A program made the translations under genes and the position numbers. A stretch of DNA of 64,000 bases from Legionella steigerwaltii (lineage in GTDB: Bacteria > Pseudomonadota > Gammaproteobacteria > Legionellales > Legionellaceae), in the NCBI RefSeq assembly GCF_001468065.1, contig NZ_LNYZ01000008.1, forward strand, positions 124,001 through 188,000. The letters run 5' to 3'. Below, piece after piece: positions 1-64,000 of this stretch (position 1 is the stretch's first letter; the number at the start of each line of letters is the position of its first letter). Below the pieces are notes generated by a model. The model was not told where the DNA came from. It saw nothing but the letters and a program-made list of their open reading frames with translations, and did no database searches.

Positions 1-102
1 GCCAATGAATGGCTGGAACGGACGACAGCGGATCCTCATTATAAATATTTGTCGTTAACTGAAGCGGGATTACAAATCATTTTAGCAAATCGATACAGTT
101 AA
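1..102 (+). CDS. 3' end of an unidentified gene (partial)
   Basis: An open frame enters from the left edge and closes with TAA at 100-102, giving the last 33 residues of a protein. The tail ends in LTEAGLQIILANRYS, which has the look of the final helix of a small regulatory or enzymatic domain, but no family can be named from it. carB follows 73 bases later on the same strand. In many bacteria carA precedes carB; this tail does not resemble the CarA C-terminus that I know, so I do not call it carA. Reading-frame continuity and the clean stop make it likely to be real coding sequence. Confidence 0.55.
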   Translation, partial: ANEWLERTTADPHYKYLSLTEAGLQIILANRYS

Positions 103-175
103 TTACGCCTCAAGGGTATAAACTTTAAGCAAAAGTAGGTAAAATACGTCAATTTTATTCTTTTTTGTTGTCAAT

Positions 176-3100
176 ATGCCAAAACGAACCGATATTAAAT
201 CCATTCTTATCCTCGGAGCAGGTCCTATTGTGATAGGACAAGCATGTGAATTTGATTACTCTGGTACCCAAGCGGTACGCGCCCTAAGGGAGGAAGGGTA
301 TCGAGTAATCCTGGTAAATTCTAATCCTGCTACCATTATGACTGATCCAGAACTTGCTGATGCAACTTATGTTGAGCCTGTTTCCTGGAAAGAAGTAGCG
401 CGTATCATTGAAATTGAGCGCCCAGATGCTCTTTTGCCTACTATGGGAGGACAAACAGCTCTGAATTGTGCTCTGGATCTAGTACGTGAAGGAATCTTGG
501 CGAAATATGATGTTGAAATGATCGGCGCAACACGAGAGGCAATTGATCGCGCTGAAGATAGAGAAAAATTTCGTCAATTGATGATTAAAATTGGTTTGGA
601 TATGCCACGTTCGGCAATTGCTCATAGTATGGAAGAAGCGATCCAGGTACAAGCACAATTAGGTTACCCAGCAATTATTCGTCCTTCATTTACTATGGGT
701 GGTAGTGGTGGCGGTATTGCTTATAACCGAGAGGAATTCGAAGAAATTTGTATGCGTGGTTTGGAGTTGTCACCAACCCATGAATTGTTGATCGACGAGT
801 CAGTGCTGGGTTGGAAAGAGTTTGAAATGGAAGTAGTCCGCGACAAAAATGATAATTGCATTATTGTCTGTACCATAGAGAACTTTGATCCTATGGGGGT
901 GCACACTGGAGATTCGATTACTGTGGCTCCAGCACAAACGCTCACCGACAAAGAATATCAACGCATGCGTGATGCAGCCATTAAAGTGTTAAGAGCTGTA
1001 GGAGTGGACACAGGGGGATCGAACGTACAATTTGCTGTTAATCCAGAGGATGGTCGTATGCTTGTTGTAGAAATGAACCCTCGAGTTTCACGAAGTTCTG
1101 CTTTGGCTTCCAAGGCAACTGGTTTCCCTATCGCAAAAGTTGCAGCAAAACTGGCTGTAGGCTACACTCTTGATGAGTTAAAAAATGAAATTACAGGTGG
1201 CAAAACCCCTGCTTCATTTGAACCAAGTATTGATTATGTTGTCACAAAAGTACCCCGATTTAATTTCGATAAATTCCCTCAAACCTCAGATACACTGACT
1301 ACACAAATGAAGTCCGTGGGCGAGGTGATGGCCATCGGCTCCAATTTCCAGGAATCGTTACAAAAAGCAATTCGTGGATTAGAAATAGGGCGTTCTGGTT
1401 TGCACCCTCTGTTCCAAAAAGGCGATTTAGCACGTTTAAGAGGGCATTTACGCGAGCCAACCCCAGATCGACTTTGGTACATTGCTGATGCATTTAGAAG
1501 CGATATGTCGCTTGAAGAAATTCACCAGGAAAGTCGTGTTGATCCTTGGTTTTTGGCCCAAATCGAAGAACTGGTTGCCCTGGAGCGTTCAGTCGCAGGT
1601 AAAAAACTGGCGGATGTGGATGCCGTGACCTTACGGTTGCTGAAACGACGCGGTTTTGCTGATGCTTATTTAGCTAAACTCTGGTCGTGTGCCGAAGAAC
1701 AAGTACGTACACAACGTAAAGAACTAGGCATTGTTCCTGTTTACAAGCGCATAGATTCTTGCGCTGGGGAATTCCCGAGTGATACGGCTTATATGTATTC
1801 TTGTTATGAAACCCGTTGCGAAGCTCGCCCAGATACTACTGACAAGAAAAAAATTATGATCCTTGGCGGTGGACCTAATCGTATTGGTCAGGGTATTGAG
1901 TTTGATTATTGCTGTGTGCATGCCGCTATGGCGCTTAGGGAAGCGGGTTGTCAAACCATCATGGTCAATTGCAATCCCGAAACAGTATCTACTGATTTTG
2001 ATACCTCAGATCGCTTGTATTTTGAGCCGGTGACTTTAGAGGATGTTTTAGGTATTGTCGACGTAGAAAAACCAGACGGAGTTATTGTGCATTACGGTGG
2101 TCAAACCCCCTTAAAATTAGCACGTGCTTTAGAAGCAAACGGGGTTAAAATCATTGGGACTTCTCCTGACGCCATCGATAGAGCGGAGGATAGAGATCGG
2201 TTTCAAAAGTTAGTGACGGCGCTGAAATTACATCAACCTGATAATGGTACGGTACGTAGTGAGGCAGAGGCTATTACTTTAGCAAATAAGATTGGTTATC
2301 CATTGGTCGTTAGACCTTCCTATGTTCTCGGAGGTCGAGCAATGGAAGTTGTCTACCAAGAAGATGATTTACGACATTATCTCTCGCATGCGGTGGCTGT
2401 ATCTAATGATTCACCCGTATTGTTAGACAAATTTTTAAATGATGCCATCGAAGTAGATATTGATGCAGTTTGTGATGGAAAAGAGGTATTGATTGGTGCT
2501 GTAATGGAGCACATAGAGCAAGCGGGCATTCATTCGGGAGATTCTGCGTGTACCTTACCTCCATTTAGCCTCAGTGTTGTGGTGCAACAAGATTTAATGG
2601 AGCAAATGCGTCAAATGGCATTGAATTTAGGCGTAGTGGGTTTGATTAACGCGCAATTTGCGATTCAAGCGGATGACATTTATGTTCTAGAAGTTAATCC
2701 AAGAGCGTCAAGGACAGTTCCTTTTGTTTCCAAAGCGACAGGGCTTCCTTTGGCTAAAATTGCTGCGCTTTGCAAGCTGGGAATTAGTCTAAAAGAGCAA
2801 GGTTTAAGTCAAAATCATCATATGCCATCGTTTTATTCAATAAAACTCCCAGTTTTTCCTTTCATCAAATTTTCTGGAGTAGATTCTATTCTTGGCCCTG
2901 AAATGAAATCAACAGGTGAAGTAATGGGTATTGCCAGACGTTTTGGACAAGCTTATGCTAAGGCACAATTGGGAGCAGGCTGTAATATAGCCAAACGACG
3001 ACGTGCATTTGTCTCCGTTCGTGATGCAGATAAAACACGAGTGGGGGAAATTGCAAAGCGATTGATTGAGTTGGGTTTTGAAATCATTGCAACGCGTGGC

Positions 3101-3382
3101 ACTGCTTTGGCTTTGCAGGCAGCAGGTGTGGATTGTCGCAGAGTATTTAAAGTGAATGAAGGTAGACCACACGTTTTGGATTTTATAAAAAATAACGAAA
3201 TTGATTTTATTGTCAATACAACCGAGGGCAAGCAAGCAATCGCCGATTCTTTTGCAATCAGACGCAATGCATTACAACACAAGGTTAGCTATACTACGAC
3301 TTTGTCAGGTGCTGAGGCAGCTTGTTTGGCTATGAAATATGAGGATAGGGAGACTGTAACCCGGTTACAGGATTTACATTAG
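176..3382 (+). CDS. carB: Carbamoyl-phosphate synthase large subunit
   Basis: CarB makes carbamoyl phosphate from bicarbonate, ammonia (channelled from the CarA glutaminase) and two ATP, feeding pyrimidine and arginine synthesis in the cytoplasm. The 1068-residue length matches the family (about 1070). The internal duplication is plain: [17 protein letters not shown] near the N-terminus is echoed by [17 protein letters not shown] at about residue 563, each followed by an ATP-grasp domain ([11 protein letters not shown] in the first half, [13 protein letters not shown] in the second). The last ~130 residues form the MGS-like allosteric domain. The ATG at 176 gives the standard start ([17 protein letters not shown]). 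No carA is visible in the window, so the subunit genes are either separated or carA lies further left. Confidence 0.98.
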
Positions 3383-3420
3383 GTGCGGTTGATAATTGTC
3401 AACGGACCATAATAAAACGT

Positions 3421-3478
3421 GTAACCCGGATGATTGGATATCGTATTCCCGGGTTACGCTTCGCTGCACCCAAGCTAC
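3421..3478. repeat. Dispersed palindromic element, copy 1 (carB-greA)
   Basis: Shortened copy of the window's main repeat. GTAACCCGG (3421-3429) pairs with CCGGGTTAC (3449-3457), and the right end reads GCTTCGCTGCACCCAAGCTAC. It lacks the left GTAGCC arm that full copies have. Lying 38 bases after the carB stop, it can fold into a hairpin and may end carB transcription. Confidence 0.75.
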
Positions 3479-3569
3479 AACGGTTTCTTTAACTTAATGC
3501 GAAAGCTCTTTTTCTTGATGTATTGGAGAAAAGGTAGAATTACCAGGGAAATATTTTTTTGAGGTAGAT

Positions 3570-4046
3570 ATGAGTAAACACCCCATGACAGTACATGGTG
3601 CAGAAGCACTGAAAGAAGAATTACAACGTTTAAAATTTGTTGATAGACCTCGTATTGTTGAAGCGATTGCTACAGCACGAGCTCATGGCGATTTGAAAGA
3701 AAACGCTGAATATCATGCTGCTCGCGAACAGCAAAGTTTTAATGAGGGACGTATTCAGGAGTTAGAAGCAAAATTATCTCATGCACAAATTATTGATATT
3801 AGTAAATTGCCTAACAATGGCAAGGTAGTTTTTGGTTCAACCGTTACCGTTAGCCATACAGCAACAGATGCTCAGGTAACTTACAAAATTGTGGGTGAAG
3901 ATGAAGCCGACATTAAACAAAATAAAATCTCCTACAGTTCCCCTATGGGTCGTGCTTTAATCGGTAAAGAGTTGGATGACTCAGTCACAGTCAATACACC
4001 AGGCGGTATGGTGGAATACGAAATTATTGATGTTCAATATGTATAA
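3570..4046 (+). CDS. greA: Transcription elongation factor GreA
   Basis: GreA enters the secondary channel of RNA polymerase and stimulates cleavage of backtracked transcripts. Its 158 residues equal the E. coli protein. The N-terminal coiled coil carries the conserved tip [11 protein letters not shown], with the acidic residues that act at the polymerase active site. The C-terminal FKBP-like domain ends with [14 protein letters not shown] and [12 protein letters not shown], as in other GreA proteins. The ATG at 3570 is preceded by GAGGTAGAT, a good ribosome binding site. It stands alone between two copies of the dispersed palindrome, so it is probably its own transcription unit; carB-greA adjacency is common in gammaproteobacteria. 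Confidence 0.97.
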
Positions 4047-4061
4047 AAATATTGAGCTATC

Positions 4062-4149
4062 GTAGCCTGAGTGCAGCGCAGCGCAACCCGGGATTGAGGC
4101 TTATTCATTTCCAAAAAACCCGGATTCCGCTGCGCTGCACTCAGGCTAC
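4062..4149. repeat. Dispersed palindromic element, copy 2 (greA-kinase)
   Basis: Full-length copy. The left arm GTAGCCTGAGTGCAGCGCAG with CAACCCGGGATT pairs with the right arm AACCCGGATTCCGCTGCGCTGCACTCAGGCTAC across a short AT-rich loop. It starts 15 bases after the greA stop and could serve as its terminator, though there is no T-run typical of an intrinsic terminator. Confidence 0.85.
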
Positions 4150-4259
4150 CTGAATTGAACTTTTCAGATGTAAAGGTCTATAATATAAAGAGCATTCTTT
4201 GAGCGCTTCACTGCCTAACTTTTAATTTAATCTTTGTGTTTCTATTACAGGAAGTAATA

Positions 4260-6884
4260 ATGGACACTTTTTCTGAGTGGTTTCAAACAACTTCAATTCC
4301 CGCTGATGTAATAACGGGTCATTATGATTTGAAGTTAGTGTTCTTATCCTATGTAATCGCAGTTTTTGCTTCTTATGTTGCATTAAATCTTGTAGGCAGG
4401 CTTCGCGCTACAAAAAATAAGCAGGCACGAATCTATTGGCTTGCTGGTGGTGCTTTTGCCATGGGGGCAGGAATATGGTCAATGCATTTTGTGGGTATGT
4501 TAGCTTTTATCATGCCTATGCCTATGGAATATGATTTAAGTTGGACTGCTGCCTCGCTAATTGTTGCCATACTTGCATCTGCCTTAGCTTTGTTTATTTT
4601 ACAGAAAAAAGATTACTCCATCTTACATTTTGCGTTGGGGGGGTTAATCGTAGGTCTTGCTATATCCTGTATGCACTATGCGGGTATGGAAGCAATGAAA
4701 GTTCATGTAACTATTCATTATTTACCGGGTTTATTTTTTCTTTCTATTGCTATTGGAATCGCTGCTGCAGAAGCCGCAATTTGGTTAGCATTAGAAAGTA
4801 ACTATGGTTCAAGTAAAAGACAATTTAATCTGAAAATCATTAGTTCTTTACTAATGGGACTCGCTATTTGTGGCATGCATTATACTGGAATGTCAGCAGC
4901 AGTATTTACCCCCAATTTATCCCATGTGATGGTAAGTGAAAATGCAGGGATACAACCTAGTTATTTAGCCTTTTTTATTGCAGGAATTAGTGGATTGATT
5001 TTTGCTCTTGCACTGACTGCATCAAATTATTACAAAAAAATGGTCACGGCGATTTCAAATGAGAAGGAGTTTCTCAATGCAATGCTTGATAACTTAGAAG
5101 ATGGAATTATCGCATGTAACGCAGATGGGCGAATTACTGTCTTGAATCATACGATTCAAAAATACATAAACTCAGACAAGTCAAATAAAAATATTAACAA
5201 TATATTGGATTATTTTAACCTTTACACACCGAATAATAAGCCAATTAACCCCAATGATTTTCCGCTCAAGCGAGCCTTAAACGGCGAACGTTTGCGCGGT
5301 GTTGAACTCATGATGCACATTAAAAATAATGGGATTCGCAATGTGGTCATTGATGGACAAAAAATTATTAATTCAGAGGGAAAGAACCTAGGCGCAGTGA
5401 TTGTAATCCATGATATCACTGATCTGAAACAAACTGAAAAACTAAAGAATGAGTTCGTTTCCATCGTAAGTCATGAGTTACGAACGCCACTTACTTCAAT
5501 ACGTGGCTCCTTGGGGTTATTAGTGAGTGGGGTTATGGGTAAATTCTCCGAAAAGATAATGAAATTGCTTGAAATAGCAAATAATAACTGCGAACGTCTC
5601 CTGTTGTTAATTAATGATATTCTGGATATTGAAAAAATTGAAGCCGGTAAAATGGATTTTGAATTAAAAGTCATAAACTTAAATGAAATAGTACAAGAAT
5701 CAGTTGATGTTAATAAGATGTATGCAGATAAGTTTGGGGTGAAAATTGAATTCATCCCTCCTGAAAAAGAATATTTAGTAACAGTCGATTCAGACCGTTT
5801 AATGCAAGTTTTAGCCAATTTAGTTTCTAATGCGTGTAAGTTTTCTTATGAAAATGAGAAGGTGACTTTAAGAATTCAACAAGTAGATTCTTCTGTTCGT
5901 GTATCTGTTTCAAATAAGGGGAATGGAATATCACCTGAATTTCAGCCACGAATTTTTCAAAAATTTTCTCAAGGAGACTCCTCAACAACCCGTGGAAAGG
6001 GGGGGACTGGCCTAGGGTTAAACATTAGTAAGACCATTATAGAAAAAATGGGCGGGGGGTTAAATTTTGAGAGTAAGCCTAATGATCTAACTACATTTTA
6101 TTTTGATTTACCATTAGCACAGCAATTACTTATTAGCCAAGAAAAAAATCAAATAGTCGTCCCGGAATCTAGAAAGAAATTGCTTATTTGTGAAGACGAT
6201 AGTGATCAATCCAATTACATCAAATTACTTTTGGAATCAGCCGGTTTTCTTGTAGAGGTGGCCAATACTGCTGACGAGGCACGAAAATTGTTAAAAAAAC
6301 AGGAATACCATGCACTCTTGTTGGATCTCATATTACCGGATCAAGATGGAGTTTCATTTATCAGAGAACTGCGTGCCAACAAAAAAACGAAGAATTTGCC
6401 CATCATTGTACTTTCAGTCATTGCTGAGACAGGAAGGGAGTTGTCAAATGGGGATGCTGTGTCAATACTCGATTGGTTGGATAAACCAATAGACTTTAAT
6501 AAGCTGCTTTTTACAATCAGCAAAATACAGAAAAATAACGCCCACGGCATACCGCACATATTGCACGTTGAAGATAATAAAGACACACAAAAAATTTTAG
6601 AGGTTCTTCTGGAAAAACATGCGAAAGTTTCAGCCGCGAATAACTTAAACGAAGCAAAAAAGATGCTCGAAAAAGAGAAATATAATTTAGTGATCTTGGA
6701 TTTATTGTTGCCAGATGGAAATGGCGCAGACATTCTACCCTTGATATCGAAATATCATGCGCCAGTGCTTGTATTTTCTGATACTAAATTAAATGAAGAT
6801 TATTCTAAATACGTGAGCCAAGCCTTGCTTAAGTCGAATTCTTCAAATGAAATTTTATTAAATACGATTAAAAACCTTCTTTAA
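4260..6884 (+). CDS. MHYT-domain hybrid sensor histidine kinase with two receivers
   Basis: Membrane sensor kinase of about 874 residues. The N-terminal 245 residues are a multi-helix MHYT module with three repeats of the signature (MHFVGM near 75, MHYAGM near 138, MHYTGM near 205), proposed in the family to bind copper and sense a diatomic gas. A PAS-like region (about 275-385) is followed by the HisKA box SHELRTP with phospho-acceptor His405, an ATPase domain (NLVSNACKF, then KGGTGLGLNISK), and two receivers with acceptor aspartates near 689 (LLLDLILPD) and 814 (VILDLLLPD). I start at ATG 4260, which has AGGAAG six bases upstream, rather than the in-frame GTG at 4236. It leads a three-gene cluster with a receiver and a GGDEF protein, so it is probably the input of a phosphorelay. 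Confidence 0.93.
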   Translation: MDTFSEWFQTTSIPADVITGHYDLKLVFLSYVIAVFASYVALNLVGRLRATKNKQARIYWLAGGAFAMGAGIWSMHFVGMLAFIMPMPMEYDLSWTAASLIVAILASALALFILQKKDYSILHFALGGLIVGLAISCMHYAGMEAMKVHVTIHYLPGLFFLSIAIGIAAAEAAIWLALESNYGSSKRQFNLKIISSLLMGLAICGMHYTGMSAAVFTPNLSHVMVSENAGIQPSYLAFFIAGISGLIFALALTASNYYKKMVTAISNEKEFLNAMLDNLEDGIIACNADGRITVLNHTIQKYINSDKSNKNINNILDYFNLYTPNNKPINPNDFPLKRALNGERLRGVELMMHIKNNGIRNVVIDGQKIINSEGKNLGAVIVIHDITDLKQTEKLKNEFVSIVSHELRTPLTSIRGSLGLLVSGVMGKFSEKIMKLLEIANNNCERLLLLINDILDIEKIEAGKMDFELKVINLNEIVQESVDVNKMYADKFGVKIEFIPPEKEYLVTVDSDRLMQVLANLVSNACKFSYENEKVTLRIQQVDSSVRVSVSNKGNGISPEFQPRIFQKFSQGDSSTTRGKGGTGLGLNISKTIIEKMGGGLNFESKPNDLTTFYFDLPLAQQLLISQEKNQIVVPESRKKLLICEDDSDQSNYIKLLLESAGFLVEVANTADEARKLLKKQEYHALLLDLILPDQDGVSFIRELRANKKTKNLPIIVLSVIAETGRELSNGDAVSILDWLDKPIDFNKLLFTISKIQKNNAHGIPHILHVEDNKDTQKILEVLLEKHAKVSAANNLNEAKKMLEKEKYNLVILDLLLPDGNGADILPLISKYHAPVLVFSDTKLNEDYSKYVSQALLKSNSSNEILLNTIKNLL

Positions 6885-6907
6885 CAGATAGATTAAAAGA
6901 GAGAAAT

Positions 6908-7300
6908 ATGACTGATAAAGAACTTAAAAAGATTTTATATGCTGAAGATGAAGAGGATATAAGGGCAATTGCTCAAATTGCATTGGAAGATATTGGTGGT
7001 TTTTCAGTAAGGTATTGTTCTAATGGGAAAAAAATTCTTGAAGCAGCAAAAGAATATATCCCGGATTTACTTTTATTGGATGTCATGATGCCTGAAATGG
7101 ATGGACCTACTACGTTACGCGAATTACGTAAGAATCCAGATTTTATAAAAATACCGGCTATATTTATGACTGCTAAAATACAAAGTAATGAGATAGAGGA
7201 TTATAAATCAATTGGAGCAATTGATGTCATTAAAAAACCTTTTGATCCTTTGACTCTTGCAACGTCAATAAAAAATGCATGGTTGAAATATAATGGATGA
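6908..7300 (+). CDS. Single-domain response regulator (CheY-like)
   Basis: The 130 residues are one receiver domain and nothing else. The acidic pair is in YAEDEED, the acceptor is Asp58 in LLLLDVMMPE, the conserved Thr lies in IFMTAK, and the Lys in IKKPFDP. With no output domain it most likely shuttles phosphate between the hybrid kinase upstream and the Hpt domain of the next gene, or acts by protein-protein contact. It begins 23 bases after the kinase stop and its own stop overlaps the next start by 8 bases (ATGGATGA), so the three genes are almost certainly one operon. Confidence 0.93.
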   Translation: MTDKELKKILYAEDEEDIRAIAQIALEDIGGFSVRYCSNGKKILEAAKEYIPDLLLLDVMMPEMDGPTTLRELRKNPDFIKIPAIFMTAKIQSNEIEDYKSIGAIDVIKKPFDPLTLATSIKNAWLKYNG

Positions 7301-8924
7301 AAAAATACAGAAAAAATTACATGATCTTTTTGTTCTCTATAGTAAGAATTTACCCGAGAAAATTCATAGTATAGAGATGCAATGGCATGAGCAACTCAAA
7401 CAATGGGATTTGACGGGTTTTCAAAGCTTTCATCGCGATGTCCATAGTCTGTGTGGCTCAGCAGGAACCTATGGTTATACCGAATTAAGCGGCACAGCAC
7501 GCAAGATGGAAATATTATTAAAGGAAATTCTAGCTAAGGGTACATTAACCCATGATGATCAAGAAAAAATTAATTCCTTTTTTGGTCAACTAAAGAGTGC
7601 ATTGGCTCAAGAGGCTCCTAAAAAACCGTTAACTTTTGCAGATGGAGCGAAGCTTACAGACAATAAATTGGTGTACATATTGGAACCGGAAACTGAGTTA
7701 GTTGATGAACTGAGTGAAAGTCTTAAACAGGCTGGTTATCACGCACAAACCATCAAAGATACATCATCATTATTAAGTTTAATTCAAGAAAAACAGCCCA
7801 TTGCTCTAATTATTAATACTCATTATTTGAAAAAATCAGCTCTGGATCAGCTGCTTGACCTACAAAAAAAACAAAAAACACCGACCCAATTATTTTGTAT
7901 CGTTCCAAATGCTGATTTATTCCCTCGGCTTACGGCCATACGCGCTGGTTGTGTGGCTTATTTTCAAAAACCCCTCGATGTATCTTATCTGGTACAAGAA
8001 TTAAATATAAATTGCAGTTCAACTATGAATGAAGCATATCGCATTTTAATTCTGGATGACTCTAAACCATTAGCTGAATACTATTCACTGATTTTAAAGC
8101 AAGCGGACATGATTACTCGTGCCATCACTAATCCATTAAACTTATTAAAAGAGCTTGAAACGTTTCAGCCAGATTTGCTGTTAATGGATATTTACATGCC
8201 AGAATGTTCTGGTTTAGAGCTTGCTGCGTTGTTACGTAAGGATAGACGATACACAAAAATGCCTATTATTTTCCTCTCTACTGAGGATGATAAAAATAAA
8301 AAATTAGCAGCCATTAGTTTGGGTGGAGACGATTTTCTTACCAAACCTGTTTCTCCACATGATTTGGTTTCAGCGGTACGCTCGCGATCAAATCGCGCGA
8401 GTATTTTAAATTATTACATGACTACTGATAGTCTGACTGGTTTATTAAACCACTCGAGTATTTTGAATCGCTTAAATATTGAAGTAGCAAGAGCAAAACA
8501 GCAGAATTTACCTTTGTCTTTTATCATGATCGATATTGATCATTTTAAATTGATTAATGACACCTACGGTCATCCATTTGGTGATCTTGTAATTAAAAAG
8601 CTGGCCTCTTTATTTATGGTGAGTTTACGTAATCGAGACATTATTGGGCGATACGGTGGAGAAGAATTTGCACTCATATTGCCCGGTGCTGATCTTGAAA
8701 GCAGTCAAAAAATTTGTAATGACTTGCGGCTTCAATTTTCTAAAAATTATTTCACTGTGAATGAACAAAAAGTACATGTAACGATTAGTGTTGGAATCTC
8801 TTATTTTAATGGCAATCATGATATCAACAGCATCGTAATCCAAGCAGATAAGGCTTTATATAAAGCCAAGGAAAATGGCCGAAATCAAGTAGTAGTCTTT
8901 GATGAGACTCTGATTTTGAATTAG
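7293..8924 (+). CDS. Hpt-pseudoreceiver-receiver-GGDEF diguanylate cyclase
   Basis: A 543-residue phosphorelay output protein. The N-terminal Hpt domain has the acceptor in HSLCGSAGT (His51). Next comes a receiver-like domain (about 127-240) in which the acceptor position reads LIINTHYL, Asn175 replacing Asp, so it is probably not phosphorylated. A normal receiver follows (acceptor Asp299 in LLLMDIYMPE). The C-terminal GGDEF domain is intact: GGEEF at 455-459 and the product-inhibition I-site RNRD at 446-449, five residues before it. The expected activity is making cyclic di-GMP from two GTP, with feedback inhibition. Overlap with the receiver gene and the kinase upstream suggest the path kinase His to Asp to Hpt to receiver to cyclase. 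Confidence 0.92.
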   Translation: MDEKIQKKLHDLFVLYSKNLPEKIHSIEMQWHEQLKQWDLTGFQSFHRDVHSLCGSAGTYGYTELSGTARKMEILLKEILAKGTLTHDDQEKINSFFGQLKSALAQEAPKKPLTFADGAKLTDNKLVYILEPETELVDELSESLKQAGYHAQTIKDTSSLLSLIQEKQPIALIINTHYLKKSALDQLLDLQKKQKTPTQLFCIVPNADLFPRLTAIRAGCVAYFQKPLDVSYLVQELNINCSSTMNEAYRILILDDSKPLAEYYSLILKQADMITRAITNPLNLLKELETFQPDLLLMDIYMPECSGLELAALLRKDRRYTKMPIIFLSTEDDKNKKLAAISLGGDDFLTKPVSPHDLVSAVRSRSNRASILNYYMTTDSLTGLLNHSSILNRLNIEVARAKQQNLPLSFIMIDIDHFKLINDTYGHPFGDLVIKKLASLFMVSLRNRDIIGRYGGEEFALILPGADLESSQKICNDLRLQFSKNYFTVNEQKVHVTISVGISYFNGNHDINSIVIQADKALYKAKENGRNQVVVFDETLILN

Positions 8925-8926
8925 TT

Positions 8927-9124
8927 TCTCAATTTATCACTAGCTATCATCTTAAAACTCTGCTGCGCTTTATTTTCCATTTGGAGCAAAATGCTCCCTC
9001 ATTAGAAACTTTAAATCTTTCTCAACAAAGCTTAGAAGTTGGCGAGTTAATAGCAATTCTAGAGGTGCTTGAAAAAACCACCGCTTCTATCCATCAAAAC
9101 AGTCTTACTGCTCTGACCGTTTAG
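8927..9124 (+). pseudogene. Possible remnant of a leucine-rich-repeat gene
   Basis: After the cyclase stop, another plus-strand frame stays open to TAG at 9122-9124 and encodes about 65 residues with no plausible start or ribosome binding site. The text includes LETLNLSQQSLEVGELIA, which has leucine-rich-repeat spacing such as occurs in Legionella effectors. This may be the tail of a decayed gene. Its last bases overlap the stop of the convergent gene at 9121. The evidence is composition and an open frame only. Confidence 0.3.
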
Positions 9125-9750
9125 ATAAAGTAGGGTCGTAAAATTTCTAGAGCTTTTTCCCAAGAGGAAAAAGTTTCTTCAAACCGTATGCTTAAACACC
9201 ATCGCTCTTTTTTAAGATCTTTCATCACTACGTTGTGTGGAATGTCAGTTCTTACCAACGTGGGGTGAATGATCTCCACAGACTCGAGTAACTGTAACTG
9301 GTGTGGTTCGAAGTAAATGTTCGAACGTGTGCCATAGTGAATGCCATTGAGTATATCAATACCTGGTATGGTTGCCTCTTGCTCAGAAGGCCATATTTCG
9401 GAAAGAGTACATTTCCACCAATTCATGATAGAGGAAGCCTTTGTTAGATTCCAATTAATTGCACATACACACCGCTCCCAACGATACCCATTGCGAATCA
9501 CATCAGAATGAATTAAACCAGATGCTCCTGGCTTTTTATAAAAAAGAATCACCCATTTGATTTTTAATCCCACTTTTTTAAATAACTGAAAAATTTCTTT
9601 ATTCAATATTTCATCGGGAAAATAAGTTATATATCTAGCTTTCACATCTTGATTCATATGTGGGTATTCAAAATAGGGACTTAGAGGATTGTGATTTAAG
9701 TTTAAAACTTGATAGTAAGATGGCATAAAAACCTTGCAAGCTGGAAGCAT
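9121..9750 (-). CDS. Hypothetical protein, possible 2OG-Fe(II) oxygenase fold
   Basis: A 209-residue soluble protein of no certain family. It contains a spaced pattern like the iron and 2-oxoglutarate ligands of 2OG-Fe(II) dioxygenases: HSD near residue 81, a distal His in RTDIPHNVV near 173, and an Arg in LSIRFEE near 188. Spacing and order (HxD, His about 90 residues later, Arg about 15 further) fit aspartyl/prolyl hydroxylase-like proteins, so an oxygenase role is an inference from motifs. ATG at 9750 is preceded by AGGTG seven bases upstream. It stands alone, facing the cyclase operon. An uncharacterised family is equally possible. Confidence 0.6.
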   Translation of the reverse strand: MLPACKVFMPSYYQVLNLNHNPLSPYFEYPHMNQDVKARYITYFPDEILNKEIFQLFKKVGLKIKWVILFYKKPGASGLIHSDVIRNGYRWERCVCAINWNLTKASSIMNWWKCTLSEIWPSEQEATIPGIDILNGIHYGTRSNIYFEPHQLQLLESVEIIHPTLVRTDIPHNVVMKDLKKERWCLSIRFEETFSSWEKALEILRPYFI

Positions 9751-9907
9751 AATATAGCACCTATTAAAGGTGATTCTCTCTTATTATAGCCATAAATCGA
9801 CAAGACCAGGACAAGCGCGTGAGTGCTTAAAAAATAACAATTCTCAGTTATATGCTTATAACTAATCAAAATACTATCAGAGAGTTATTTTGGAGCCACT
9901 ATTTGGG

Positions 9908-9973
9908 CTAGGCTTGTAATGCTTCAATGATTAAATCTGGACCGATGCCCACAATCCAAATGAAGTAGGTCAT
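9908..9973 (-). CDS. Possible 21-residue hydrophobic small protein
   Basis: A short frame, MTYFIWIVGIGPDLIIEALQA then TAG, begins with ATG at 9973 and has AGGA six bases upstream. It lies just downstream of the Tim44-like gene on the same strand, and its ribosome binding site sits within the hairpin at 9980-10004. The sequence is strongly hydrophobic, as membrane microproteins are, but an ORF this short arises easily by chance. Confidence 0.2.
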   Translation of the reverse strand: MTYFIWIVGIGPDLIIEALQA

Positions 9974-9979
9974 GAGAAA

Positions 9980-10004
9980 TCCTGGGTCTCACTGAAACCC
10001 AGGA
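9980..10004 (-). terminator. Hairpin after the Tim44-like gene
   Basis: TCCTGGGT (9980-9987) and ACCCAGGA (9997-10004) form an 8-bp perfect stem with a nine-base loop, ten bases past the stop of the minus-strand gene. On that strand the stem is followed by TTTCTC, a weak U-tract. It may be a factor-independent terminator. Confidence 0.45.
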
Positions 10005-10014
10005 TAATTTAATG

Positions 10015-10845
10015 TTAAGGCTGAAATACGTCTTGCTGAATCCCACCGACAACCCATTGAGGACTGTTAGGGAATTGGCGAAAGTGCCAAATTTCATCAA
10101 GCTGGCTTATAGGCTCATCATTTTCTTTAATAGAGCCAGTAAAGCGAACACTAGCGATTAGGGAATTAGATTGTCTTGAAACATCAAGTAATTCAGCCTC
10201 CAAAGTGATTACTTCTGTTTTATTGGGTGCATCTCCCCGTTCATCTAATTGCATTTTGATTTCTGCAAATACTTCAGGTGCTGTGAACTCACTCAAATCC
10301 TGAATATTTTTTTTGTCGTAAGCGGCTTGTAACCGATTAAATGTTACTTTGGCTTCACGTAAAAAGGACTCAGGAACAAAACCTACAGGATATTCAGAAA
10401 CGCCATTATCGGTATTGCTTCCTGAACTGCTATTGAATGATTGAGTAAAATTACTAAAAGGACTTTGGTTAAAAGAGTTGGTTTGTCCTTGTCCTGATTG
10501 AAAACCAGGTTGCATTCTTTTGCGGAAAAAACCGACAATAAAGAAAATAACGACACCTAGAATTAACCATGACAAGATCCCGCTAGTAAGACCATGTCCC
10601 ATAAATAAGCTAGTAAGCAAGCCGCCAATTAATAAACCACTAAGTAGTCCACCCCATCTGCTTGGATTTTTAGTACTTTGTCCCATAACACTGGATTTCT
10701 GTACTTTATTTTGGGAAAACAGGGCGTTTTGTGAACGCTGTATACCGAAACTTCTACCGGCACCAAAACGTTTGGCAGAGGCTTCGTTAATTAACAGTCC
10801 AAAACTTAATAATGCAATAAGCAAATAGGAAATAAACGTACGCAT
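10015..10845 (-). CDS. Tim44-like domain membrane protein
   Basis: About 276 residues. The start is put at ATG 10845, which has AAGG eight bases upstream and gives a clean signal sequence (MRTFISYLLIALLSFGLL, cut near NEASA); the longer frame would need TTG at 10869. After a basic, Gln/Ser-rich stretch comes a Gly/Leu-rich pair of membrane segments (roughly residues 65-110), then a polar Asn/Ser/Gln linker, and a C-terminal Tim44-like domain (from about 155) beginning ESFLREAKVTFNRLQ. Bacterial proteins with this layout are inner-membrane anchored with a fold related to the mitochondrial import factor Tim44; their role is not established. It is monocistronic, ending in a hairpin. Confidence 0.8.
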   Translation of the reverse strand: MRTFISYLLIALLSFGLLINEASAKRFGAGRSFGIQRSQNALFSQNKVQKSSVMGQSTKNPSRWGGLLSGLLIGGLLTSLFMGHGLTSGILSWLILGVVIFFIVGFFRKRMQPGFQSGQGQTNSFNQSPFSNFTQSFNSSSGSNTDNGVSEYPVGFVPESFLREAKVTFNRLQAAYDKKNIQDLSEFTAPEVFAEIKMQLDERGDAPNKTEVITLEAELLDVSRQSNSLIASVRFTGSIKENDEPISQLDEIWHFRQFPNSPQWVVGGIQQDVFQP

Positions 10846-10931
10846 AGAATAGACCTTTTCTTTTTTCAATAGAGATCAAGAGTATATATGAATTTGAATG
10901 AATCTGCCTCTTTGTTGTTAAAATTTTAACT

Positions 10932-10989
10932 AGGGTTTGTTTGCAATTCTACCATTTTGGCTCAATCTAGCGAATTGCAATCAGACCCT
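10932..10989. terminator. Long imperfect hairpin downstream of icmF
   Basis: TTGCAATTC (10941-10949) pairs with GAATTGCAA (10972-10980), and flanking AGGGT (10932-10936) pairs with ACCCT (10985-10989). The structure lies about 80 bases past the icmF stop, between two minus-strand genes, and could end the icmHF transcript. It could also be part of the regulatory region of the Tim44-like gene. Confidence 0.4.
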
Positions 10990-11072
10990 ATATTAATATA
11001 AAAAATTGGACGATTTTAAAAATTCATCTCAGACAAGTAGAATCGGATAAAATTCAATAAGGGCTAGAATCT

Positions 11073-13994
11073 CTAGACTATTGAGTCACGCAATGTAAAT
11101 CCATTCAAAATTCCTGGTGTGAAGGGATTAACTTGATTGTTTGTTTTTAATAAGTAACGCCCTGAATTACTGTTAATTTCAAAGAGAATTTGCAAGCTGG
11201 AACTGTCTTGCTCATCAACCAGAACATTTACTTTTTCGAGTAGTTTAAATAATGCCCAGGCTCCTTGTTCTGCAAGTTCGTAATGATTGCCTTCAATGGA
11301 ATCCAGTGCCAGTTTTGCATTGGCTTGCGGCCAGGTAAAACGAATGACTGAGTCACTTCCTTGATTATCAGTTAATTTAGTGCCACCGATTTCAAGCACT
11401 AGATTAGCAACTACAGGATCAAGGCTGATTTTTTGTAAACTAAAATCAATTTTGCTTTCTTCGCCATGATTGGGGAAAAACATATTGGTAATAATATTGG
11501 CTCGTATGAGTGCATCTAATGTTTCTGAAGCTATGGGTAATACTGAATCATTGACTGCTTTAGGTTTCCACTCTGCGTTGGAAACATCTAAGAAGGGTTT
11601 CACAAAATTTTCAGTAAATGTGTTCAAGGAACCATGAGTAGAAAAGAAATGATTAAAATCATTGATTGCTATTTCTTCGCGCTGTGATGCGTCAAAAGGA
11701 TAGCGGCTGGCAATCGTTGTTTGGAATTCTCTATAAACAGTTTGTTGCCATTGTTGGTTGATATACTGACGGCTGTCTTTTATTAAAATACCCCAGGTGT
11801 CGCTTGCTAATTGTTTTGTCCAAGTGCTTAAAGGCTCCGGTAATTGTCGCGCTTGATTGTAAAGCAGACTTACTGGATCGGATGCAGTATCACTGGCAAA
11901 GCGTGTTCTAATAATATTAAACGCGGTTTTGCCGCCATCATTTATCATGGATAAGGTTGAAATAAAGCGTTCCAAATCAACGATTTTCAGACTAAGTTCT
12001 TTAGTACTGGAGTGGCTCATCAAGTTTAAATCAGTAAACTGATTGGCAATAGAATGATTAAAGGGAGAGGAGTTATTGGTTAGATCCGCTTTCGTTTCTT
12101 GTTGAATTAAGGCAATTATTTTACTTAGTGCATGAGACTGCTCTAGGTTTTTAACTACCTGTCGTCCTGCTTGATAATCTTGGTAATGCAACGGTTGTGA
12201 TTTTCTCATGAACGTTTGCCACCAAGTAACATAATCAAAACAATACGCTTGGGTTATCATTTCCTGTAATTGGGCCAAATCATTGCGTGCAAGCACCCAG
12301 TTTTCTTTTTGCAGGTTATGGCTAATATCAGGAATTTTTTGCATGATTTCATTAAAACCAGCTCGGGTAAAGTAAACCGGAAGCTCGTTGGTTGCTACCA
12401 CAAACCCATTGATTGCAATTTTTTGTTTTGCAGAAGGGAAGGACTCTTTTGCAATGGAGTAATAGAGATAACTGGAGGGTAATGCATTTAAATAATTTCT
12501 GGCATCACTAATTACTTGTGGTTTCACAGTTATATTTTTAGGGGGTTTGCTTAATAGAAGTTTGAGTAGTGCTAATTGTTTCTTTAAAGCACTTTCAGGT
12601 TGATTTTTCCATCGTGTAGCAAACCAATCATGTACTTGTATTGTTGAAAAATGTTCAGGCTGGCTAAGCATCAAGTAAATTTTCAATGCATTATAGCGAA
12701 CAATAGGTGTATTTCCTGGATTGTTGATTACCTCTTCCAGTTCATTGGTTAATGAGGGCAAAAATTCACCATGAAGACGATTTTCTGCATTGCGGTGCAA
12801 ATTAAATTTTAATTGATGTACTGTAGGTAGTGACAAGGAGTTGCTCGGAATATGACTCATCGTTTTTGCAGCATTAGATAAATGATAAAGAGCTTGCTTT
12901 TCTTTGTTTTGTTGACTATTAAGTACATCGTATGCGAGTAATTCTTTGCTTGCCTCATCCAATAGATGAGCTGTTTTGTAATGGTTGTAGCTTAAAAGTA
13001 GCAAACTGATGCCGGCAATACTTGCGGTAGCTGCAATAATGGGCTTCTGTGAAAATCTTCTCACTTGTGGCACCTGGCTACAGTGTTCTTGAATCGTTTT
13101 TAATGCCCCTTCAACAAAATAAGCCCTGAAATTTGTAGCTTGTGGGAAGGTATCTTGTACGATTAATGCATATTCATGCTGAATTTTCTTATTCAGACGA
13201 TCAATACTCACACCGCCTTGCTCCGCGCTACTAAAATAAATGGAATGTAAATTAAAAAGCTTAGGTGAGATCCCTTGAATTAATGCTTGGATAGGAGCGC
13301 GTAAGCTTGCTACCTGTAATGGAAATTCCCGAATTAAACTGCGTCTCATTGTCGAACGAGCGGGATGCATTTTATTAATTACTTGTTGACCAATTTGTTC
13401 AGTAAGTTGATTAAATTGTAATGAATAGGCTTCTACTTTTTTCTTGAGTTCGTTTCTACAGTCAAGCGAAAATCCTAGAGGTTTCGATAAATCGGTTGCA
13501 TGATCTGCTTGGTAAAATTCAGTGAAACCCGCAAGGGTATCCATTTTAGTAAATATTAGTGCAAGATTGACAGAATAACCTAAATTTATTCCAAATCGTT
13601 CCAGTAGTTGCAAATGTGCTTTTTTATGCTCTGCAAATTGCCCCGGATCAGCAATAAGTAACTCGTTTACATCAATACATAAAACAAGGCCCGTAATTTT
13701 TAGAGATGCGTTGCATCGATTTAATTGTTTCAGAGTAACTTGTAATAAGGTTTTGCTGTTGGTTAGCCAATTTTCACCAAGCTCAATGATGATTCCTTTC
13801 TGATTGAAATAAATTTTGGCATGTTGTTCGCTAAAAACGGGTATTTCTTCCATATTGCTTTGCTTTAATATGGCCGATTTTCCCTGGGCATTTCTCCCGG
13901 TAATTACAATAAAAGAGAGTGGATTACTTTGAGGCTTTAGTTGTGAAAGTATTTTTTTTAAAGCATCACATAATGCGCGTAAAGAATTGTCCAT
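11073..13994 (-). CDS. icmF: IcmF, Dot/Icm type IVB secretion system stabilising protein
   Basis: The 973 residues match Legionella IcmF, a relative of TssM of type VI secretion. IcmF and DotU (IcmH) are inner-membrane proteins that stabilise the Dot/Icm core and help place it at the cell pole. An N-terminal nucleotide-binding-like domain has a loose P-loop, GRNAQGKSA, near residue 33, and LVLCIDVNELL follows. A membrane segment is clear at roughly 323-340 (ATASIAGISLLLLSY). The remainder is the large periplasmic region with the C-terminal IcmF-related domain. ATG at 13994 overlaps the icmH stop by one base (TGATG), indicating translational coupling. The expected icmHF pair is complete; no other dot/icm gene occurs here, which matches the scattered dot/icm loci of Legionella. 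Confidence 0.93.
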   Translation of the reverse strand: MDNSLRALCDALKKILSQLKPQSNPLSFIVITGRNAQGKSAILKQSNMEEIPVFSEQHAKIYFNQKGIIIELGENWLTNSKTLLQVTLKQLNRCNASLKITGLVLCIDVNELLIADPGQFAEHKKAHLQLLERFGINLGYSVNLALIFTKMDTLAGFTEFYQADHATDLSKPLGFSLDCRNELKKKVEAYSLQFNQLTEQIGQQVINKMHPARSTMRRSLIREFPLQVASLRAPIQALIQGISPKLFNLHSIYFSSAEQGGVSIDRLNKKIQHEYALIVQDTFPQATNFRAYFVEGALKTIQEHCSQVPQVRRFSQKPIIAATASIAGISLLLLSYNHYKTAHLLDEASKELLAYDVLNSQQNKEKQALYHLSNAAKTMSHIPSNSLSLPTVHQLKFNLHRNAENRLHGEFLPSLTNELEEVINNPGNTPIVRYNALKIYLMLSQPEHFSTIQVHDWFATRWKNQPESALKKQLALLKLLLSKPPKNITVKPQVISDARNYLNALPSSYLYYSIAKESFPSAKQKIAINGFVVATNELPVYFTRAGFNEIMQKIPDISHNLQKENWVLARNDLAQLQEMITQAYCFDYVTWWQTFMRKSQPLHYQDYQAGRQVVKNLEQSHALSKIIALIQQETKADLTNNSSPFNHSIANQFTDLNLMSHSSTKELSLKIVDLERFISTLSMINDGGKTAFNIIRTRFASDTASDPVSLLYNQARQLPEPLSTWTKQLASDTWGILIKDSRQYINQQWQQTVYREFQTTIASRYPFDASQREEIAINDFNHFFSTHGSLNTFTENFVKPFLDVSNAEWKPKAVNDSVLPIASETLDALIRANIITNMFFPNHGEESKIDFSLQKISLDPVVANLVLEIGGTKLTDNQGSDSVIRFTWPQANAKLALDSIEGNHYELAEQGAWALFKLLEKVNVLVDEQDSSSLQILFEINSNSGRYLLKTNNQVNPFTPGILNGFTLRDSIV

Positions 13995-14782
13995 CAGCTA
14001 TCCAGAAGAGCAAGTTGGGTATGTCCAAATAAAACGGTTTTTGCCTTATTTTCCAATAGATATTGGCTGGTAAAAAAAGCAAGTGCTACTACAGCAACCG
14101 CGGAAATCAGAGTTATTATGACTGCTTTATAATTCTTTTTAACTATTTTGGGTATGGGGTTTTCATTAAATAAGCGACGTGGCTGATTAAACCGATTTTG
14201 TTGAATTATTTGATAGAGATCTTCAATGTAATTATCTAAAGCTTGTCGCCCATCAGGTTTGAGATGGTAATGGCCTTCAAAACCAACAATCAGAAAAAAA
14301 TAAACCAGCTCAATCAGATCAAGGTACTGAGTTGGTCGTTCCTTAATGTAATTAAGAATTTCAAAAAAACGATGTTGTGGTTGCGCACTATCACTCGTCA
14401 GAGGCGTAAATGCTTTAAATTCAGCATTAAGTTGATACACGCGCATGTAATTTTTACCAATTAGTTCATCTATCGTTGCTGACATTAGATAATAGGCAAT
14501 AGCAGCAAAGTCTGTCGGGTATTTGGATGCGTCCATCTTGCTCTGAAAAGCAAGTAATTCATGCTCAATGTTGTCCCTGATGTTCTCAATGGGGGGGAGT
14601 GAAGGACTAAGGCAGAGTCGTTCCAATAGTGATAATAGAGGACCCGCTGCTGCAACTAAAGCATTAGTAGAAAAAGGAGCAATAAATAATTTTGAGCGAT
14701 AGTAACCTTGCGGGACAAGCATGGATCCCGAATTAACAAGATGACTGCTGACCAGTGAGGCTGGATAATGCGCAACGGTCAT
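13994..14782 (-). CDS. icmH: IcmH/DotU, Dot/Icm type IVB secretion protein
   Basis: DotU-family inner-membrane protein of about 262 residues, partner of IcmF. I start at ATG 14782 (MTVAHYPASL), which has AGGAG seven bases upstream; the longer frame begins with TTG at 14830. The conserved DotU core is visible (YLMSATIDELIG, LIELVYFFLIVGFEGHY, then DGRQALDNYIEDLY), and the protein ends with one C-terminal membrane helix (AVIITLISAVAVVALAFF), placing the bulk in the cytoplasm as in the family. It is the first gene of a two-gene operon with icmF. The transcription start probably lies in the intergenic stretch beginning at 14783. Confidence 0.94.
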   Translation of the reverse strand: MTVAHYPASLVSSHLVNSGSMLVPQGYYRSKLFIAPFSTNALVAAAGPLLSLLERLCLSPSLPPIENIRDNIEHELLAFQSKMDASKYPTDFAAIAYYLMSATIDELIGKNYMRVYQLNAEFKAFTPLTSDSAQPQHRFFEILNYIKERPTQYLDLIELVYFFLIVGFEGHYHLKPDGRQALDNYIEDLYQIIQQNRFNQPRRLFNENPIPKIVKKNYKAVIITLISAVAVVALAFFTSQYLLENKAKTVLFGHTQLALLDS

Positions 14783-14908
14783 GGTCGTGCTCCTAATGGG
14801 TCTTGATTCAAGCATGAAATCGTAGTGCAAACACTCTCATATTTAAAAAGAAGATGATACGTTATATAGCGCGCATAGTTCAAGTGATCAAGTTATGGGT
14901 GTGACCCT

Positions 14909-14998
14909 ATTTTATCGGGCACGGGCACGTATACGGGCACTGGCATGTGAATAAGCGTTAGCGCTTCGTTTTCGTGCCTATGCCGTGCCCGATAAAAT
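14909..14998. repeat. Inverted repeat between icmH and the suf regulator
   Basis: A perfect 16-bp pair, ATTTTATCGGGCACGG (14909-14924) and CCGTGCCCGATAAAAT (14983-14998), encloses a segment with further GGGCAC/GTGCC pieces. It sits in the 403-base gap (14783-15185) between two divergent operons, so it is unlikely to be a simple terminator for either. Apart from this and the operator-like site at 15074 I see no gene in the gap. Confidence 0.7.
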
Positions 14999-15073
14999 TA
15001 AATTGCCCCATGCGTTTGAATATTTCATTTGCATCATTCCTTAACAATAATGTACTATTCATGTTTGCCAGAT

Positions 15074-15094
15074 ATAGAACTATTTTGGTACTAT
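15074..15094. promoter_or_regulatory. Candidate operator upstream of the suf operon
   Basis: A 21-base imperfect palindrome, ATAGAACTATTTTGGTACTAT, with 7 of 10 positions paired, lies 92 bases before the Rrf2 gene in an AT-rich region. Rrf2 regulators such as IscR bind sites of about this size and usually control their own operon, so this is a reasonable autoregulatory site. It is a pattern-based guess. Confidence 0.35.
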
Positions 15095-15185
15095 ATTTAT
15101 ATATATAGATAAAAAATTAATTAAGCCGGATTTTTGTCTCTAATTAAGACTTATTCAGTACTAGATTATTCGATTTCGAGGTGTT

Positions 15186-15647
15186 ATGCTGCGCATCAGC
15201 AAGTTGGCCGATTATGGAACAGTGGTGATGGTTTATCTCGCAAGGCACGCGCAAGGATTATGTAATGCTCGTGATATCGCATTACATACCCATCTGACTG
15301 TACCTACGGTAAGTAAAATTTTAAAGCGTTTGACGAGTGCAGGTTTGTTAACTTCGGTGCGTGGAGTGACTGGAGGATATCGATTGCGACGACCTGCAAC
15401 TGAGATTTCAGTGTCGCAAATAATTTTTGCATTGGAAGAGCATCGTGGTTTCACAGAGTGTAGTTTGCAACCTAATGATTGTTCATTACAAGGCGTTTGT
15501 ACTATCCAGGGTAATTGGCGGTTGATTAGTCAAGCAATTGAAACCGCTTTGGATAGTGTCAGTTTAGCTACTTTGGCTAAACCAACGTTACAAGCACATG
15601 ATGTGGAGCGAGTTCGACAATTGGCAAGTGGAGTTAATCGTGGCTAA
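15186..15647 (+). CDS. Rrf2-family Fe-S regulator of the suf operon
   Basis: A 153-residue DNA-binding protein related to IscR. The N-terminal winged helix is plain ([20 protein letters not shown], then [19 protein letters not shown] with the wing GVTGGYRL). Three cysteines in [14 protein letters not shown] (C-x6-C-x5-C) match the Fe-S cluster ligands of IscR, so it likely senses Fe-S status. It is the first gene of the suf operon and its stop overlaps the sufB start by 8 bases, so it probably regulates its own operon. Gammaproteobacterial SUF regulators of this type have this position. The start ATG has GAGGTGTT immediately upstream. Confidence 0.92.
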
Positions 15648-17088
15648 AAGCAGTGAGCAAATTAATTCTCTGCTCGATAGAGAATATCAACATGGGTTTA
15701 CAACGGACATTGAAGTAGATACTTTTGAGCCTGGGCTGGATGAAGAGGTTATTCGTCGTTTATCCAAAATTAAAGGCGAGCCAGAGTTTTTGCTCGAGTG
15801 GCGTTTAAAAGCCTATAGGCATTGGTTAACCATGTCGCCTCCTCAATGGTCCAGCGTGCATTATCCGCCCGTGGATTACAATGCCATTTCTTATTATTCA
15901 GCACCTAAAATGAAAAAAGATGCGCCCAAGAGTCTGGATGAGGTTGATCCCGAATTACTGAGGACCTATGAGAAATTGGGTATTCCTTTAAGAGAGCAAG
16001 AAATGCTGGCGGGTGTCGCTGTAGATGCTGTGTTTGATAGCGTTTCTGTGGCCACTACATTTAAAGCCAAACTCGCTGAGAAAGGCGTTATTTTTTGCCC
16101 TATTTCTGAAGCAGTACATAAATATCCTGAATTGCTGATGCAATATTTGGGTTCCGTAGTGCCTTATCGTGATAATTTTTATGCTGCGTTGAATTCAGCT
16201 GTTTTTAGTGATGGTTCTTTTGTTTATGTGCCCAAAGGGGTACGTTGTCCTATGGAGTTATCTACTTATTTTCGGATTAATGCAGCTTCTACAGGACAAT
16301 TTGAACGTACTTTGATTATTGCGGATGTGGACAGTTACGTTTCTTACCTTGAAGGGTGTACTGCGCCTATGCGTGATGAAAATCAATTGCATGCAGCTGT
16401 GGTAGAGCTGGTTGCTTTAGATGGCGCACAAATTAAATATTCCACAGTCCAAAACTGGTATCCTGGTGATAAGGAAGGGAAAGGGGGTATTTATAATTTT
16501 GTGACCAAGCGTGGCGCATGCCGTGGCAAACGCTCTAAAATTTCCTGGACACAAATTGAAACAGGTTCAGCAATTACCTGGAAATATCCTAGTGTGATTT
16601 TACAAGGGGATGATTCCGTTGGTGAATTTTATTCTGTGGCCTTAACCAATAATTATCAACAGGCTGATACAGGCACTAAAATGATTCATATTGGTAAAAA
16701 CACGCGTTCAACCATTATTTCCAAAGGAATCAGTGCAGGACGTGCACATAATGCTTATCGTGGGTTGGTTCGTATTGCACCAACAGCGACTAATGCGCGT
16801 AATTATACTCAATGTGATTCCATGCTAATGGGTTCTGAATGTTCCGCACATACTTTTCCATATATAGAGGTCAAAAACCCAACAGCGCAAGTAGAACATG
16901 AGGCAACAACTTCAAAGATCAGTGAAGAACAATTGTTTTATTGCCAGCAACGAGGAATCGACACAGAGGACGCTGTTTCAATGATTGTAAATGGTTTTTG
17001 TAAACAGGTATTGAAAGAATTACCTATGGAATTTGCGGTGGAAGCGACTAAATTGCTAGGTCTGAGTTTAGAAGGGGCAGTAGGCTAA
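15640..17088 (+). CDS. sufB: Fe-S cluster assembly protein SufB
   Basis: SufB is the scaffold subunit of the SufBC2D complex on which new Fe-S clusters are built. The frame is open from 15598, but I choose GTG 15640: it has GGAG six bases upstream, overlaps the regulator stop (GTGGCTAA), and gives a normal SufB N-terminus and a length of 482 (E. coli 495). Family landmarks include [16 protein letters not shown], the SufB/D core with YVPKGVRCP and the cluster/persulfide region [17 protein letters not shown], and the tail [19 protein letters not shown]. It is followed one base later by sufC. Confidence 0.97.
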
Positions 17089-17089
17089 T

Positions 17090-17836
17090 ATGTTAGAAAT
17101 TAAAGACTTAAATGTTGAAGTAAATGAGCAAGCCATTTTAAAAGGCATTAATCTTCAAGTAAATGCTGGGGAGGTTCATGCCATTATGGGGCCTAATGGT
17201 TCCGGGAAAAGTACTTTGTCTAAAGTATTAGCTGGTCATCCTTCATATCAAATGACTGGTGGAAAAATTAGCTATCTAGGCAAGGACTTGGCTCCTTTAT
17301 CTCCCGAAGAAAGAGCGCGGGCGGGTATATTTTTATCTTTTCAATATCCTGTAGAAATACCGGGTGTTACTAACGTTAATTTTCTTAAGGCTTCTGTTAA
17401 TGCAGTACGTAAAGGCCAGGGAAAAAATACATTAGATGCGATTGAGTTTCTGACCTTCATTCGTGAGAAATGTCAGTTACTGGAAATGGATGAAAGCTTT
17501 TTATACCGCAGCATTAATGAAGGCTTTTCTGGTGGCGAAAAAAAACGTAATGAAATTTTGCAGATGGCTGCGCTGGAACCAAAGCTTGCTATTCTTGATG
17601 AGACGGATTCAGGTTTGGATATTGATGCATTGCGTATTATTTCTCATGGTGTTAATGCGATGCGTTCACCAGAACGCTCTATTATTTTAGTAACGCATTA
17701 TCAGCGGTTGCTTGATTATATTGAGCCAGATTTTATTCATGTGTTGGTCAACGGTCGTATTATTATGTCTGGTGATAAATCATTAGCACTTGAATTAGAG
17801 AAAAAAGGGTATAGCTGGCTTGAGGAAACGGTGTAG
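17090..17836 (+). CDS. sufC: Fe-S cluster assembly ATPase SufC
   Basis: ABC-type ATPase of the SufBC2D scaffold; ATP binding drives the conformational change needed for cluster assembly. The 248 residues contain Walker A GPNGSGKST, the Q-loop FLSFQYPVEIPG, the signature SGGEKKRNE, Walker B LAILDETDSGLD and switch His in LVTHYQRLL. All are typical of SufC, including the substitution in the signature region. ATG 17090 follows the sufB stop by one base. Confidence 0.98.
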   Translation: MLEIKDLNVEVNEQAILKGINLQVNAGEVHAIMGPNGSGKSTLSKVLAGHPSYQMTGGKISYLGKDLAPLSPEERARAGIFLSFQYPVEIPGVTNVNFLKASVNAVRKGQGKNTLDAIEFLTFIREKCQLLEMDESFLYRSINEGFSGGEKKRNEILQMAALEPKLAILDETDSGLDIDALRIISHGVNAMRSPERSIILVTHYQRLLDYIEPDFIHVLVNGRIIMSGDKSLALELEKKGYSWLEETV

Positions 17837-17838
17837 TG

Positions 17839-19131
17839 ATGAGCGAGATTTTGGATTTTTACCAACAACGGGCAAAAGCCAGTTTTTCTACTTTGCCATG
17901 GCTTGCCCAATTGCAAACTAAAGCATTAATGGATTTAAGTCGGCATGGTTTTCCAACACGCCATGATGAAAATTGGAAATATACCAGTGTTGATGCCTTG
18001 TTAAATCAACCCTTTATGCATTCTGATGCGGCAGAGAGTCCTAAAGATTCTAGGATCGCTGCATCCGATGAAAAAGTGCACTCTGATTTGCCGATAAAAC
18101 AGAATTTATTGATTCTAAATGGATCCATTTCTGGTGAAGAGCAGCTTGCTAAAGTACTGCCTAAGGGGGTATTGGTACTTCCTTTATCTGTAGCGTTAAT
18201 TCAGCATCCTGAGTTGTTGAAACCCTATTTAGGCACTATTTTAAAACAAGAGCATGGTTTTCATTATTTAAATACAGCCATGATTGACTGCGGCGTGTTG
18301 ATTTACATACCCGCAGGAGTTGTTATTGAAGAACCGATCGCTTTAACCCATATGCAAAACCGAATGAATCAAGCGGTCTATTTGCGACATCTGATTATTG
18401 CTGAAGCAAACAGCCAGGCTACAATCATTGAAGATTATCAAGGTTTGACGGATTGTTGCTATTTGACCAATAAAGTAACCGAGGTTGTGGTGGGTGTTGG
18501 TGCAAAATTGACACATTGCATGATTCAAAGAGAGAGTAAATCTGCTTTTCACTTAGGTCATCTATCAGTGAAACAATTAGCAGGTAGTGAGTTTGCTAAT
18601 CATTCGCTAAGCCTTGGTGGACAATGGGTGCGTTCTGATATCAGTTTGTATTTGCAAGAAGAAAAAGCACATTCCTTGATGAACGGGATTTATGCGCCTG
18701 CAGAGGGACAACATGTGGATCATCACACAACGGTGCAGCATCTGGTACCTTATTGCAGCAGCGAACAGGATTATAAAGGCATTCTCACAGGGCGTTCGCG
18801 TGCGGTATTTAATGGCAAGGTGATTGTTGCAAAAGATGCACAGCATACAGATGCCAAACAACAAAATAAAAACCTGTTACTTTCAGCAAATGCAGAAGTA
18901 GATACCAAACCGCAGTTGGAAATTTTTGCTGATGATGTATTGTGTTCTCATGGTGCAACAGTTGGACAATTGGATGAGGAAGCATTATTTTATTTGGCAA
19001 CTCGTGGAATTGATCGACTTGAAGCATCGCAGTATTTAATTCATGCCTTTGCCAGTGATAATCTACGGCTTATTCCGCATCGTCAATTGGCAGACTACAT
19101 GGGTCATTTATTAACACAACAGTTGGGGTAA
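17839..19131 (+). CDS. sufD: Fe-S cluster assembly protein SufD
   Basis: SufD pairs with SufB in the scaffold complex and is needed for iron entry. About 430 residues, close to E. coli SufD (423). It has the SufB/D fold with the conserved His-bearing segment in GIYAPAEGQHVDHHTTVQH and the C-terminal block LEIFADDVLCSHGATVGQLD followed by LFYLATRGID. Either GTG 17836 (overlapping the sufC stop) or ATG 17839 may start it; I list the ATG. sufS follows four bases after the stop. Confidence 0.95.
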   Translation: MSEILDFYQQRAKASFSTLPWLAQLQTKALMDLSRHGFPTRHDENWKYTSVDALLNQPFMHSDAAESPKDSRIAASDEKVHSDLPIKQNLLILNGSISGEEQLAKVLPKGVLVLPLSVALIQHPELLKPYLGTILKQEHGFHYLNTAMIDCGVLIYIPAGVVIEEPIALTHMQNRMNQAVYLRHLIIAEANSQATIIEDYQGLTDCCYLTNKVTEVVVGVGAKLTHCMIQRESKSAFHLGHLSVKQLAGSEFANHSLSLGGQWVRSDISLYLQEEKAHSLMNGIYAPAEGQHVDHHTTVQHLVPYCSSEQDYKGILTGRSRAVFNGKVIVAKDAQHTDAKQQNKNLLLSANAEVDTKPQLEIFADDVLCSHGATVGQLDEEALFYLATRGIDRLEASQYLIHAFASDNLRLIPHRQLADYMGHLLTQQLG

Positions 19132-19135
19132 ACTA

Positions 19136-20359
19136 ATGGACGCTTTGAATATTCATGCAATTCGTAAAGATTTCCCTGTACTCAATCAAAAAATAAATGA
19201 TTTTGATTTAATTTATTTTGATAACGCAGCAACGGCTCAAAAGCCTAAAGCAGTGATTGATGCTATGTCTCGTTATTATGAGCATGATAATTCGAACGTC
19301 CACCGTGGTGTTCATACGTTAAGTGTCAGAGCAACAGAGCATTTTGAAGCAGCTCGTTCCAAAGTAAAACGTTTTATCAATGCTAACTCTGCATGCGAGT
19401 GTATCTTTGTTCGCGGAACAACTGAAGCAATTAATTTGGTAGCGCAAAGCTTGGTTGCACCGCGTATTCTACCGGATGAAGAAATTTTAATTACTCATAT
19501 GGAACATCATTCCAATATTGTTCCTTGGCAGATGGTGTGCAAAAAAACAGGAGCAAAACTGCAAGTTGCTCCTATTTCACTTGATGGTGAAATTTTATTA
19601 GAAGAATTTGCCAAAAAATTAAATAAAAATACCAAGTTTGTTGCGATTACTCATGCTTCTAATGCCTTAGGTACGATTAATCCAGTAAAAGAAATGATTA
19701 AGATGGCCCATGAGTATGGTGCTGAAGTATTACTAGATGGTGCGCAAGCCATTCCTCATTTGCCTGTAGATGTACAAGATTTAGGGTGTGATTTTTATGC
19801 ATTCTCAGGGCATAAATTATATGGTCCTACAGGCATAGGTGTTTTATGGGGTAAAGAAGAGCTTTTGAATGCCATGTCTCCTTATCAGGGAGGGGGCGAG
19901 ATGATTAATTCCGTGAGCTTTGAGGCAACAGAATACGCGGCTCTTCCACATAAATTTGAAGCAGGCACGCCTGATATCGCAGGTGTAATTGGGTTAGGGG
20001 CTGCTATAGATTATTTAGAATCTTTGGATATGGACGCAGTTATCGCTTATGAGTCCGGGTTATTAGAATATGCAACTGCCGGGGTTCAGTCTGTAGGCGG
20101 ATTTAAGATTATTGGAACTGCTCAACAAAAAGTACCGGTTGTTTCTTTTATACATGGAACAATCCATGCTCATGATGTGGGGACTATTTTGGATAGTGAA
20201 GGCATTGCAGTACGTAGTGGCCATCATTGTGCCATGCCCTTGATGGATTTTTATAACGTTGCTGCTACGTCACGGATTTCCTTGTCATTTTATAACACCA
20301 AAGAGGAAATTGATCGGTGCATCAAAGCGTTGCACCGAGTTAGAGAGGTATTTGCATGA
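19136..20359 (+). CDS. sufS: Cysteine desulfurase SufS
   Basis: PLP enzyme that takes sulfur from L-cysteine as a persulfide and passes it to SufU and then SufB. The 407 residues carry YFDNAATAQKPKAVID at the N-terminus, the MEHHSNIVPW motif, the PLP lysine in FSGHKLYGPTGIG, and the catalytic cysteine in RSGHHCAMPLM. The group II (SufS) type is shown by this short RSGHHC loop. The stop overlaps the sufU start (ATGA). Confidence 0.97.
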   Translation: MDALNIHAIRKDFPVLNQKINDFDLIYFDNAATAQKPKAVIDAMSRYYEHDNSNVHRGVHTLSVRATEHFEAARSKVKRFINANSACECIFVRGTTEAINLVAQSLVAPRILPDEEILITHMEHHSNIVPWQMVCKKTGAKLQVAPISLDGEILLEEFAKKLNKNTKFVAITHASNALGTINPVKEMIKMAHEYGAEVLLDGAQAIPHLPVDVQDLGCDFYAFSGHKLYGPTGIGVLWGKEELLNAMSPYQGGGEMINSVSFEATEYAALPHKFEAGTPDIAGVIGLGAAIDYLESLDMDAVIAYESGLLEYATAGVQSVGGFKIIGTAQQKVPVVSFIHGTIHAHDVGTILDSEGIAVRSGHHCAMPLMDFYNVAATSRISLSFYNTKEEIDRCIKALHRVREVFA

Positions 20360-20805
20360 GTGCTGAACTGCGCGAGCTTTATCAGGAAATCATTATCGAT
20401 CATAATCGCAACCCACGCCATCATTATGAAATGAAAGATGCGACGGTTCAAGCGAATGGTTTTAATCCTTTATGCGGCGATAAATTAACTGTTTATGCCA
20501 AAATCGAAGAAGATTTGATCACTGAATTAAGTTTTTTAGGATGTGGTTGCGCCATATCCCAAGCCTCAGCCTCTTTGATGACTGACTCTATAAAAGGGAA
20601 AACCATAGAGGAAGCCCATGAAATGTTTCATCGCTTTCATCATATGTTGACGCAAAATGAAGAAAGCCAGTTACTTTATATGGACAAGTTGATGGTTCTT
20701 GCGGGCGTGAAGGCTTATCCAGCTCGAGTAAAATGTGCTACTTTGGCATGGCATACCTTGGAAGCGGCATTGAATAAAGACAGCAACATAGTCAAAACAG
20801 AATAG
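20356..20805 (+). CDS. sufU: SufU-type sulfur transfer protein
   Basis: SufU is a zinc-bound relative of IscU that takes the persulfide from SufS. The 149 residues have the ligands in NPLCGDKL (Cys, Asp), GCGCAISQAS (Cys) and VKCATLAWHTLE (Cys). Some gammaproteobacterial suf operons use SufE in this place; here SufU fills it, so the SufS-SufU pair probably works as in Gram-positive bacteria. It overlaps sufS by 4 bases. A dispersed palindrome follows the stop. Confidence 0.93.
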   Translation: MSAELRELYQEIIIDHNRNPRHHYEMKDATVQANGFNPLCGDKLTVYAKIEEDLITELSFLGCGCAISQASASLMTDSIKGKTIEEAHEMFHRFHHMLTQNEESQLLYMDKLMVLAGVKAYPARVKCATLAWHTLEAALNKDSNIVKTE

Positions 20806-20813
20806 AAAGGATT

Positions 20814-20895
20814 GTAGCCTGAGTGCAGCGAAGCGAAACCCAGGAATAATGAATAATGACCGATCCCGGGTTCCGCTTCGCTGCACCCAGGCTAC
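20814..20895. repeat. Dispersed palindromic element, copy 3 (inside the suf operon)
   Basis: Full copy with arms GTAGCCTGAGTGCAGCGAAG and CTTCGCTGCACCCAGGCTAC around CCCAGG/CCCGGG cores. It lies between sufU and sufT, on the same strand and in an otherwise tight gene series. A hairpin here could lower transcription or RNA stability downstream, separating sufT-epmA from the core suf genes. Confidence 0.85.
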
Positions 20896-20922
20896 AGTTA
20901 CCCAGAAAACGCAGGTACTTTT

Positions 20923-21258
20923 ATGTTTGGTTTTAAGAAAAAACAGGATGCAGAATTACTGAAAGAGGCCATTATTAATGCGCTTAGGGAAATTTATGAC
21001 CCTGAAATTCCTGTTAATATTTATGATTTGGGTTTAATTTATGATGTATCTGTTGATGATGAAGCCCATGTTGCCATTCAAATGACTTTAACTACTCCTG
21101 GTTGTCCTGTTGCGCAAACTTTTCCCGGAACAGTAGAACAAGCAGTCAATAAAGTTGAAGGTGTTCGTGATTGTACTGTGGAATTAGTCTGGGAACCGCC
21201 TTGGACTCAGGAGAGAATGACCGAAGCAGCACGCCTTGAGTTAGGAATTTTTTATTAA
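20923..21258 (+). CDS. sufT: SufT, MIP18/DUF59-family Fe-S maturation protein
   Basis: A 111-residue member of the DUF59 (MIP18) family that assists Fe-S protein maturation. The hallmark DPEIPVNIYDLGLIYDV is near residue 25 and LTTPGCPVAQ, with the conserved cysteine, near 65. The C-terminus (ELVWEPPWTQERMTEAARLELG) is typical of the SUF-linked version. Its place after sufU supports the SufT name. It ends one base before epmA, so those two are probably cotranscribed. Confidence 0.92.
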   Translation: MFGFKKKQDAELLKEAIINALREIYDPEIPVNIYDLGLIYDVSVDDEAHVAIQMTLTTPGCPVAQTFPGTVEQAVNKVEGVRDCTVELVWEPPWTQERMTEAARLELGIFY

Positions 21259-21259
21259 A

Positions 21260-22201
21260 ATGTGGCAACCATCAGCGCCTATTGAGCTCTTGCGCCAACG
21301 CGCGGAAATAGTAACAAAAATACGTCATTTCTTTACCGAACGTGGTTATTGGGAAGTTGAGACGCCAATTATGGCACGTTATGGTACAACCGATATTTAT
21401 CTTAGTAATATCAAAGCAATTTTTCGCGGTGAAACCTATAGTTTACAAACTTCCCCTGAATATCATATGAAACGTCTGCTCGCGGCGGGAAGTGGTTCTA
21501 TTTTTCAAATAGCACGCGTATTTCGCGACGATGAATTAGGACGTTGGCATAATCCTGAATTTACTTTATTAGAATGGTATCAACTGGGTATTGATCACCA
21601 TGCATTGATGGATGAGATGGATCTTTTTTTACAAATGGTGATGCAATCGAAACCCATGATCAGAAAAACCTATCAACAGGCTTTTCTTGAAGCGTGTGCC
21701 ATTGATCCATTAACTGCGACAATACCGCACCTTCGCCAAATATTGGTACGTTTTGATTTGGATAATGTATTACCTCCCCAGGAAGAAGATAGAGATCAAT
21801 ATCTATTTTTACTGATGAGTCATGTTGTAGAGCCTTTTCTAGGAAAAGAAAACGCGCCCGTTGCAGTGTATAATTTTCCAGCATCACAAGCTGCTTTAGC
21901 AAAAATTAATGAAGGAGTCGCAGAACGTTTTGAGGTCTATTACCATGGGGTGGAATTAGCGAATGGCTTTCATGAGTTGACGGATGCGGATGCCCAAGCA
22001 AAACGCTTTATTGAAGACCAAAAACTAAGAAGCGAAAAAGGCTTTCCCTCTGTAGAGGCAGATCACTATCTTTTGCAGGCTTTAGAGCATGGGTTGCCCT
22101 CATGCAGCGGCGTGGCTTTAGGTATTGACCGGTTATTGGCTTTAGCCTTAAAACAATCTGAGATTGCTAAAATAATTTCTTTTGATTTTGCCAGGGCGTA
22201 G
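21260..22201 (+). CDS. epmA: EF-P beta-lysyltransferase EpmA (GenX/PoxA)
   Basis: EpmA resembles the catalytic domain of class II lysyl-tRNA synthetase and attaches beta-lysine to a lysine of elongation factor P. Its 313 residues lack an anticodon-binding domain. Class II motifs are seen: VETPIMARYGTTD (motif 1), FRDDELGRWHNPEFTLLEWY (motif 2) and CSGVALGIDRLLALAL (motif 3). Start ATG 21260 lies one base after sufT. The stop TAG (22199-22201) falls within the left end of a dispersed palindrome, so insertion of that element may have set the current C-terminus (E. coli EpmA has 325 residues). Confidence 0.95.
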   Translation: MWQPSAPIELLRQRAEIVTKIRHFFTERGYWEVETPIMARYGTTDIYLSNIKAIFRGETYSLQTSPEYHMKRLLAAGSGSIFQIARVFRDDELGRWHNPEFTLLEWYQLGIDHHALMDEMDLFLQMVMQSKPMIRKTYQQAFLEACAIDPLTATIPHLRQILVRFDLDNVLPPQEEDRDQYLFLLMSHVVEPFLGKENAPVAVYNFPASQAALAKINEGVAERFEVYYHGVELANGFHELTDADAQAKRFIEDQKLRSEKGFPSVEADHYLLQALEHGLPSCSGVALGIDRLLALALKQSEIAKIISFDFARA

Positions 22202-22232
22202 CCTGGGTTCCGCTGCGCTTTGCCTAGGCTAC
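22198..22232. repeat. Dispersed palindromic element, copy 4 (supplies epmA stop)
   Basis: A minimal copy of 35 bases, with GTAGCCTGGG left end and GCCTAGGCTAC right end around TTCCGCTGCGCTT. Its first bases give the TAG of epmA. Located between convergent epmA and the gene at 22264, it may act as a bidirectional terminator. Confidence 0.75.
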
Positions 22233-22263
22233 ACTCTAAAAATGGACTCTAAGGAAAATTGGT

Positions 22264-22662
22264 TTAAACCATAGGGGGTTCAGAGCCTTTATGTTTTTCT
22301 TGCTGAAACACGATGTAATCTCTTTGTTCTTTTTCACTGAATTTGCGAAATTCATTTATTTTTGCGGTGATTCTTTCCTTAAGAATTTGTTGATACTCAG
22401 AATAATCCGCAGCAGATTTCACAAAATCTTTAGGGGTATTAAAACAATAACGTATGTAGTTTAGTTGATCTTGTGTTGCTTTTGGAAGGACAATTTTGGG
22501 ACAAAAAATGCTTTTAATAGCCAAGACAAAATCTGAGGTAATAATATTTTGTAAGTCTTGAGCAATTAAATTAAATTCTTCGCGTCGCTCCATGGGAATA
22601 CTATCCAACTCCCAATTAATCATTTCAATATAATCTGCTTTTAATTTAGTAGAAAACGGCAT
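22264..22662 (-). CDS. Hypothetical protein, helical
   Basis: Unrecognised soluble protein of about 132 residues. I choose ATG 22662 (MPFSTKLKADYIEMIN) because AGGAAGAG lies ten bases upstream; the frame extends to 22716 but without a ribosome binding site. The sequence is charged and probably mostly helical, ending in a Lys/Glu-rich stretch (EFRKFSEKEQRDYIVFQQEK). No signal peptide or catalytic motif is visible. It is followed upstream by another small minus-strand gene. Length, start signal and amino acid composition support a real gene, with unknown function. Confidence 0.6.
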   Translation of the reverse strand: MPFSTKLKADYIEMINWELDSIPMERREEFNLIAQDLQNIITSDFVLAIKSIFCPKIVLPKATQDQLNYIRYCFNTPKDFVKSAADYSEYQQILKERITAKINEFRKFSEKEQRDYIVFQQEKHKGSEPPMV

Positions 22663-22749
22663 ATTACAAATACTCTTCCTGATATTAATTGTCCGCATTA
22701 TATAAAATTTGATCACGCGATATCAATAGGATTGATTGATCTTTATCTA

Positions 22750-23160
22750 TTAAAAGTCCATTTCATAATAAGCAGGGTCTGCTTTTGTATAATGATTATT
22801 TTCTGTAGTTAATTTTATAATTAAATTTTGACAGTCTTTTTCAGAGATACAAAGTTTCAAGTGCAGGGAACATAAACCTGGTTTTATTTCATCGGCTGGT
22901 AATACGGCACATAATCCCCCCTTAGTTTTAATCACATCAGGGTTTTTGACTGAAAACAAGGGAGCGTAATTTTGACAATCTTTACTTGTTTCGACGGTAG
23001 AAGAATAAAGTGATGTTTTATTGGTATTAATTTTGATTACGGAAATTAAATCACTTTGTTTTGCGTATAAATTTTCTAATGCCAGTTGGCAATAGTCTGT
23101 TTCGGCGAAAGTAATATTGGCTACAAGAGAAAATAGTAGTGATAAGATAAATTTTGTCAT
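22750..23160 (-). CDS. Hypothetical secreted cysteine-containing protein
   Basis: A 136-residue protein with a typical signal peptide (MTKFILSLLFSLVANITFA, cleaved before ETDYC). The mature part has six cysteines (YCQLAL, KDCQNY, GLCAVL, GLCSLH, KLCISE, KDCQNL), an even number that suggests three disulfides in the periplasm or outside the cell. I know no family for it. Upstream, the 75 bases to the inverted repeat at 23236 would hold its promoter. The conserved-looking Cys pattern and signal sequence argue that it is expressed. Confidence 0.65.
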   Translation of the reverse strand: MTKFILSLLFSLVANITFAETDYCQLALENLYAKQSDLISVIKINTNKTSLYSSTVETSKDCQNYAPLFSVKNPDVIKTKGGLCAVLPADEIKPGLCSLHLKLCISEKDCQNLIIKLTTENNHYTKADPAYYEMDF

Positions 23161-23235
23161 AATGTTTGGTTTTAAGTGAGGATGCTTTAATTATATTGGA
23201 GAATTTTGCTCGTTAAATATATTTTTGTTTCGGTA

Positions 23236-23386
23236 CCCTCACCCGACGCTTTGCGTCGACCTCTCCCACAAGTGGGAGAGGTGATCATTCCTCAGTAGAA
23301 ATATTTAAGATCATTTTTATTTTGAAAATGATCAGAATCACCTCTCCCACTTGTGGGAGAGGTCGACGCAAAGCGTCGGGTGAGGG
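23236..23386. repeat. Perfect 46-bp inverted repeat beside the DUF559 gene
   Basis: Arm 23236-23281 is exactly the reverse complement of arm 23341-23386. Each arm has two palindromes of its own, GACGCTTTGCGTC and CCTCTCCCACAAGTGGGAGAGG (the arm's CTCTCCC/GGGAGAG hairpin). The 59-base centre also contains GATCATTTT/AAAATGATC. Nested symmetry like this is typical of small non-autonomous palindromic elements. Confidence 0.92.
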
Positions 23387-23403
23387 ATATTGAACATGAG
23401 TAT

Positions 23404-23727
23404 TTACTCCAATGCCTTTAATATTATCTCTAAAACCCCATCGATATGATTAAGAACATCATTATTCCACACACGCAATACAGTATAACCATAGGTTTCT
23501 AAATGTGCGGTGCGCAACTTATCATATTCCACAGCCTCCATATGTTGGCCACCATCAATTTCAATAATCAATTTTTTCTCACGACAAACAAAATCTACAA
23601 TATACTGCTCAATGACATATTCTCTTATGAATTTACATCCATTAAACCGTCTGTTTCGTAAAAAATACCACATTCGTTCTGTTGCAGGAGTACGATTTTT
23701 TCTTAGATCTCGAGCTTTCTCCTTCAT
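23404..23727 (-). CDS. DUF559 endonuclease-like protein
   Basis: A 107-residue protein of the DUF559 family, a compact restriction-endonuclease-like fold related to Vsr. Its core motifs are seen: RKNRTPATERMWYFLRN, KFIREYVIEQYIVDFVC, the acidic pair and lysine pattern in KLIIEIDGGQH, and YGYTVLRVWNNDV. The ExK-like metal centre would be formed by the Glu/Asp residues of IEQYIVDF and IIEIDGG. ATG 23727 has AAGGAAA four bases upstream. It lies between copies of the CTCTCCC repeat, suggesting it may belong to a mobile cassette. Biochemical function of the family is not established. Confidence 0.9.
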   Translation of the reverse strand: MKEKARDLRKNRTPATERMWYFLRNRRFNGCKFIREYVIEQYIVDFVCREKKLIIEIDGGQHMEAVEYDKLRTAHLETYGYTVLRVWNNDVLNHIDGVLEIILKALE

Positions 23728-23768
23728 GAATTTTCCTTGTCGATGCTCGTTATTACACCAAAAGTCCT

Positions 23769-23806
23769 CCCGACGCTTTGCGTCGACCTCTCCCGATCAT
23801 TCCTCA
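23769..23806. repeat. Third, truncated copy of the DUF559-flanking repeat
   Basis: Bases 23769-23794 repeat exactly 23242-23267 in direct orientation (CCCGACGCTTTGCGTCGACCTCTCCC in two parts: CCCGACGCTTTGCG then TCGACCTCTCCC). The next 12 bases, GATCATTCCTCA (23795-23806), are the end of radC and also occur at 23283-23294. The 15 bases that separate these parts in the first copy are missing here. Confidence 0.85.
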
Positions 23807-24483
23807 CATATCGATTTGTTTTCGGCAATGATGGAATAAACCTCGTTATCGCCAATAATTAAATGATCGAGTAAACGTGCATCAACTAATTCTAAGGCAT
23901 CCCGGATGCGTTCAGTTACAACGATATCCTGATGACTGGGATCGGATAAGCCTGAAGGGTGATTGTGGGCGAGAATCAGTGCTGCTGCATTGAGTTGAAG
24001 AACGCGTTCTATGATGGGTCTTGGATGAATCGTTGCTGTATTGATTGTACCAGAGAAGAGCTCCTCGTAAGCAATGATGCGGTGCTGATTATCAAGAAAT
24101 AACGCAGCAAAGGTTTCATTTTTACTATCGCGCAAACGTTTTTTTAAATAAGCATAGGTTTGCTTGCTGTTGGTGATTTGGGTTTCTTTTTGTAATTGGA
24201 TAAAATCACTACGTCGACACATTTCTTTGGCTGCTTGCAGCTGGGCATAACGAACTTCCCCTAAACCAGGTACTTGCTTGAAACATTGTTTATCCGCGTT
24301 AAGAATGGCTCGTAAGTCACCCAAATGTTTGAGGAGGTCAAAAGCTAATTGCACGCAGGATTTTTTACTATTACCAGAGCTGATAAAAACAGCGAGTAAC
24401 TCGGTATCTGAAAGGCTTTGTACGCCCTGGGTGAGCAGTTTTTCACGCAGGTTCAACTGCCGTGTTGATTGGACAACCGTCAT
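23797..24483 (-). CDS. radC: RadC-family JAB-domain protein
   Basis: A 228-residue RadC protein. The N-terminal helix-hairpin-helix-like part (LREKLLTQGVQSLSDTELLA, then VPGLGEVRYAQLQAAKEMCRR) is followed by the JAB/MPN metal site, with LFLDNQHRIIAYEELFSGT and the HxH-x7-SDPS motif HNHPSGLSDPSHQD. Despite the name its part in DNA repair is unproven. ATG 24483 has AGGA eight bases upstream. It is transcribed away from coaBC with 66 bases between the starts. The stop codon sits on the boundary of a repeat copy. Confidence 0.95.
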   Translation of the reverse strand: MTVVQSTRQLNLREKLLTQGVQSLSDTELLAVFISSGNSKKSCVQLAFDLLKHLGDLRAILNADKQCFKQVPGLGEVRYAQLQAAKEMCRRSDFIQLQKETQITNSKQTYAYLKKRLRDSKNETFAALFLDNQHRIIAYEELFSGTINTATIHPRPIIERVLQLNAAALILAHNHPSGLSDPSHQDIVVTERIRDALELVDARLLDHLIIGDNEVYSIIAENKSICEE

Positions 24484-24549
24484 TTTTCTATTCCTTTATT
24501 GCGAAGTTTATGCTTTGATCGATGCTATTCTTATCAAAAAAGACCAGTC

Positions 24550-25755
24550 ATGCAAGATTTTATTGGGAAAAAAGTACTTCTTGGAGTCTGCGGGGGAGTT
24601 GCTGCGTATAAATCAGCATATTTGATTCGAGAATTAACTCGAGCCGGGGCTGAAGTAAACGTAGTGATGACGCAATCAGCTCAAGAGTTTGTGAGTCCTT
24701 TGTTAATGCAAGCGTTATCAGGCAACAGCACACGTGCTGATTTATTTGATGCCCAAGCAGAACGCGCTATGGGACACATTGAATTGGCACGTTGGGCGGA
24801 TTATTTAGTTATAGCGCCTGCTTCTGCAAACATGCTTGCCAAAATGGCTCAAGGTATTGCGGATGATTTACTTTCTACTTTGTACCTTGTAGCAGAAGTC
24901 CCGGTCATTGTTTGCCCCGCTATGAATCATAGTATGTGGGAGCATCCTGCAACCCAAGCAAATTGCAAAATTTTGCGGGACAGAGGAGCAATTTTTGTTG
25001 GTCCTGAAGAAGGTTCACAAGCGTGCGGTGAGTATGGATTGGGGCGTGTAAGTGAAGTGGAACAAATTATGGGGGCATTACGTTTATACGATATACACCA
25101 GTTATTGGCGGGTAAAAAAGTACTTGTCACCGCTGGACCTACTCGTGAACCCATGGACCCAGTACGCTATATCAGCAATTACAGTTCTGGAAAAATGGGG
25201 TACGCTATGGCAGAAGCCGCTGCTATGGCAGGAGCACAAGTTACCTTAATTAGTGGACCAACTTTGTTACAGGCTTCAGTTGGAATCAAGCGAATTCAGG
25301 TTGAATCCGCACAAGAGATGCTTGATGCCGTAATGAAAGAAATTCCTACAGATGGTATATTTATAGGAACAGCTGCTGTAGCAGATTATCGGGTTGAGTC
25401 GCCTGCGTCAGAGAAAATGAAGAAAAAAAATCATGAAGAAATGACGCTTAAATTGATAAAAAATCCTGATATTCTAAGTCGTGTTGCTGATTCAGCTCGG
25501 GCTTCTTGTGTGGTTGGATTTGCTGCTGAAACCACAGATATCGTGCATTATGCTACTGAAAAGTTACAACGTAAAAAACTGGATATGATTGTGGCTAATT
25601 CAGTAGGAAAAGGACTTGGGTTTGATAGTGAAATGAATCAAGTTATTGTCATTACAAAAAACAAGCAAATCGAATTGCCCTTAACCCATAAAACACGTTT
25701 GGCAGGACAAATTATTGCAATCATTGCTGCAACTCTGCAAAATGATGCGCATTAA
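24550..25755 (+). CDS. coaBC: Bifunctional phosphopantothenoylcysteine decarboxylase/synthetase
   Basis: CoaBC (Dfp) joins cysteine to 4'-phosphopantothenate and decarboxylates the product in coenzyme A synthesis. I start at ATG 24550 ([16 protein letters not shown]), giving 401 residues (E. coli 406); the longer frame from 24469 overlaps radC. The N-terminal flavin-dependent CoaC half has GGVAAYK and [15 protein letters not shown]. The CoaB half starts near residue 190 with [17 protein letters not shown] and includes [18 protein letters not shown] and GFAAET. dut follows 17 bases later, an arrangement common in gammaproteobacteria. Confidence 0.96.
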
Positions 25756-25772
25756 GATTAATAGGAAAAATT

Positions 25773-26231
25773 ATGACCCAAGCAATTCAATTAAAAATTC
25801 TTGATGCCCGAATAGGCGATACAATTCCATTGCCTACTTATGCGACCCATGGTGCAGCTGGATTAGACTTGCGAGTTTGTATTAATGAACCCATTCAAAT
25901 TGCACCGCAAGAAACCGTATTATTGCCTACAGGATTATCAATTTATATCGCAGATCCTAAATTGGCGGCAGTGATTTTACCCCGCTCAGGTTTGGGACAT
26001 AAAAATGGTATCGTTTTGGGTAATCTAGTGGGGTTAATTGATTCTGATTATCAAGGTGAACTTAAGATCTCTTGTTGGAATAGAGGCGTTGAGCATTTCA
26101 CAGTGAATCCAGGAGAACGCATTGCACAATTAGTTTTTGTTCCGGTTGTGCAAGCTGCCTTTGAAATCGTTGATTCATTTACCGAAACCTCCAGAGGTGA
26201 AGGTGGATTTGGCAGCTCAGGGAGACATTAA
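25773..26231 (+). CDS. dut: dUTP pyrophosphatase
   Basis: Trimeric dUTPase that converts dUTP to dUMP and keeps uracil out of DNA. The 152 residues show the conserved motifs: AAGLDLR (motif 1), [15 protein letters not shown] (motif 3 region with the substrate-contacting Ser and Asn), [11 protein letters not shown], and the glycine-rich C-terminal arm [10 protein letters not shown] that closes over the active site. ATG 25773 has ATAGGAAAAATT upstream. The stop is directly followed by the start of the phosphomannomutase gene. Confidence 0.97.
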
Positions 26232-27620
26232 ATGAAATATGAACAAAAACAAGTTTCTCGTTCTGTGTTTCGTGCTTACGATATCCGAGGCATAATCGAC
26301 CAAGAGTTGGATGAAAATGCCTTTTATAGTATTGGACTTGCTCTCGCATGTCATTTGCATGATTTAAAACGCCAACAAATCTTTTTGGCACGTGATGGTC
26401 GCCTCACCAGTTTTGCTATGGCTTCGGCTTTAAAGCAAGGACTTCTGGATAGCGGGATTGATGTATTTGATTTGGGTGCAGTTCCAACACCAGTTATGTA
26501 TTTTGCAATTCATACCCAAGGTCTTGATTGTGGATTGATGGTAACAGGAAGTCATAACCCAGCAAATTACAATGGGATTAAAATAGTATTGTTGGGTAAA
26601 ACCTTAATGCAAGAAGATATTGATATCTTGTATCACTTGGTTCTTGAACGGAAGCGAGTTGTTGGTCAAGGAAAAGAGACTGCACTTGATGTGTTGCCAA
26701 AATACAAGCAACGGATTGTAAGTGATATAAAGATCAAACGTCCATTAAAAGTCGTGATTGACTGTGGAAATGGCATCGCCGGACCTATTATACCGGAAGT
26801 ACTTAAGGAATTAGGTTGTGAGGTTATTGCACTTTATTGTGATGTTGATGGTCACTTTCCTAATCACCATCCTGATCCAACTATAGAAGCTAATTTAGCT
26901 GATTTAAAAGCTGCAGTGGCTTTGCATCAAGCGGACTTGGGTTTAGCTTTTGACGGAGATGCGGATCGATTAGGTTTAGTGACAAATAATGGTGAGATGA
27001 TTTGGCCCGATCGTTTAATGATGCTCTATGTTCGTGAATTATTAACGCGTCTTCCCGGAGCTACTATAGTTTTTGATGTGAAATGCTCAAGTCATTTAGA
27101 GTCTGTGATCAAAGAGTCTGGCGGGTTACCTAAAATGTGTCCCACGGGTCATTCCATCGTGAAGCACGTGATGAAAGAAGAAGGTGCGGCTTTGGCAGGT
27201 GAAATGAGTGGGCATTTGTTCTTCAAGGATCGCTGGTATGGATTTGATGATGCATTATATAGTGCTTGTCGTTTGCTCGAGATCATTAGTGCATCGAAGC
27301 TAACGATAAGTGAACAATTTGAATCAATTCCTAATAGTGTTAATACCCCTGAATTGAAAATTGCCATCGCCGATGATGAGAAGTTTCAATTTATGAAGCG
27401 CTTTAATGAAATGGCAGAGTTTCCTAAGGCACGAGTTATCTCAATTGATGGCTTACGTGTTGAATTTGATAAAGGTTGGGGCCTATTGCGTGCTTCAAAC
27501 ACCACTCCTTGTCTTGTTGCCCGTTTTGAAGCGGATGATGAAGATAATTTAGAGCAAATTCAACAATTGTTTAAGAAACAAATGCATTTATTGAATGATA
27601 AGTTGGAGTTGCCATTTTAA
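26232..27620 (+). CDS. algC: Phosphomannomutase/phosphoglucomutase (AlgC type)
   Basis: Alpha-D-phosphohexomutase that interconverts the 1- and 6-phosphates of mannose and glucose, providing sugar nucleotides for LPS and other surface sugars. Its 462 residues match Pseudomonas AlgC (463). The phosphoserine loop is TGSHNPANYNGIK, the metal loop DGDADRLG, the sugar-binding loop GEMSGHLFF, and the phosphate loop near the C-terminus is RASNTTPCLVARFEA. It starts immediately after the dut stop (TAA ATG), so coaBC-dut-algC is one unit. Confidence 0.94.
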   Translation: MKYEQKQVSRSVFRAYDIRGIIDQELDENAFYSIGLALACHLHDLKRQQIFLARDGRLTSFAMASALKQGLLDSGIDVFDLGAVPTPVMYFAIHTQGLDCGLMVTGSHNPANYNGIKIVLLGKTLMQEDIDILYHLVLERKRVVGQGKETALDVLPKYKQRIVSDIKIKRPLKVVIDCGNGIAGPIIPEVLKELGCEVIALYCDVDGHFPNHHPDPTIEANLADLKAAVALHQADLGLAFDGDADRLGLVTNNGEMIWPDRLMMLYVRELLTRLPGATIVFDVKCSSHLESVIKESGGLPKMCPTGHSIVKHVMKEEGAALAGEMSGHLFFKDRWYGFDDALYSACRLLEIISASKLTISEQFESIPNSVNTPELKIAIADDEKFQFMKRFNEMAEFPKARVISIDGLRVEFDKGWGLLRASNTTPCLVARFEADDEDNLEQIQQLFKKQMHLLNDKLELPF

Positions 27621-27621
27621 T

Positions 27622-27660
27622 GTGGGTTTAACCTGGGTGAAGAGCTGTAACCCGGGTTTA
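27622..27660. repeat. Degenerate copy of the dispersed palindrome
   Basis: GGGTTTAACCTGGGTGAAG followed by AGCTGTAACCCGGGTTTA keeps the CCTGGGTGAAG and AACCCGGGTT blocks but has lost the terminal GTAGCC/GGCTAC. It begins right after the algC stop. The remaining bases to 27776 show nothing further except the AT-rich lead into the lyase gene. Confidence 0.45.
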
Positions 27661-27776
27661 AAAGGCTTAAATTACTGTTCTAAAATAAATCATTTTATTG
27701 AAAAGTTTTATAAAAAAGAACACACTAAAAAGATAGGCCATGATGATTTTTTCATTACGATAAATGGAGTTTACGG

Positions 27777-29396
27777 TTGGAACATCTAAAGTCTTTCAAT
27801 ACGCCCCAAACGCCTCATACTGTAGATGTGAATGGAAAAGGCATGCCCATTGTAACAATTGGGTATGGTTGTCAATTGACTATTGCTTCTTCTCAAGCAT
27901 TGGCACATTATTCATCACCAGTGGCCTTACCACCACAGGCGATGGAGGCGATTGAAGCGTCATATCAATTTTTGAAAACTCATGTTGATTCGAGGGTTCC
28001 TATTTACGGTGTGAATACAAATTTTGGTGATCAGGTCCGCTATATCGATACTGCACTCAAAGATACTGACACACTTGATTACTATGATTCGATTAATGAA
28101 CGACAAGAAAACATTATTCGTTCGCTTTCTTGCGGTTTAGGTACTGTAGTTTCACCTCATATTGTACGTGTCACGATGATGTTGCGTGCCCATTGTTTGG
28201 CGCAAGGGTATTCAGGCGTTCATCCTGAATTGATCAATTCACTTTTAGACTTTCTCAATGCAGGTATTACTCCTGTTGTCCGTTGTTATGGTTCTATTGG
28301 TGCTAGTGGCGATCTAATCCCTCTTTCTATGATTGCAGCAGCACTTATTGGCGAGCCAGTCGCAGTTACTTATCAAGACAAAGTGATGTTGGCACCTGAA
28401 GCAATTCAATTAGCTGGCCTCAAACCGTATAAGCCCGTGATGCGTGATGGACTAGCTTTAATTAATGGCACTTCATTTATGACTGCAATTGCCAGTTTGG
28501 CAGTTTATGATTTGCATCATCTATTTAAACGTATGTTGGCTGCGGTTGCGATGACATTAGAGTCCTTACTCGTGATTAGTAGTGCGTATCATCCGATGGT
28601 ACACCAACTGAAAAAACAGAAGGGTGAAATAGAAATCAATCAATTTTTTATTGATTTCTGGGAAGGTAGTCAACTATTGACTGATTTAGATGAGTTGCGG
28701 ACAAAAGATTATACCTATAAACCAGTACAAGATTATTATTCTATTCGTTCTGTTCCTCAAGGATTCGGCCCTTTCCAAGAGAATTTGGAGCGTGCTATCG
28801 GGTGGATAGAAAGTGAAATGAATTCCGTTAATGATAATCCTGTTATCGATGTTACTGCGAATAATATTTATCACAGTGCAAATTTTATGGGTTATTATGT
28901 TACTGATGCATGTGATATTTTGAAAATGAATATTGCGCAAGCTTCAACTTGGATGCATGCATTGCTCGCAAATTTAGTTCATCCACGGAAAAATCATAAT
29001 TTACCGGTGAACTTAGTACCTAATCCAGAAAAACACAACGGTTTTCGTTCCATGCAGCTTTTGTCTGCTGCTCTTGCGGTACAAAATCGCAAATTGGCTC
29101 AGTCACATCAGGCATATACTTTACCGACTGAAGGTGATAATCAAGATGTGAACAGTTTGGGAACACATGCTGCTTTTGATTTGCAAGAGTCAGTTGCCAA
29201 TTTAGAACGTCTAACCGCTATTTTGCTTCTCGCAGCAACACAAGCGCTTGAATTTCGTGGTGTTGAAAAAGCAAGTAAAAAAGCTCAATCTATTTATCAC
29301 ACGGTTCGTCAATATTCTCCAAAAATAGAACATTGCAGACCGATGTCGGAAGAAATTGAGATGATGGTTAATTTATTAAAGGATGGCAAAATATAG
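27777..29396 (+). CDS. Aromatic amino acid ammonia-lyase, probably phenylalanine ammonia-lyase
   Basis: A 539-residue member of the histidase/PAL family that eliminates ammonia through an MIO prosthetic group formed from Ala176-Ser177-Gly178 (IGASGDLIPLS). Automatic annotation would probably call it hutH, but the diagnostic segment near residue 455 is NQDVNSLG, the version in plant and fungal PAL and aminomutases, whereas histidases have QEDHVSMG with a catalytic Glu. The substrate-pocket segment YGVNTNFGDQVRYI also differs from histidase. No other hut gene is near. The TTG start at 27777 is backed by GGAG seven bases upstream. With a PKS that begins with an acid-activating ligase only 1.6 kb away, I infer that it supplies cinnamate (or, less likely, coumarate) as the starter. 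Confidence 0.85.
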   Translation: MEHLKSFNTPQTPHTVDVNGKGMPIVTIGYGCQLTIASSQALAHYSSPVALPPQAMEAIEASYQFLKTHVDSRVPIYGVNTNFGDQVRYIDTALKDTDTLDYYDSINERQENIIRSLSCGLGTVVSPHIVRVTMMLRAHCLAQGYSGVHPELINSLLDFLNAGITPVVRCYGSIGASGDLIPLSMIAAALIGEPVAVTYQDKVMLAPEAIQLAGLKPYKPVMRDGLALINGTSFMTAIASLAVYDLHHLFKRMLAAVAMTLESLLVISSAYHPMVHQLKKQKGEIEINQFFIDFWEGSQLLTDLDELRTKDYTYKPVQDYYSIRSVPQGFGPFQENLERAIGWIESEMNSVNDNPVIDVTANNIYHSANFMGYYVTDACDILKMNIAQASTWMHALLANLVHPRKNHNLPVNLVPNPEKHNGFRSMQLLSAALAVQNRKLAQSHQAYTLPTEGDNQDVNSLGTHAAFDLQESVANLERLTAILLLAATQALEFRGVEKASKKAQSIYHTVRQYSPKIEHCRPMSEEIEMMVNLLKDGKI

Positions 29397-29444
29397 TAAA
29401 TGGTCACCTTGTAGCAAGGCCTACGTGACCTATGGCAAAATATA
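29383..29444. repeat. 13-bp direct repeats flanking a small palindrome
   Basis: ATGGCAAAATATA occurs at 29383-29395 (end of the lyase gene) and again at 29432-29444. The 36 bases between contain GGTCAC (29402-29407) pairing with GTGACC (29425-29430), with CTTGTAGCAAG inside. The layout resembles a tiny insertion with a target duplication, or a local duplication plus terminator. Confidence 0.5.
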
Positions 29445-29455
29445 AGGGAGTGAAC

Positions 29456-30733
29456 GTGCGCCAATTGTCTCATTTATACCTAGCGATTTCTGTATTTGGT
29501 CTTTCTTCACCTGTTTCGGCACACTCCGATTTTAGTTTGCCTTTTGTTAATTCATCGAGTTTGGGGGTGGCTTATGCAGATTGGGCATCCGCCGCCAGTG
29601 ATGCAAGTACGTCTTATACAAATCCGGCGGGTTTGGTGAAATTACCGCATCAACAAATTGTGGGCAATTTATTAGGTATCACAGGTACTGCGCGTTTTAC
29701 AGGAACTTCCGTCACTCCGTCATTTCCTTTTCCTTTCCCTGTGGTGCAATCTGGGGTAGCACATAGTCAAATTAAGGCGTTCATGCCTTCATTTTATTAT
29801 GCAGCCCCCCTGAACCAGCGCATTAGTGTTGGTTTAAATTTTACGACTCCATTTGGGTTGGGCACGAATTATGGTTCTTCACGCTCATCAATCGCGCGTT
29901 ATGCATCAACACGTTCCCAAGTTGTAGGGATTGATGTAGGTCCGAGCTTGGGTATGAAAATAACCGACCGTTTTTCTATAGGCGGAGGATTTGATGCGCT
30001 TCATTTGGCATTTACACTCAATAATATGTATGGCCCACCCATTTCTTTTCCTTTCGATTCAAGGCTTGAAAATCATTTAAGTGGCTGGGGATACGGTGGG
30101 CATGGTGGTTTGTTATTTGACTTTTCGCCGGTAACCCGAATTGGGCTAAGTTATTACTCTAAAATCTCAATTACGACAAATGGACACAGTACTGTTCGTA
30201 TACCTTTTGGAGGAGTCTTCAGAACCAATCAACAAGAGACCAAAGCCGCTTTGCCCGCCCGAGCTCAATTAAGTGTGCAACATGATTTTACCCCGCGATG
30301 GACGGGGATGGGCACGGTGTTTTATACCAATTGGAGAACATTTAATCAAATAACAATGGAACATACGGAAACTCCTTTTGGAGTAACAATTCCAGTAACG
30401 ATTCCTTTCAATTATCACAATTGTTTTGATTACGCAGTTGGTGCTACGTTTAAGGCAACCGAAAAATTGTTATTACGCGGTGGTATTCAATTTATGAGCA
30501 CACCTTCCAATGACAAGGATCGTGGCATTGCAGATCCTGTAGGCAGTGCAACGATTCTGGCTGTGGGAGCACATTTTCAACCCACTGAGAATTTAGGCTA
30601 TGATGTAGGAGTTGGTCATTCGTTCTTCAACCAAATGCCGGTGAATCTTGTTACTCCTGTGACATCACTTTCAGGACATACCAACACACAAACGACAGCG
30701 ATTGGTGGACAAATTACCTGGAGTTTTGCGTAG
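29456..30733 (+). CDS. FadL/OmpP1/TodX-family outer membrane transport protein
   Basis: A 14-strand beta-barrel protein of the type that moves hydrophobic molecules (long-chain fatty acids, aromatic hydrocarbons) across the outer membrane. I choose GTG 29456, with AAGGGAG five bases upstream, which gives a compact signal peptide (MRQLSHLYLAISVFGL, cut after PVSA). The upstream ATG at 29432 has no such site. The family motif NPAGL is at the start of the mature chain (ASTSYTNPAGLVKLP), and alternating aromatic strands end in ITWSFA, a typical outer-membrane C-terminus with a terminal region for BAM. It lies between the lyase and the convergent PKS genes; a role in moving starter acid or finished polyketide is inference. 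Confidence 0.88.
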   Translation: MRQLSHLYLAISVFGLSSPVSAHSDFSLPFVNSSSLGVAYADWASAASDASTSYTNPAGLVKLPHQQIVGNLLGITGTARFTGTSVTPSFPFPFPVVQSGVAHSQIKAFMPSFYYAAPLNQRISVGLNFTTPFGLGTNYGSSRSSIARYASTRSQVVGIDVGPSLGMKITDRFSIGGGFDALHLAFTLNNMYGPPISFPFDSRLENHLSGWGYGGHGGLLFDFSPVTRIGLSYYSKISITTNGHSTVRIPFGGVFRTNQQETKAALPARAQLSVQHDFTPRWTGMGTVFYTNWRTFNQITMEHTETPFGVTIPVTIPFNYHNCFDYAVGATFKATEKLLLRGGIQFMSTPSNDKDRGIADPVGSATILAVGAHFQPTENLGYDVGVGHSFFNQMPVNLVTPVTSLSGHTNTQTTAIGGQITWSFA

Positions 30734-30776
30734 CGCACCGTGCCTAAATTTACCGAGCGGATGTATTTGGCGCATC

Positions 30777-30849
30777 TTGCGTGATAATAATACTTCAAAA
30801 GCTTCACATACGGATGTATGCTACGTTCCTCAGCATCACTATCACGCAA
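30777..30849. repeat. Short inverted repeat in the FadL-PKS gap
   Basis: TTGCGTGATA (30777-30786) and TATCACGCAA (30840-30849) form a 10-bp pair in the 184 bases between the FadL stop and palindrome copy 6. No gene is seen here. The pair lies between two convergent genes and may be a terminator or the remains of an element. Confidence 0.4.
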
Positions 30850-30917
30850 CCTGTGCTCAAATCCAACCGTTCACCAAGATTCATCCACTTCTCCTGAACG
30901 GGTTGAGTTTATTAGTC

Positions 30918-31009
30918 GTAGCCTGGGTGCAGCGTAGCGTAACCCGGGTTCCAGAAGCATGATTTTTAAATCTAAACCCGGGTTACGGCTTTGCCTTCAC
31001 CCAGGCTAC
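30918..31009. repeat. Dispersed palindromic element, copy 6 (FadL-PKS)
   Basis: Full copy: left arm GTAGCCTGGGTGCAGCGTAG with AACCCGGGTT, right arm AAACCCGGGTTACGGC and TTTGCCTTCACCCAGGCTAC. It ends one base before the stop of the small PKS gene and lies between convergent transcription units, where a two-way terminator would be expected. Confidence 0.85.
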
Positions 31010-31010
31010 A

Positions 31011-34000
31011 TTAGACATCACATGCTTCTTTACAAAAGTGCTGTAACTTTTCGGTGATTTTTTGAATTACTTTCGATCGTATTTCTTTTTCTCTTATAAA
31101 AAGATGTCCGCTATCAAATTGTTGAAATTCACAATGTCCTGAGGTGTGCTCGGCCCAACCTAAATGGTCTTCTGGAGAGACCCAAGCATCGTGTTTTCCT
31201 AAAAATACAGTAGTGTTTAGCTTTAAAGGGTGTTCATCGCGATAAGTATAACTTTTTACAATATTCATATCACCGATAAAAATGGGTAATAATACTTTAA
31301 TGATGCTTTTGTTCATTCGTTCATCGCTGTAATCAACAATGCCATTTTCTTGAAATACGATGGATAAAGCAGTTAATTGTTCGTCATCTAACTCACCAAT
31401 TCGTTCAGAGTTTAAATCAAATAAATTGATATTCATGTGCTGCAGTTTTGCCAGCAGATTATTTAAACTTTTGGATGGTACTCGTGGATCAGGATAGGCT
31501 GATGCAAAAAGATGGACAGGTGTGGGTAGGTGATGGCTACGTAAATATCGTGTCAGCTCAAAGCCAATCAGTGAACCAAAACTATGCCCAAAAAAGGCAA
31601 AAGGTAAATTAAATTGGGGTTTAAGTTGATGGGCTAATAAAGAAACTAAGGTGTCCAGGTTTGCAAGAGGTTGTTCTTCCATTCGATTTTCCCTACCTGG
31701 CAATTGCACTGGGCATACTTCAATAAAATCAGGGAATTCCTGCTGCCATTCGCGATAAATGGAGGCGCCTCCACCACCATATGGAAAACAAAACAAACGA
31801 ACTTGGGCATGTTCTTGCATTTTTCGATTGGCGATCCAAATGTTATCAAAATGGGTTGATGGTGCAGGCTCTGGTTTCGCTCCTATCCATTGGCTTGATA
31901 ACACATACTCAGCAATCTCATTAATTGATGGACCTTGCATCATCAATGGCAAAGAATAAGTAACGTTCAAACTGGATTCTATGATTCGGATTACGGCTAA
32001 TGCCATTAGAGAGTCCATTCCTAATTCATGCAAGGATTGAAAGGGATTGAGATCACTCTGAGGCATTGAAAAGATAAGAGCGAATTGCTCGGTCAAATAA
32101 TGGATCAATTTATTTTTACATGCGTCATAAGGCAAAGATAAATCAAGTTGAAACTGAGACTGAATTTCCATGATTTGATTAATTTGTAGTGTATCGTTGA
32201 GTATGGTCATGCGTAGATCATGACATTGGGCGATTAAACGATAGTTTTTATCCAACAAATACCAATCAGCAATGATGTGTTTTCCTTCTGGATGCAGTTC
32301 TTTTAATACCGTGTAGATGTATTTCTGGTCCTCTACTGAGCCATAAAACTCGATAGTGCCCATATGTGATGCAATATAGGGTTTAGTAAATTGTTCTGGC
32401 AATAGTAAAAAGAGGGTTTGAATGCAGGCATCGATGATGCCCGGATGCATTTGGGTTGCAAATTGTTTTCCACGTTCTGAGGCTTTAGGTTCGCGTAACT
32501 CACAAAATAATTCATTGTTGTTTGCCCAATATTGCTGGGCCCAACGAATGGTGTCACCCGCCGGCATCCCCATGCTGGTGATGCGATTGTAGAAAGTTTC
32601 GATACTTCCTGATGTAGGAAGTCGTTTGATCAATTCCTTCTTAGTTTCGAGTTGACTGGAGAGCGAAGTATTCAATGCTATAGTTCCTGTTGCATGCTCT
32701 ATCCAATGTTCTTTGTCATTACAGCTGTAAAAACGAAATGATAATGCATCATGTTCCCTTTTCTCGATAATTAAGTGGACCAAAACAGTTTTTCCATCCA
32801 GAACTAATATCGGAGATAAAAAATTAAGATGATGCACACTAAAGGACACGGTGGGTTGTAATTGCTTTGTGGCATACGCTAACATTTCCAAATAATAACC
32901 TGCATGCAAAACATAAAACGTATCCTGGATCTCCGGCATTGTTTTTGTATCAAAGACAAACTCAAATTGTCGCGCGGATAAAGGCGAAGAAAGGACTTTG
33001 CCTCGCATTGGATAGCTTGTATTTATAAATTCACTTGAGCCTTGATCAAAGGTTGGCCAATAGATTTTGTGTTGCCATGGATAAAACGGCATATCCAGAG
33101 GCATATAAGTTCGTTCTGCTTCAAATTTTCTCCAATCAACCTGTGCATGGTTTACATAGTTTTTTGCTAAAAGTGGTAAATCTATGGTTGAAAACTCGGA
33201 TATTTGGAGTGGCGTGCTGGTTTTTTTTAGTTCACGATTAATCAATATCTGTTTATTTTTAGTGTTAGGATCGGCACGCAAAATCTCCAGTTTTTGATAA
33301 AGATCTGCAATTGAACTGGTAATTATTGCTAAACGATGTATGTAATGAGAGCGCCTGATATGGAGGTTATAACAGAGTTGTGCCAGGTTCGTTTCGGGAT
33401 AGTTTTTTAAAAAATCACACCAACATTCAATCAAAGCAGATAATGCAGAGGGTTCTTTTGCCGAAATGGTGAATAATTCTTTATCCCGAGCAATGACATT
33501 TGTAGAATCGGGTTGTTCATTTACAGCAAGTTCTCGGAGCACAAGATGTGCATTGGCACCACCAAAACCAAAACCACTCACTCCAGCAATACAAACATCA
33601 CCATATCTAGGTAATTGTTCTGCTTTAAGTGGGATACGCAAAGAATAACGATCAAATGGAATATGTGGGTTCGCCTCAGCAAAATTAAGATGAGGTGGAA
33701 GCAAACCATTTTTTAAAGCTAAAGCTACTTTAATCACACTCATAATACCTGCTGCGGGCTCCAGATGGCCTACATTGGTTTTAACTGAGCTTATCCAGCA
33801 TGGTTTTTGGGGATCGCGATTTTTACCGATGACCTCTCCCAAAGCTTGTACTTCAATAGGGTCTCCTAGAAAAGTTCCTGTTCCATGGCATTCGATATAG
33901 GAAACATGAGCAGGATCTGTTTTGGCTGCTCGATATGCTGAACGGAGTAAGTGTTCTTGTTGCAAACCATTGGGTGCAGTTAAACCATTTGTTTTGCCAT

Positions 34001-34886
34001 CTTGGTTGATTGCTCCACCCATAATCACTGCATAGATTTTGTCTTTATCCTTTAATGCCTTGGAAAGTGGCTTCAGTACAATGGAACCGGCGCCTTCTCC
34101 TTGCACATAACCATCCGCTTTGGCATCAAAAGTGTGGCACTGTCCAGTAGGAGAGAGCATCGTTGCTTTGGCCAAAACAGAGTGTATGGAAGGTAATAAA
34201 TTGATATTCACCGCGCTGACTAGCGCGGTATCACATAATTTTGCTTGCAGGTTGAGACATGCTAATTGAATGGCGATCAACGAAGAGGAGCATGCTGTAT
34301 CTAATACCAAACTGGGCCCGCGTAAATCGAATAAATACGATAAGCGATTTGCTGCCATACTGATAGCACTTCCGGTAGGAATAAACAAAGCATCCATATC
34401 CGAATCCAGTTTTTGCAGATGACTAAACTGGCTTGCGTATAAACTGGAAAAAACGCCCATATTTGATCCTGCCAAGGTCTCAACAGTTAAACCGGCATCC
34501 TCAAGAGATTCATAGGCGACTTCCAATAAGATCCGTTGCTGTGGATCCATGCGCATGGCTTCGCGTGGACTAATGCCAAAAAAATACGCATCAAATGCCT
34601 CTATGCGTTGTAAATAACCACCCCAATAGGGCAAATTGGCATCACGTTGTTCTGGTTCTCGAGTTCCTTTCAGGAGTTCCCAACGCTCGTCGGGTATTGG
34701 GGAAATGACATTGTGACCTTGGCATAACAATTCCCAAAATTCTTGAGGGGTATTCGCAGAGGGTAAACGACAACTCATCCCAATAATTGCAACGGGGTCA
34801 AATGATTTTTCATTTTGTTCCTGCAAAAGCTTTTTTAGCTTTTGAATCATTAACAATGATTTTTTTAAAGTAGTTGTATCATTCAT
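31011..34886 (-). CDS. Polyketide synthase, final module: KS-(DH-like)-ACP-TE
   Basis: A 1291-residue PKS that carries the last extension module and releases the product. Residues 1-30 are a coiled docking segment (LKKSLLMIQKLKKLLQEQNE). The ketosynthase (about 30-450) has Cys199 in DTACSSSL, His in ECHGTGT near 333 and in KTNVGHLEP near 372. No AT domain follows. A domain at about 610-900 resembles PKS dehydratases (IIDACIQTLF has the conserved Asp near 818), but the catalytic HxxxGxxxxP motif is replaced by DTFYVLHAGYYLEM, so I doubt it dehydrates; it could help cyclisation. The ACP has Ser959 in LGMDSLMAL. The thioesterase (about 1030-1291) has FPYGGGG, nucleophile Ser1102 in GHSFGS and His in DSGHLF. 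ATG 34886 overlaps the upstream PKS stop by 8 bases. Confidence 0.92.
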   Translation of the reverse strand: MNDTTTLKKSLLMIQKLKKLLQEQNEKSFDPVAIIGMSCRLPSANTPQEFWELLCQGHNVISPIPDERWELLKGTREPEQRDANLPYWGGYLQRIEAFDAYFFGISPREAMRMDPQQRILLEVAYESLEDAGLTVETLAGSNMGVFSSLYASQFSHLQKLDSDMDALFIPTGSAISMAANRLSYLFDLRGPSLVLDTACSSSLIAIQLACLNLQAKLCDTALVSAVNINLLPSIHSVLAKATMLSPTGQCHTFDAKADGYVQGEGAGSIVLKPLSKALKDKDKIYAVIMGGAINQDGKTNGLTAPNGLQQEHLLRSAYRAAKTDPAHVSYIECHGTGTFLGDPIEVQALGEVIGKNRDPQKPCWISSVKTNVGHLEPAAGIMSVIKVALALKNGLLPPHLNFAEANPHIPFDRYSLRIPLKAEQLPRYGDVCIAGVSGFGFGGANAHLVLRELAVNEQPDSTNVIARDKELFTISAKEPSALSALIECWCDFLKNYPETNLAQLCYNLHIRRSHYIHRLAIITSSIADLYQKLEILRADPNTKNKQILINRELKKTSTPLQISEFSTIDLPLLAKNYVNHAQVDWRKFEAERTYMPLDMPFYPWQHKIYWPTFDQGSSEFINTSYPMRGKVLSSPLSARQFEFVFDTKTMPEIQDTFYVLHAGYYLEMLAYATKQLQPTVSFSVHHLNFLSPILVLDGKTVLVHLIIEKREHDALSFRFYSCNDKEHWIEHATGTIALNTSLSSQLETKKELIKRLPTSGSIETFYNRITSMGMPAGDTIRWAQQYWANNNELFCELREPKASERGKQFATQMHPGIIDACIQTLFLLLPEQFTKPYIASHMGTIEFYGSVEDQKYIYTVLKELHPEGKHIIADWYLLDKNYRLIAQCHDLRMTILNDTLQINQIMEIQSQFQLDLSLPYDACKNKLIHYLTEQFALIFSMPQSDLNPFQSLHELGMDSLMALAVIRIIESSLNVTYSLPLMMQGPSINEIAEYVLSSQWIGAKPEPAPSTHFDNIWIANRKMQEHAQVRLFCFPYGGGGASIYREWQQEFPDFIEVCPVQLPGRENRMEEQPLANLDTLVSLLAHQLKPQFNLPFAFFGHSFGSLIGFELTRYLRSHHLPTPVHLFASAYPDPRVPSKSLNNLLAKLQHMNINLFDLNSERIGELDDEQLTALSIVFQENGIVDYSDERMNKSIIKVLLPIFIGDMNIVKSYTYRDEHPLKLNTTVFLGKHDAWVSPEDHLGWAEHTSGHCEFQQFDSGHLFIREKEIRSKVIQKITEKLQHFCKEACDV

Positions 34887-37800
34887 AGGTAAGCTCTAGC
34901 TCTTTTAATTCCAATTCAAGCAGTTCATTGAGTTGTGCATCGTTTAATTGATCCAAATCAATCGTTCCTTCGGCACTAAAAAGTGGTGCAGGACTGGGTT
35001 CGCAGTTTATTTGCACCCGTTGCATGATGTAATCTGTCAATTGATTTAGGGTGGGGTAGCGGTATAAATCCATCGGTGCGACCACATCAGGGAAGTGTTT
35101 GCCCAGCTCTTCGGTATAATCGATGCCGGTAATGGAGTCCATCCCATAGTGTTGGAAGGGAGTTTCCCGGTCAATTTCAGCCACTTCTAATCCTAATACG
35201 GTGGCAAAGAGATTCAGAACTAATGCAATAATTTCTTCCGGGGTTAATGAAGAAACGACTGCGGTTGGTGGGCTTGCAGCATATTTAGCGACGAAATAGT
35301 TAAAGAAATCAAGTTGCTTGGCGGTGGGATTCACTTGTAAGAATTTCTTCCATTGAATCTTACACACGGTAATTTCAGCACGATTAAGTCTGAGGAGGGT
35401 ATGAAACAGTGCAACTCCTTCTTTAATACTCAAAGAAGCCATGCCCACAGCATCTAAAAATGCATCATGATTATGTCGGTGACTCATCCCTTTTTCCGAC
35501 CAGGCGACCCAGTTAATGCTGGATGCGGGTAATTGCATACCGCGACGATACAGAGCAAGACCGCTCATAAATTCATTTGCTACGGCATAGGCACTCAGCC
35601 CAGCCATGCCAAAATGGGGCACTGCTGCAATAGAAGAAAACAACACGAAACATGATAATGGAGCTTGCAAAAAGAGTTCATGCAATACCAATGAGCCTTG
35701 TATTTTTACGCGTATCACATTGTTCCATAATGCTTCATCCATATCGGCAATTGTGACATTATCTGTAGTGATTCCAGCCAAATGGAAAACGCCATCAATG
35801 GACTGCTGCCATGCTTTTTCGGCATCCATGATGACCTTGTGCATTTGTTCTTTGTCAGCCACATCGACTGCAGCATATCGAACTTGTGCTCCTTTCGCTT
35901 CTAATTGTCTGAGCCAAGTATTTTTCTCTGCAGTTTGCGGGGACAGTTCTGTAGTTCCCGTAAGTAAAATAAAGCGCGTACCCTGGGCTACAATAAATTC
36001 CGCTATTTCATAACCTAAAGCACCTAAACCGCCAGTAATTAGTGCAGCAACAGGAGTACTGCAGGAAGGCGGCATCTCATGATTTTTTGGCATTTCATAA
36101 GGCATAAAGCGAATGGTGTAGCGTTCCGCAGCACGATAGGCAATGTGATTTTGCTGGGTTTGATACAGAGTCAATTCTTTGGCCAGGATCTTCGAATGAT
36201 GCTCCATACGTTCATCCACATCCAAATCAAGCAGTAAGGCTTGGTATTTTGCCTGTTCAGCGGCAAAAATACGGGTCATGGACCAAAGATGGTGTTGCCA
36301 GATGTTCACGGAATCACTGGGATTCACGTATTGAGCAGATTGTGATGCAAGACAAAAGATTAATTGATGTTGCCAAGAATGCTGGATCATGGCTTGGAAC
36401 AGATATAATAATGCCTTGGCGGGATCTGATTGGTTTTCTTTGCTTGCAGTATGCTCAGAACATAAATAGATGATTCCGCGTAAATGTTCTTGATGCAATG
36501 CATGGACTGCGGCAAATAATTGGTCATAATCTGCTTTTTGAGACCCATTAATTGCGAATTCATCATGATGAATCGATACAAATTGATTGCTTGCAAAACA
36601 ATAAATACTGCTAGCAAATTCTTGTCTCAATACAGGAACTGATTCTTGGTCACAAAAAATAAGCCATTTCCCCTTATTTTTTGTCAGTCCAGGCTGAGTT
36701 GTTTGCGGATTTTTCTCCCATTGGGTCATGTAAAGCCAATCTTGGACATCAACTATGTCCATATCGGGCGCTGCAGCCGGAGTAGTTGGTTGCACAGTGG
36801 GTAACACGATGGGAGATGTTTCTACTTCCTTAGTAGGTATCCAGCAACGTCGTTTGGTAAATGGATAGGTAGGTAACGAGATCATATTAGGGAGTACTTG
36901 TTTGTATAATTGTTCCCAATCAATTTTTGTTCCATTAATCCAAAGCTGGACTAACTCTTCATACCGTGCGTTGCTGATTAATTCTGCTAATTGAGCTGCT
37001 GGTTGAGGATTACTCTGTGCATGATGATTTATCCAGTTACCCTGAGGATAATTCGCCAAAGCTGCAAGCAATTCCTCTTTGTTGCTGGCAATCACTGCAA
37101 ATCGTGCGGCCATATGCTCTCGCCCTGTTTGCAAAGTAAAACATGCATCTCTGAGCCATTCTTGATTTTCGGTATAACGGTTTTGCAGCAAATAGTGATG
37201 CATTTGCTGTATTTTTGCCGCCAATCGCTCCTCATTTAATGCAGAGAGTAAAAAGATATATGGGCTATTTACCAGAGTTTGTTGTTTTATTGGTGGTATG
37301 TATTCCTCAATAATCATATGTACGTTCGCACCACCTGCACCAAAGGAACTGACTCCGGCGCGACGCGGTACATGATGATTAGGTTTCCAATCAGTGAGTT
37401 CTTGTTGTACATAAAAAGGCGAGTTTTTAAAATCAATAAAGGGATTTAATTGGGCGCTATGTAATGTGGGCACTAGTTTTTGATGACGCATTTGCAAGAG
37501 TACCTTGGCCAATTGCGATACGCCTGCTGCGGACTCCAAATGTCCAATATTGGATTTGACCGAGCCGATCGCACAAAATTGCTTGTCTTCCGTATAGTGT
37601 TCAAAGGCATCTTGCAAGCCCCGAATTTCTATGGGGTCTCCTAAAGAGGTTCCTGTACCATGGGCTTCAATATACGATACAGTTCGAGCATCAATATTCG
37701 CATTCTTTAAGGCTTGGAGAATCACAGCCGCTTGAGCATTGGGATTAGGAACAGTATAGCCGCTGGTTTTCCCACCATGGTTCATACTACTCCCTTTAAT

Positions 37801-40800
37801 TACCCCATAAATCATATCATTATCGGCAATTGCATCAGCCAAAGGCTTCAATAATACAGAACCAACACCTTCTGCGGGGACATAACCGGTTCCACCTTCA
37901 GCAAAACTGGCACAACGCCCTTGTTCGGACATAAAATTAAAACTGCCTAGGAAGTGGTACTTGCTGGGATGTAAGGACAAATTAACGCCGCCAGCAATCG
38001 CCATCCTGCAATCGCCTCGTAACAGACTCTCGCAGGCTAAATGGATTGCTGCCAAGGAGGATGAACAGGCTGTATCGACCACAAAGCTTGGGCCGTTTAC
38101 ATCAAGGAAGTAGGAAATCCGGTTTGCTACTGAGAACGATTGGATATCCAGTGGCACACGATTTCCCTTTTGCCACTCTTCCGCAATAAATAAAGGGTAA
38201 AAATTATAAGTTACGCCAGCAAATACACCGACTGAATTGTTCGCCTTACGTTTTAATTTGTCACGTGTATAACCTGCATCTTCCAGAGTAGACCATACCG
38301 ATTGCATGAATAAACGTTCTTGGGGATCCATGAGCCCAGCATCGCGTGGCGAGATATTAAAAAACAAGGGATCGAATTTATCGACATCAGGAATAAAGCC
38401 TCCATGTGGGAAATAGTGTTCTTCTCCTCCGATCACTACAGGATAGTCTTTATAATTCCAGCGATCAGCCGGTACCTCACCCACACAATTACGTCCTGAG
38501 CTTAAGTTATGCCAAAACTCATCCATAGAGTTGGCCATAGGGAATGTGCCATTTAAGCCAATAATTGCAATATCGCGAGATGATTGGTTCCAGTGTTCAT
38601 GAGTTGATGTTATGGGTTTTACGGCTTCTATCTCAAGAGGGATTGCTGCTGGCTTGGCATGGATCGCAGATACCAGGTCAGACAATTTTTCTTTATAGTT
38701 TTTGATAAAATATTTGGCTAAATCATTTAACCGATTGCGTTCATAGAGTAACGTTTTGGGTAAGGTGCCAAAGTCTTTTTCCAAACGATTAGTAATTTCC
38801 AAGCCAATCAATGAGTCAACACCATAAACCTCATAGGTTTCATCCAATTGAATGAGTTCAGGAGCCGTACGTAATTTTTCCGCGAAGATTTGCTGTAAAT
38901 AGGTTAATACCTGACTGGAAAGATCCATTTCTACCGGGAGGACTCGCTTGCTTACTGGTGCGAGGACTGTGGGTGCTGGTGTGGTATTCAATTCCTGATC
39001 ATACCAATAGCGTTGTTTGATGAATGGGTAAGCAGGTAAAGTACCTAATCGCGATATTCTTTCCCCAAAATATACGTGTTGCCAGTCAATCGCATAATGT
39101 TTCGTATAGAGATCAGCCAGGATAAATAATTTGTGGCGATACTGGTCTGGATTGTCTGACTGGTGCAACGCATTAATTGCTGCTTGATATACTTCATCAA
39201 ATACTGGTCCCTGAATCGTCAAGGTTTGACCTTCATTTAACATGCAATATTCCGGAATTTCATGTTGGATTAACAACGTCAACGCGTGGAGTAATGCATC
39301 AATAGAGTCTACTACCAGAGCACAGCGGTACACAAAATGAGCACGACCAGCGTTCAGTGTAAAACTGAGTGAAGGTAAGCAAACCGTTTCTTTATTTTGG
39401 TTCAGCCATTGATACAGGTCTTCTATTTTTTGTTGCAAACTCTCTTGGTGTTTGGCTGAAAGAGCAATTAAATAACAGGGTTTCGTTTGATGAGGCCCAA
39501 CGATGGTCTGGTGGGGGCGACCTTCCTCAAGAACAATATGAGCATTAGTGCCACCAAATCCAAAAGAACTAACGCCAGCACGCAATGGGATATCTTCTCC
39601 AGCTTCATTTTTGATGCGTTGCCAGGTTTGCGTCTCTTTGAGGATGTAGAAAGGTGTATTGATTAAATTGATATAAGGATTTAACTCATTTAAATGCAAA
39701 ATACCGGGTAAGGTTTCATGGGTCATGGCCATAATCAGCTTGATTACCCCTGCAATTCCTGATGCAGGCTCTAAATGACCGATATTGGTTTTTACAGAAC
39801 CTAAAGCAATCGAGTCTGGTTTGATTTCAGATGCAAGTAAAGTAGTAAATGCACGTTTCAATCCTTCAATCTCTACCGGATCACCTAAGGCCGTTCCCGT
39901 ACCATGGGTTTCAATGTAAGTCACTGTATCTGGGTTGAAATTGGCTTGAGTGTAAGCACGAATTAATAACTCACTTTGTGCGGCAGCATTAGGTGCCGTC
40001 AGGGATTGCGCCTTCCCGCCATGATTTACTGCCGAGGCTTTTATAACCCCATAGATATGATCTCCATCTTCTTGTGCTTGTTTTAAGGGTTTTAGTAAAA
40101 GGCCGGCTACGCCTTCTCCTTTGACATAGCCATTTGCAGTCTTATCAAAACTTTTGCAACGCCCATCGGCAGATAAGGCGCCTAATTGGCTCGTGACCAC
40201 CAGGGTATCTGGACTTAATATAAGGCTTACGCCGCCCGCAATTGCCATATCACACTCCCCATGGCGAATGGCTTGTACCGCGCGGTGAATGGCAACCAGA
40301 GAGCTTGAGCAGGCGGTATCGATGGCTTCACTCGGACCTTGAAAATTGAAAAAATAGGAAACGCGATTGGCAATCATGCTATGTGAGTTACCTGTAGCAA
40401 TAAATCCATGATGTTCTTTTTGTTGTTTGGCAATTAACGTTTGATATTCGCTAAACTCAACACCGGCAAAAACCCCAATGCTCTGTGAGGATAAAGCAAA
40501 CGGATCGTAGCCTGCATCTTCAATGACTTTCCATGCGATTTCCAAAAAGAGTCGTTGTTGTGGATCCATAAGATTTGCTTCGCGGGCTGAAATATTAAAG
40601 AAGCCTGCGTCGAATTGATCGAAATTGTTGATAAAAGCACCCCATTTGGTGTTACTTTGATTTGCTTCAATGCCGTAATGATCACGCCAGTCCCAGCGTT
40701 CTGCAGGGATCTCAGTCACTAAATCATGACCATCAACCAAATGTTGCCAAAATGAGCTAAGGTCATCTGATTGAGGGAAAAGTCCTTGCATACCGATAAT

Positions 40801-43800
40801 CGCAATCGAATCCGCTTCATCAGTTACAATACGTCTGGACTTTACTGGATGAGTATTAACGTGCAGTTGGGCTACTTGATGATGGGTTGTCGCCACTGCT
40901 TCGGGAAATTGATTTATAAGATATTGGCTGATTGCTAAGACACTACTGTGAGTAAAGAAAACGGCAGGTGTGAATTCTACTTTGTAGTGTTCCGCAATCT
41001 TTTTGGCCAATTCAATAAAATGCACTGAATCCATCCCATATTCACCAAGATTTTTTTCGATTGCAATTCGGTGTTGCGTTATTTTCAAGATTTGAATAAT
41101 GTGCCGCACCAGAAACGAGTTTACTTTATCAATAAGCCCATTTTGCGTTAATGTCCAATTGATTGGCTTTTCTTGAGCAAAAGCAAGTTGTTCCTCATCA
41201 GAGTACCAATAACGTTCTTTGGCAAAAGGATAGGTAGGTAAAGATATTTTTTTCCTGGATTCACCGGCGTGGATATGATTCCAATCCAGATTTTGACCCT
41301 CCACATAAAATTTTGCCAGCGTCAGCAAAGCCTCTTGATAGTGAGTGGCTTGTGACAATTGTTGCATCACTAGAGGTAAAAGCGTTGTGTTAATTAGGTG
41401 GTTTTCAGATTTATTGCCCGCATTTTGTTGCATAAACAAGTGCGCTGGATTTTGTCGTGCTTTAAGTTGTTGAATTAAACGGATCACCTCATCAAGTGAG
41501 CTGGCAACCATGGAACAACGATACTCAAAATGACTTCTGCCTGCATTTAAGGTGTAGCTAACCTGTTCTAGCTGTGCTGATGGATTTTGCTCTAGCCAAG
41601 CCAATAAATCATCGAGACGTTGATTTAAGGCGATTTCGGTTTTGGCCGATAGCGTGAGCAAATAATGCGATTTATTCCTTGTCGAAGAAGAAAATACCTC
41701 CGGTGCTTCAGACAAAATCAAATGGGCATTCGAACCTCCTGCACCAAAAGAGCTAATTCCGGCAATTCGTGGTAAATTGACCAATGGTTGTGCCCATTCA
41801 CTGATGGTTTGCTGTACACGAAATGGGGTGAGTGACCAGTCTATGTTGGTATTCAATGGTTCAGAGAAAAGTGAAGGAACTAAGGTGCGGTGTTGTAATT
41901 GCAATACCACTTTGGTGACTGCAGCGATTCCTGCGGCAGACTCACAATGACCGATATTCGATTTGACTGAACCAAGTGCACAGTGGTGTTGTATGGATTG
42001 GCCGAATACTTTATTTAATCCGGCAATTTCAATAGGGTCTCCCAGCGAAGTTCCTGTGCCATGTGCCTCGATATAACTGACTTGTGCCGGATCGACATTG
42101 GCTTTTTGGTAGGTTTCTGCAAGTAACTCAGCTTGCGCATTCGGGTTGGGTACCGTGTAACCATTTGTTTTACCACCATGATTGAGGTGACTTCCCTTAA
42201 TTACCGCATAAATAAGATCGCCATCTTCCAGTGCTTTATCCAGGGGTTTGAGCAATACTGCGCCAACGGCTTCACCTGGTACATAACCATCGCCGCCTTC
42301 ACCAAAGCTGCGGCAATGTCCGTCACGTGCTAAAAACTTTCCGTGGCTCAGCAAAAGGTACTTATTGGGATGCAGCGACAGATTCACTCCACCAGCAAGT
42401 GCCATGTCACATTCGCCTTCATGGATGCTTTGACAGGCTAAATGGATGGCCGTAAGCGAAGAAGAGCACATGGTATCCAGCGCGATACTTGGACCATGAA
42501 AATCAAAAAAATAGGAAACCCGATTTGCAATGGAAGCAAAAACTGAGTTTGTTGGTGAAAACCGCGATGATTCATGACCAAACAACTGGTACTGACCATA
42601 CATCACACCTACATAGACTCCAATTTTTCCCCCAGCTAATGCTTCACGAGCATATCCGGCATCTTCTATAGTTTTCCAAGCTGTTTCTAAAAATAATCGT
42701 TCTTGAGGATCCATTAACGCTGCTTCGCGTGGTGAAATATTGAAAAACAAGGGGTCAAATTGATCCACATCCCTTAAAAAGCCGCCCCATTTGCTGTACA
42801 TTTTACCCTGGTGCTCTTGATGGGCATCAAAATAATCTGCCCAGTCCCATCTATTCTTAGGGATTTCTGTAACGCAGTCTTTGCCTGCGCAAAGGTTGTG
42901 CCAAAACTCGGTTAAATCATCCGCCTCGGGATAGCGTCCACTAATACCAATAATGGCGATGTCTTGAGATTTTGATGAATTTTTTTTAAAACCAAGAGGT
43001 TTGGGCCTTGTTATTATGTTAAGGATTTTCCCTTCTCCCCATGGGAACAGGGCGGATGAGGGTATTGATTGTGGACAATGAGCCCTCAGCCCAGCCCCTC
43101 TCCCACTTGCGGGATAGGGGATTCTTAACTCATGGGAGTGATGTTCTATGAAGTATTCAGTTAAATCAGCCAAGTTGCGACATTCAAAAAATAGTGTTTT
43201 GGGTAACGCGGTGAACTCTTTGGCCAGGCGTTGATTGAGTTGAATAATCATTAAAGAGTCGATGCCATAATTTTCGAAAGGCGAATTTCTATCAATACTT
43301 TCTGGCGAACACTTTAAGGTTTCGGCGAGTATGTTCTTTAAAAACTCTTCGGTTTGTTCATGTAAATTGCGATTTACTCCTTTGGAAGAAGTTATAGATT
43401 GTTTCAACACTGAATTTTTTTGCATTGCATGCATGAGTTTTTGCTGATAACCCGGGAGAACAATAAAATTTGCAACAGAGTGATGTAAAGCGTGCAGGAA
43501 GGCGCTCAATCCTTGCTGAGTGGATAAACTCAGAATACCTAAAGTTTGCTCAAGTTCCTGTTGGTATTCGGGAGCAATATGTAGTCCCCCCTCTTCCCAA
43601 AGAGGCCAGTTAATTGAAAGAGTATGTCCATAACAGTCCCCCTGAGCTCTTTGTTTCTCTCGTTCGCAGGCAAATTCATCGAGAAAACGATTGGCATAGG
43701 CATAATCACTTTGTCCTAAATTACCAAACACTGCTGAGGCGGATGAAAACAGAATGAAAAAATCTAAAGGCTCTTTACATGTTGCAGTATGCAAATTACA

Positions 43801-46800
43801 GGCGCCATAAATTTTGGGTGCTACAACCTTTTCTATTTCGGGTATTGTTTTATTGACAATCAATCCGTCTTGAGTAAGTCCTGCAGCATGAATAATGCCA
43901 TTTAGTGCACCAAAGCGTTTTTTAGTGGTTTGAATCAGTGTTTGCACATCCTCGTAGGAGGATACATCTGCTGATACATAAGCTACTGAGGCGCCGTTCT
44001 GTTCCAGTTCTGCGACTCTTTTTTGATGTTGTTCAGACAGGGTTGTACGACCTGTTAATACAATTTTGGCCTGATAATGTTTTGCCAAATACGTTGCAAA
44101 TAAATACCCCAGCCCACCCATGCCACCAGTAATTAAATAAACTCCAGATTTTTTGAGCATTGGCGGCGTTTCTTTTAGTGAAGGAAGCGGGACGTAATGT
44201 CTGATATATCGCTGATTCTGTTCATCATAGCGGACATAAATCTCATTTTGGGTTATTTCATTTGCAAGCAGGCTTAGATCATGTAATTCAATAAAGCGGC
44301 AGGAGATGTTGGATTGTTCCTGATGTACGCACTTTGCAAATCCATCCAAGGCCCGAGAAAAAATGGAGGGGGTTTTACTAATACCAATTAATTGTACGGG
44401 GTGTTTGGGTTTTAATTTACTGATTTGGGTTACTACAGTATGAACCAGATAATAAGTTTGCTCGAGTTTTTTTTGAATCTCTGTCGTTGAAAGGGACTCA
44501 CCATTTAATTCTTCCAGTGCAATAATAATACATTCGCTGAGTGCATTGATGTTTACCTGTGCCAGATCGTGTAAGAGCAGATACGAGACAGTATGGCCTG
44601 AGAATTGTTTTCTTATTGCTTGTACTGACTGTTCATTACTTCCTAAAATTAGAATGGAGTCTGGAGTTTTCCTCGTTGATGCACGCACCGCTTGTGTAGT
44701 CCATTGATGAGAATAATAGGCTACAGTTGCTTCAGGTTGTAACGGCTCATGCACTGCATATAAAGTAAATCCAGTAATGACCAATAAGAGTGTTCCTTCA
44801 ACATCAGTGACTTGAATGTTACATGTCGGCATACGCAAACTGTCTTCTGTGGAAATCAGGTGAGCATGTACATAACAGGTATTGGACAAAGCCCTATAAA
44901 TATCGACTTGTTCAATAGAAAAAGGGAGATAAAGCGCTTCGCGATTTTTAAGCAGTGCCTGAGTTGTCTGTAAGATTCCATCGAATAAACAGGGATGTAA
45001 CACAAATTCATTATGCTGTAGGTCTGCAGGCAGAGCAATTTCTGCTAAGAGCATATTTTCATCAAAGTGTATGCTTTGGATGACTTGAAAACTAGGACCG
45101 TAGGATATGCCTGTATGATTAAAATGGGTGTAAATGGCTTGGGGATCTTGAGTATAAGGCAACGCTGTTTTTAATTCGTGTAGGTCAAGTGCGGTATGTG
45201 GCGTCTCGGCAGCATTATCCAGATAATGCATTGTGCCAGTCACATAAGAAACCACCTCATCTTTGTCAGTTACTGAAAATGAGACGCAATCGGTTTCAGG
45301 AAATAAAAGAACATGCAGTGGGGTCGATAAATCCGGATTTATTATTGGTTTTTTCCAAGTGATCTTGCTTAGAGTGGTTACTTGCTGATTATTTGCAGCC
45401 ATGTTGGCCGCAACGCGAACCATTTCCAAACACACAGCACCGGGCAATACTTGCTCATTGTTGATTCGGTGATCGCGCAAATAGAATTCGTTTCCAGTAA
45501 ATCGTTTACTGAAAGCGGAAGCGGAGAACGTAGAAATATTCTCATCTATTAATGTATGCGTATCGCATTGTGAATTATTTTTGATTTCTACCCAATGTGA
45601 TTCTTTGGCGAAGGGATAAGTAGGAAGCGATATTTTCCCCTGATAATCGCCATAGATTGCCTGCCAATCGATTGATTGACCTTGTAGATAATTGATACGT
45701 AGTTGAATTAAATCATTAGTCTGCTGATTTAATTCATAGTCAAGCACATGAGACTCTATATCTTTGTGGGATAAAATAGACTGCAATTGTTTTTTCAACT
45801 CCGCAATGGTTTTCACAATCACGCAAAAACGCTTGCTAAAATGTTGTCTGCCTGTATTTAACGTATAACTGAGTGAAGCTAAACTTGGTGCATCTTTTTG
45901 GTTATCCAACCACTTGAGCAGATCAACAATACGTTGCTGTAATGCAGGTAAAGTCATTGCCGACAAACTAATAAGATAAGAGTGATGATTGGGAAATGGG
46001 GCGGGTGTTCGCTCAGGACTTTCTTCAAGGATAATGTGAGCGTTTGCACCACCAAAACCAAATGAACTTACTCCCGCTCTTCTGGGCTTACCGGGCACTT
46101 TTGACCATTTAGTTAGCTTATCAACGAGATAAAATGGGCTGTCCTCAATCTCGATGTAAGGATTTAATTCATTTAAATGTAGGTTAGCCGGCAACATTTC
46201 ATGATTCATGGCTAACAATGTTTTTATGATTCCTGCGATTCCGGCTGCAGATTCCAAATGACCAATATGTGTTTTAACTGCGCCTAATCCACAATATTGT
46301 TTTGGCAATGATTGAATGTTTTGCTCCAAGGCCAAGTGTTGGAATGCTTTTTTTAGGCCATTAATTTCAATGGGATCACCGAGCGGTGTACCGGTTCCAT
46401 GGGTTTCAATGTATTGAATACTGTCGATGGGCACTTGAGCCCGTTGGCAGGCTGAAATAATGACCTCTGCCTGGGCATTGGGGTTGGGGGCAGTTAAGGT
46501 ATTAACATGTCCACCATGATTCACAGCAGTTCCTTTAATTACCCCATAGATGTGATCGCCATCCTGTAATGCCCGAGATAATTTTTTTAATAAAATAGCG
46601 CCTGCACCTTCGCCACGAACATAACCATTGGCGTTTTTATCAAAAGTTTTACAACGTCCATCGTCACTTAGCATGCCTGCTTGATGGGCTGCAACAAATG
46701 AAGTGGGGGTGATTAAAGTATTCACTCCACCTGCAAGCGCCAGATCACAATCACCTTGCAAAATCGCATGGACTGCCTGGTGAATGGCAACCAGGGAACT

Positions 46801-49236
46801 GGAACATGCTGTATCAATTGTTTCACTTGGCCCGCGCAAGTTTAAAATGTAGGAAATACGATTGGCAATCATGCTGTTCATCGTGCCCGTAGTCAGGTAG
46901 GCATCCATGACCTCATTTTTTTGCAATAATTCGGCATAATCATGATTAAATACGCCCACAAACAAACCTGTTTTCAATGCAGCAAGGGTTGCAGGGGTGT
47001 AACCGGCATCTTCAATTGTTTTCCAAGCGGTTTGCAGAAACAATCGTTGTTGTGGATCAATGAGCTCTGCTTCGTGAGGTGAGATATTAAAAAATGCAGC
47101 ATCAAATTGATCTACATGATCAATAAAACCACCCCATCTTACGGTTAAATCACGCCAATTCCAGCGCGATGAAGGCACTTCGCTGATGCAATCTTTCCCC
47201 TGATATAAATTATTCCAAAAGGCATCCACATCGGGTGCTTGCGGGAAAATACCGCTCATCCCAATGATTGCAATGTCGCTGGACTCCAGTGTATGTTTTG
47301 CTTTTTCTTGATGCACGACTGCAACGTTTTTTGTAGCTAATAGATCGGTATAAAACTCTGCTAAAGTGGTGTATTCATACAAAGCCGCAGGGGATAGGGC
47401 GAGTTGATACGTTTCATTAAGCACACTGGTGAGATGAATGATGTTCATGGAATCAAAGGAATAACGACTTAATGGGGCATGCAAGTCAATTTCATCCTCA
47501 TCTATTTTCAATACATGAGCAACCAGGGTTGTGAATTGGATTTTGTTGTTGCCTTCATTTTTGTTGGGTGTTGGCTTTATGGATATATCTTGGATTAATA
47601 CGGCAAGACTTTGTTCATTAAATAGTAATTGCGCTTTTTTTCGTTGTAATTTGCCACTTCCGGTTTTGGGAATTGCCCCCTTAGGGCTTAAAACGACTTC
47701 ATGAACATCCACACCATGATGTTTGGTGATCGCATGACGAATCGCATTCTTGATTTCAGGATAGAGCGATTTATGCGTTTCTTCCGACAATTCCTGGACA
47801 ATGATAATTTTTTCATTGCCCGCAATTTCTGTTGAAAAGGCTACTTGGGGTAGTTTGATCTGGAACGTTGCCAGTGCATTGGCGACAGTGATTTCTAAGT
47901 CAAGCGGGTAGTATTTTTTGCCATAAACGACGATAACCTCTTTTAATCTTCCAGTTAAATAAATTTCATTATCCAAGATAAATCCGAGATCTCCAGTTTT
48001 AAAATAGTGAAGATCACTTCCTGGTACCGTTGCGTGAAATACTTCTTGGGTTTCATCAGGACGTCGCCAATAACCTTGGGCCAGTGATTTGCCGGATAAC
48101 CAGATTTCACCACTTTCTCCGTTAGCAACAGCTTGCTTGGTTTCGGGATCAACCACAATGGCCCGTAATCCTGCTAATAATTTGCCACTACTGACCAATT
48201 GTCGCTGGGCATTATCTTGAAGTGTTAACGAGCAGGGTTCGCGACCAAAAGACGTTACTGCAATTGCTCCAGATAATTCGGACATCCCGTACGCGGAGCA
48301 AAATTGCTTTAAAGCAAAGCCACATACCTTGAATTTAGTGATGAAATTGATAAGTGTTTGATATTGAACAATATCTCCGCCATTAATCGCTACTTTCCAA
48401 TGTTTTAAATTAAGCGAAGCAAGCTCCCCATCCTGAATATCACGTACGCAAATATCATAACCAAAATTAGGACAACCACTATGGGTGACGCGATAGGTTG
48501 AAATGGCGGATAACCAGGTAACAGGCTTATTAATGAAGGCTGCAGGCGGCATGATAATTGCCAGTGTGCCATGATATAAAGGTACAAGGATACCGCATAC
48601 TAATCCGTATACATGGGTATGGGGAGCCCAGGTTAACGTGATGCTTTTCTTGGTGTAATGCCAAACTTTAATTGTTTCTTGCAGGCTATGTTGCAAATTG
48701 CCATGCGTGATTATTGCTGCTTTGGGCGCAGAAGTTGACCCCGATGTATATTGTAAATAGGCAATAGTATCCTCAGTGATACGAATGGGTTGATAAGCTT
48801 TGGTAGATGGTTTTTTTATCGCATCCGTGGCCAATACAGGTACTTTTTTCTTTAGAGTCGTTTCAATACTGGAGCGATACTGATTCAAGCTTAAAACCGC
48901 AGCAATGTCCGCATCGTAGGCTATGGTGTTCAGGAGCGCTTCATGTTTTGCAAATTCATCGATTTTAGGGCATGGCACTGGCACTGCAATGACACCTGCA
49001 TACCAACATCCTATTAAACTTGCTATAAATTCAACCCCGGCAGGATAAAGAAGTACAACTCGATTGCCTTTCATTTGCTGGGTTTGTAAATAGGACGCAA
49101 TAATTTTGGCTTGATGATCCAATTCGGCAAAAGTGAGACTTGCTTTCGGATTTTTCCCATCTTCTAAATAGAGGACTGCTTCAGATTGAGGATGTTTTTG
49201 AGCTCGGTTCTGTAATACATTAACAATATTTTGCAT
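34879..49236 (-). CDS. AT-less modular polyketide synthase with AMP-ligase loading module
   Basis: Giant PKS of about 4785 residues, started at ATG 49236 (GGAAG six bases upstream). Domains in order: acyl-AMP ligase 1-540 (YTSGSTS near 163, GSGK near 528); ACP Ser596; KS1 (Cys811 in DTACSSS), DH (DHRINNEQVLP with His1256, Asp1419), KR (GGMGGLG near 1704, Tyr1845), ACP Ser1994; KS2 (Cys2257 in DTMCSSS), ACP Ser2737; KS3 (Cys2976), ACP Ser3475; KS4 (Cys3724), KR (GGLGALG near 4398, Tyr4550), ACP Ser4701. No AT anywhere, so malonyl units must be loaded in trans. The ligase activates an acid, inferred to be cinnamate from the nearby lyase. The acidic C-terminal helices (LDQLNDAQLNELLELELKEL) should dock onto the next PKS. 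A 93-nt repeat is embedded in frame between ACP2 and KS2. Confidence 0.93.
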   Translation of the reverse strand: MQNIVNVLQNRAQKHPQSEAVLYLEDGKNPKASLTFAELDHQAKIIASYLQTQQMKGNRVVLLYPAGVEFIASLIGCWYAGVIAVPVPCPKIDEFAKHEALLNTIAYDADIAAVLSLNQYRSSIETTLKKKVPVLATDAIKKPSTKAYQPIRITEDTIAYLQYTSGSTSAPKAAIITHGNLQHSLQETIKVWHYTKKSITLTWAPHTHVYGLVCGILVPLYHGTLAIIMPPAAFINKPVTWLSAISTYRVTHSGCPNFGYDICVRDIQDGELASLNLKHWKVAINGGDIVQYQTLINFITKFKVCGFALKQFCSAYGMSELSGAIAVTSFGREPCSLTLQDNAQRQLVSSGKLLAGLRAIVVDPETKQAVANGESGEIWLSGKSLAQGYWRRPDETQEVFHATVPGSDLHYFKTGDLGFILDNEIYLTGRLKEVIVVYGKKYYPLDLEITVANALATFQIKLPQVAFSTEIAGNEKIIIVQELSEETHKSLYPEIKNAIRHAITKHHGVDVHEVVLSPKGAIPKTGSGKLQRKKAQLLFNEQSLAVLIQDISIKPTPNKNEGNNKIQFTTLVAHVLKIDEDEIDLHAPLSRYSFDSMNIIHLTSVLNETYQLALSPAALYEYTTLAEFYTDLLATKNVAVVHQEKAKHTLESSDIAIIGMSGIFPQAPDVDAFWNNLYQGKDCISEVPSSRWNWRDLTVRWGGFIDHVDQFDAAFFNISPHEAELIDPQQRLFLQTAWKTIEDAGYTPATLAALKTGLFVGVFNHDYAELLQKNEVMDAYLTTGTMNSMIANRISYILNLRGPSETIDTACSSSLVAIHQAVHAILQGDCDLALAGGVNTLITPTSFVAAHQAGMLSDDGRCKTFDKNANGYVRGEGAGAILLKKLSRALQDGDHIYGVIKGTAVNHGGHVNTLTAPNPNAQAEVIISACQRAQVPIDSIQYIETHGTGTPLGDPIEINGLKKAFQHLALEQNIQSLPKQYCGLGAVKTHIGHLESAAGIAGIIKTLLAMNHEMLPANLHLNELNPYIEIEDSPFYLVDKLTKWSKVPGKPRRAGVSSFGFGGANAHIILEESPERTPAPFPNHHSYLISLSAMTLPALQQRIVDLLKWLDNQKDAPSLASLSYTLNTGRQHFSKRFCVIVKTIAELKKQLQSILSHKDIESHVLDYELNQQTNDLIQLRINYLQGQSIDWQAIYGDYQGKISLPTYPFAKESHWVEIKNNSQCDTHTLIDENISTFSASAFSKRFTGNEFYLRDHRINNEQVLPGAVCLEMVRVAANMAANNQQVTTLSKITWKKPIINPDLSTPLHVLLFPETDCVSFSVTDKDEVVSYVTGTMHYLDNAAETPHTALDLHELKTALPYTQDPQAIYTHFNHTGISYGPSFQVIQSIHFDENMLLAEIALPADLQHNEFVLHPCLFDGILQTTQALLKNREALYLPFSIEQVDIYRALSNTCYVHAHLISTEDSLRMPTCNIQVTDVEGTLLLVITGFTLYAVHEPLQPEATVAYYSHQWTTQAVRASTRKTPDSILILGSNEQSVQAIRKQFSGHTVSYLLLHDLAQVNINALSECIIIALEELNGESLSTTEIQKKLEQTYYLVHTVVTQISKLKPKHPVQLIGISKTPSIFSRALDGFAKCVHQEQSNISCRFIELHDLSLLANEITQNEIYVRYDEQNQRYIRHYVPLPSLKETPPMLKKSGVYLITGGMGGLGYLFATYLAKHYQAKIVLTGRTTLSEQHQKRVAELEQNGASVAYVSADVSSYEDVQTLIQTTKKRFGALNGIIHAAGLTQDGLIVNKTIPEIEKVVAPKIYGACNLHTATCKEPLDFFILFSSASAVFGNLGQSDYAYANRFLDEFACEREKQRAQGDCYGHTLSINWPLWEEGGLHIAPEYQQELEQTLGILSLSTQQGLSAFLHALHHSVANFIVLPGYQQKLMHAMQKNSVLKQSITSSKGVNRNLHEQTEEFLKNILAETLKCSPESIDRNSPFENYGIDSLMIIQLNQRLAKEFTALPKTLFFECRNLADLTEYFIEHHSHELRIPYPASGRGAGLRAHCPQSIPSSALFPWGEGKILNIITRPKPLGFKKNSSKSQDIAIIGISGRYPEADDLTEFWHNLCAGKDCVTEIPKNRWDWADYFDAHQEHQGKMYSKWGGFLRDVDQFDPLFFNISPREAALMDPQERLFLETAWKTIEDAGYAREALAGGKIGVYVGVMYGQYQLFGHESSRFSPTNSVFASIANRVSYFFDFHGPSIALDTMCSSSLTAIHLACQSIHEGECDMALAGGVNLSLHPNKYLLLSHGKFLARDGHCRSFGEGGDGYVPGEAVGAVLLKPLDKALEDGDLIYAVIKGSHLNHGGKTNGYTVPNPNAQAELLAETYQKANVDPAQVSYIEAHGTGTSLGDPIEIAGLNKVFGQSIQHHCALGSVKSNIGHCESAAGIAAVTKVVLQLQHRTLVPSLFSEPLNTNIDWSLTPFRVQQTISEWAQPLVNLPRIAGISSFGAGGSNAHLILSEAPEVFSSSTRNKSHYLLTLSAKTEIALNQRLDDLLAWLEQNPSAQLEQVSYTLNAGRSHFEYRCSMVASSLDEVIRLIQQLKARQNPAHLFMQQNAGNKSENHLINTTLLPLVMQQLSQATHYQEALLTLAKFYVEGQNLDWNHIHAGESRKKISLPTYPFAKERYWYSDEEQLAFAQEKPINWTLTQNGLIDKVNSFLVRHIIQILKITQHRIAIEKNLGEYGMDSVHFIELAKKIAEHYKVEFTPAVFFTHSSVLAISQYLINQFPEAVATTHHQVAQLHVNTHPVKSRRIVTDEADSIAIIGMQGLFPQSDDLSSFWQHLVDGHDLVTEIPAERWDWRDHYGIEANQSNTKWGAFINNFDQFDAGFFNISAREANLMDPQQRLFLEIAWKVIEDAGYDPFALSSQSIGVFAGVEFSEYQTLIAKQQKEHHGFIATGNSHSMIANRVSYFFNFQGPSEAIDTACSSSLVAIHRAVQAIRHGECDMAIAGGVSLILSPDTLVVTSQLGALSADGRCKSFDKTANGYVKGEGVAGLLLKPLKQAQEDGDHIYGVIKASAVNHGGKAQSLTAPNAAAQSELLIRAYTQANFNPDTVTYIETHGTGTALGDPVEIEGLKRAFTTLLASEIKPDSIALGSVKTNIGHLEPASGIAGVIKLIMAMTHETLPGILHLNELNPYINLINTPFYILKETQTWQRIKNEAGEDIPLRAGVSSFGFGGTNAHIVLEEGRPHQTIVGPHQTKPCYLIALSAKHQESLQQKIEDLYQWLNQNKETVCLPSLSFTLNAGRAHFVYRCALVVDSIDALLHALTLLIQHEIPEYCMLNEGQTLTIQGPVFDEVYQAAINALHQSDNPDQYRHKLFILADLYTKHYAIDWQHVYFGERISRLGTLPAYPFIKQRYWYDQELNTTPAPTVLAPVSKRVLPVEMDLSSQVLTYLQQIFAEKLRTAPELIQLDETYEVYGVDSLIGLEITNRLEKDFGTLPKTLLYERNRLNDLAKYFIKNYKEKLSDLVSAIHAKPAAIPLEIEAVKPITSTHEHWNQSSRDIAIIGLNGTFPMANSMDEFWHNLSSGRNCVGEVPADRWNYKDYPVVIGGEEHYFPHGGFIPDVDKFDPLFFNISPRDAGLMDPQERLFMQSVWSTLEDAGYTRDKLKRKANNSVGVFAGVTYNFYPLFIAEEWQKGNRVPLDIQSFSVANRISYFLDVNGPSFVVDTACSSSLAAIHLACESLLRGDCRMAIAGGVNLSLHPSKYHFLGSFNFMSEQGRCASFAEGGTGYVPAEGVGSVLLKPLADAIADNDMIYGVIKGSSMNHGGKTSGYTVPNPNAQAAVILQALKNANIDARTVSYIEAHGTGTSLGDPIEIRGLQDAFEHYTEDKQFCAIGSVKSNIGHLESAAGVSQLAKVLLQMRHQKLVPTLHSAQLNPFIDFKNSPFYVQQELTDWKPNHHVPRRAGVSSFGAGGANVHMIIEEYIPPIKQQTLVNSPYIFLLSALNEERLAAKIQQMHHYLLQNRYTENQEWLRDACFTLQTGREHMAARFAVIASNKEELLAALANYPQGNWINHHAQSNPQPAAQLAELISNARYEELVQLWINGTKIDWEQLYKQVLPNMISLPTYPFTKRRCWIPTKEVETSPIVLPTVQPTTPAAAPDMDIVDVQDWLYMTQWEKNPQTTQPGLTKNKGKWLIFCDQESVPVLRQEFASSIYCFASNQFVSIHHDEFAINGSQKADYDQLFAAVHALHQEHLRGIIYLCSEHTASKENQSDPAKALLYLFQAMIQHSWQHQLIFCLASQSAQYVNPSDSVNIWQHHLWSMTRIFAAEQAKYQALLLDLDVDERMEHHSKILAKELTLYQTQQNHIAYRAAERYTIRFMPYEMPKNHEMPPSCSTPVAALITGGLGALGYEIAEFIVAQGTRFILLTGTTELSPQTAEKNTWLRQLEAKGAQVRYAAVDVADKEQMHKVIMDAEKAWQQSIDGVFHLAGITTDNVTIADMDEALWNNVIRVKIQGSLVLHELFLQAPLSCFVLFSSIAAVPHFGMAGLSAYAVANEFMSGLALYRRGMQLPASSINWVAWSEKGMSHRHNHDAFLDAVGMASLSIKEGVALFHTLLRLNRAEITVCKIQWKKFLQVNPTAKQLDFFNYFVAKYAASPPTAVVSSLTPEEIIALVLNLFATVLGLEVAEIDRETPFQHYGMDSITGIDYTEELGKHFPDVVAPMDLYRYPTLNQLTDYIMQRVQINCEPSPAPLFSAEGTIDLDQLNDAQLNELLELELKELELTYE
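43030..43122. repeat. Palindromic repeat inserted in frame in the PKS gene
   Basis: A 93-base GC-rich segment with the family's parts: CCCTTCTCCCCATGGG, GGATGAGGG, CCCTCAGCCC and CCCCTCTCCCACTTGCGGG. It resembles the repeats beside the DUF559 gene (CTCTCCCAC) and differs from the AT-rich sequence around it. Its length is 31 codons, so it keeps the reading frame and adds about residues 2039-2069, rich in Gly, Pro, Arg and Ser, to the linker between ACP2 and KS2. Confidence 0.8.
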
Positions 49237-49336
49237 GCGCAACTTCCATTTGCTAAATCGATCATTTGAACTTGCTTCATGCTACCAATACTCTTAGGTA
49301 ATGTCATCTGATATTGGAGAGATAGAGAATAGTCAT

Positions 49337-49425
49337 GTAGCCTGGCTGCAGCGTAGCGAAACCCGGGATTCGGAGTTTGAATGAGCTTCACAGTCCCGGG
49401 TTTCGCTGTGCTGCACCCAGGCCAC
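49337..49425. repeat. Dispersed palindromic element, copy 7 (upstream of PKS)
   Basis: Left arm GTAGCCTGGCTGCAGCGTAG with AAACCCGGGATT; right arm TCCCGGGTTTCGCTGTGCTGC with a decayed end CACCCAGGCCAC. It lies 100 bases before the PKS start and 38 after the EAL gene stop on the same strand, so it separates the two units. Confidence 0.8.
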
Positions 49426-49463
49426 AAGAAATTTTTTTCAGGAAAGAATGGATGGATTTAGTG

Positions 49464-51545
49464 TTACCAATTCGTTAGCGCTTCATAGGCATTTTTAGAA
49501 TGTGTTTTTAAAAACTCAGAAAATTCTTTGACATCCAGTGGCTTACTAAAGTAAAAACCTTGCATTATGTAACACCCATTTTCTTTTAAAAATTTAATTT
49601 GCTCTAAAGTTTCTACACCTTCCGCCAAGCAATCAATATTCATTCGATGGGCCAAGGCAATGGTGTTGCACACGATATTTCTACTATCGATGCTGACTTC
49701 GATATCTTGAATAAATGTTTTATCAATTTTTATTTTATTCACTTTAAATAACTTAAGATTACCAAATTCTGAGTAGCCTGTGCCAAAGTCATCAATGGCT
49801 AGTGCGATACCCATCTCAGTAAATTTATTAATAATTGGTATCGCTTCGTTGTGAAATGCATTGGACTCCGTTAGTTCCAGCTCGAGGTACTTAGGAGGGA
49901 GTTTCAGGTTGTTTAAAATTTGTCCTATACGATCGACAAGATCATGTTGTACTAACTGTTTTGCCGACAAATTAACTGAAATAATCAATTTAAATCCGCT
50001 GTTATGCCATTTTTTCAATTGTTGGCATGCAGTGCTTAATACCCATTCACCAATAGGAAGGATCATCCCATTTGTTTCTGCTAAAGGGATAAACTCCATT
50101 GGAGAAAGCATTCCCAGCACGGGATTATTCCAACGTATTAAAGCTTCTGCACCACACACAGTCCCGGTTCTTAAGTCAATGAATGGCTGGTAATTTAGTA
50201 TTAATTCATTATTTTCAATCGCACGATAGAGTTGATTTTCAATGTTCAATTGCCTACAGGCATCGGCAGTAATTACCGTATTGTAAACACGTACACTATT
50301 GCCTCCGCGCTCAGTTGCAAGGGTACGCGCTGCTTCTGCATGGGTAATCAGTGTGTCTACATCTCGGCCATCACTCGGAAATACACTGATCCCAATACTG
50401 GCAGTTAAATTCAATTCTTGTTGCGCCACATAGACAGGATTATCTAATACAATAAATAAATCCTGAGTACATTCTTCAATTTCCAGCGTGTCGATGATTG
50501 GATCAATTAAAATAACAAATACATCTTTGCGTAACAGTGAAATGAAATATTTTGTGTTTTTCTCTGCAAGTTGAGCAAAACGTTGGGCAATACGATGAAC
50601 AATGGTGGCGGATGCTTGATGACCAATACTGTCATTAATTTTTATCATATTGTTTAGTGAAAAGCAGGCAATGGCAAATTTGTGATGATCTTTAACCGCT
50701 TTTTCTGCGACATTATGTATGTGCTCATAAAGGAAACGTTCATTAGGTAAATCGGTTAATAGATCATGCGTTGCTTGGTAGGTCACCAATTTCAGTGATT
50801 GCTCCAATTCTGTGGTGCGCTCTTTGACGCGACGTTCCAAGGAAGCATTCATGTTTTCCAGTTTATTACTGAGTAATGCATTTTCATAACCTAAACGAAA
50901 TAATTTTAAAAGGATTCTATTTCCTACAAAACACGCAAAGAGCATAAATATTCCAAGTACCACAAATGAGCCTATAATTGACAGACTGAGTTGATTTGCC
51001 TCGGAATCAGCTGAGTTAATGATTAAATAGAGACGGTATAAAAGTGTGGGGGTGAGTAAACAAACGATGCTGGCGACTCCCATCGTTAAATCAATTGCCG
51101 TTGAGAAACAAAAACAAATCAAAACAGCTGATAAAAAGATAATGGTAGTCATTTGTTGATGTATTCCATCATGCATAAATACAATGCCGATGCTGCTCCA
51201 TATCAGACATATTAAGATGACAATGTAGAGAAAGCCTTTTCGACATTTAAGTATTTCTTCACGGCTTATATGTTTGTATTCAAAACGAAGCGCCCATAGC
51301 ACATTGAGTAAGTTTGCAATCACCAAAAGAAGATACCAAGAAATGATCAATCTGGGTTGGGTTGAACTATAGATAGCAAGAACATAAAGAAAGGCACCAA
51401 AAATATTGGCGAAAGCACCAAGCTTAACCATGCTGTGAAATGATTTTGCGGTTTCAAACTCAATTTTCCGGTTGATTTCATATTGTTCGTCAGAAGTTAG
51501 TTGCGGGGCCTCGACAAATTTACGTGCATTGATGGGCTTCGACAT
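49464..51545 (-). CDS. Membrane GGDEF(degenerate)-EAL cyclic-di-GMP phosphodiesterase
   Basis: A 693-residue inner-membrane protein. Six membrane segments fill about residues 40-225, followed by a coiled linker (LSNKLENMNASLERRVKERT). The GGDEF domain (about 260-425) has lost its active-site loop, which reads LLRKDVFVI, so it cannot make cyclic di-GMP and may only bind GTP. The EAL domain (about 435-685) keeps the catalytic set: GAEALIRW, LELELTESN, AIDDFGTGYS, INKIKIDKTF, AEGVETLEQ and MQGFYFSKPL. Expected activity is hydrolysis of cyclic di-GMP. ATG 51545 has GGAG five bases upstream. It opposes the cyclase at 7293 in function. The gene stands alone between two other units. Confidence 0.92.
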   Translation of the reverse strand: MSKPINARKFVEAPQLTSDEQYEINRKIEFETAKSFHSMVKLGAFANIFGAFLYVLAIYSSTQPRLIISWYLLLVIANLLNVLWALRFEYKHISREEILKCRKGFLYIVILICLIWSSIGIVFMHDGIHQQMTTIIFLSAVLICFCFSTAIDLTMGVASIVCLLTPTLLYRLYLIINSADSEANQLSLSIIGSFVVLGIFMLFACFVGNRILLKLFRLGYENALLSNKLENMNASLERRVKERTTELEQSLKLVTYQATHDLLTDLPNERFLYEHIHNVAEKAVKDHHKFAIACFSLNNMIKINDSIGHQASATIVHRIAQRFAQLAEKNTKYFISLLRKDVFVILIDPIIDTLEIEECTQDLFIVLDNPVYVAQQELNLTASIGISVFPSDGRDVDTLITHAEAARTLATERGGNSVRVYNTVITADACRQLNIENQLYRAIENNELILNYQPFIDLRTGTVCGAEALIRWNNPVLGMLSPMEFIPLAETNGMILPIGEWVLSTACQQLKKWHNSGFKLIISVNLSAKQLVQHDLVDRIGQILNNLKLPPKYLELELTESNAFHNEAIPIINKFTEMGIALAIDDFGTGYSEFGNLKLFKVNKIKIDKTFIQDIEVSIDSRNIVCNTIALAHRMNIDCLAEGVETLEQIKFLKENGCYIMQGFYFSKPLDVKEFSEFLKTHSKNAYEALTNW

Positions 51546-51641
51546 ATAAGCTCCTTGCTCTCTATAAAAGTGGTAGAGTCACTTTCCTATTCCCTACTAT
51601 ATATAGTATATCTACTATTTTGCTTTATTGCTTCAAATTAT

Positions 51642-53327
51642 TCAAATTGTTAAAATATAAAGCATAACTTCCAAAACACGTTGTTCTTGTATGCGGGCAG
51701 GAATTTTTTCCTGTTTTACGAGCTGGAACCGATTTTGTGCTACTAATTGCTTAATGTAGTCTGGATGATGGCTGAAACGAGCACTTGTTTCAAGTGACCA
51801 GGGATTTTCCAGGCTGATTTCTGTGGTGAAAATAAAATAGCCTTTGGATTTGAGATGTCGATGAATCGTATGGAATAGTGTATCGAGCTCGCCAAAATAG
51901 GGGAGGACATCGGCTGCAACAATCAGGTCATAGGTTGCTTTGTTTTGCTGCAGAAATTCATTGAGCTCAGCTTCCACCAAATTGTCATAAATTTCCTTGG
52001 CCTTAGCTTGGGCCAGCATTTTTCCTGAAATATCAACTCCGATTAAATGTTTACTGACTTCACGAAGAATAATTCCAGTTAAACCGGTTCCGCAGCCTAA
52101 ATCTAAGGTATGGGTGTTTGCTGGTAATTCTAATTGGTGGATTACTCGTGCTATGTGTTGTGGAATGGAATAGTTTAACGTGCCTTTCATGTGTTGATCA
52201 TAATAAAGCGCGTAGTTATTAAATAAGTTATGGGCGTACTCAGGAGTCGTTTCTGCTTGTTTATCTCCAGTTAGGGCGTGGAGCATGTGAGCACTTATTG
52301 TATCTTTAGGATTAATTGCCAGAGCACGTTCTAGGTAATCTTGGGCTTTAGCCCTTTGCTCCAATTTAAGATAAATTGCGGCCAGATTATTGAGTGAGGA
52401 AGTATGCGTGTGCTCTAACTCAAGTATGTGGTCAAACAGAATAATGGCTTCATTTAAATGGCCTAAAGCCATTTGTGCGACCCCAGAATTATATAAATAT
52501 TCAATATTATCCGGTTCTTTTTGCAGCAATACATCATAATGCATGAGTGCATTCTCAAAACGATCATGATGCATGAATGTGGCAGCTAAGTTATTTCGTG
52601 CTTCAACATTCTCATTATCCAGGGCTAATGCCTTACTAAAATAATCGATTGCCAATTGGTTTTGTTGCCTTTTTAAAGCGATTACACCCAAGTTGGAAAG
52701 AGCTTCTATTTGCTTACTGTCTTGTTCTAAAACATTTTGAAATGCTTCCTCTGCTTCGGCAAGAGCATTTTTCTCCAGATGCAAAACACCAAGATAAAAC
52801 AGTGCTTCAGTATGAAAAGGATTTAAGGAGACTACGTTATTAAATTGAATTTTGGCTGCATCTAACTGATTATTTTGTAGCAATAATAAGCCTAAATTAA
52901 AATGTGCTGCACTAAAATCAGGTTCAGCATGAACTGCTCGGGTATAATGTAATAAAGCTTGGGCATAATTATTTTGCAATGCATAGACAGTGGCCAAGTT
53001 ATTATGAGCTTGGGCATAATCTGGCTTTAGTTTTATAGCGTGTTGGTAATATTCAATTGCCTTATCAAGGTTATGTAGTTTTTTGTATGCATTCGCTATG
53101 TTGTTAAGCAAACCAGCATTCTCAGGACTTAAGGAAAGTGCCTGTAACAGATAGAGAATTGCATTATCCATGTCGCCTAATTGAGCATAAGTGAGCCCTA
53201 AAAAATGCAAAGTGTTCAGGTGTTTGGGTTCTTGCAACAAGATTTGCTCATATAGGCTAATGGCTTGTGGCAAGTGACCTTCGTACTGGAATTTATATGC
53301 TTGCGCAAAGAGTGCATCAGTGTCCAT
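51642..53327 (-). CDS. TPR-repeat protein fused to SAM-dependent methyltransferase
   Basis: About 561 residues. The first 350 are about ten tetratricopeptide repeats (typical W/L-G-Y-A-P pattern, e.g. HNNLATVYALQNNYAQALLHY and LNNLAAIYLKLEQRAKAQDYL). The last ~200 are a class I methyltransferase with the SAM loop LDLGCGTGLTG, followed by GVDISGKML and the DLIVAADVLPYFGELD segment. Such TPR-methyltransferase fusions are known in proteobacteria but the substrate is not. The frame starts at TTG 53333, but ATG 53327 is the more likely start. It begins where rdgB ends (overlap or 2-base gap), so both are probably cotranscribed. Confidence 0.88.
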   Translation of the reverse strand: MDTDALFAQAYKFQYEGHLPQAISLYEQILLQEPKHLNTLHFLGLTYAQLGDMDNAILYLLQALSLSPENAGLLNNIANAYKKLHNLDKAIEYYQHAIKLKPDYAQAHNNLATVYALQNNYAQALLHYTRAVHAEPDFSAAHFNLGLLLLQNNQLDAAKIQFNNVVSLNPFHTEALFYLGVLHLEKNALAEAEEAFQNVLEQDSKQIEALSNLGVIALKRQQNQLAIDYFSKALALDNENVEARNNLAATFMHHDRFENALMHYDVLLQKEPDNIEYLYNSGVAQMALGHLNEAIILFDHILELEHTHTSSLNNLAAIYLKLEQRAKAQDYLERALAINPKDTISAHMLHALTGDKQAETTPEYAHNLFNNYALYYDQHMKGTLNYSIPQHIARVIHQLELPANTHTLDLGCGTGLTGIILREVSKHLIGVDISGKMLAQAKAKEIYDNLVEAELNEFLQQNKATYDLIVAADVLPYFGELDTLFHTIHRHLKSKGYFIFTTEISLENPWSLETSARFSHHPDYIKQLVAQNRFQLVKQEKIPARIQEQRVLEVMLYILTI

Positions 53328-53329
53328 CG

Positions 53330-53914
53330 TCAATTCTTAAGTAGGGTACGCAGTTGCTTTAATGCTTGTGCGCGGTGACTGATATTATTTTTAATTTTAG
53401 CAGGTAATTGTGCTACCGTGCATTGAAAGTCAGGAATATAAAAAATTGGATCATAACCAAATCCGCCTTCGCCAACGGGTTGATTATGAATCATCCCCTT
53501 GCATATTCCTGTTGCAATGATTGGCGTAGGGTCTTTCGCATGCTGTACTAATGCTATGGCACAATAAAACCAGGCCTCCCGCTGTTTTGAGGGAATATGA
53601 GTCATTTTTTCCAATAATAAATGGATGTTTTCCTCATCGGTTGCATCATTACCCGCATAACGAGCAGAATAAATACCCGGCTCGCCATTTAAGACAGGTA
53701 CTACTAAGCCCGAATCATCGGCCAAAGCAGGTTTCCCTGTGTGCAAACTGGCATGACGGGCCTTGATTAGTGCATTTTCAATAAAACTTAAGCCATTTTC
53801 TATGGCATCTGTGACACCTAAATTGGTTTGCGGGATACATTCTATCGGTGCTAATAAATCACGTAATTCTTTAATTTTACCGGGGTTGCTGGTAGCGAGA
53901 ATAATTTCTTTCAT
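53330..53914 (-). CDS. rdgB: XTP/dITP pyrophosphatase RdgB (HAM1)
   Basis: House-cleaning enzyme that hydrolyses dITP, XTP and related non-canonical purine nucleotides. The 194 residues (E. coli 197) contain the family motifs: [17 protein letters not shown] at the N-terminus, [10 protein letters not shown] with catalytic acids, [20 protein letters not shown], and the C-terminal [14 protein letters not shown] 53914 gives the expected start. It is the first gene of a pair with the TPR-methyltransferase and is divergent from the transporter at 54250, with palindrome copy 8 between. Confidence 0.96.
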
Positions 53915-54004
53915 AATTTAGTCCACAAAAAAATAGAATATCGTAGATACTGTCTTTAAATGCAATCTTTTAATGAAAATTTAGGTTGCTTTTTTGTGAT
54001 CATG

Positions 54005-54096
54005 GTAGCCTGGGTGCAGCGTGCGAAACCCGGGATTTAGGCGCGTGATTTTTTTATCCGAAACCCGGGTTACGGCTTTGCCTTCACCCAGGCTAC
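54005..54096. repeat. Dispersed palindromic element, copy 8 (rdgB-transporter)
   Basis: Full copy with arms GTAGCCTGGGTGCAGCGTG and TTGCCTTCACCCAGGCTAC around AAACCCGGG and AACCCGGGTTACGGC. Unlike most copies it lies between two divergent genes, so it cannot be a terminator of either. The rest of the 335-base gap (53915-54249) is AT-rich and holds no visible gene. Confidence 0.85.
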
Positions 54097-54249
54097 AACT
54101 GACTACATCGGTGTTTATGATTGCTGTATTCTGGGTGCGATGCATTCAAGCTTTGCTTTTTTTAAACATTTTAGTGGCTAAAAAATAAACTATTTAAATG
54201 GCTTTATTACAGCCATTAGGCTAAAATATAGCTTTTGCGGGAGCACTTG

Positions 54250-55146
54250 ATGATGCCTATTACACATCTGTTATTGGCTCTTTTAGTTGTTTTGATTTGG
54301 GGGGTAAATTTTCTTTTTGTTTCCTTTGGATTGGAAGAAATTTCACCTTTGCTACTCTGCGCCCTACGTTTTTTATTTGCAAGTGTGCCGGCTATATTTT
54401 TTGTCAAAATACCTCAAACGTCATTCAAAGAAATTGTTCTCTATGGCTTTGTAATGTTTGCTTTGCAATTTGCTTTTCTGTTTATCGGCATGAACATTGG
54501 TATGCCAGCTGGAATGGCGTCATTACTCATGCAAACGCAAGTATTTTTTAGTATGTTTTTTGCTGTGATTTTTTTGGGTGAGCAGCCCAATCTAGGCCAG
54601 ATTATTGGTGCCCTTGTTGCGTTTACTGGGATTGGCTTAGTGGCTATGCATTTTGATAGTGATATCTCTTTGCCAGGTTTTATCTTTATTCTTGCCGCTG
54701 CTGCAACATGGGGATTTGGGAATCTGATCACTAAGAAAATTAAAGGCAGCAATAGCAACATGATGGCAATTATTGTGTGGGGAAGTTTTGTTGCCTGCAT
54801 CCCGATGTTTCTTTTTTCTTTAATGTTTGAGGGGACTTCGAGTTTTGTTTATACCTACGAACATATAAGTTGGCGGGGCACATTGTCATTGTTCTACATC
54901 GTTTTTGCTTCGACTTGGATAGGTTATGGGGTTTGGAACTGGCTCATTGCTCGTTATCCAGTAGGGATGGTCGCACCTTTTACTTTATTGGTTCCCATTG
55001 TTGCCATGTTGAGTTCTGTTTTTGTATTGGATGAACCGTTTCAGCTGTGGAAGCTTGCTGCAGGATTATTAGTAATCGGTGGTTTGTGCATCAATATTTT
55101 GGGCGCTCGTTTTTTTCTTGTAAAAGCACAGTCAGAAGCAGTCTAG
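54250..55146 (+). CDS. EamA/DMT-family transporter
   Basis: A 298-residue inner-membrane protein with ten predicted helices in two EamA repeats (residues about 5-135 and 150-290), of the drug/metabolite transporter superfamily. I start at ATG 54250, with GGGAG six bases upstream; the frame opens at TTG 54235. Visible family features are LIWGVNFLFVSFGLEEISPLL at the start of repeat 1 and AAATWGFGNLITKKIK at the start of repeat 2. It resembles the group that includes amino-acid metabolite exporters (EamA), but substrate cannot be read from sequence. It stands alone between palindrome copies 8 and 9. Confidence 0.9.
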   Translation: MMPITHLLLALLVVLIWGVNFLFVSFGLEEISPLLLCALRFLFASVPAIFFVKIPQTSFKEIVLYGFVMFALQFAFLFIGMNIGMPAGMASLLMQTQVFFSMFFAVIFLGEQPNLGQIIGALVAFTGIGLVAMHFDSDISLPGFIFILAAAATWGFGNLITKKIKGSNSNMMAIIVWGSFVACIPMFLFSLMFEGTSSFVYTYEHISWRGTLSLFYIVFASTWIGYGVWNWLIARYPVGMVAPFTLLVPIVAMLSSVFVLDEPFQLWKLAAGLLVIGGLCINILGARFFLVKAQSEAV

Positions 55147-55167
55147 TTAATCCTTAAAACCAATCAT

Positions 55168-55225
55168 GTAGCCTGGGTGAAGGCGTAGCCGGAACCCGGG
55201 TTCCGCTTTGCTTTACCCAGGCTAC
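55168..55225. repeat. Dispersed palindromic element, copy 9 (after transporter)
   Basis: Compact copy with almost no loop: GTAGCCTGGGTGAAGGCGTA, GGAACCCGGGTTCC, then GCTTTGCTTTACCCAGGCTAC. It begins 22 bases after the transporter stop and could be its terminator. Confidence 0.85.
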
Positions 55226-55277
55226 ATGTTCATAGCAAAAATGATATATCATATGTTTTTGTTTCAAATATTGGTGC

Positions 55278-56108
55278 TTGATTGTGATTGATTCGAAAAC
55301 CATTGTCTTATGTGCCGATGATTTTGGCTTGGATTCCGGGGTTTCTGAAGGCATTTTAAAGTTAGTATGCATGGGCCGCTTGTCTGCGGTAAGCTGCATG
55401 GTGAATATGCCGGGTTTTATTTCTTATGCCAAAGAACTTCTTTCTTTAAAAAAGAGTAAACACATCAAAATTGGTTTACATTTCAATTTAACCGAAGGTT
55501 ATCTAGCATCCACCCCAGAAAAATTGGGTTTTACTTTGCATGAATTGTTAATTAAAACACATATGCGCTCGATGAAATTATCCTTCATTGCAAAAGAATT
55601 TTTAGCCCAATTGGACCAATTTATAAATATCATGCAACAACCCCCTGATTTTATTGATGGTCACCAGCATGTACATCAATTTCCCGTAATACGGCAGGTT
55701 ATTTTGGATCTTTATGAACAAAGATTAAAAAATTATGGGACCTCAATTCGTTCCACTTGGCCTTCCATTAATTTGCCACAAAGTCGATTTAAAGCAAAAG
55801 TATTGGGTTTTACAGGAGGTAAGGCATTACTGAGGCAGCTTATCAAATTAGGTATTCCACATAATCGTTATTTCTCAGGCATTTATGATTTTGCACCCGA
55901 GACAAATTATAGAGAGTTATTCAGGAAATGGATGAGTTTAATTAAGGAGAACACACTGATTATGTGTCATCCAGCGGAAAAAGTGAGTCCTGCTGATCCT
56001 ATAGCTCGTGCTCGTTTGAATGAATTTAATTATTTTTTAAGTGATGAATTTTTAAAGGATTGTGACGAGTTTCATGTGCATTTAGCCCAACACGAAGGTT
56101 CATTATAG
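55278..56108 (+). CDS. ChbG/HpnK (YdjC)-family carbohydrate deacetylase
   Basis: A member of the YdjC family, metal-dependent deacetylases acting on N-acetyl sugars (ChbG on chito-oligosaccharides) and in hopanoid synthesis (HpnK). Metal and catalytic motifs are present: VLCADDFGLDSGVSEG at the N-terminus with the Asp pair, IGLHFNLTEG, DGHQHVHQFP and MCHPAE. About 276 residues from TTG 55278, though GTG 55284 is also possible; neither has a good ribosome binding site, so the start is uncertain. The nearby GtrA and GT2 genes make a role with lipid-linked or surface sugars reasonable, but they are on the other strand. Confidence 0.87.
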   Translation: MIVIDSKTIVLCADDFGLDSGVSEGILKLVCMGRLSAVSCMVNMPGFISYAKELLSLKKSKHIKIGLHFNLTEGYLASTPEKLGFTLHELLIKTHMRSMKLSFIAKEFLAQLDQFINIMQQPPDFIDGHQHVHQFPVIRQVILDLYEQRLKNYGTSIRSTWPSINLPQSRFKAKVLGFTGGKALLRQLIKLGIPHNRYFSGIYDFAPETNYRELFRKWMSLIKENTLIMCHPAEKVSPADPIARARLNEFNYFLSDEFLKDCDEFHVHLAQHEGSL

Positions 56109-56198
56109 GTAATTTAGGTTAAATTTACGGGCCTATTTTTTTTATGTATTATCTTTTTTAGACCATTGTGATCTGTTTGAATAAAAAGGAAGAAAACC

Positions 56199-56573
56199 TT
56201 GAGTGACTTTTTTTGGGTCTCCTTCGGAGCGATTTTTGGGGCGAATTTACGTTATTTAGTGAGCCGTTTTTCCGTCAAATATTTATCAGCAGATATTCCT
56301 TTTGGAACATTGATTGTTAATCTTACAGGAAGCTTTATCCTGGGTTTTTTTATGGCCTGGACTTTAGAGCGGGTAGAGATTGATCCACGATGGCGATTGT
56401 TTGTTGCAGTTGGATTTTGTGGTGGTTATACAACATTTTCAAGTTTCAGTTATGAAACTTATATGCTATTACAACAAAGTGATTACGGTCTTGCTGCACT
56501 AAATATTATTTGTAATAATGTTTTTTCAATAGCAGCAGGTATTGCGGGTGTAGTGCTCGCTCGGACAATCTGA
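56199..56573 (+). CDS. crcB: Fluoride ion channel CrcB (Fluc)
   Basis: A 124-residue four-helix membrane protein of the Fluc family that lets fluoride leave the cell as a dual-topology dimer. Family motifs are GANLRYLVSR, GTLIVNLTGSFILGF and the pore segment GFCGGYTTFSSFSYE with the fluoride-lining Phe and Ser/Thr residues. TTG 56199 is the start, with AAGGAAG six bases upstream. The DUF190 gene follows after one base. I see no fluoride riboswitch before it. Confidence 0.95.
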   Translation: MSDFFWVSFGAIFGANLRYLVSRFSVKYLSADIPFGTLIVNLTGSFILGFFMAWTLERVEIDPRWRLFVAVGFCGGYTTFSSFSYETYMLLQQSDYGLAALNIICNNVFSIAAGIAGVVLARTI

Positions 56574-56574
56574 T

Positions 56575-56904
56575 ATGAATCATGTAAAAGTTTCTATCTA
56601 TATTAACGAAGCCGATAAATGGCAACATCGTCCTTTGCATGTCGAGCTCTTAAGTATGCTTGATAAAAATGACATTGCAGGTGGAACAGTGTTGCGCGCA
56701 ATTGCTGGATTTACACGTGGAGGCCCTGTTGTCACTACATCATTGGTTGATTTAGGGAGCAAACTTCCTTTAGTGGTAGAATTCATTGATACCGCAGAAA
56801 AGGTGGATGCTGTATTACCTAAAGTGCAAGAAATGGCAGGAATACGCCTCATCATTCGTGAGTCTGTAGAAGTAGTTACTGGCAGTTACCCCGATTCTTA
56901 TTGA
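56575..56904 (+). CDS. DUF190-family protein
   Basis: A 109-residue soluble protein of the DUF190 family, with a ferredoxin-like PII-type appearance (LHVELLSMLDKNDIAGGTVL, RAIAGFTRG, VEFIDTAEKVDAVLP). It follows crcB with a one-base gap, an association seen in many genomes, which suggests it helps or regulates the fluoride channel. Biochemical function is unknown. Confidence 0.88.
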   Translation: MNHVKVSIYINEADKWQHRPLHVELLSMLDKNDIAGGTVLRAIAGFTRGGPVVTTSLVDLGSKLPLVVEFIDTAEKVDAVLPKVQEMAGIRLIIRESVEVVTGSYPDSY

Positions 56905-56978
56905 TCTAAATTTTTTACAATTCCATGTACGATGCATGAAAATCTATGAAATCCCATGACTAAGCAAATAAAATGATT

Positions 56979-57368
56979 CTAACGGCAGGCCCAAAATTTA
57001 GATACTGTAAAGCTATAAACAGAAACAAATCCCAAAACGAGAAATAAAGCAAACAAGTAATTTAAGGTAGTGTAGCGTAAAAGAAAAAAATAGAGCATTT
57101 CATTAATGGCTCCAGCAGAAGCTGCTACCAAAAAAAAATGGGGTAGGCGCAACATTTTTTCATTATGCAGTCGGGAAAAAGTAAGATATTTATGCCCTAA
57201 AAAACTGACATTAAATGCAATTAAAAAGGCAAAAACATTAGCAGTGAGCGCTTGCATCTGCATGAAATTCACTAAATTGAATACTGTAAAGAGGTGTATC
57301 AAAGCAGCAGAGCCACCTATACCTACAAAATAAATCAGCCTATGCCTTAACTTAAGTTGAGCTGTCAT
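56979..57368 (-). CDS. GtrA-family membrane protein
   Basis: About 129 residues with four membrane helices, GtrA type, proposed to flip or assist bactoprenol-linked sugars. I choose ATG 57368 (MTAQLKLRHRLIYFVGIGG), which has GAGGA eleven bases upstream and overlaps the glycosyltransferase stop by 17 bases; the longer frame to 57422 would overlap by 71. Family features: NVFAFLIAFNVSFLGHKYLTF and a conserved Phe-Lys near the end (VSKFW). It works with the GT2 gene upstream. Confidence 0.88.
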   Translation of the reverse strand: MTAQLKLRHRLIYFVGIGGSAALIHLFTVFNLVNFMQMQALTANVFAFLIAFNVSFLGHKYLTFSRLHNEKMLRLPHFFLVAASAGAINEMLYFFLLRYTTLNYLFALFLVLGFVSVYSFTVSKFWACR

Positions 57369-58311
57369 CAAAGCTGGATTCCTCATCAATAATGTAATGG
57401 GGTCTATGTTTGACTTCATCAAAAACGCGGCCTATGTACTCACCAACTACGCCTAAGGCAAAGAGTTGTAAGCCACCAAAAAAAGTAATCGTTGTGACTA
57501 TGGTTGCCCAACCAGGGGTTTCAATACCAAATATCAATGTACTGATTATAATCCAAATGCCATAAAATATGGCTAGGGTTGCAACACTAATCCCACCAAT
57601 AGCAATCATACGCAATGGAAATGCAGTAAATGAGGTAATTCCAGTGATTGCCAAATCCAAAAGTGAGTAAAAATTCCATTGTGAAGTACCTGTCTTGCGA
57701 GGTTGTACTTCAAAAGGAATAGCAACTTGTTTAAATCCAACCCAACTGTATAAGCCCTTCATAAAACGATTACGCTCAGGCAATTTTTGAAGTGCTTTAA
57801 CAATCTTGCGATCCAACAATCTGAAATCGCCAGCGTTTGCAGGGATATTAATCCGATTTATTCGCGAAGTCAGTTGATAAAATGCTTTGGCACAGGTTCT
57901 TTTTAACCAAGATTCATTAGCGCGATTTTGGCGAACAGCATAGACCATATCATAGCCTTCTTCCCATTTGGTAAGAAATTGACTTAGGAGTTCCAGAGGG
58001 TGTTGGAAGTCAGCATCCATTAGAATCACCGCATCACCTTGGGCATGGTCAAGGCCGGCACTTATGGCATTTTCCTTGCCAAAATTCCTACTAAAACGAA
58101 TGCAGCGAAGAGGAAATCGTGTCCTCAATTGTTGAATAATTACAGGTGTATTATCCTGGCTGCCATCATCCACTATCAGTATTTCATAAGCGTAGCCAAG
58201 TTTATTTAGCGTATCAGTTAATGCCGTAATAAATTCGGCTATTCCTGCTTCTTCATTGTAAACTGGAACAACATAAGAGACGCGTTTTGTATGATTTATT
58301 GGTTTGGACAT
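57352..58311 (-). CDS. GtrB/DPM1-like family 2 glycosyltransferase
   Basis: A 319-residue membrane glycosyltransferase that should move a sugar from a nucleotide to undecaprenyl phosphate. The GT2 domain has VVPVYNEEAGI, LIVDDGSQDNTP, RNFGKENAISAGLDHA, the DxD motif in ILMDADFQHP, and the GDFRLLDRK segment. Two C-terminal helices follow (about 235-295), then GVVGEYIGRVFDEVKHRP, as in GtrB and ArnC-like enzymes. With GtrA it forms the first two parts of a three-part modification system; the sugar-specific third enzyme is not adjacent. ATG 58311 is the first start. Confidence 0.93.
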   Translation of the reverse strand: MSKPINHTKRVSYVVPVYNEEAGIAEFITALTDTLNKLGYAYEILIVDDGSQDNTPVIIQQLRTRFPLRCIRFSRNFGKENAISAGLDHAQGDAVILMDADFQHPLELLSQFLTKWEEGYDMVYAVRQNRANESWLKRTCAKAFYQLTSRINRINIPANAGDFRLLDRKIVKALQKLPERNRFMKGLYSWVGFKQVAIPFEVQPRKTGTSQWNFYSLLDLAITGITSFTAFPLRMIAIGGISVATLAIFYGIWIIISTLIFGIETPGWATIVTTITFFGGLQLFALGVVGEYIGRVFDEVKHRPHYIIDEESSFDDSST

Positions 58312-58464
58312 GTTTGGGTTTAATTGGTCTACGGCTACTTTAACAAGCGCTTATATTAACCTGAATCGAGAATTCTCGTAAGTGGATTTAAATTTTTTTT
58401 CTTATTAAGAATAAGCTGATATTATGGGTATCCTATTTTTGCTATTTTGCGTTATGGAAATCGC

Positions 58465-60279
58465 ATGAAGTATATTGATTTTAATGAACTATGGAATAAT
58501 CCGCAGCAACCAATTTTTCTAGATGAAAAAGTTGCCAAATTTTTATTTAAGCAAAATGAAAAAGTAAATTTTTTACCCTCAGTCTTTGATACCCCGTTTC
58601 CATTAAAATCGTCAAAATCAAAATTAAGTATTTTTAATAAGAACAATCCCAAATTTACTTTTAGCCACAGTTTGGTTCTTTCAGATAAAAATCAATGGCA
58701 TATTGTTGATAGTGCCCATAAAGGGAAAGGTGGTTTTGGTTCTGTTAATGAATCAAAATATAAAATCGTTATAACTCATGAACCTAAAAAGAAGCGTTAT
58801 CAAGCACAACTTATCCCTGTAAACGATGTGGTCAAAATACAATGGCCCTCAGAAGAAATCCCCTACATTGATCTATTGAAAAGAACAGAAAAAGAAGCAT
58901 TAAGACAAAAAAAGCATGGGGTGAACGTTGTTGGTGTTGTTGGAGCAGGAGATAGAGTCTTTACAGTCCTTGAAGATTGTGGGCTCAGTTTGGATAAGCT
59001 GTTGCCTTTTAAACCCAGCAACAACTATTCATTTCAGTTTCGCCTGGAAGTCGCAGCGCGGATAGCCAGTGAAATGCTTTTATTACAACAAAAAGAGGTG
59101 GTGCATCGCGATCTTAAACCCGCAAACATTTGTTATAAGGCACTGCCTAATGGACAATTTCTTATCATTTTTATTGATTTTGGCTTGGCTGAAGATATTG
59201 ATTCAAAAAATAATCTAAAACGTTCAGGAACGCCTGCTTATATGGCGCCGGAAGTAATTCTTGGGGAAGGAAGTTCTTATCAATCTGATATGTATGCTTT
59301 AGCAGCAATATTGGGTGAGATTTTTGGAGCTAAAAAGGTTTTACAATATAAAAACGCAGCGACAACTCTGTACGAATTAGCAACGGCGCCTTATTGTTTG
59401 GATGGTCTGTTTACAGGTTATGATGTATCCGAAATCGATCCTTATCTTTTAGACGATATAAAAACTTTACTCAATCATCTACAAAGTAGAAAACCGATGG
59501 ACCGCCCGACGATTGATGAAGTAAATAAATTTCTAATTACACTACCTTCCAGAATGGATGCATATAAAGATTTTAATGATAATTGGGCAGTGATGGTTGA
59601 GCACTTTAAGGAATTCGAAGAGTACCATCAACAAATGAATTTGTCGAAAGCAAAACATGATATATTTCCATATAGAGTCAACCTATTCAATGAAAATAAT
59701 CCACTGAGTAATGCATTTAATCGGGTGATGCTCCAAAAAAGAACGATAATTTATAAAGAAATCGCAACATTTGCTTTTCCTCAATCTCATTACGAATTGG
59801 CAAAAAGATTGATTAAAGAAAATCGAAGGGCAGATTTTGATGATGAAGATAACCCTTATCCTAATGTGGAAAAAGTAATTCACATGTTGCAGAAGGAAAA
59901 TGGGAAATTTAAAAAGGCAATAGGTAGTTTTAATGAATGCGTTTGGCGTATTGTAGAAGGCAAACAGTTAGCAAAGAAATTTATTAATACAAACAGTACA
60001 GGGATGAGAACAATTGCCCGCATTTTATGTTCTCAATTATCCCCTTTAGAACAATTGGAAAAATTAAACCAAATTGGTCAGGCAAAGATTGAACCAGGAT
60101 TTTTTTACTTTTTCAGCCACTCCAAGGTTTTAGGAAAAGGCCGGCATCAGAATATAGAGAAACTTTATCGAAAACTCGCGCAAATTGATCCGGAAAAAGA
60201 ACAAACAGAGTATTTTGCAAAAAATCAATTGGATGAAATCGCGCAATTTATTCAGAACACAACTGCTTTTACGTATTAA
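58465..60279 (+). CDS. Eukaryotic-type Ser/Thr protein kinase (LegK-like), candidate Dot/Icm effector
   Basis: About 604 residues. ATG 58465 (MKYIDFNELW) is chosen; the frame begins at TTG 58447. The kinase domain (about 80-370) is complete: glycine loop GKGGFGSV near 87, ATP lysine in VVKIQ near 123, HRDLKPANICY with catalytic Asp216, metal-binding DFGLAED near 238, and GTPAYMAPEV with the activation segment. The C-terminal 230 residues are helical and unassigned. There is no signal peptide or membrane helix. Legionella translocates several such kinases (LegK1-LegK5) through Dot/Icm, so translocation is likely but unproven; the acidic, polar C-terminal stretch is compatible with a Dot/Icm signal. 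Its GC seems like the neighbours. Confidence 0.88.
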   Translation: MKYIDFNELWNNPQQPIFLDEKVAKFLFKQNEKVNFLPSVFDTPFPLKSSKSKLSIFNKNNPKFTFSHSLVLSDKNQWHIVDSAHKGKGGFGSVNESKYKIVITHEPKKKRYQAQLIPVNDVVKIQWPSEEIPYIDLLKRTEKEALRQKKHGVNVVGVVGAGDRVFTVLEDCGLSLDKLLPFKPSNNYSFQFRLEVAARIASEMLLLQQKEVVHRDLKPANICYKALPNGQFLIIFIDFGLAEDIDSKNNLKRSGTPAYMAPEVILGEGSSYQSDMYALAAILGEIFGAKKVLQYKNAATTLYELATAPYCLDGLFTGYDVSEIDPYLLDDIKTLLNHLQSRKPMDRPTIDEVNKFLITLPSRMDAYKDFNDNWAVMVEHFKEFEEYHQQMNLSKAKHDIFPYRVNLFNENNPLSNAFNRVMLQKRTIIYKEIATFAFPQSHYELAKRLIKENRRADFDDEDNPYPNVEKVIHMLQKENGKFKKAIGSFNECVWRIVEGKQLAKKFINTNSTGMRTIARILCSQLSPLEQLEKLNQIGQAKIEPGFFYFFSHSKVLGKGRHQNIEKLYRKLAQIDPEKEQTEYFAKNQLDEIAQFIQNTTAFTY

Positions 60280-60306
60280 TTATACCTAGCCTGGATCGGT
60301 AGTTCT

Positions 60307-60394
60307 GTAGCCTGGGTGCAGCGCAGCGGAACCCGGGATCAAGAAGCTTTTTCCCTAGTGAAACCTGGGTTCTGCTGCGCTGCACCCAGGCTAC
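60307..60394. repeat. Dispersed palindromic element, copy 10 (kinase-dgkA)
   Basis: Full copy with arms GTAGCCTGGGTGCAGCGCAG and CTGCGCTGCACCCAGGCTAC around AACCCGGGATC and AACCTGGGTT. It lies between convergent genes, 28 bases after the kinase stop and 42 before the dgkA stop, fit for a two-way terminator. Confidence 0.88.
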
Positions 60395-60435
60395 GGGCTA
60401 CATTATTCAATAATGATGTAAATTCGGATTATGTT

Positions 60436-60810
60436 TTAGCCTTGAAACCGAGAGATAATAATCAAGACCCACACTACAAGAGCATTAACAATCGTAATAA
60501 ACACTGCGGCTGAACCCAGATCTTTTCCTTTTTTAGTTAAAGGGTTCCAGGCGCGATCAATTCGATTTAACGTGGTTTCTACAGCGGAATTCAATAATTC
60601 AGCGACCAATACTATGAGTAAGGAACTAATTAATAATGCCCGTTCAACAGCTGTTTTCCCTATTAAAAACGCAGCCGGTAAGGCAATAATACCGACAAAC
60701 AATTCAAGGCGAAAAGCAAATTCGTCTTGAAAGGCTGCTTTTAACCCAGCAAAAGAATAAATGCTGGCTTCTTTTACTTTCAAAATGGCTTTAATCATGA
60801 ATTTGAACAT
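60436..60810 (-). CDS. dgkA: Diacylglycerol kinase
   Basis: Small integral-membrane kinase that phosphorylates diacylglycerol so it can re-enter phospholipid synthesis. The 124 residues hold three membrane helices and the catalytic signature AELLNSAVETTLNRID, with the Glu and Asn of the DgkA active site; AFQDEFAFRLEL is the N-terminal conserved segment. ATG 60810 has AGGA eight bases upstream. It is divergent from the ligase gene at 60977. Confidence 0.96.
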   Translation of the reverse strand: MFKFMIKAILKVKEASIYSFAGLKAAFQDEFAFRLELFVGIIALPAAFLIGKTAVERALLISSLLIVLVAELLNSAVETTLNRIDRAWNPLTKKGKDLGSAAVFITIVNALVVWVLIIISRFQG

Positions 60811-60892
60811 TCAATTAATCCTACAACGTCGTTTAAAACTTTTTTAGTTTGTCTGAGATTGCTGTACTTTTCAAATAGATATTCCATAATAA

Positions 60893-60924
60893 ATTACTTA
60901 AAAGATTATTTATTACTTAAAGAG
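60893..60924. promoter_or_regulatory. Direct repeat in the dgkA-ligase control region
   Basis: ATTACTTAAA occurs at 60893-60902 and 60912-60921, 19 bases apart, in the very AT-rich 166 bases between the divergent dgkA and ligase starts. Repeats about two helical turns apart on one face of DNA are typical of operators, but AT-rich sequence gives such matches by chance. Confidence 0.3.
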
Positions 60925-60976
60925 CATTTCGAAAAATTTTACACGAAGTTTTTTAGTATCGATTCAGGGGTTTGGT

Positions 60977-63900
60977 ATGGGGGAAAGTTACATAAGTTTG
61001 GTCGATTTACTGGAAAAAAAAGTAGAGCAAAATCTGGATTTCCCAATCTATACATTCATAGACAAAAAAATACAAGAAAACAAGAGCCTAACTTATGGTG
61101 AATTGGCAGAGCAGGCAAAAAAAATAGCAAGTGTTCTATATGAAGTAACACATCCCGGTGATCGAGTATTAATTATTTATCCCCCTGGTCTAGATTTTAT
61201 CGCTGCCTTCTTTGGTTGTTTGTATGCAGGAACCATTGCTGTCCCTTCTTATGCTCCTACTACCAAAGACTGGGCTGAAAAATTTCAACAGATTATTGAG
61301 AATTCCGGAGCACGTGTTGTTTTGACAACAAAAGAAATTGTGCTGCAACTCAATAAGTTAAATGGAAAATATAAGAATTATGAAGCGGTACGGTTTATAA
61401 CTACAGAAGATTGGATTCATGCAGTAGATACATGGCGCTATCCTTCGTTGACTGGAAATCACCTCGCTTTTTTACAATACACCTCAGGTTCTACCGGAAA
61501 ACCTAAAGGGGTTATGATAAGTCATGATAATTTGCTGCATAATTTATTTGTAATCGAAAAGGCAACTCAGCTTACTCAAGAGGATGTTAGTGTTTCTTGG
61601 TTACCTCATTTTCATGACATGGGACTAATCGGGGGAATATTACAACCTGTTTTCAGTACAATTCCTGTAAAACTTATGTCGCCATTGACTTTTTTGCAGC
61701 GTCCGGCAACTTGGTTGGAAACCATCTCACACTATCGTGCTACGGCAACTGTCGCTCCCAATTTTGCTTATGACTTATGTACGAGTGAAATCAGTGAGGA
61801 AGAAAAAAGTCTATTGGATTTAAGTAGCTTGCAATTTGTCATGAGCGGCGCAGAGCCTATTCGCAAAGCGACAGTTGATCGTTTTATTCAACGCTTTGCA
61901 TCATGTGGCTTTTCGCCTGAGATTTTTTATCCTTGTTATGGACTTGCTGAATCGACATTGATGGTTACCGGAGGGAGTCGCAAGCAAGGAATAAGCAGCC
62001 AATGCGTAGATAAGAAAGCACTCAATCAGGGCAAAGTACTTTATTGTGATGAAACGCATCCTGATGCCCGCAGTTTGATTCACTGTGGACAACCTATAGA
62101 CAATTGCTTTCTTGCGATTGTTAATCCGGAGACCTTAGAGGAGTGTCCCGAAAAAGTGGTTGGCGAGATATGGGTAGCAGGTAAAAGTGTTGGCCAAGGT
62201 TATTGGCAATTACCTGAGGAAACAAAATATTATTTTAATGCGCATATTGCCAGTAAGGAGTATTCTTTTTTACGCACAGGAGATTTGGGCTATCTGGATC
62301 AGGGAGCACTTTATGTAACAGGACGTTTAAAAGACCTGATTATTATGCGTGGGCGTAATTATTATCCGCATGATTTGGAAGATGCCATCCATACATGCCA
62401 TCCTCATTTACGAGCGCATAGTTGTGCTATTTTTTCGGTGGAAGAAAATGATCGTGAGTTATTGGTTATTGTCCAAGAAATTAAAAAGAAAGTTCAAGCA
62501 CCGAACTTAGAAGAAATCATCAGCACCCTACGCAACAATTTATTACAAACACATGGGATTGATGCAGATGTGGTAGCGCTTGTCGGTCGTAATTCAGTTC
62601 CCAAAACAACAAGTGGTAAAACACAACGTTTATTGTGTAAGAAAAAATATTTGGAAAAGACTTTAGATATTATCTGTATTGATAGGATTGCTGCGGATCA
62701 CACAGAGAAACAGGTAATGGATGCTGCGAATTCAGAGATCACCCAGTTGCTCAAACCGATCTTTAATAGCGACATTACCGCCTTAGATAAAGAGAAAAAA
62801 TTAAGTGAATTAGGATTGAATTCGGTGAAGCTGGCCCAGTTACATTATGTCCTTTCAACCCACTCTGATAAAGACATATCCATTGAGTTTTTGCTTGCGG
62901 ATCCCTGCCTAAACGAAATTATGGACTTATTCTATACAGAGAAAGCGGAACGACAAAAACGGCTTGATCATGCCTTCGTCGATCTGGCCGCTGAGTTTAA
63001 TCAATATAAAAACATAGCACCACACATCACCTGTTCACCCCAATCTATGCCACAGCATATATTATTAACCGGTGCTACAGGCTTTTTAGGAGCTTATTTA
63101 CTGCGTGAGCTATTGACCTATACCAACTGGCGCATTACGTGTCTTGTTCAAGCCAGTTCATTCACTGCTGGAATGGGCAGAGTGATTAAAAACATGGAAC
63201 ATTATGGTCTATGGAATTCAGCTTTTCATGAGCGGATCAAGGTGGTATTAGGTAATTTGGAAAAAAACAACTTAGGCCTTTTCAGACAAGATTGGGAATA
63301 TTTGGCCGATACGGTCGATCTTATTGTTCATGGGGCGGCGCTACTTAATTTTATCTATCCTTATCAAAAACTGATGGCGAGCAATGTACTTGGCACGAAA
63401 CAACTCATTAAATTAGCTGCATATAAGCGCTTGAAGGCACTGCATTATATTTCAACCGTAGGTTATTTTATGGCCGCTGATTTGGCAGATGACGTGGTGA
63501 TCAGCGAACAAACGGAATTAGCGCCAGAAGATGGAATTTATGGTGGATATAATCAAACAAAGTGGTTGGCTGAACGATTGGTAGTTCATGCGCGCAGTTA
63601 CAATATTCCAACAGTAGTTTACAGGCCAAGTTTGATTACGGGCGAAAGTCAAACGGGTTATTGGAACCATGGGGATGTGGTATGCCGTATACTCAAAGGC
63701 TGTATCGAATTAGAGGCTAGGCCCAATCTTGATGTAGGATTTAATTTTGTCCCCGTCGATTACGTTGCCAAAGCAATTACACATTTTGCTAAGGAAAAAC
63801 CCTACCATGCGGACACGTATCATTTGATAAATCCACAAGAAGTCTATGTAGATCAACTGTTTGGCTATGTGCAAGCAAAAGGGTTTAAGGTAAAGAAAGT

Positions 63901-64000
63901 TACCTATCCTGATTGGGAAAAAATGATTAAACAAAATAGTGGGTATCTTAATCATTCCTTTTCTCCTTTACGCCCCTTTTTCACGGAAAAAATAGTGCAT
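60977..64000 (+). CDS. Acyl-AMP ligase-ACP-thioester reductase (partial, runs off right edge)
   Basis: An open frame of 1008 codons from ATG 60977 (AGGGG seven bases upstream) to the window end without a stop. Domains: fatty acyl-AMP ligase type adenylation domain (about 1-560; TSGSTGKPKG near 170, then YGLAESTLMV, RTGDLGYLDQG, KDLIIMRGRNYYP), an acyl carrier domain (about 585-660; Ser616 in LGLNSVKLAQ), and a thioester-reductase/Rossmann domain (from about 693; TGATGFLGAYLLREL near 698, catalytic Tyr858 and Lys862 in YNQTKW). The expected reaction is to activate a carboxylic acid, load it on the ACP and release it as aldehyde or alcohol with NAD(P)H. This layout resembles carboxylic acid reductases and lipid-tailoring FAAL-ACP-TR proteins. 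Substrate unknown; the 3' end lies outside. Confidence 0.9.
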   Translation, partial: MGESYISLVDLLEKKVEQNLDFPIYTFIDKKIQENKSLTYGELAEQAKKIASVLYEVTHPGDRVLIIYPPGLDFIAAFFGCLYAGTIAVPSYAPTTKDWAEKFQQIIENSGARVVLTTKEIVLQLNKLNGKYKNYEAVRFITTEDWIHAVDTWRYPSLTGNHLAFLQYTSGSTGKPKGVMISHDNLLHNLFVIEKATQLTQEDVSVSWLPHFHDMGLIGGILQPVFSTIPVKLMSPLTFLQRPATWLETISHYRATATVAPNFAYDLCTSEISEEEKSLLDLSSLQFVMSGAEPIRKATVDRFIQRFASCGFSPEIFYPCYGLAESTLMVTGGSRKQGISSQCVDKKALNQGKVLYCDETHPDARSLIHCGQPIDNCFLAIVNPETLEECPEKVVGEIWVAGKSVGQGYWQLPEETKYYFNAHIASKEYSFLRTGDLGYLDQGALYVTGRLKDLIIMRGRNYYPHDLEDAIHTCHPHLRAHSCAIFSVEENDRELLVIVQEIKKKVQAPNLEEIISTLRNNLLQTHGIDADVVALVGRNSVPKTTSGKTQRLLCKKKYLEKTLDIICIDRIAADHTEKQVMDAANSEITQLLKPIFNSDITALDKEKKLSELGLNSVKLAQLHYVLSTHSDKDISIEFLLADPCLNEIMDLFYTEKAERQKRLDHAFVDLAAEFNQYKNIAPHITCSPQSMPQHILLTGATGFLGAYLLRELLTYTNWRITCLVQASSFTAGMGRVIKNMEHYGLWNSAFHERIKVVLGNLEKNNLGLFRQDWEYLADTVDLIVHGAALLNFIYPYQKLMASNVLGTKQLIKLAAYKRLKALHYISTVGYFMAADLADDVVISEQTELAPEDGIYGGYNQTKWLAERLVVHARSYNIPTVVYRPSLITGESQTGYWNHGDVVCRILKGCIELEARPNLDVGFNFVPVDYVAKAITHFAKEKPYHADTYHLINPQEVYVDQLFGYVQAKGFKVKKVTYPDWEKMIKQNSGYLNHSFSPLRPFFTEKIVH

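What the first reader, a model, noticed from the sequence alone, without database searches (positions are those of the whole stretch)
27777..49236. Lyase plus PKS predict a legioliulin-type isocoumarin, step by step
The domain order fits one product closely. Starter: the lyase makes cinnamate and the ligase-ACP loads it (C9). Module 1 (KS-DH-KR) leaves a double bond, giving a phenylpentadienoyl chain. Modules 2 and 3 (KS-ACP) leave ketones. Module 4 (KS-KR) reduces the carbonyl that becomes ring position 6, so no hydroxyl stays there after aromatisation. Module 5 leaves the ketone that becomes the 8-hydroxyl, and the TE closes the lactone. Five C2 units plus C9 give C19: 8-hydroxy-3-(4-phenylbuta-1,3-dienyl)isocoumarin. 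From memory this is legioliulin, the blue-white fluorophore of L. dumoffii, reported to be made by a PKS from cinnamate. Module logic is read from sequence; the compound match is inference.
Basis: partly seen in the sequence, partly recalled or inferred. Interest (0 to 1): 0.9.

Follow-up and report, generated by a model that had tools for sequence, protein, structure and literature searches.

The report
Legioliulin polyketide gene cluster in Legionella
This stretch of a Legionella genome carries the genes for legioliulin, the pigment that makes some Legionella species glow blue-white under UV light; the pathway is already known, but its unusual last module and a shorter relative in another bacterial order are worth a look.

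Summary
A lyase, a FadL porin and two polyketide synthases (1291 and 4787 aa) lie at 27777-49242 in a Legionella genome. All five KS keep Cys-His-His: C9 + 5 x C2 = C19. PKS2 and lyase orthologs occur in the same 19 of 45 genus genomes, among them L. parisiensis, reported to make legioliulin. The legioliulin reading is well supported and already published; the L. dumoffii record itself could not be aligned. Points I have not seen in print: (1) the terminal DH-like domain lacks the usual dehydratase His/Pro motif yet is conserved, so it may be the ring-closing cyclase; (2) the ligase has His-Val-Tyr, like 4-coumarate ligases (His-Ile-Tyr), where fatty-acid ligases have His-Asp-Met; (3) a genome of another order holds the same four genes with a shorter, non-reducing synthase, and KS phylogeny shows the two lines differ by one reductive block plus one KR. 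The product of this strain is inferred, not shown.

The parts
27777..29396 (+). Aromatic amino-acid ammonia-lyase (539 aa), proposed Phe -> cinnamate; MIO triad from Ala176, switch Ser116-Leu117, Gln456
   Evidence: PF00221 455 bits; below every NCBIfam cut-off listed; residues
29432..30733 (+). FadL/TodX-family outer-membrane porin (433 aa), proposed transport of the hydrophobic product or a precursor (inference)
   Evidence: PF03349 198.7 bits; beside the lyase in the stretches of all 19 carriers and in G146
31011..34886 (-). PKS2: KS5 - DH* - ACP5 - TE (1291 aa)
31047..31799 (-). Thioesterase (Ser1102, His1261), proposed lactone release
   Evidence: PF00975 119 bits
31902..32099 (-). ACP5 (Ser959)
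   Evidence: PF00550
32172..33029 (-). DH*: dehydratase-family domain without the usual His/Pro motif, with invariant His661 and Asp819; candidate cyclase/aromatase
   Evidence: PF14765
33288..34799 (-). KS5 with linker
34879..49242 (-). PKS1 (4787 aa; an ATG at 49236 is a possible start)
47593..49233 (-). Loading ligase, FAAL family, with His210-Val-Tyr212-Gly in place of His-Asp-Met-Gly
47353..47535 (-). ACP0, loading carrier (Ser598)
45832..47280 (-). KS1 with linker
44743..45558 (-). DH1 (His1258, Pro nine residues on, Asp1421; Asn where the motif has Gly)
43591..44523 (-). KR1 (Tyr1847)
43153..43344 (-). ACP1
41479..42960 (-). KS2 with linker; the one KS without a counterpart in G146
40903..41100 (-). 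ACP2 (Ser2739)
39523..40806 (-). KS3
38713..38925 (-). ACP3
37039..38571 (-). KS4 with linker
35533..36735 (-). KR4 (Tyr4552), proposed cause of the missing 6-hydroxyl
35038..35250 (-). ACP4

Best explanation
This is a legioliulin biosynthetic cluster. Inferred working order: the lyase turns phenylalanine into cinnamate. The N-terminal ligase adenylates it and loads ACP0. An acyltransferase encoded elsewhere in the genome charges the ACPs with malonyl. Module 1 extends, reduces and dehydrates, giving the diene. Modules 2 and 3 add keto units. Module 4 adds a unit and reduces it (lost as water, hence no 6-hydroxyl). Module 5 adds the last keto unit (the 8-hydroxyl). On ACP5 the C19 chain undergoes a C2-C7 aldol and aromatises, perhaps with the help of the DH-family domain DH*, and the TE releases it by lactone closure as 8-hydroxy-3-(4-phenylbuta-1,3-dienyl)isocoumarin (structure recalled). 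Shown here: genes, domain order, catalytic residues, conservation, no AT domain found. Inferred: substrates, the DH* role, the product, transport by the FadL porin.
For: Domain order and catalytic residues. Same genes and order in L. parisiensis, anisa, gormanii, bozemanae, tucsonensis, rowbothamii and others. Of 45 genus genomes 29 have some match to the C-terminal 751 residues of PKS2; 19 of these are long orthologous matches (49% identity or more), and the same 19, and none of the other 26, have a lyase ortholog (73% or more in 18, plus a 79% fragment in G029; the remaining lyase matches are 34% or less). Lyase: Gln456 (not the HAL Glu) and no TAL His at the switch; Ser-Leu in 18 of 18 full-length orthologs, window included (criteria in PMC3992019). 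Ligase: His-Val-Tyr where 4CL has His-Ile-Tyr in 19 of 19, while a second FAAL-like ligase beside the cluster in G005, G033, G025 keeps His-Asp-Met. Stand-alone AT on another contig, besides FabD.
Against: The ligase is of the fatty-acyl-AMP-ligase family, so a fatty starter is not excluded by family alone. Among NCBIfam models the lyase scores best with histidine ammonia-lyase models (368 and 364 bits, both below cut-off) and its best solved relative is a probable HAL, just ahead of PALs (228 against 212 bits). Ser at the switch is neither the Phe of common PALs nor the His of TALs. The L. dumoffii cluster was not among the records returned. Four of the ten listed blue-white species (cherrii, dumoffii, lytica, steigerwaltii) did not come back by name. 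The stand-alone AT is not specific to cluster carriers. The DH* role rests on conservation only; the structure prediction never ran.
Confidence: 0.88

Rival explanations
1. Same assembly line, different starter: p-coumarate (lyase acts on Tyr) or another aryl acid, giving a legioliulin congener.
For: The lyase scores higher with the flexirubin TAL model (316.5 bits) than with the PAL model (278.6 bits), both far below cut-off. The first switch residue is Ser, not the PAL Phe. PMC5126622 itself suggests another starter for the red L. cherrii.
Against: No TAL-type His at the switch. L. parisiensis, reported to make legioliulin, has the same Ser-Leu and Gln.
Confidence: 0.08
2. A fatty-acid starter: the FAAL-type ligase loads a fatty acyl chain and the lyase serves something else.
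For: The ligase's best relatives among solved proteins are FAAL-type, incl. 3kxw (313.6 bits; that 3kxw is a Legionella FAAL is recalled).
Against: HDMG is replaced by HVYG in 19 of 19, while a neighbouring FAAL-like protein in three genomes keeps HDMG. Lyase and PKS orthologs occur in the same 19 genomes.
Confidence: 0.03
3. DH* is a relic without catalytic role; the TE or spontaneous chemistry closes the aromatic ring.
For: The usual dehydratase His/Pro motif is absent. DH* is no more conserved than KR1 and less so than the KS, TE and most ACP domains; and DH1, the yardstick, is itself about as variable as a linker. Some thioesterases are known to help ring closure (recalled, e.g. ajudazol; no call).
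Against: DH* is more conserved than DH1 (median identity 78% against 65%; median dN/dS 0.125 against 0.205) and than its KS5 linker (64%, 0.219). His661 and Asp819 are kept in 20 of 20 sequences, including one from another order.
Confidence: 0.35

Closest known systems
Legioliulin (lgl) cluster of Legionella (Ahrendt 2013, seen only as a reference; PMC5126622 and PMC13229132, passages seen)
   Same: Trans-AT PKS with a cinnamate starter in blue-white Legionella; orthologous proteins and order in L. parisiensis and others
   Different: No difference in domain order found against L. parisiensis; the window has the bare four genes, with nothing of 150 codons or more between fadL and PKS2
Fatty-acyl-AMP ligases (7r7e, 3kxw)
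   Same: Whole ligase domain, 374 and 314 bits
   Different: HVYG instead of HDMG in the pocket motif
4-coumarate-CoA ligases (5bsm, 3a9u)
   Same: His-x-Tyr at the corresponding motif (placed by eye through the shared Pro-x-x-His)
   Different: Distant overall, 77 bits or less
PKS dehydratases (CurJ) and trans-AT pyran synthases
   Same: DH* matches the CurJ DH (51.8 bits); pyran synthases are ring-forming domains of trans-AT lines (PMC4979870 passages; that they belong to the DH family is recalled)
   Different: DH* lacks the His of the H-x8-P motif and has its own invariant His661; no pyran ring in the proposed product
   Same: Lyase 62%, FadL 48%, PKS2 51%, same terminal KS-DH*-ACP-TE
   Different: PKS1 of 2907 aa with three KS, no KR or DH match; lyase switch Ser-His; ligase HVFG

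Membership tests
Legioliulin trans-AT PKS cluster | No AT in the modules, AT supplied in trans | tested here: met
   No AT family among the matches of either PKS; stand-alone 276-aa AT on contig C6 besides FabD; five of 19 carriers encode an AT right beside the lyase. That this AT serves this PKS is not shown
Legioliulin trans-AT PKS cluster | Aromatic amino-acid lyase beside the PKS | tested here: met
Legioliulin trans-AT PKS cluster | Orthology and same order in a species reported to make legioliulin (L. parisiensis) | tested here: met
   PKS1 78%, PKS2 80%, lyase 90%, same gene order and catalytic motifs
Legioliulin trans-AT PKS cluster | Alignment to the published L. dumoffii cluster | not testable with these tools
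   No L. dumoffii record among the 11 loci
Legioliulin trans-AT PKS cluster | Cinnamate as starter | tested here: inconclusive
   Lyase and ligase pocket residues are compatible, no assay
Legioliulin trans-AT PKS cluster | C19H14O3 product, blue-white fluorescence of this strain | not testable with these tools
   strain unnamed, no mass data
Histidine ammonia-lyase | Glu in the second motif; HAL model over cut-off | tested here: not met
   Gln456 (criterion in PMC3992019); 363.7 bits against 539.15 and 367.8 against 524, though these are its best NCBIfam scores; another PF00221 gene of 612.5 bits, probably the HAL, lies on contig C13
Tyrosine ammonia-lyase | His at the first switch position | tested here: not met
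   Ser116; criterion in PMC3992019
Phenylalanine ammonia-lyase | Phe or His at the first switch position, Gln in the second motif | tested here: inconclusive
   Gln456 met, Ser116 neither Phe nor His
Fatty-acyl-AMP ligase, fatty substrate | Family match | tested here: met
Fatty-acyl-AMP ligase, fatty substrate | HDMG pocket motif (as in 7r7e-g) | tested here: not met
   HVYG in 19 of 19
Active PKS dehydratase (DH*, module 5) | Catalytic His nine residues before Pro, plus Asp | tested here: not met
   Asp819 kept; at the MAFFT-aligned His column Thr in 14, His in 3, Ser in 1, Leu in 1 of 19; the Pro is His661 in all. DH1 has His and Pro in 18 of 18
Fungal product-template cyclase | TIGR04532 over cut-off | tested here: not met
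   26.7 bits against 168

The most novel reading that the evidence does not exclude
The terminal KS-DH*-ACP-TE protein is a portable isocoumarin-forming unit in which a dehydratase-family domain has become the aldol cyclase/aromatase, found in two orders. The legioliulin line and the G146 line differ by one block [DH1-KR1-ACP1-KS2] plus KR4, so one may have arisen from the other by splicing a reductive module into (or out of) a non-reducing aryl-starter line. G146 would then make a C17, 6,8-dihydroxy-3-styryl-type isocoumarin (C17H12O4 if its starter is cinnamate); no paper of the library holds the spellings of that name that I searched.
Probability: 0.35. Interest if true: 0.6.

Novelty: already known. 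Interest (0 to 1): 0.35.

Why it matters
As a finding, it identifies a published fluorophore pathway in a Legionella genome. Beyond that, it gives a natural comparison (same starter and release genes, different middle) for how trans-AT assembly lines gain or lose modules, names a candidate domain for the ring-closing step, and offers two sequence marks (HVYG in the ligase, DH* in the last module) that could find aryl-starter isocoumarin lines elsewhere.

Tried and rejected
Structure prediction of DH* (alignment A1) was asked for 13 times; the machine was busy each time, so there is no model and no fold search. Plasmid collection: 575 records match PKS2 (C-terminal 751 residues), all under 60% identity, 2 over at least 80% of the query (23% and 22%); of the 10 rows shown none looks orthologous. 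Family search: 143 genomes, 45 of them of the genus; of the other 98, four match at 1e-20, each over the thioesterase part only, none over the whole query. In the class search only the two best candidates per genome were scored, so misses are possible. G174 and G337 (31% and 28%) are other PKS genes with no lyase match in the stretches fetched; dropped. G038 (28%, 786-aa frame) was not counted as an ortholog. G026 and G029, split over contigs, were left out of the conservation comparison (16 of 18 relatives used). HxxxGxxxxP as a search pattern is no test, because DH1 itself has Asn at the Gly; the His and Pro columns were read instead. The stand-alone AT is not specific to the cluster: orthologs of 80% or more occur in six non-carriers, plus a partial match (83%) in G012. 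Paper searches without direct yield: no paper; listings; apart from PMC5126622 no title on this cluster. The window's species was not identified.

Full report
What is there. The window lies on contig 8 of a 3.95 Mb, 44-contig genome whose PKS has its named relatives in Legionella. Between a phosphomannomutase-type gene (26232-27620 +, here called algC) and an EAL/GGDEF gene (49464-51545 -) lie four genes: lyase, FadL porin, PKS2 and PKS1. PKS2 and PKS1 overlap by 8 bases on the minus strand.

Assembly line. PKS1 reads ligase - ACP - KS1 - DH1 - KR1 - ACP - KS2 - ACP - KS3 - ACP - KS4 - KR4 - ACP; PKS2 reads KS5 - DH* - ACP - TE. All five KS carry Cys, His, His. No AT family is among the Pfam matches. 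The genome has two AT-family genes over the cut-off: one between ORFs that read as fabH and fabG (taken as FabD) and a separate 276-residue AT; and one match to the phosphopantetheinyl-transferase family. The chain-to-ring mapping is my own working from established polyketide logic; the structure of legioliulin is recalled.

Link to legioliulin. PMC5126622 (passages) describes legioliulin as the product of a trans-AT cluster first identified in L. dumoffii, speaks of cinnamic acid as starting unit, and followed its fluorescence in L. parisiensis. PMC13229132 (passages) reports lgl genes in two further fluorescent species; PMC11828895 (passages) a cluster with 50% similarity in L. lytica; PMC10975825 (passages) lists ten blue-white species. 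One search returned 11 loci with PKS2: six of those ten species, plus L. steelei, L. saoudiensis and three unnamed species. The primary papers (Ahrendt 2013, Amemura-Maekawa 2004) were seen only as references. In 45 genus genomes (own included) 29 match the C-terminal 751 residues of PKS2 at 1e-3; I count 19 as orthologs (49-100% identity, long matches). The same 19 have the lyase ortholog, one of them as a fragment at a contig edge, and the FadL gene beside it. In the 17 clusters seen in one piece the order is lyase - FadL - (variable insert or none) - PKS2 - PKS1, with an AT between lyase and FadL in three of them (G013, G020, G023) and one more gene between them in G025.

Starter steps. The lyase is below the cut-off of all eight NCBIfam models listed; its best scores are with HAL models and its best solved relative is a probable HAL, then PALs. 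Its Gln456 excludes the HAL signature and Ser116 the TAL signature as stated in PMC3992019 (Fig. S1 legend); Ser is not the Phe or His given there for PALs either, so Phe is likely but not proved. The ligase is a FAAL-family domain. In 19 of 19 carriers the FAAL motif His-Asp-Met-Gly reads His-Val-Tyr-Gly. The 4-coumarate ligases 5bsm and 3a9u read His-Ile-Tyr here, Tyr239 and Tyr236 by position; PMC5239791 places Tyr239 of a related enzyme in the hydroxycinnamate pocket by modelling, and its mutants were less active. I matched the motifs by eye through the shared Pro-x-x-His, not by a direct alignment. A second FAAL-like protein beside the cluster in three genomes keeps His-Asp-Met. I take this as a pocket change towards cinnamate; it is a sequence argument only.

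Ring closure. DH* of module 5 keeps Asp819 but not the usual His/Pro motif. In the MAFFT alignment the His column holds Thr in 14, His in 3 (G013, G020, G023), Ser in 1 and Leu in 1 of 19; ungapped counting puts Glu652 there. The Pro is replaced by His661 in all. In 16 genomes against the window DH* is more conserved than DH1 (median identity 78% against 65%; median dN/dS 0.125 against 0.205, 13 unsaturated pairs each) and than the KS5 linker (64%; 0.219, 14 pairs), but about as conserved as KR1 (78%, 0.129) and less than TE (86%, 0.076), KR4 (85%) and the KS domains (87-94%); DH1 itself is no better kept than the KS1 linker (68%, 0.168). The pairs share history, so this compares domains and is no test with independent points. 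Pyran synthases are ring-forming domains of trans-AT lines (PMC4979870 passages). I think DH* as aldol cyclase/aromatase about as likely as not (0.5), with TE or spontaneous closure as the rival.

A relative in another order. Of 369 genomes drawn from the class, five match PKS2 at 1e-50: the own genome, one of the genus and three outside the family. One of the three, G146 (2 genomes of its order held, the other without a match), has PKS2 (51% by BLAST), lyase (62%), FadL (48%) and a 2907-aa PKS1: ligase - ACP - KS - ACP - KS - ACP - KS - ACP, with no KR or DH match. In a tree of 26 KS domains the four G146 KS join window KS1, KS3, KS4 and KS5 with support 0.997-1.000; window KS2 has no G146 partner and joins a KS of G337 with weak support, 0.712. 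The two lines thus differ by [DH1-KR1-ACP1-KS2] and KR4; which came first is open. Its DH* keeps His661 and Asp819. Its lyase has Ser-His at the switch and its ligase His-Val-Phe, so its starter may differ. With cinnamate the product would be C17H12O4; this is a prediction. It has two AT-family matches, one a 291-aa frame. No paper of the library holds the three spellings of styrylisocoumarin searched.

Genome position. In 13 of 19 carriers the cluster lies in the gap between algC and a TPR/methyltransferase gene (23.7-29.3 kb); in G001 the two are on different contigs. In five carriers (G013, G020, G023, G026, G029) that gap is 14-161 bases and the cluster lies elsewhere. In the 21 of 26 non-carriers with both genes found on one contig it is 110-7577 bases. 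The five with the other location are also those with an AT gene directly beside the lyase. So the cluster sits in at least two places in the genus, and the window's lineage appears to rely on an AT encoded elsewhere.

Verdict.

Noticed in passing
L018:15016-18921 (-) in G005; same gene in G033 and G025: A 1302-aa ligase-ACP-KS protein, 92-96% alike among the three, sits between PKS2 and fadL in three near relatives but not in the window; its ligase has the ordinary FAAL motif HDMG.
   Followed up: partly
G146:C27:134510-150189 (L076, L083): Legioliulin-like four-gene cluster with a shorter PKS without KR or DH in another gammaproteobacterial order; a finding in its own right.
   Followed up: partly
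G013, G020, G023, G026, G029: These carriers encode an acyltransferase directly beside the lyase, while the window's cluster has none.
   Followed up: partly
between fadL and PKS2 in relatives (e.g. L022:379-4935 +, L024:15939-19805 -): The spot between fadL and PKS2 holds different genes by species: two large proteins with no Pfam match in L. anisa; an MFS transporter, an AstE/AspA-type enzyme and a chloride channel in L. tucsonensis.
   Followed up: no
window 11073-14830 (-): IcmF-related and DotU-family genes, not examined.
   Followed up: no
window 58447-60279 (+): A 610-aa protein with a protein kinase domain (PF00069).
   Followed up: no
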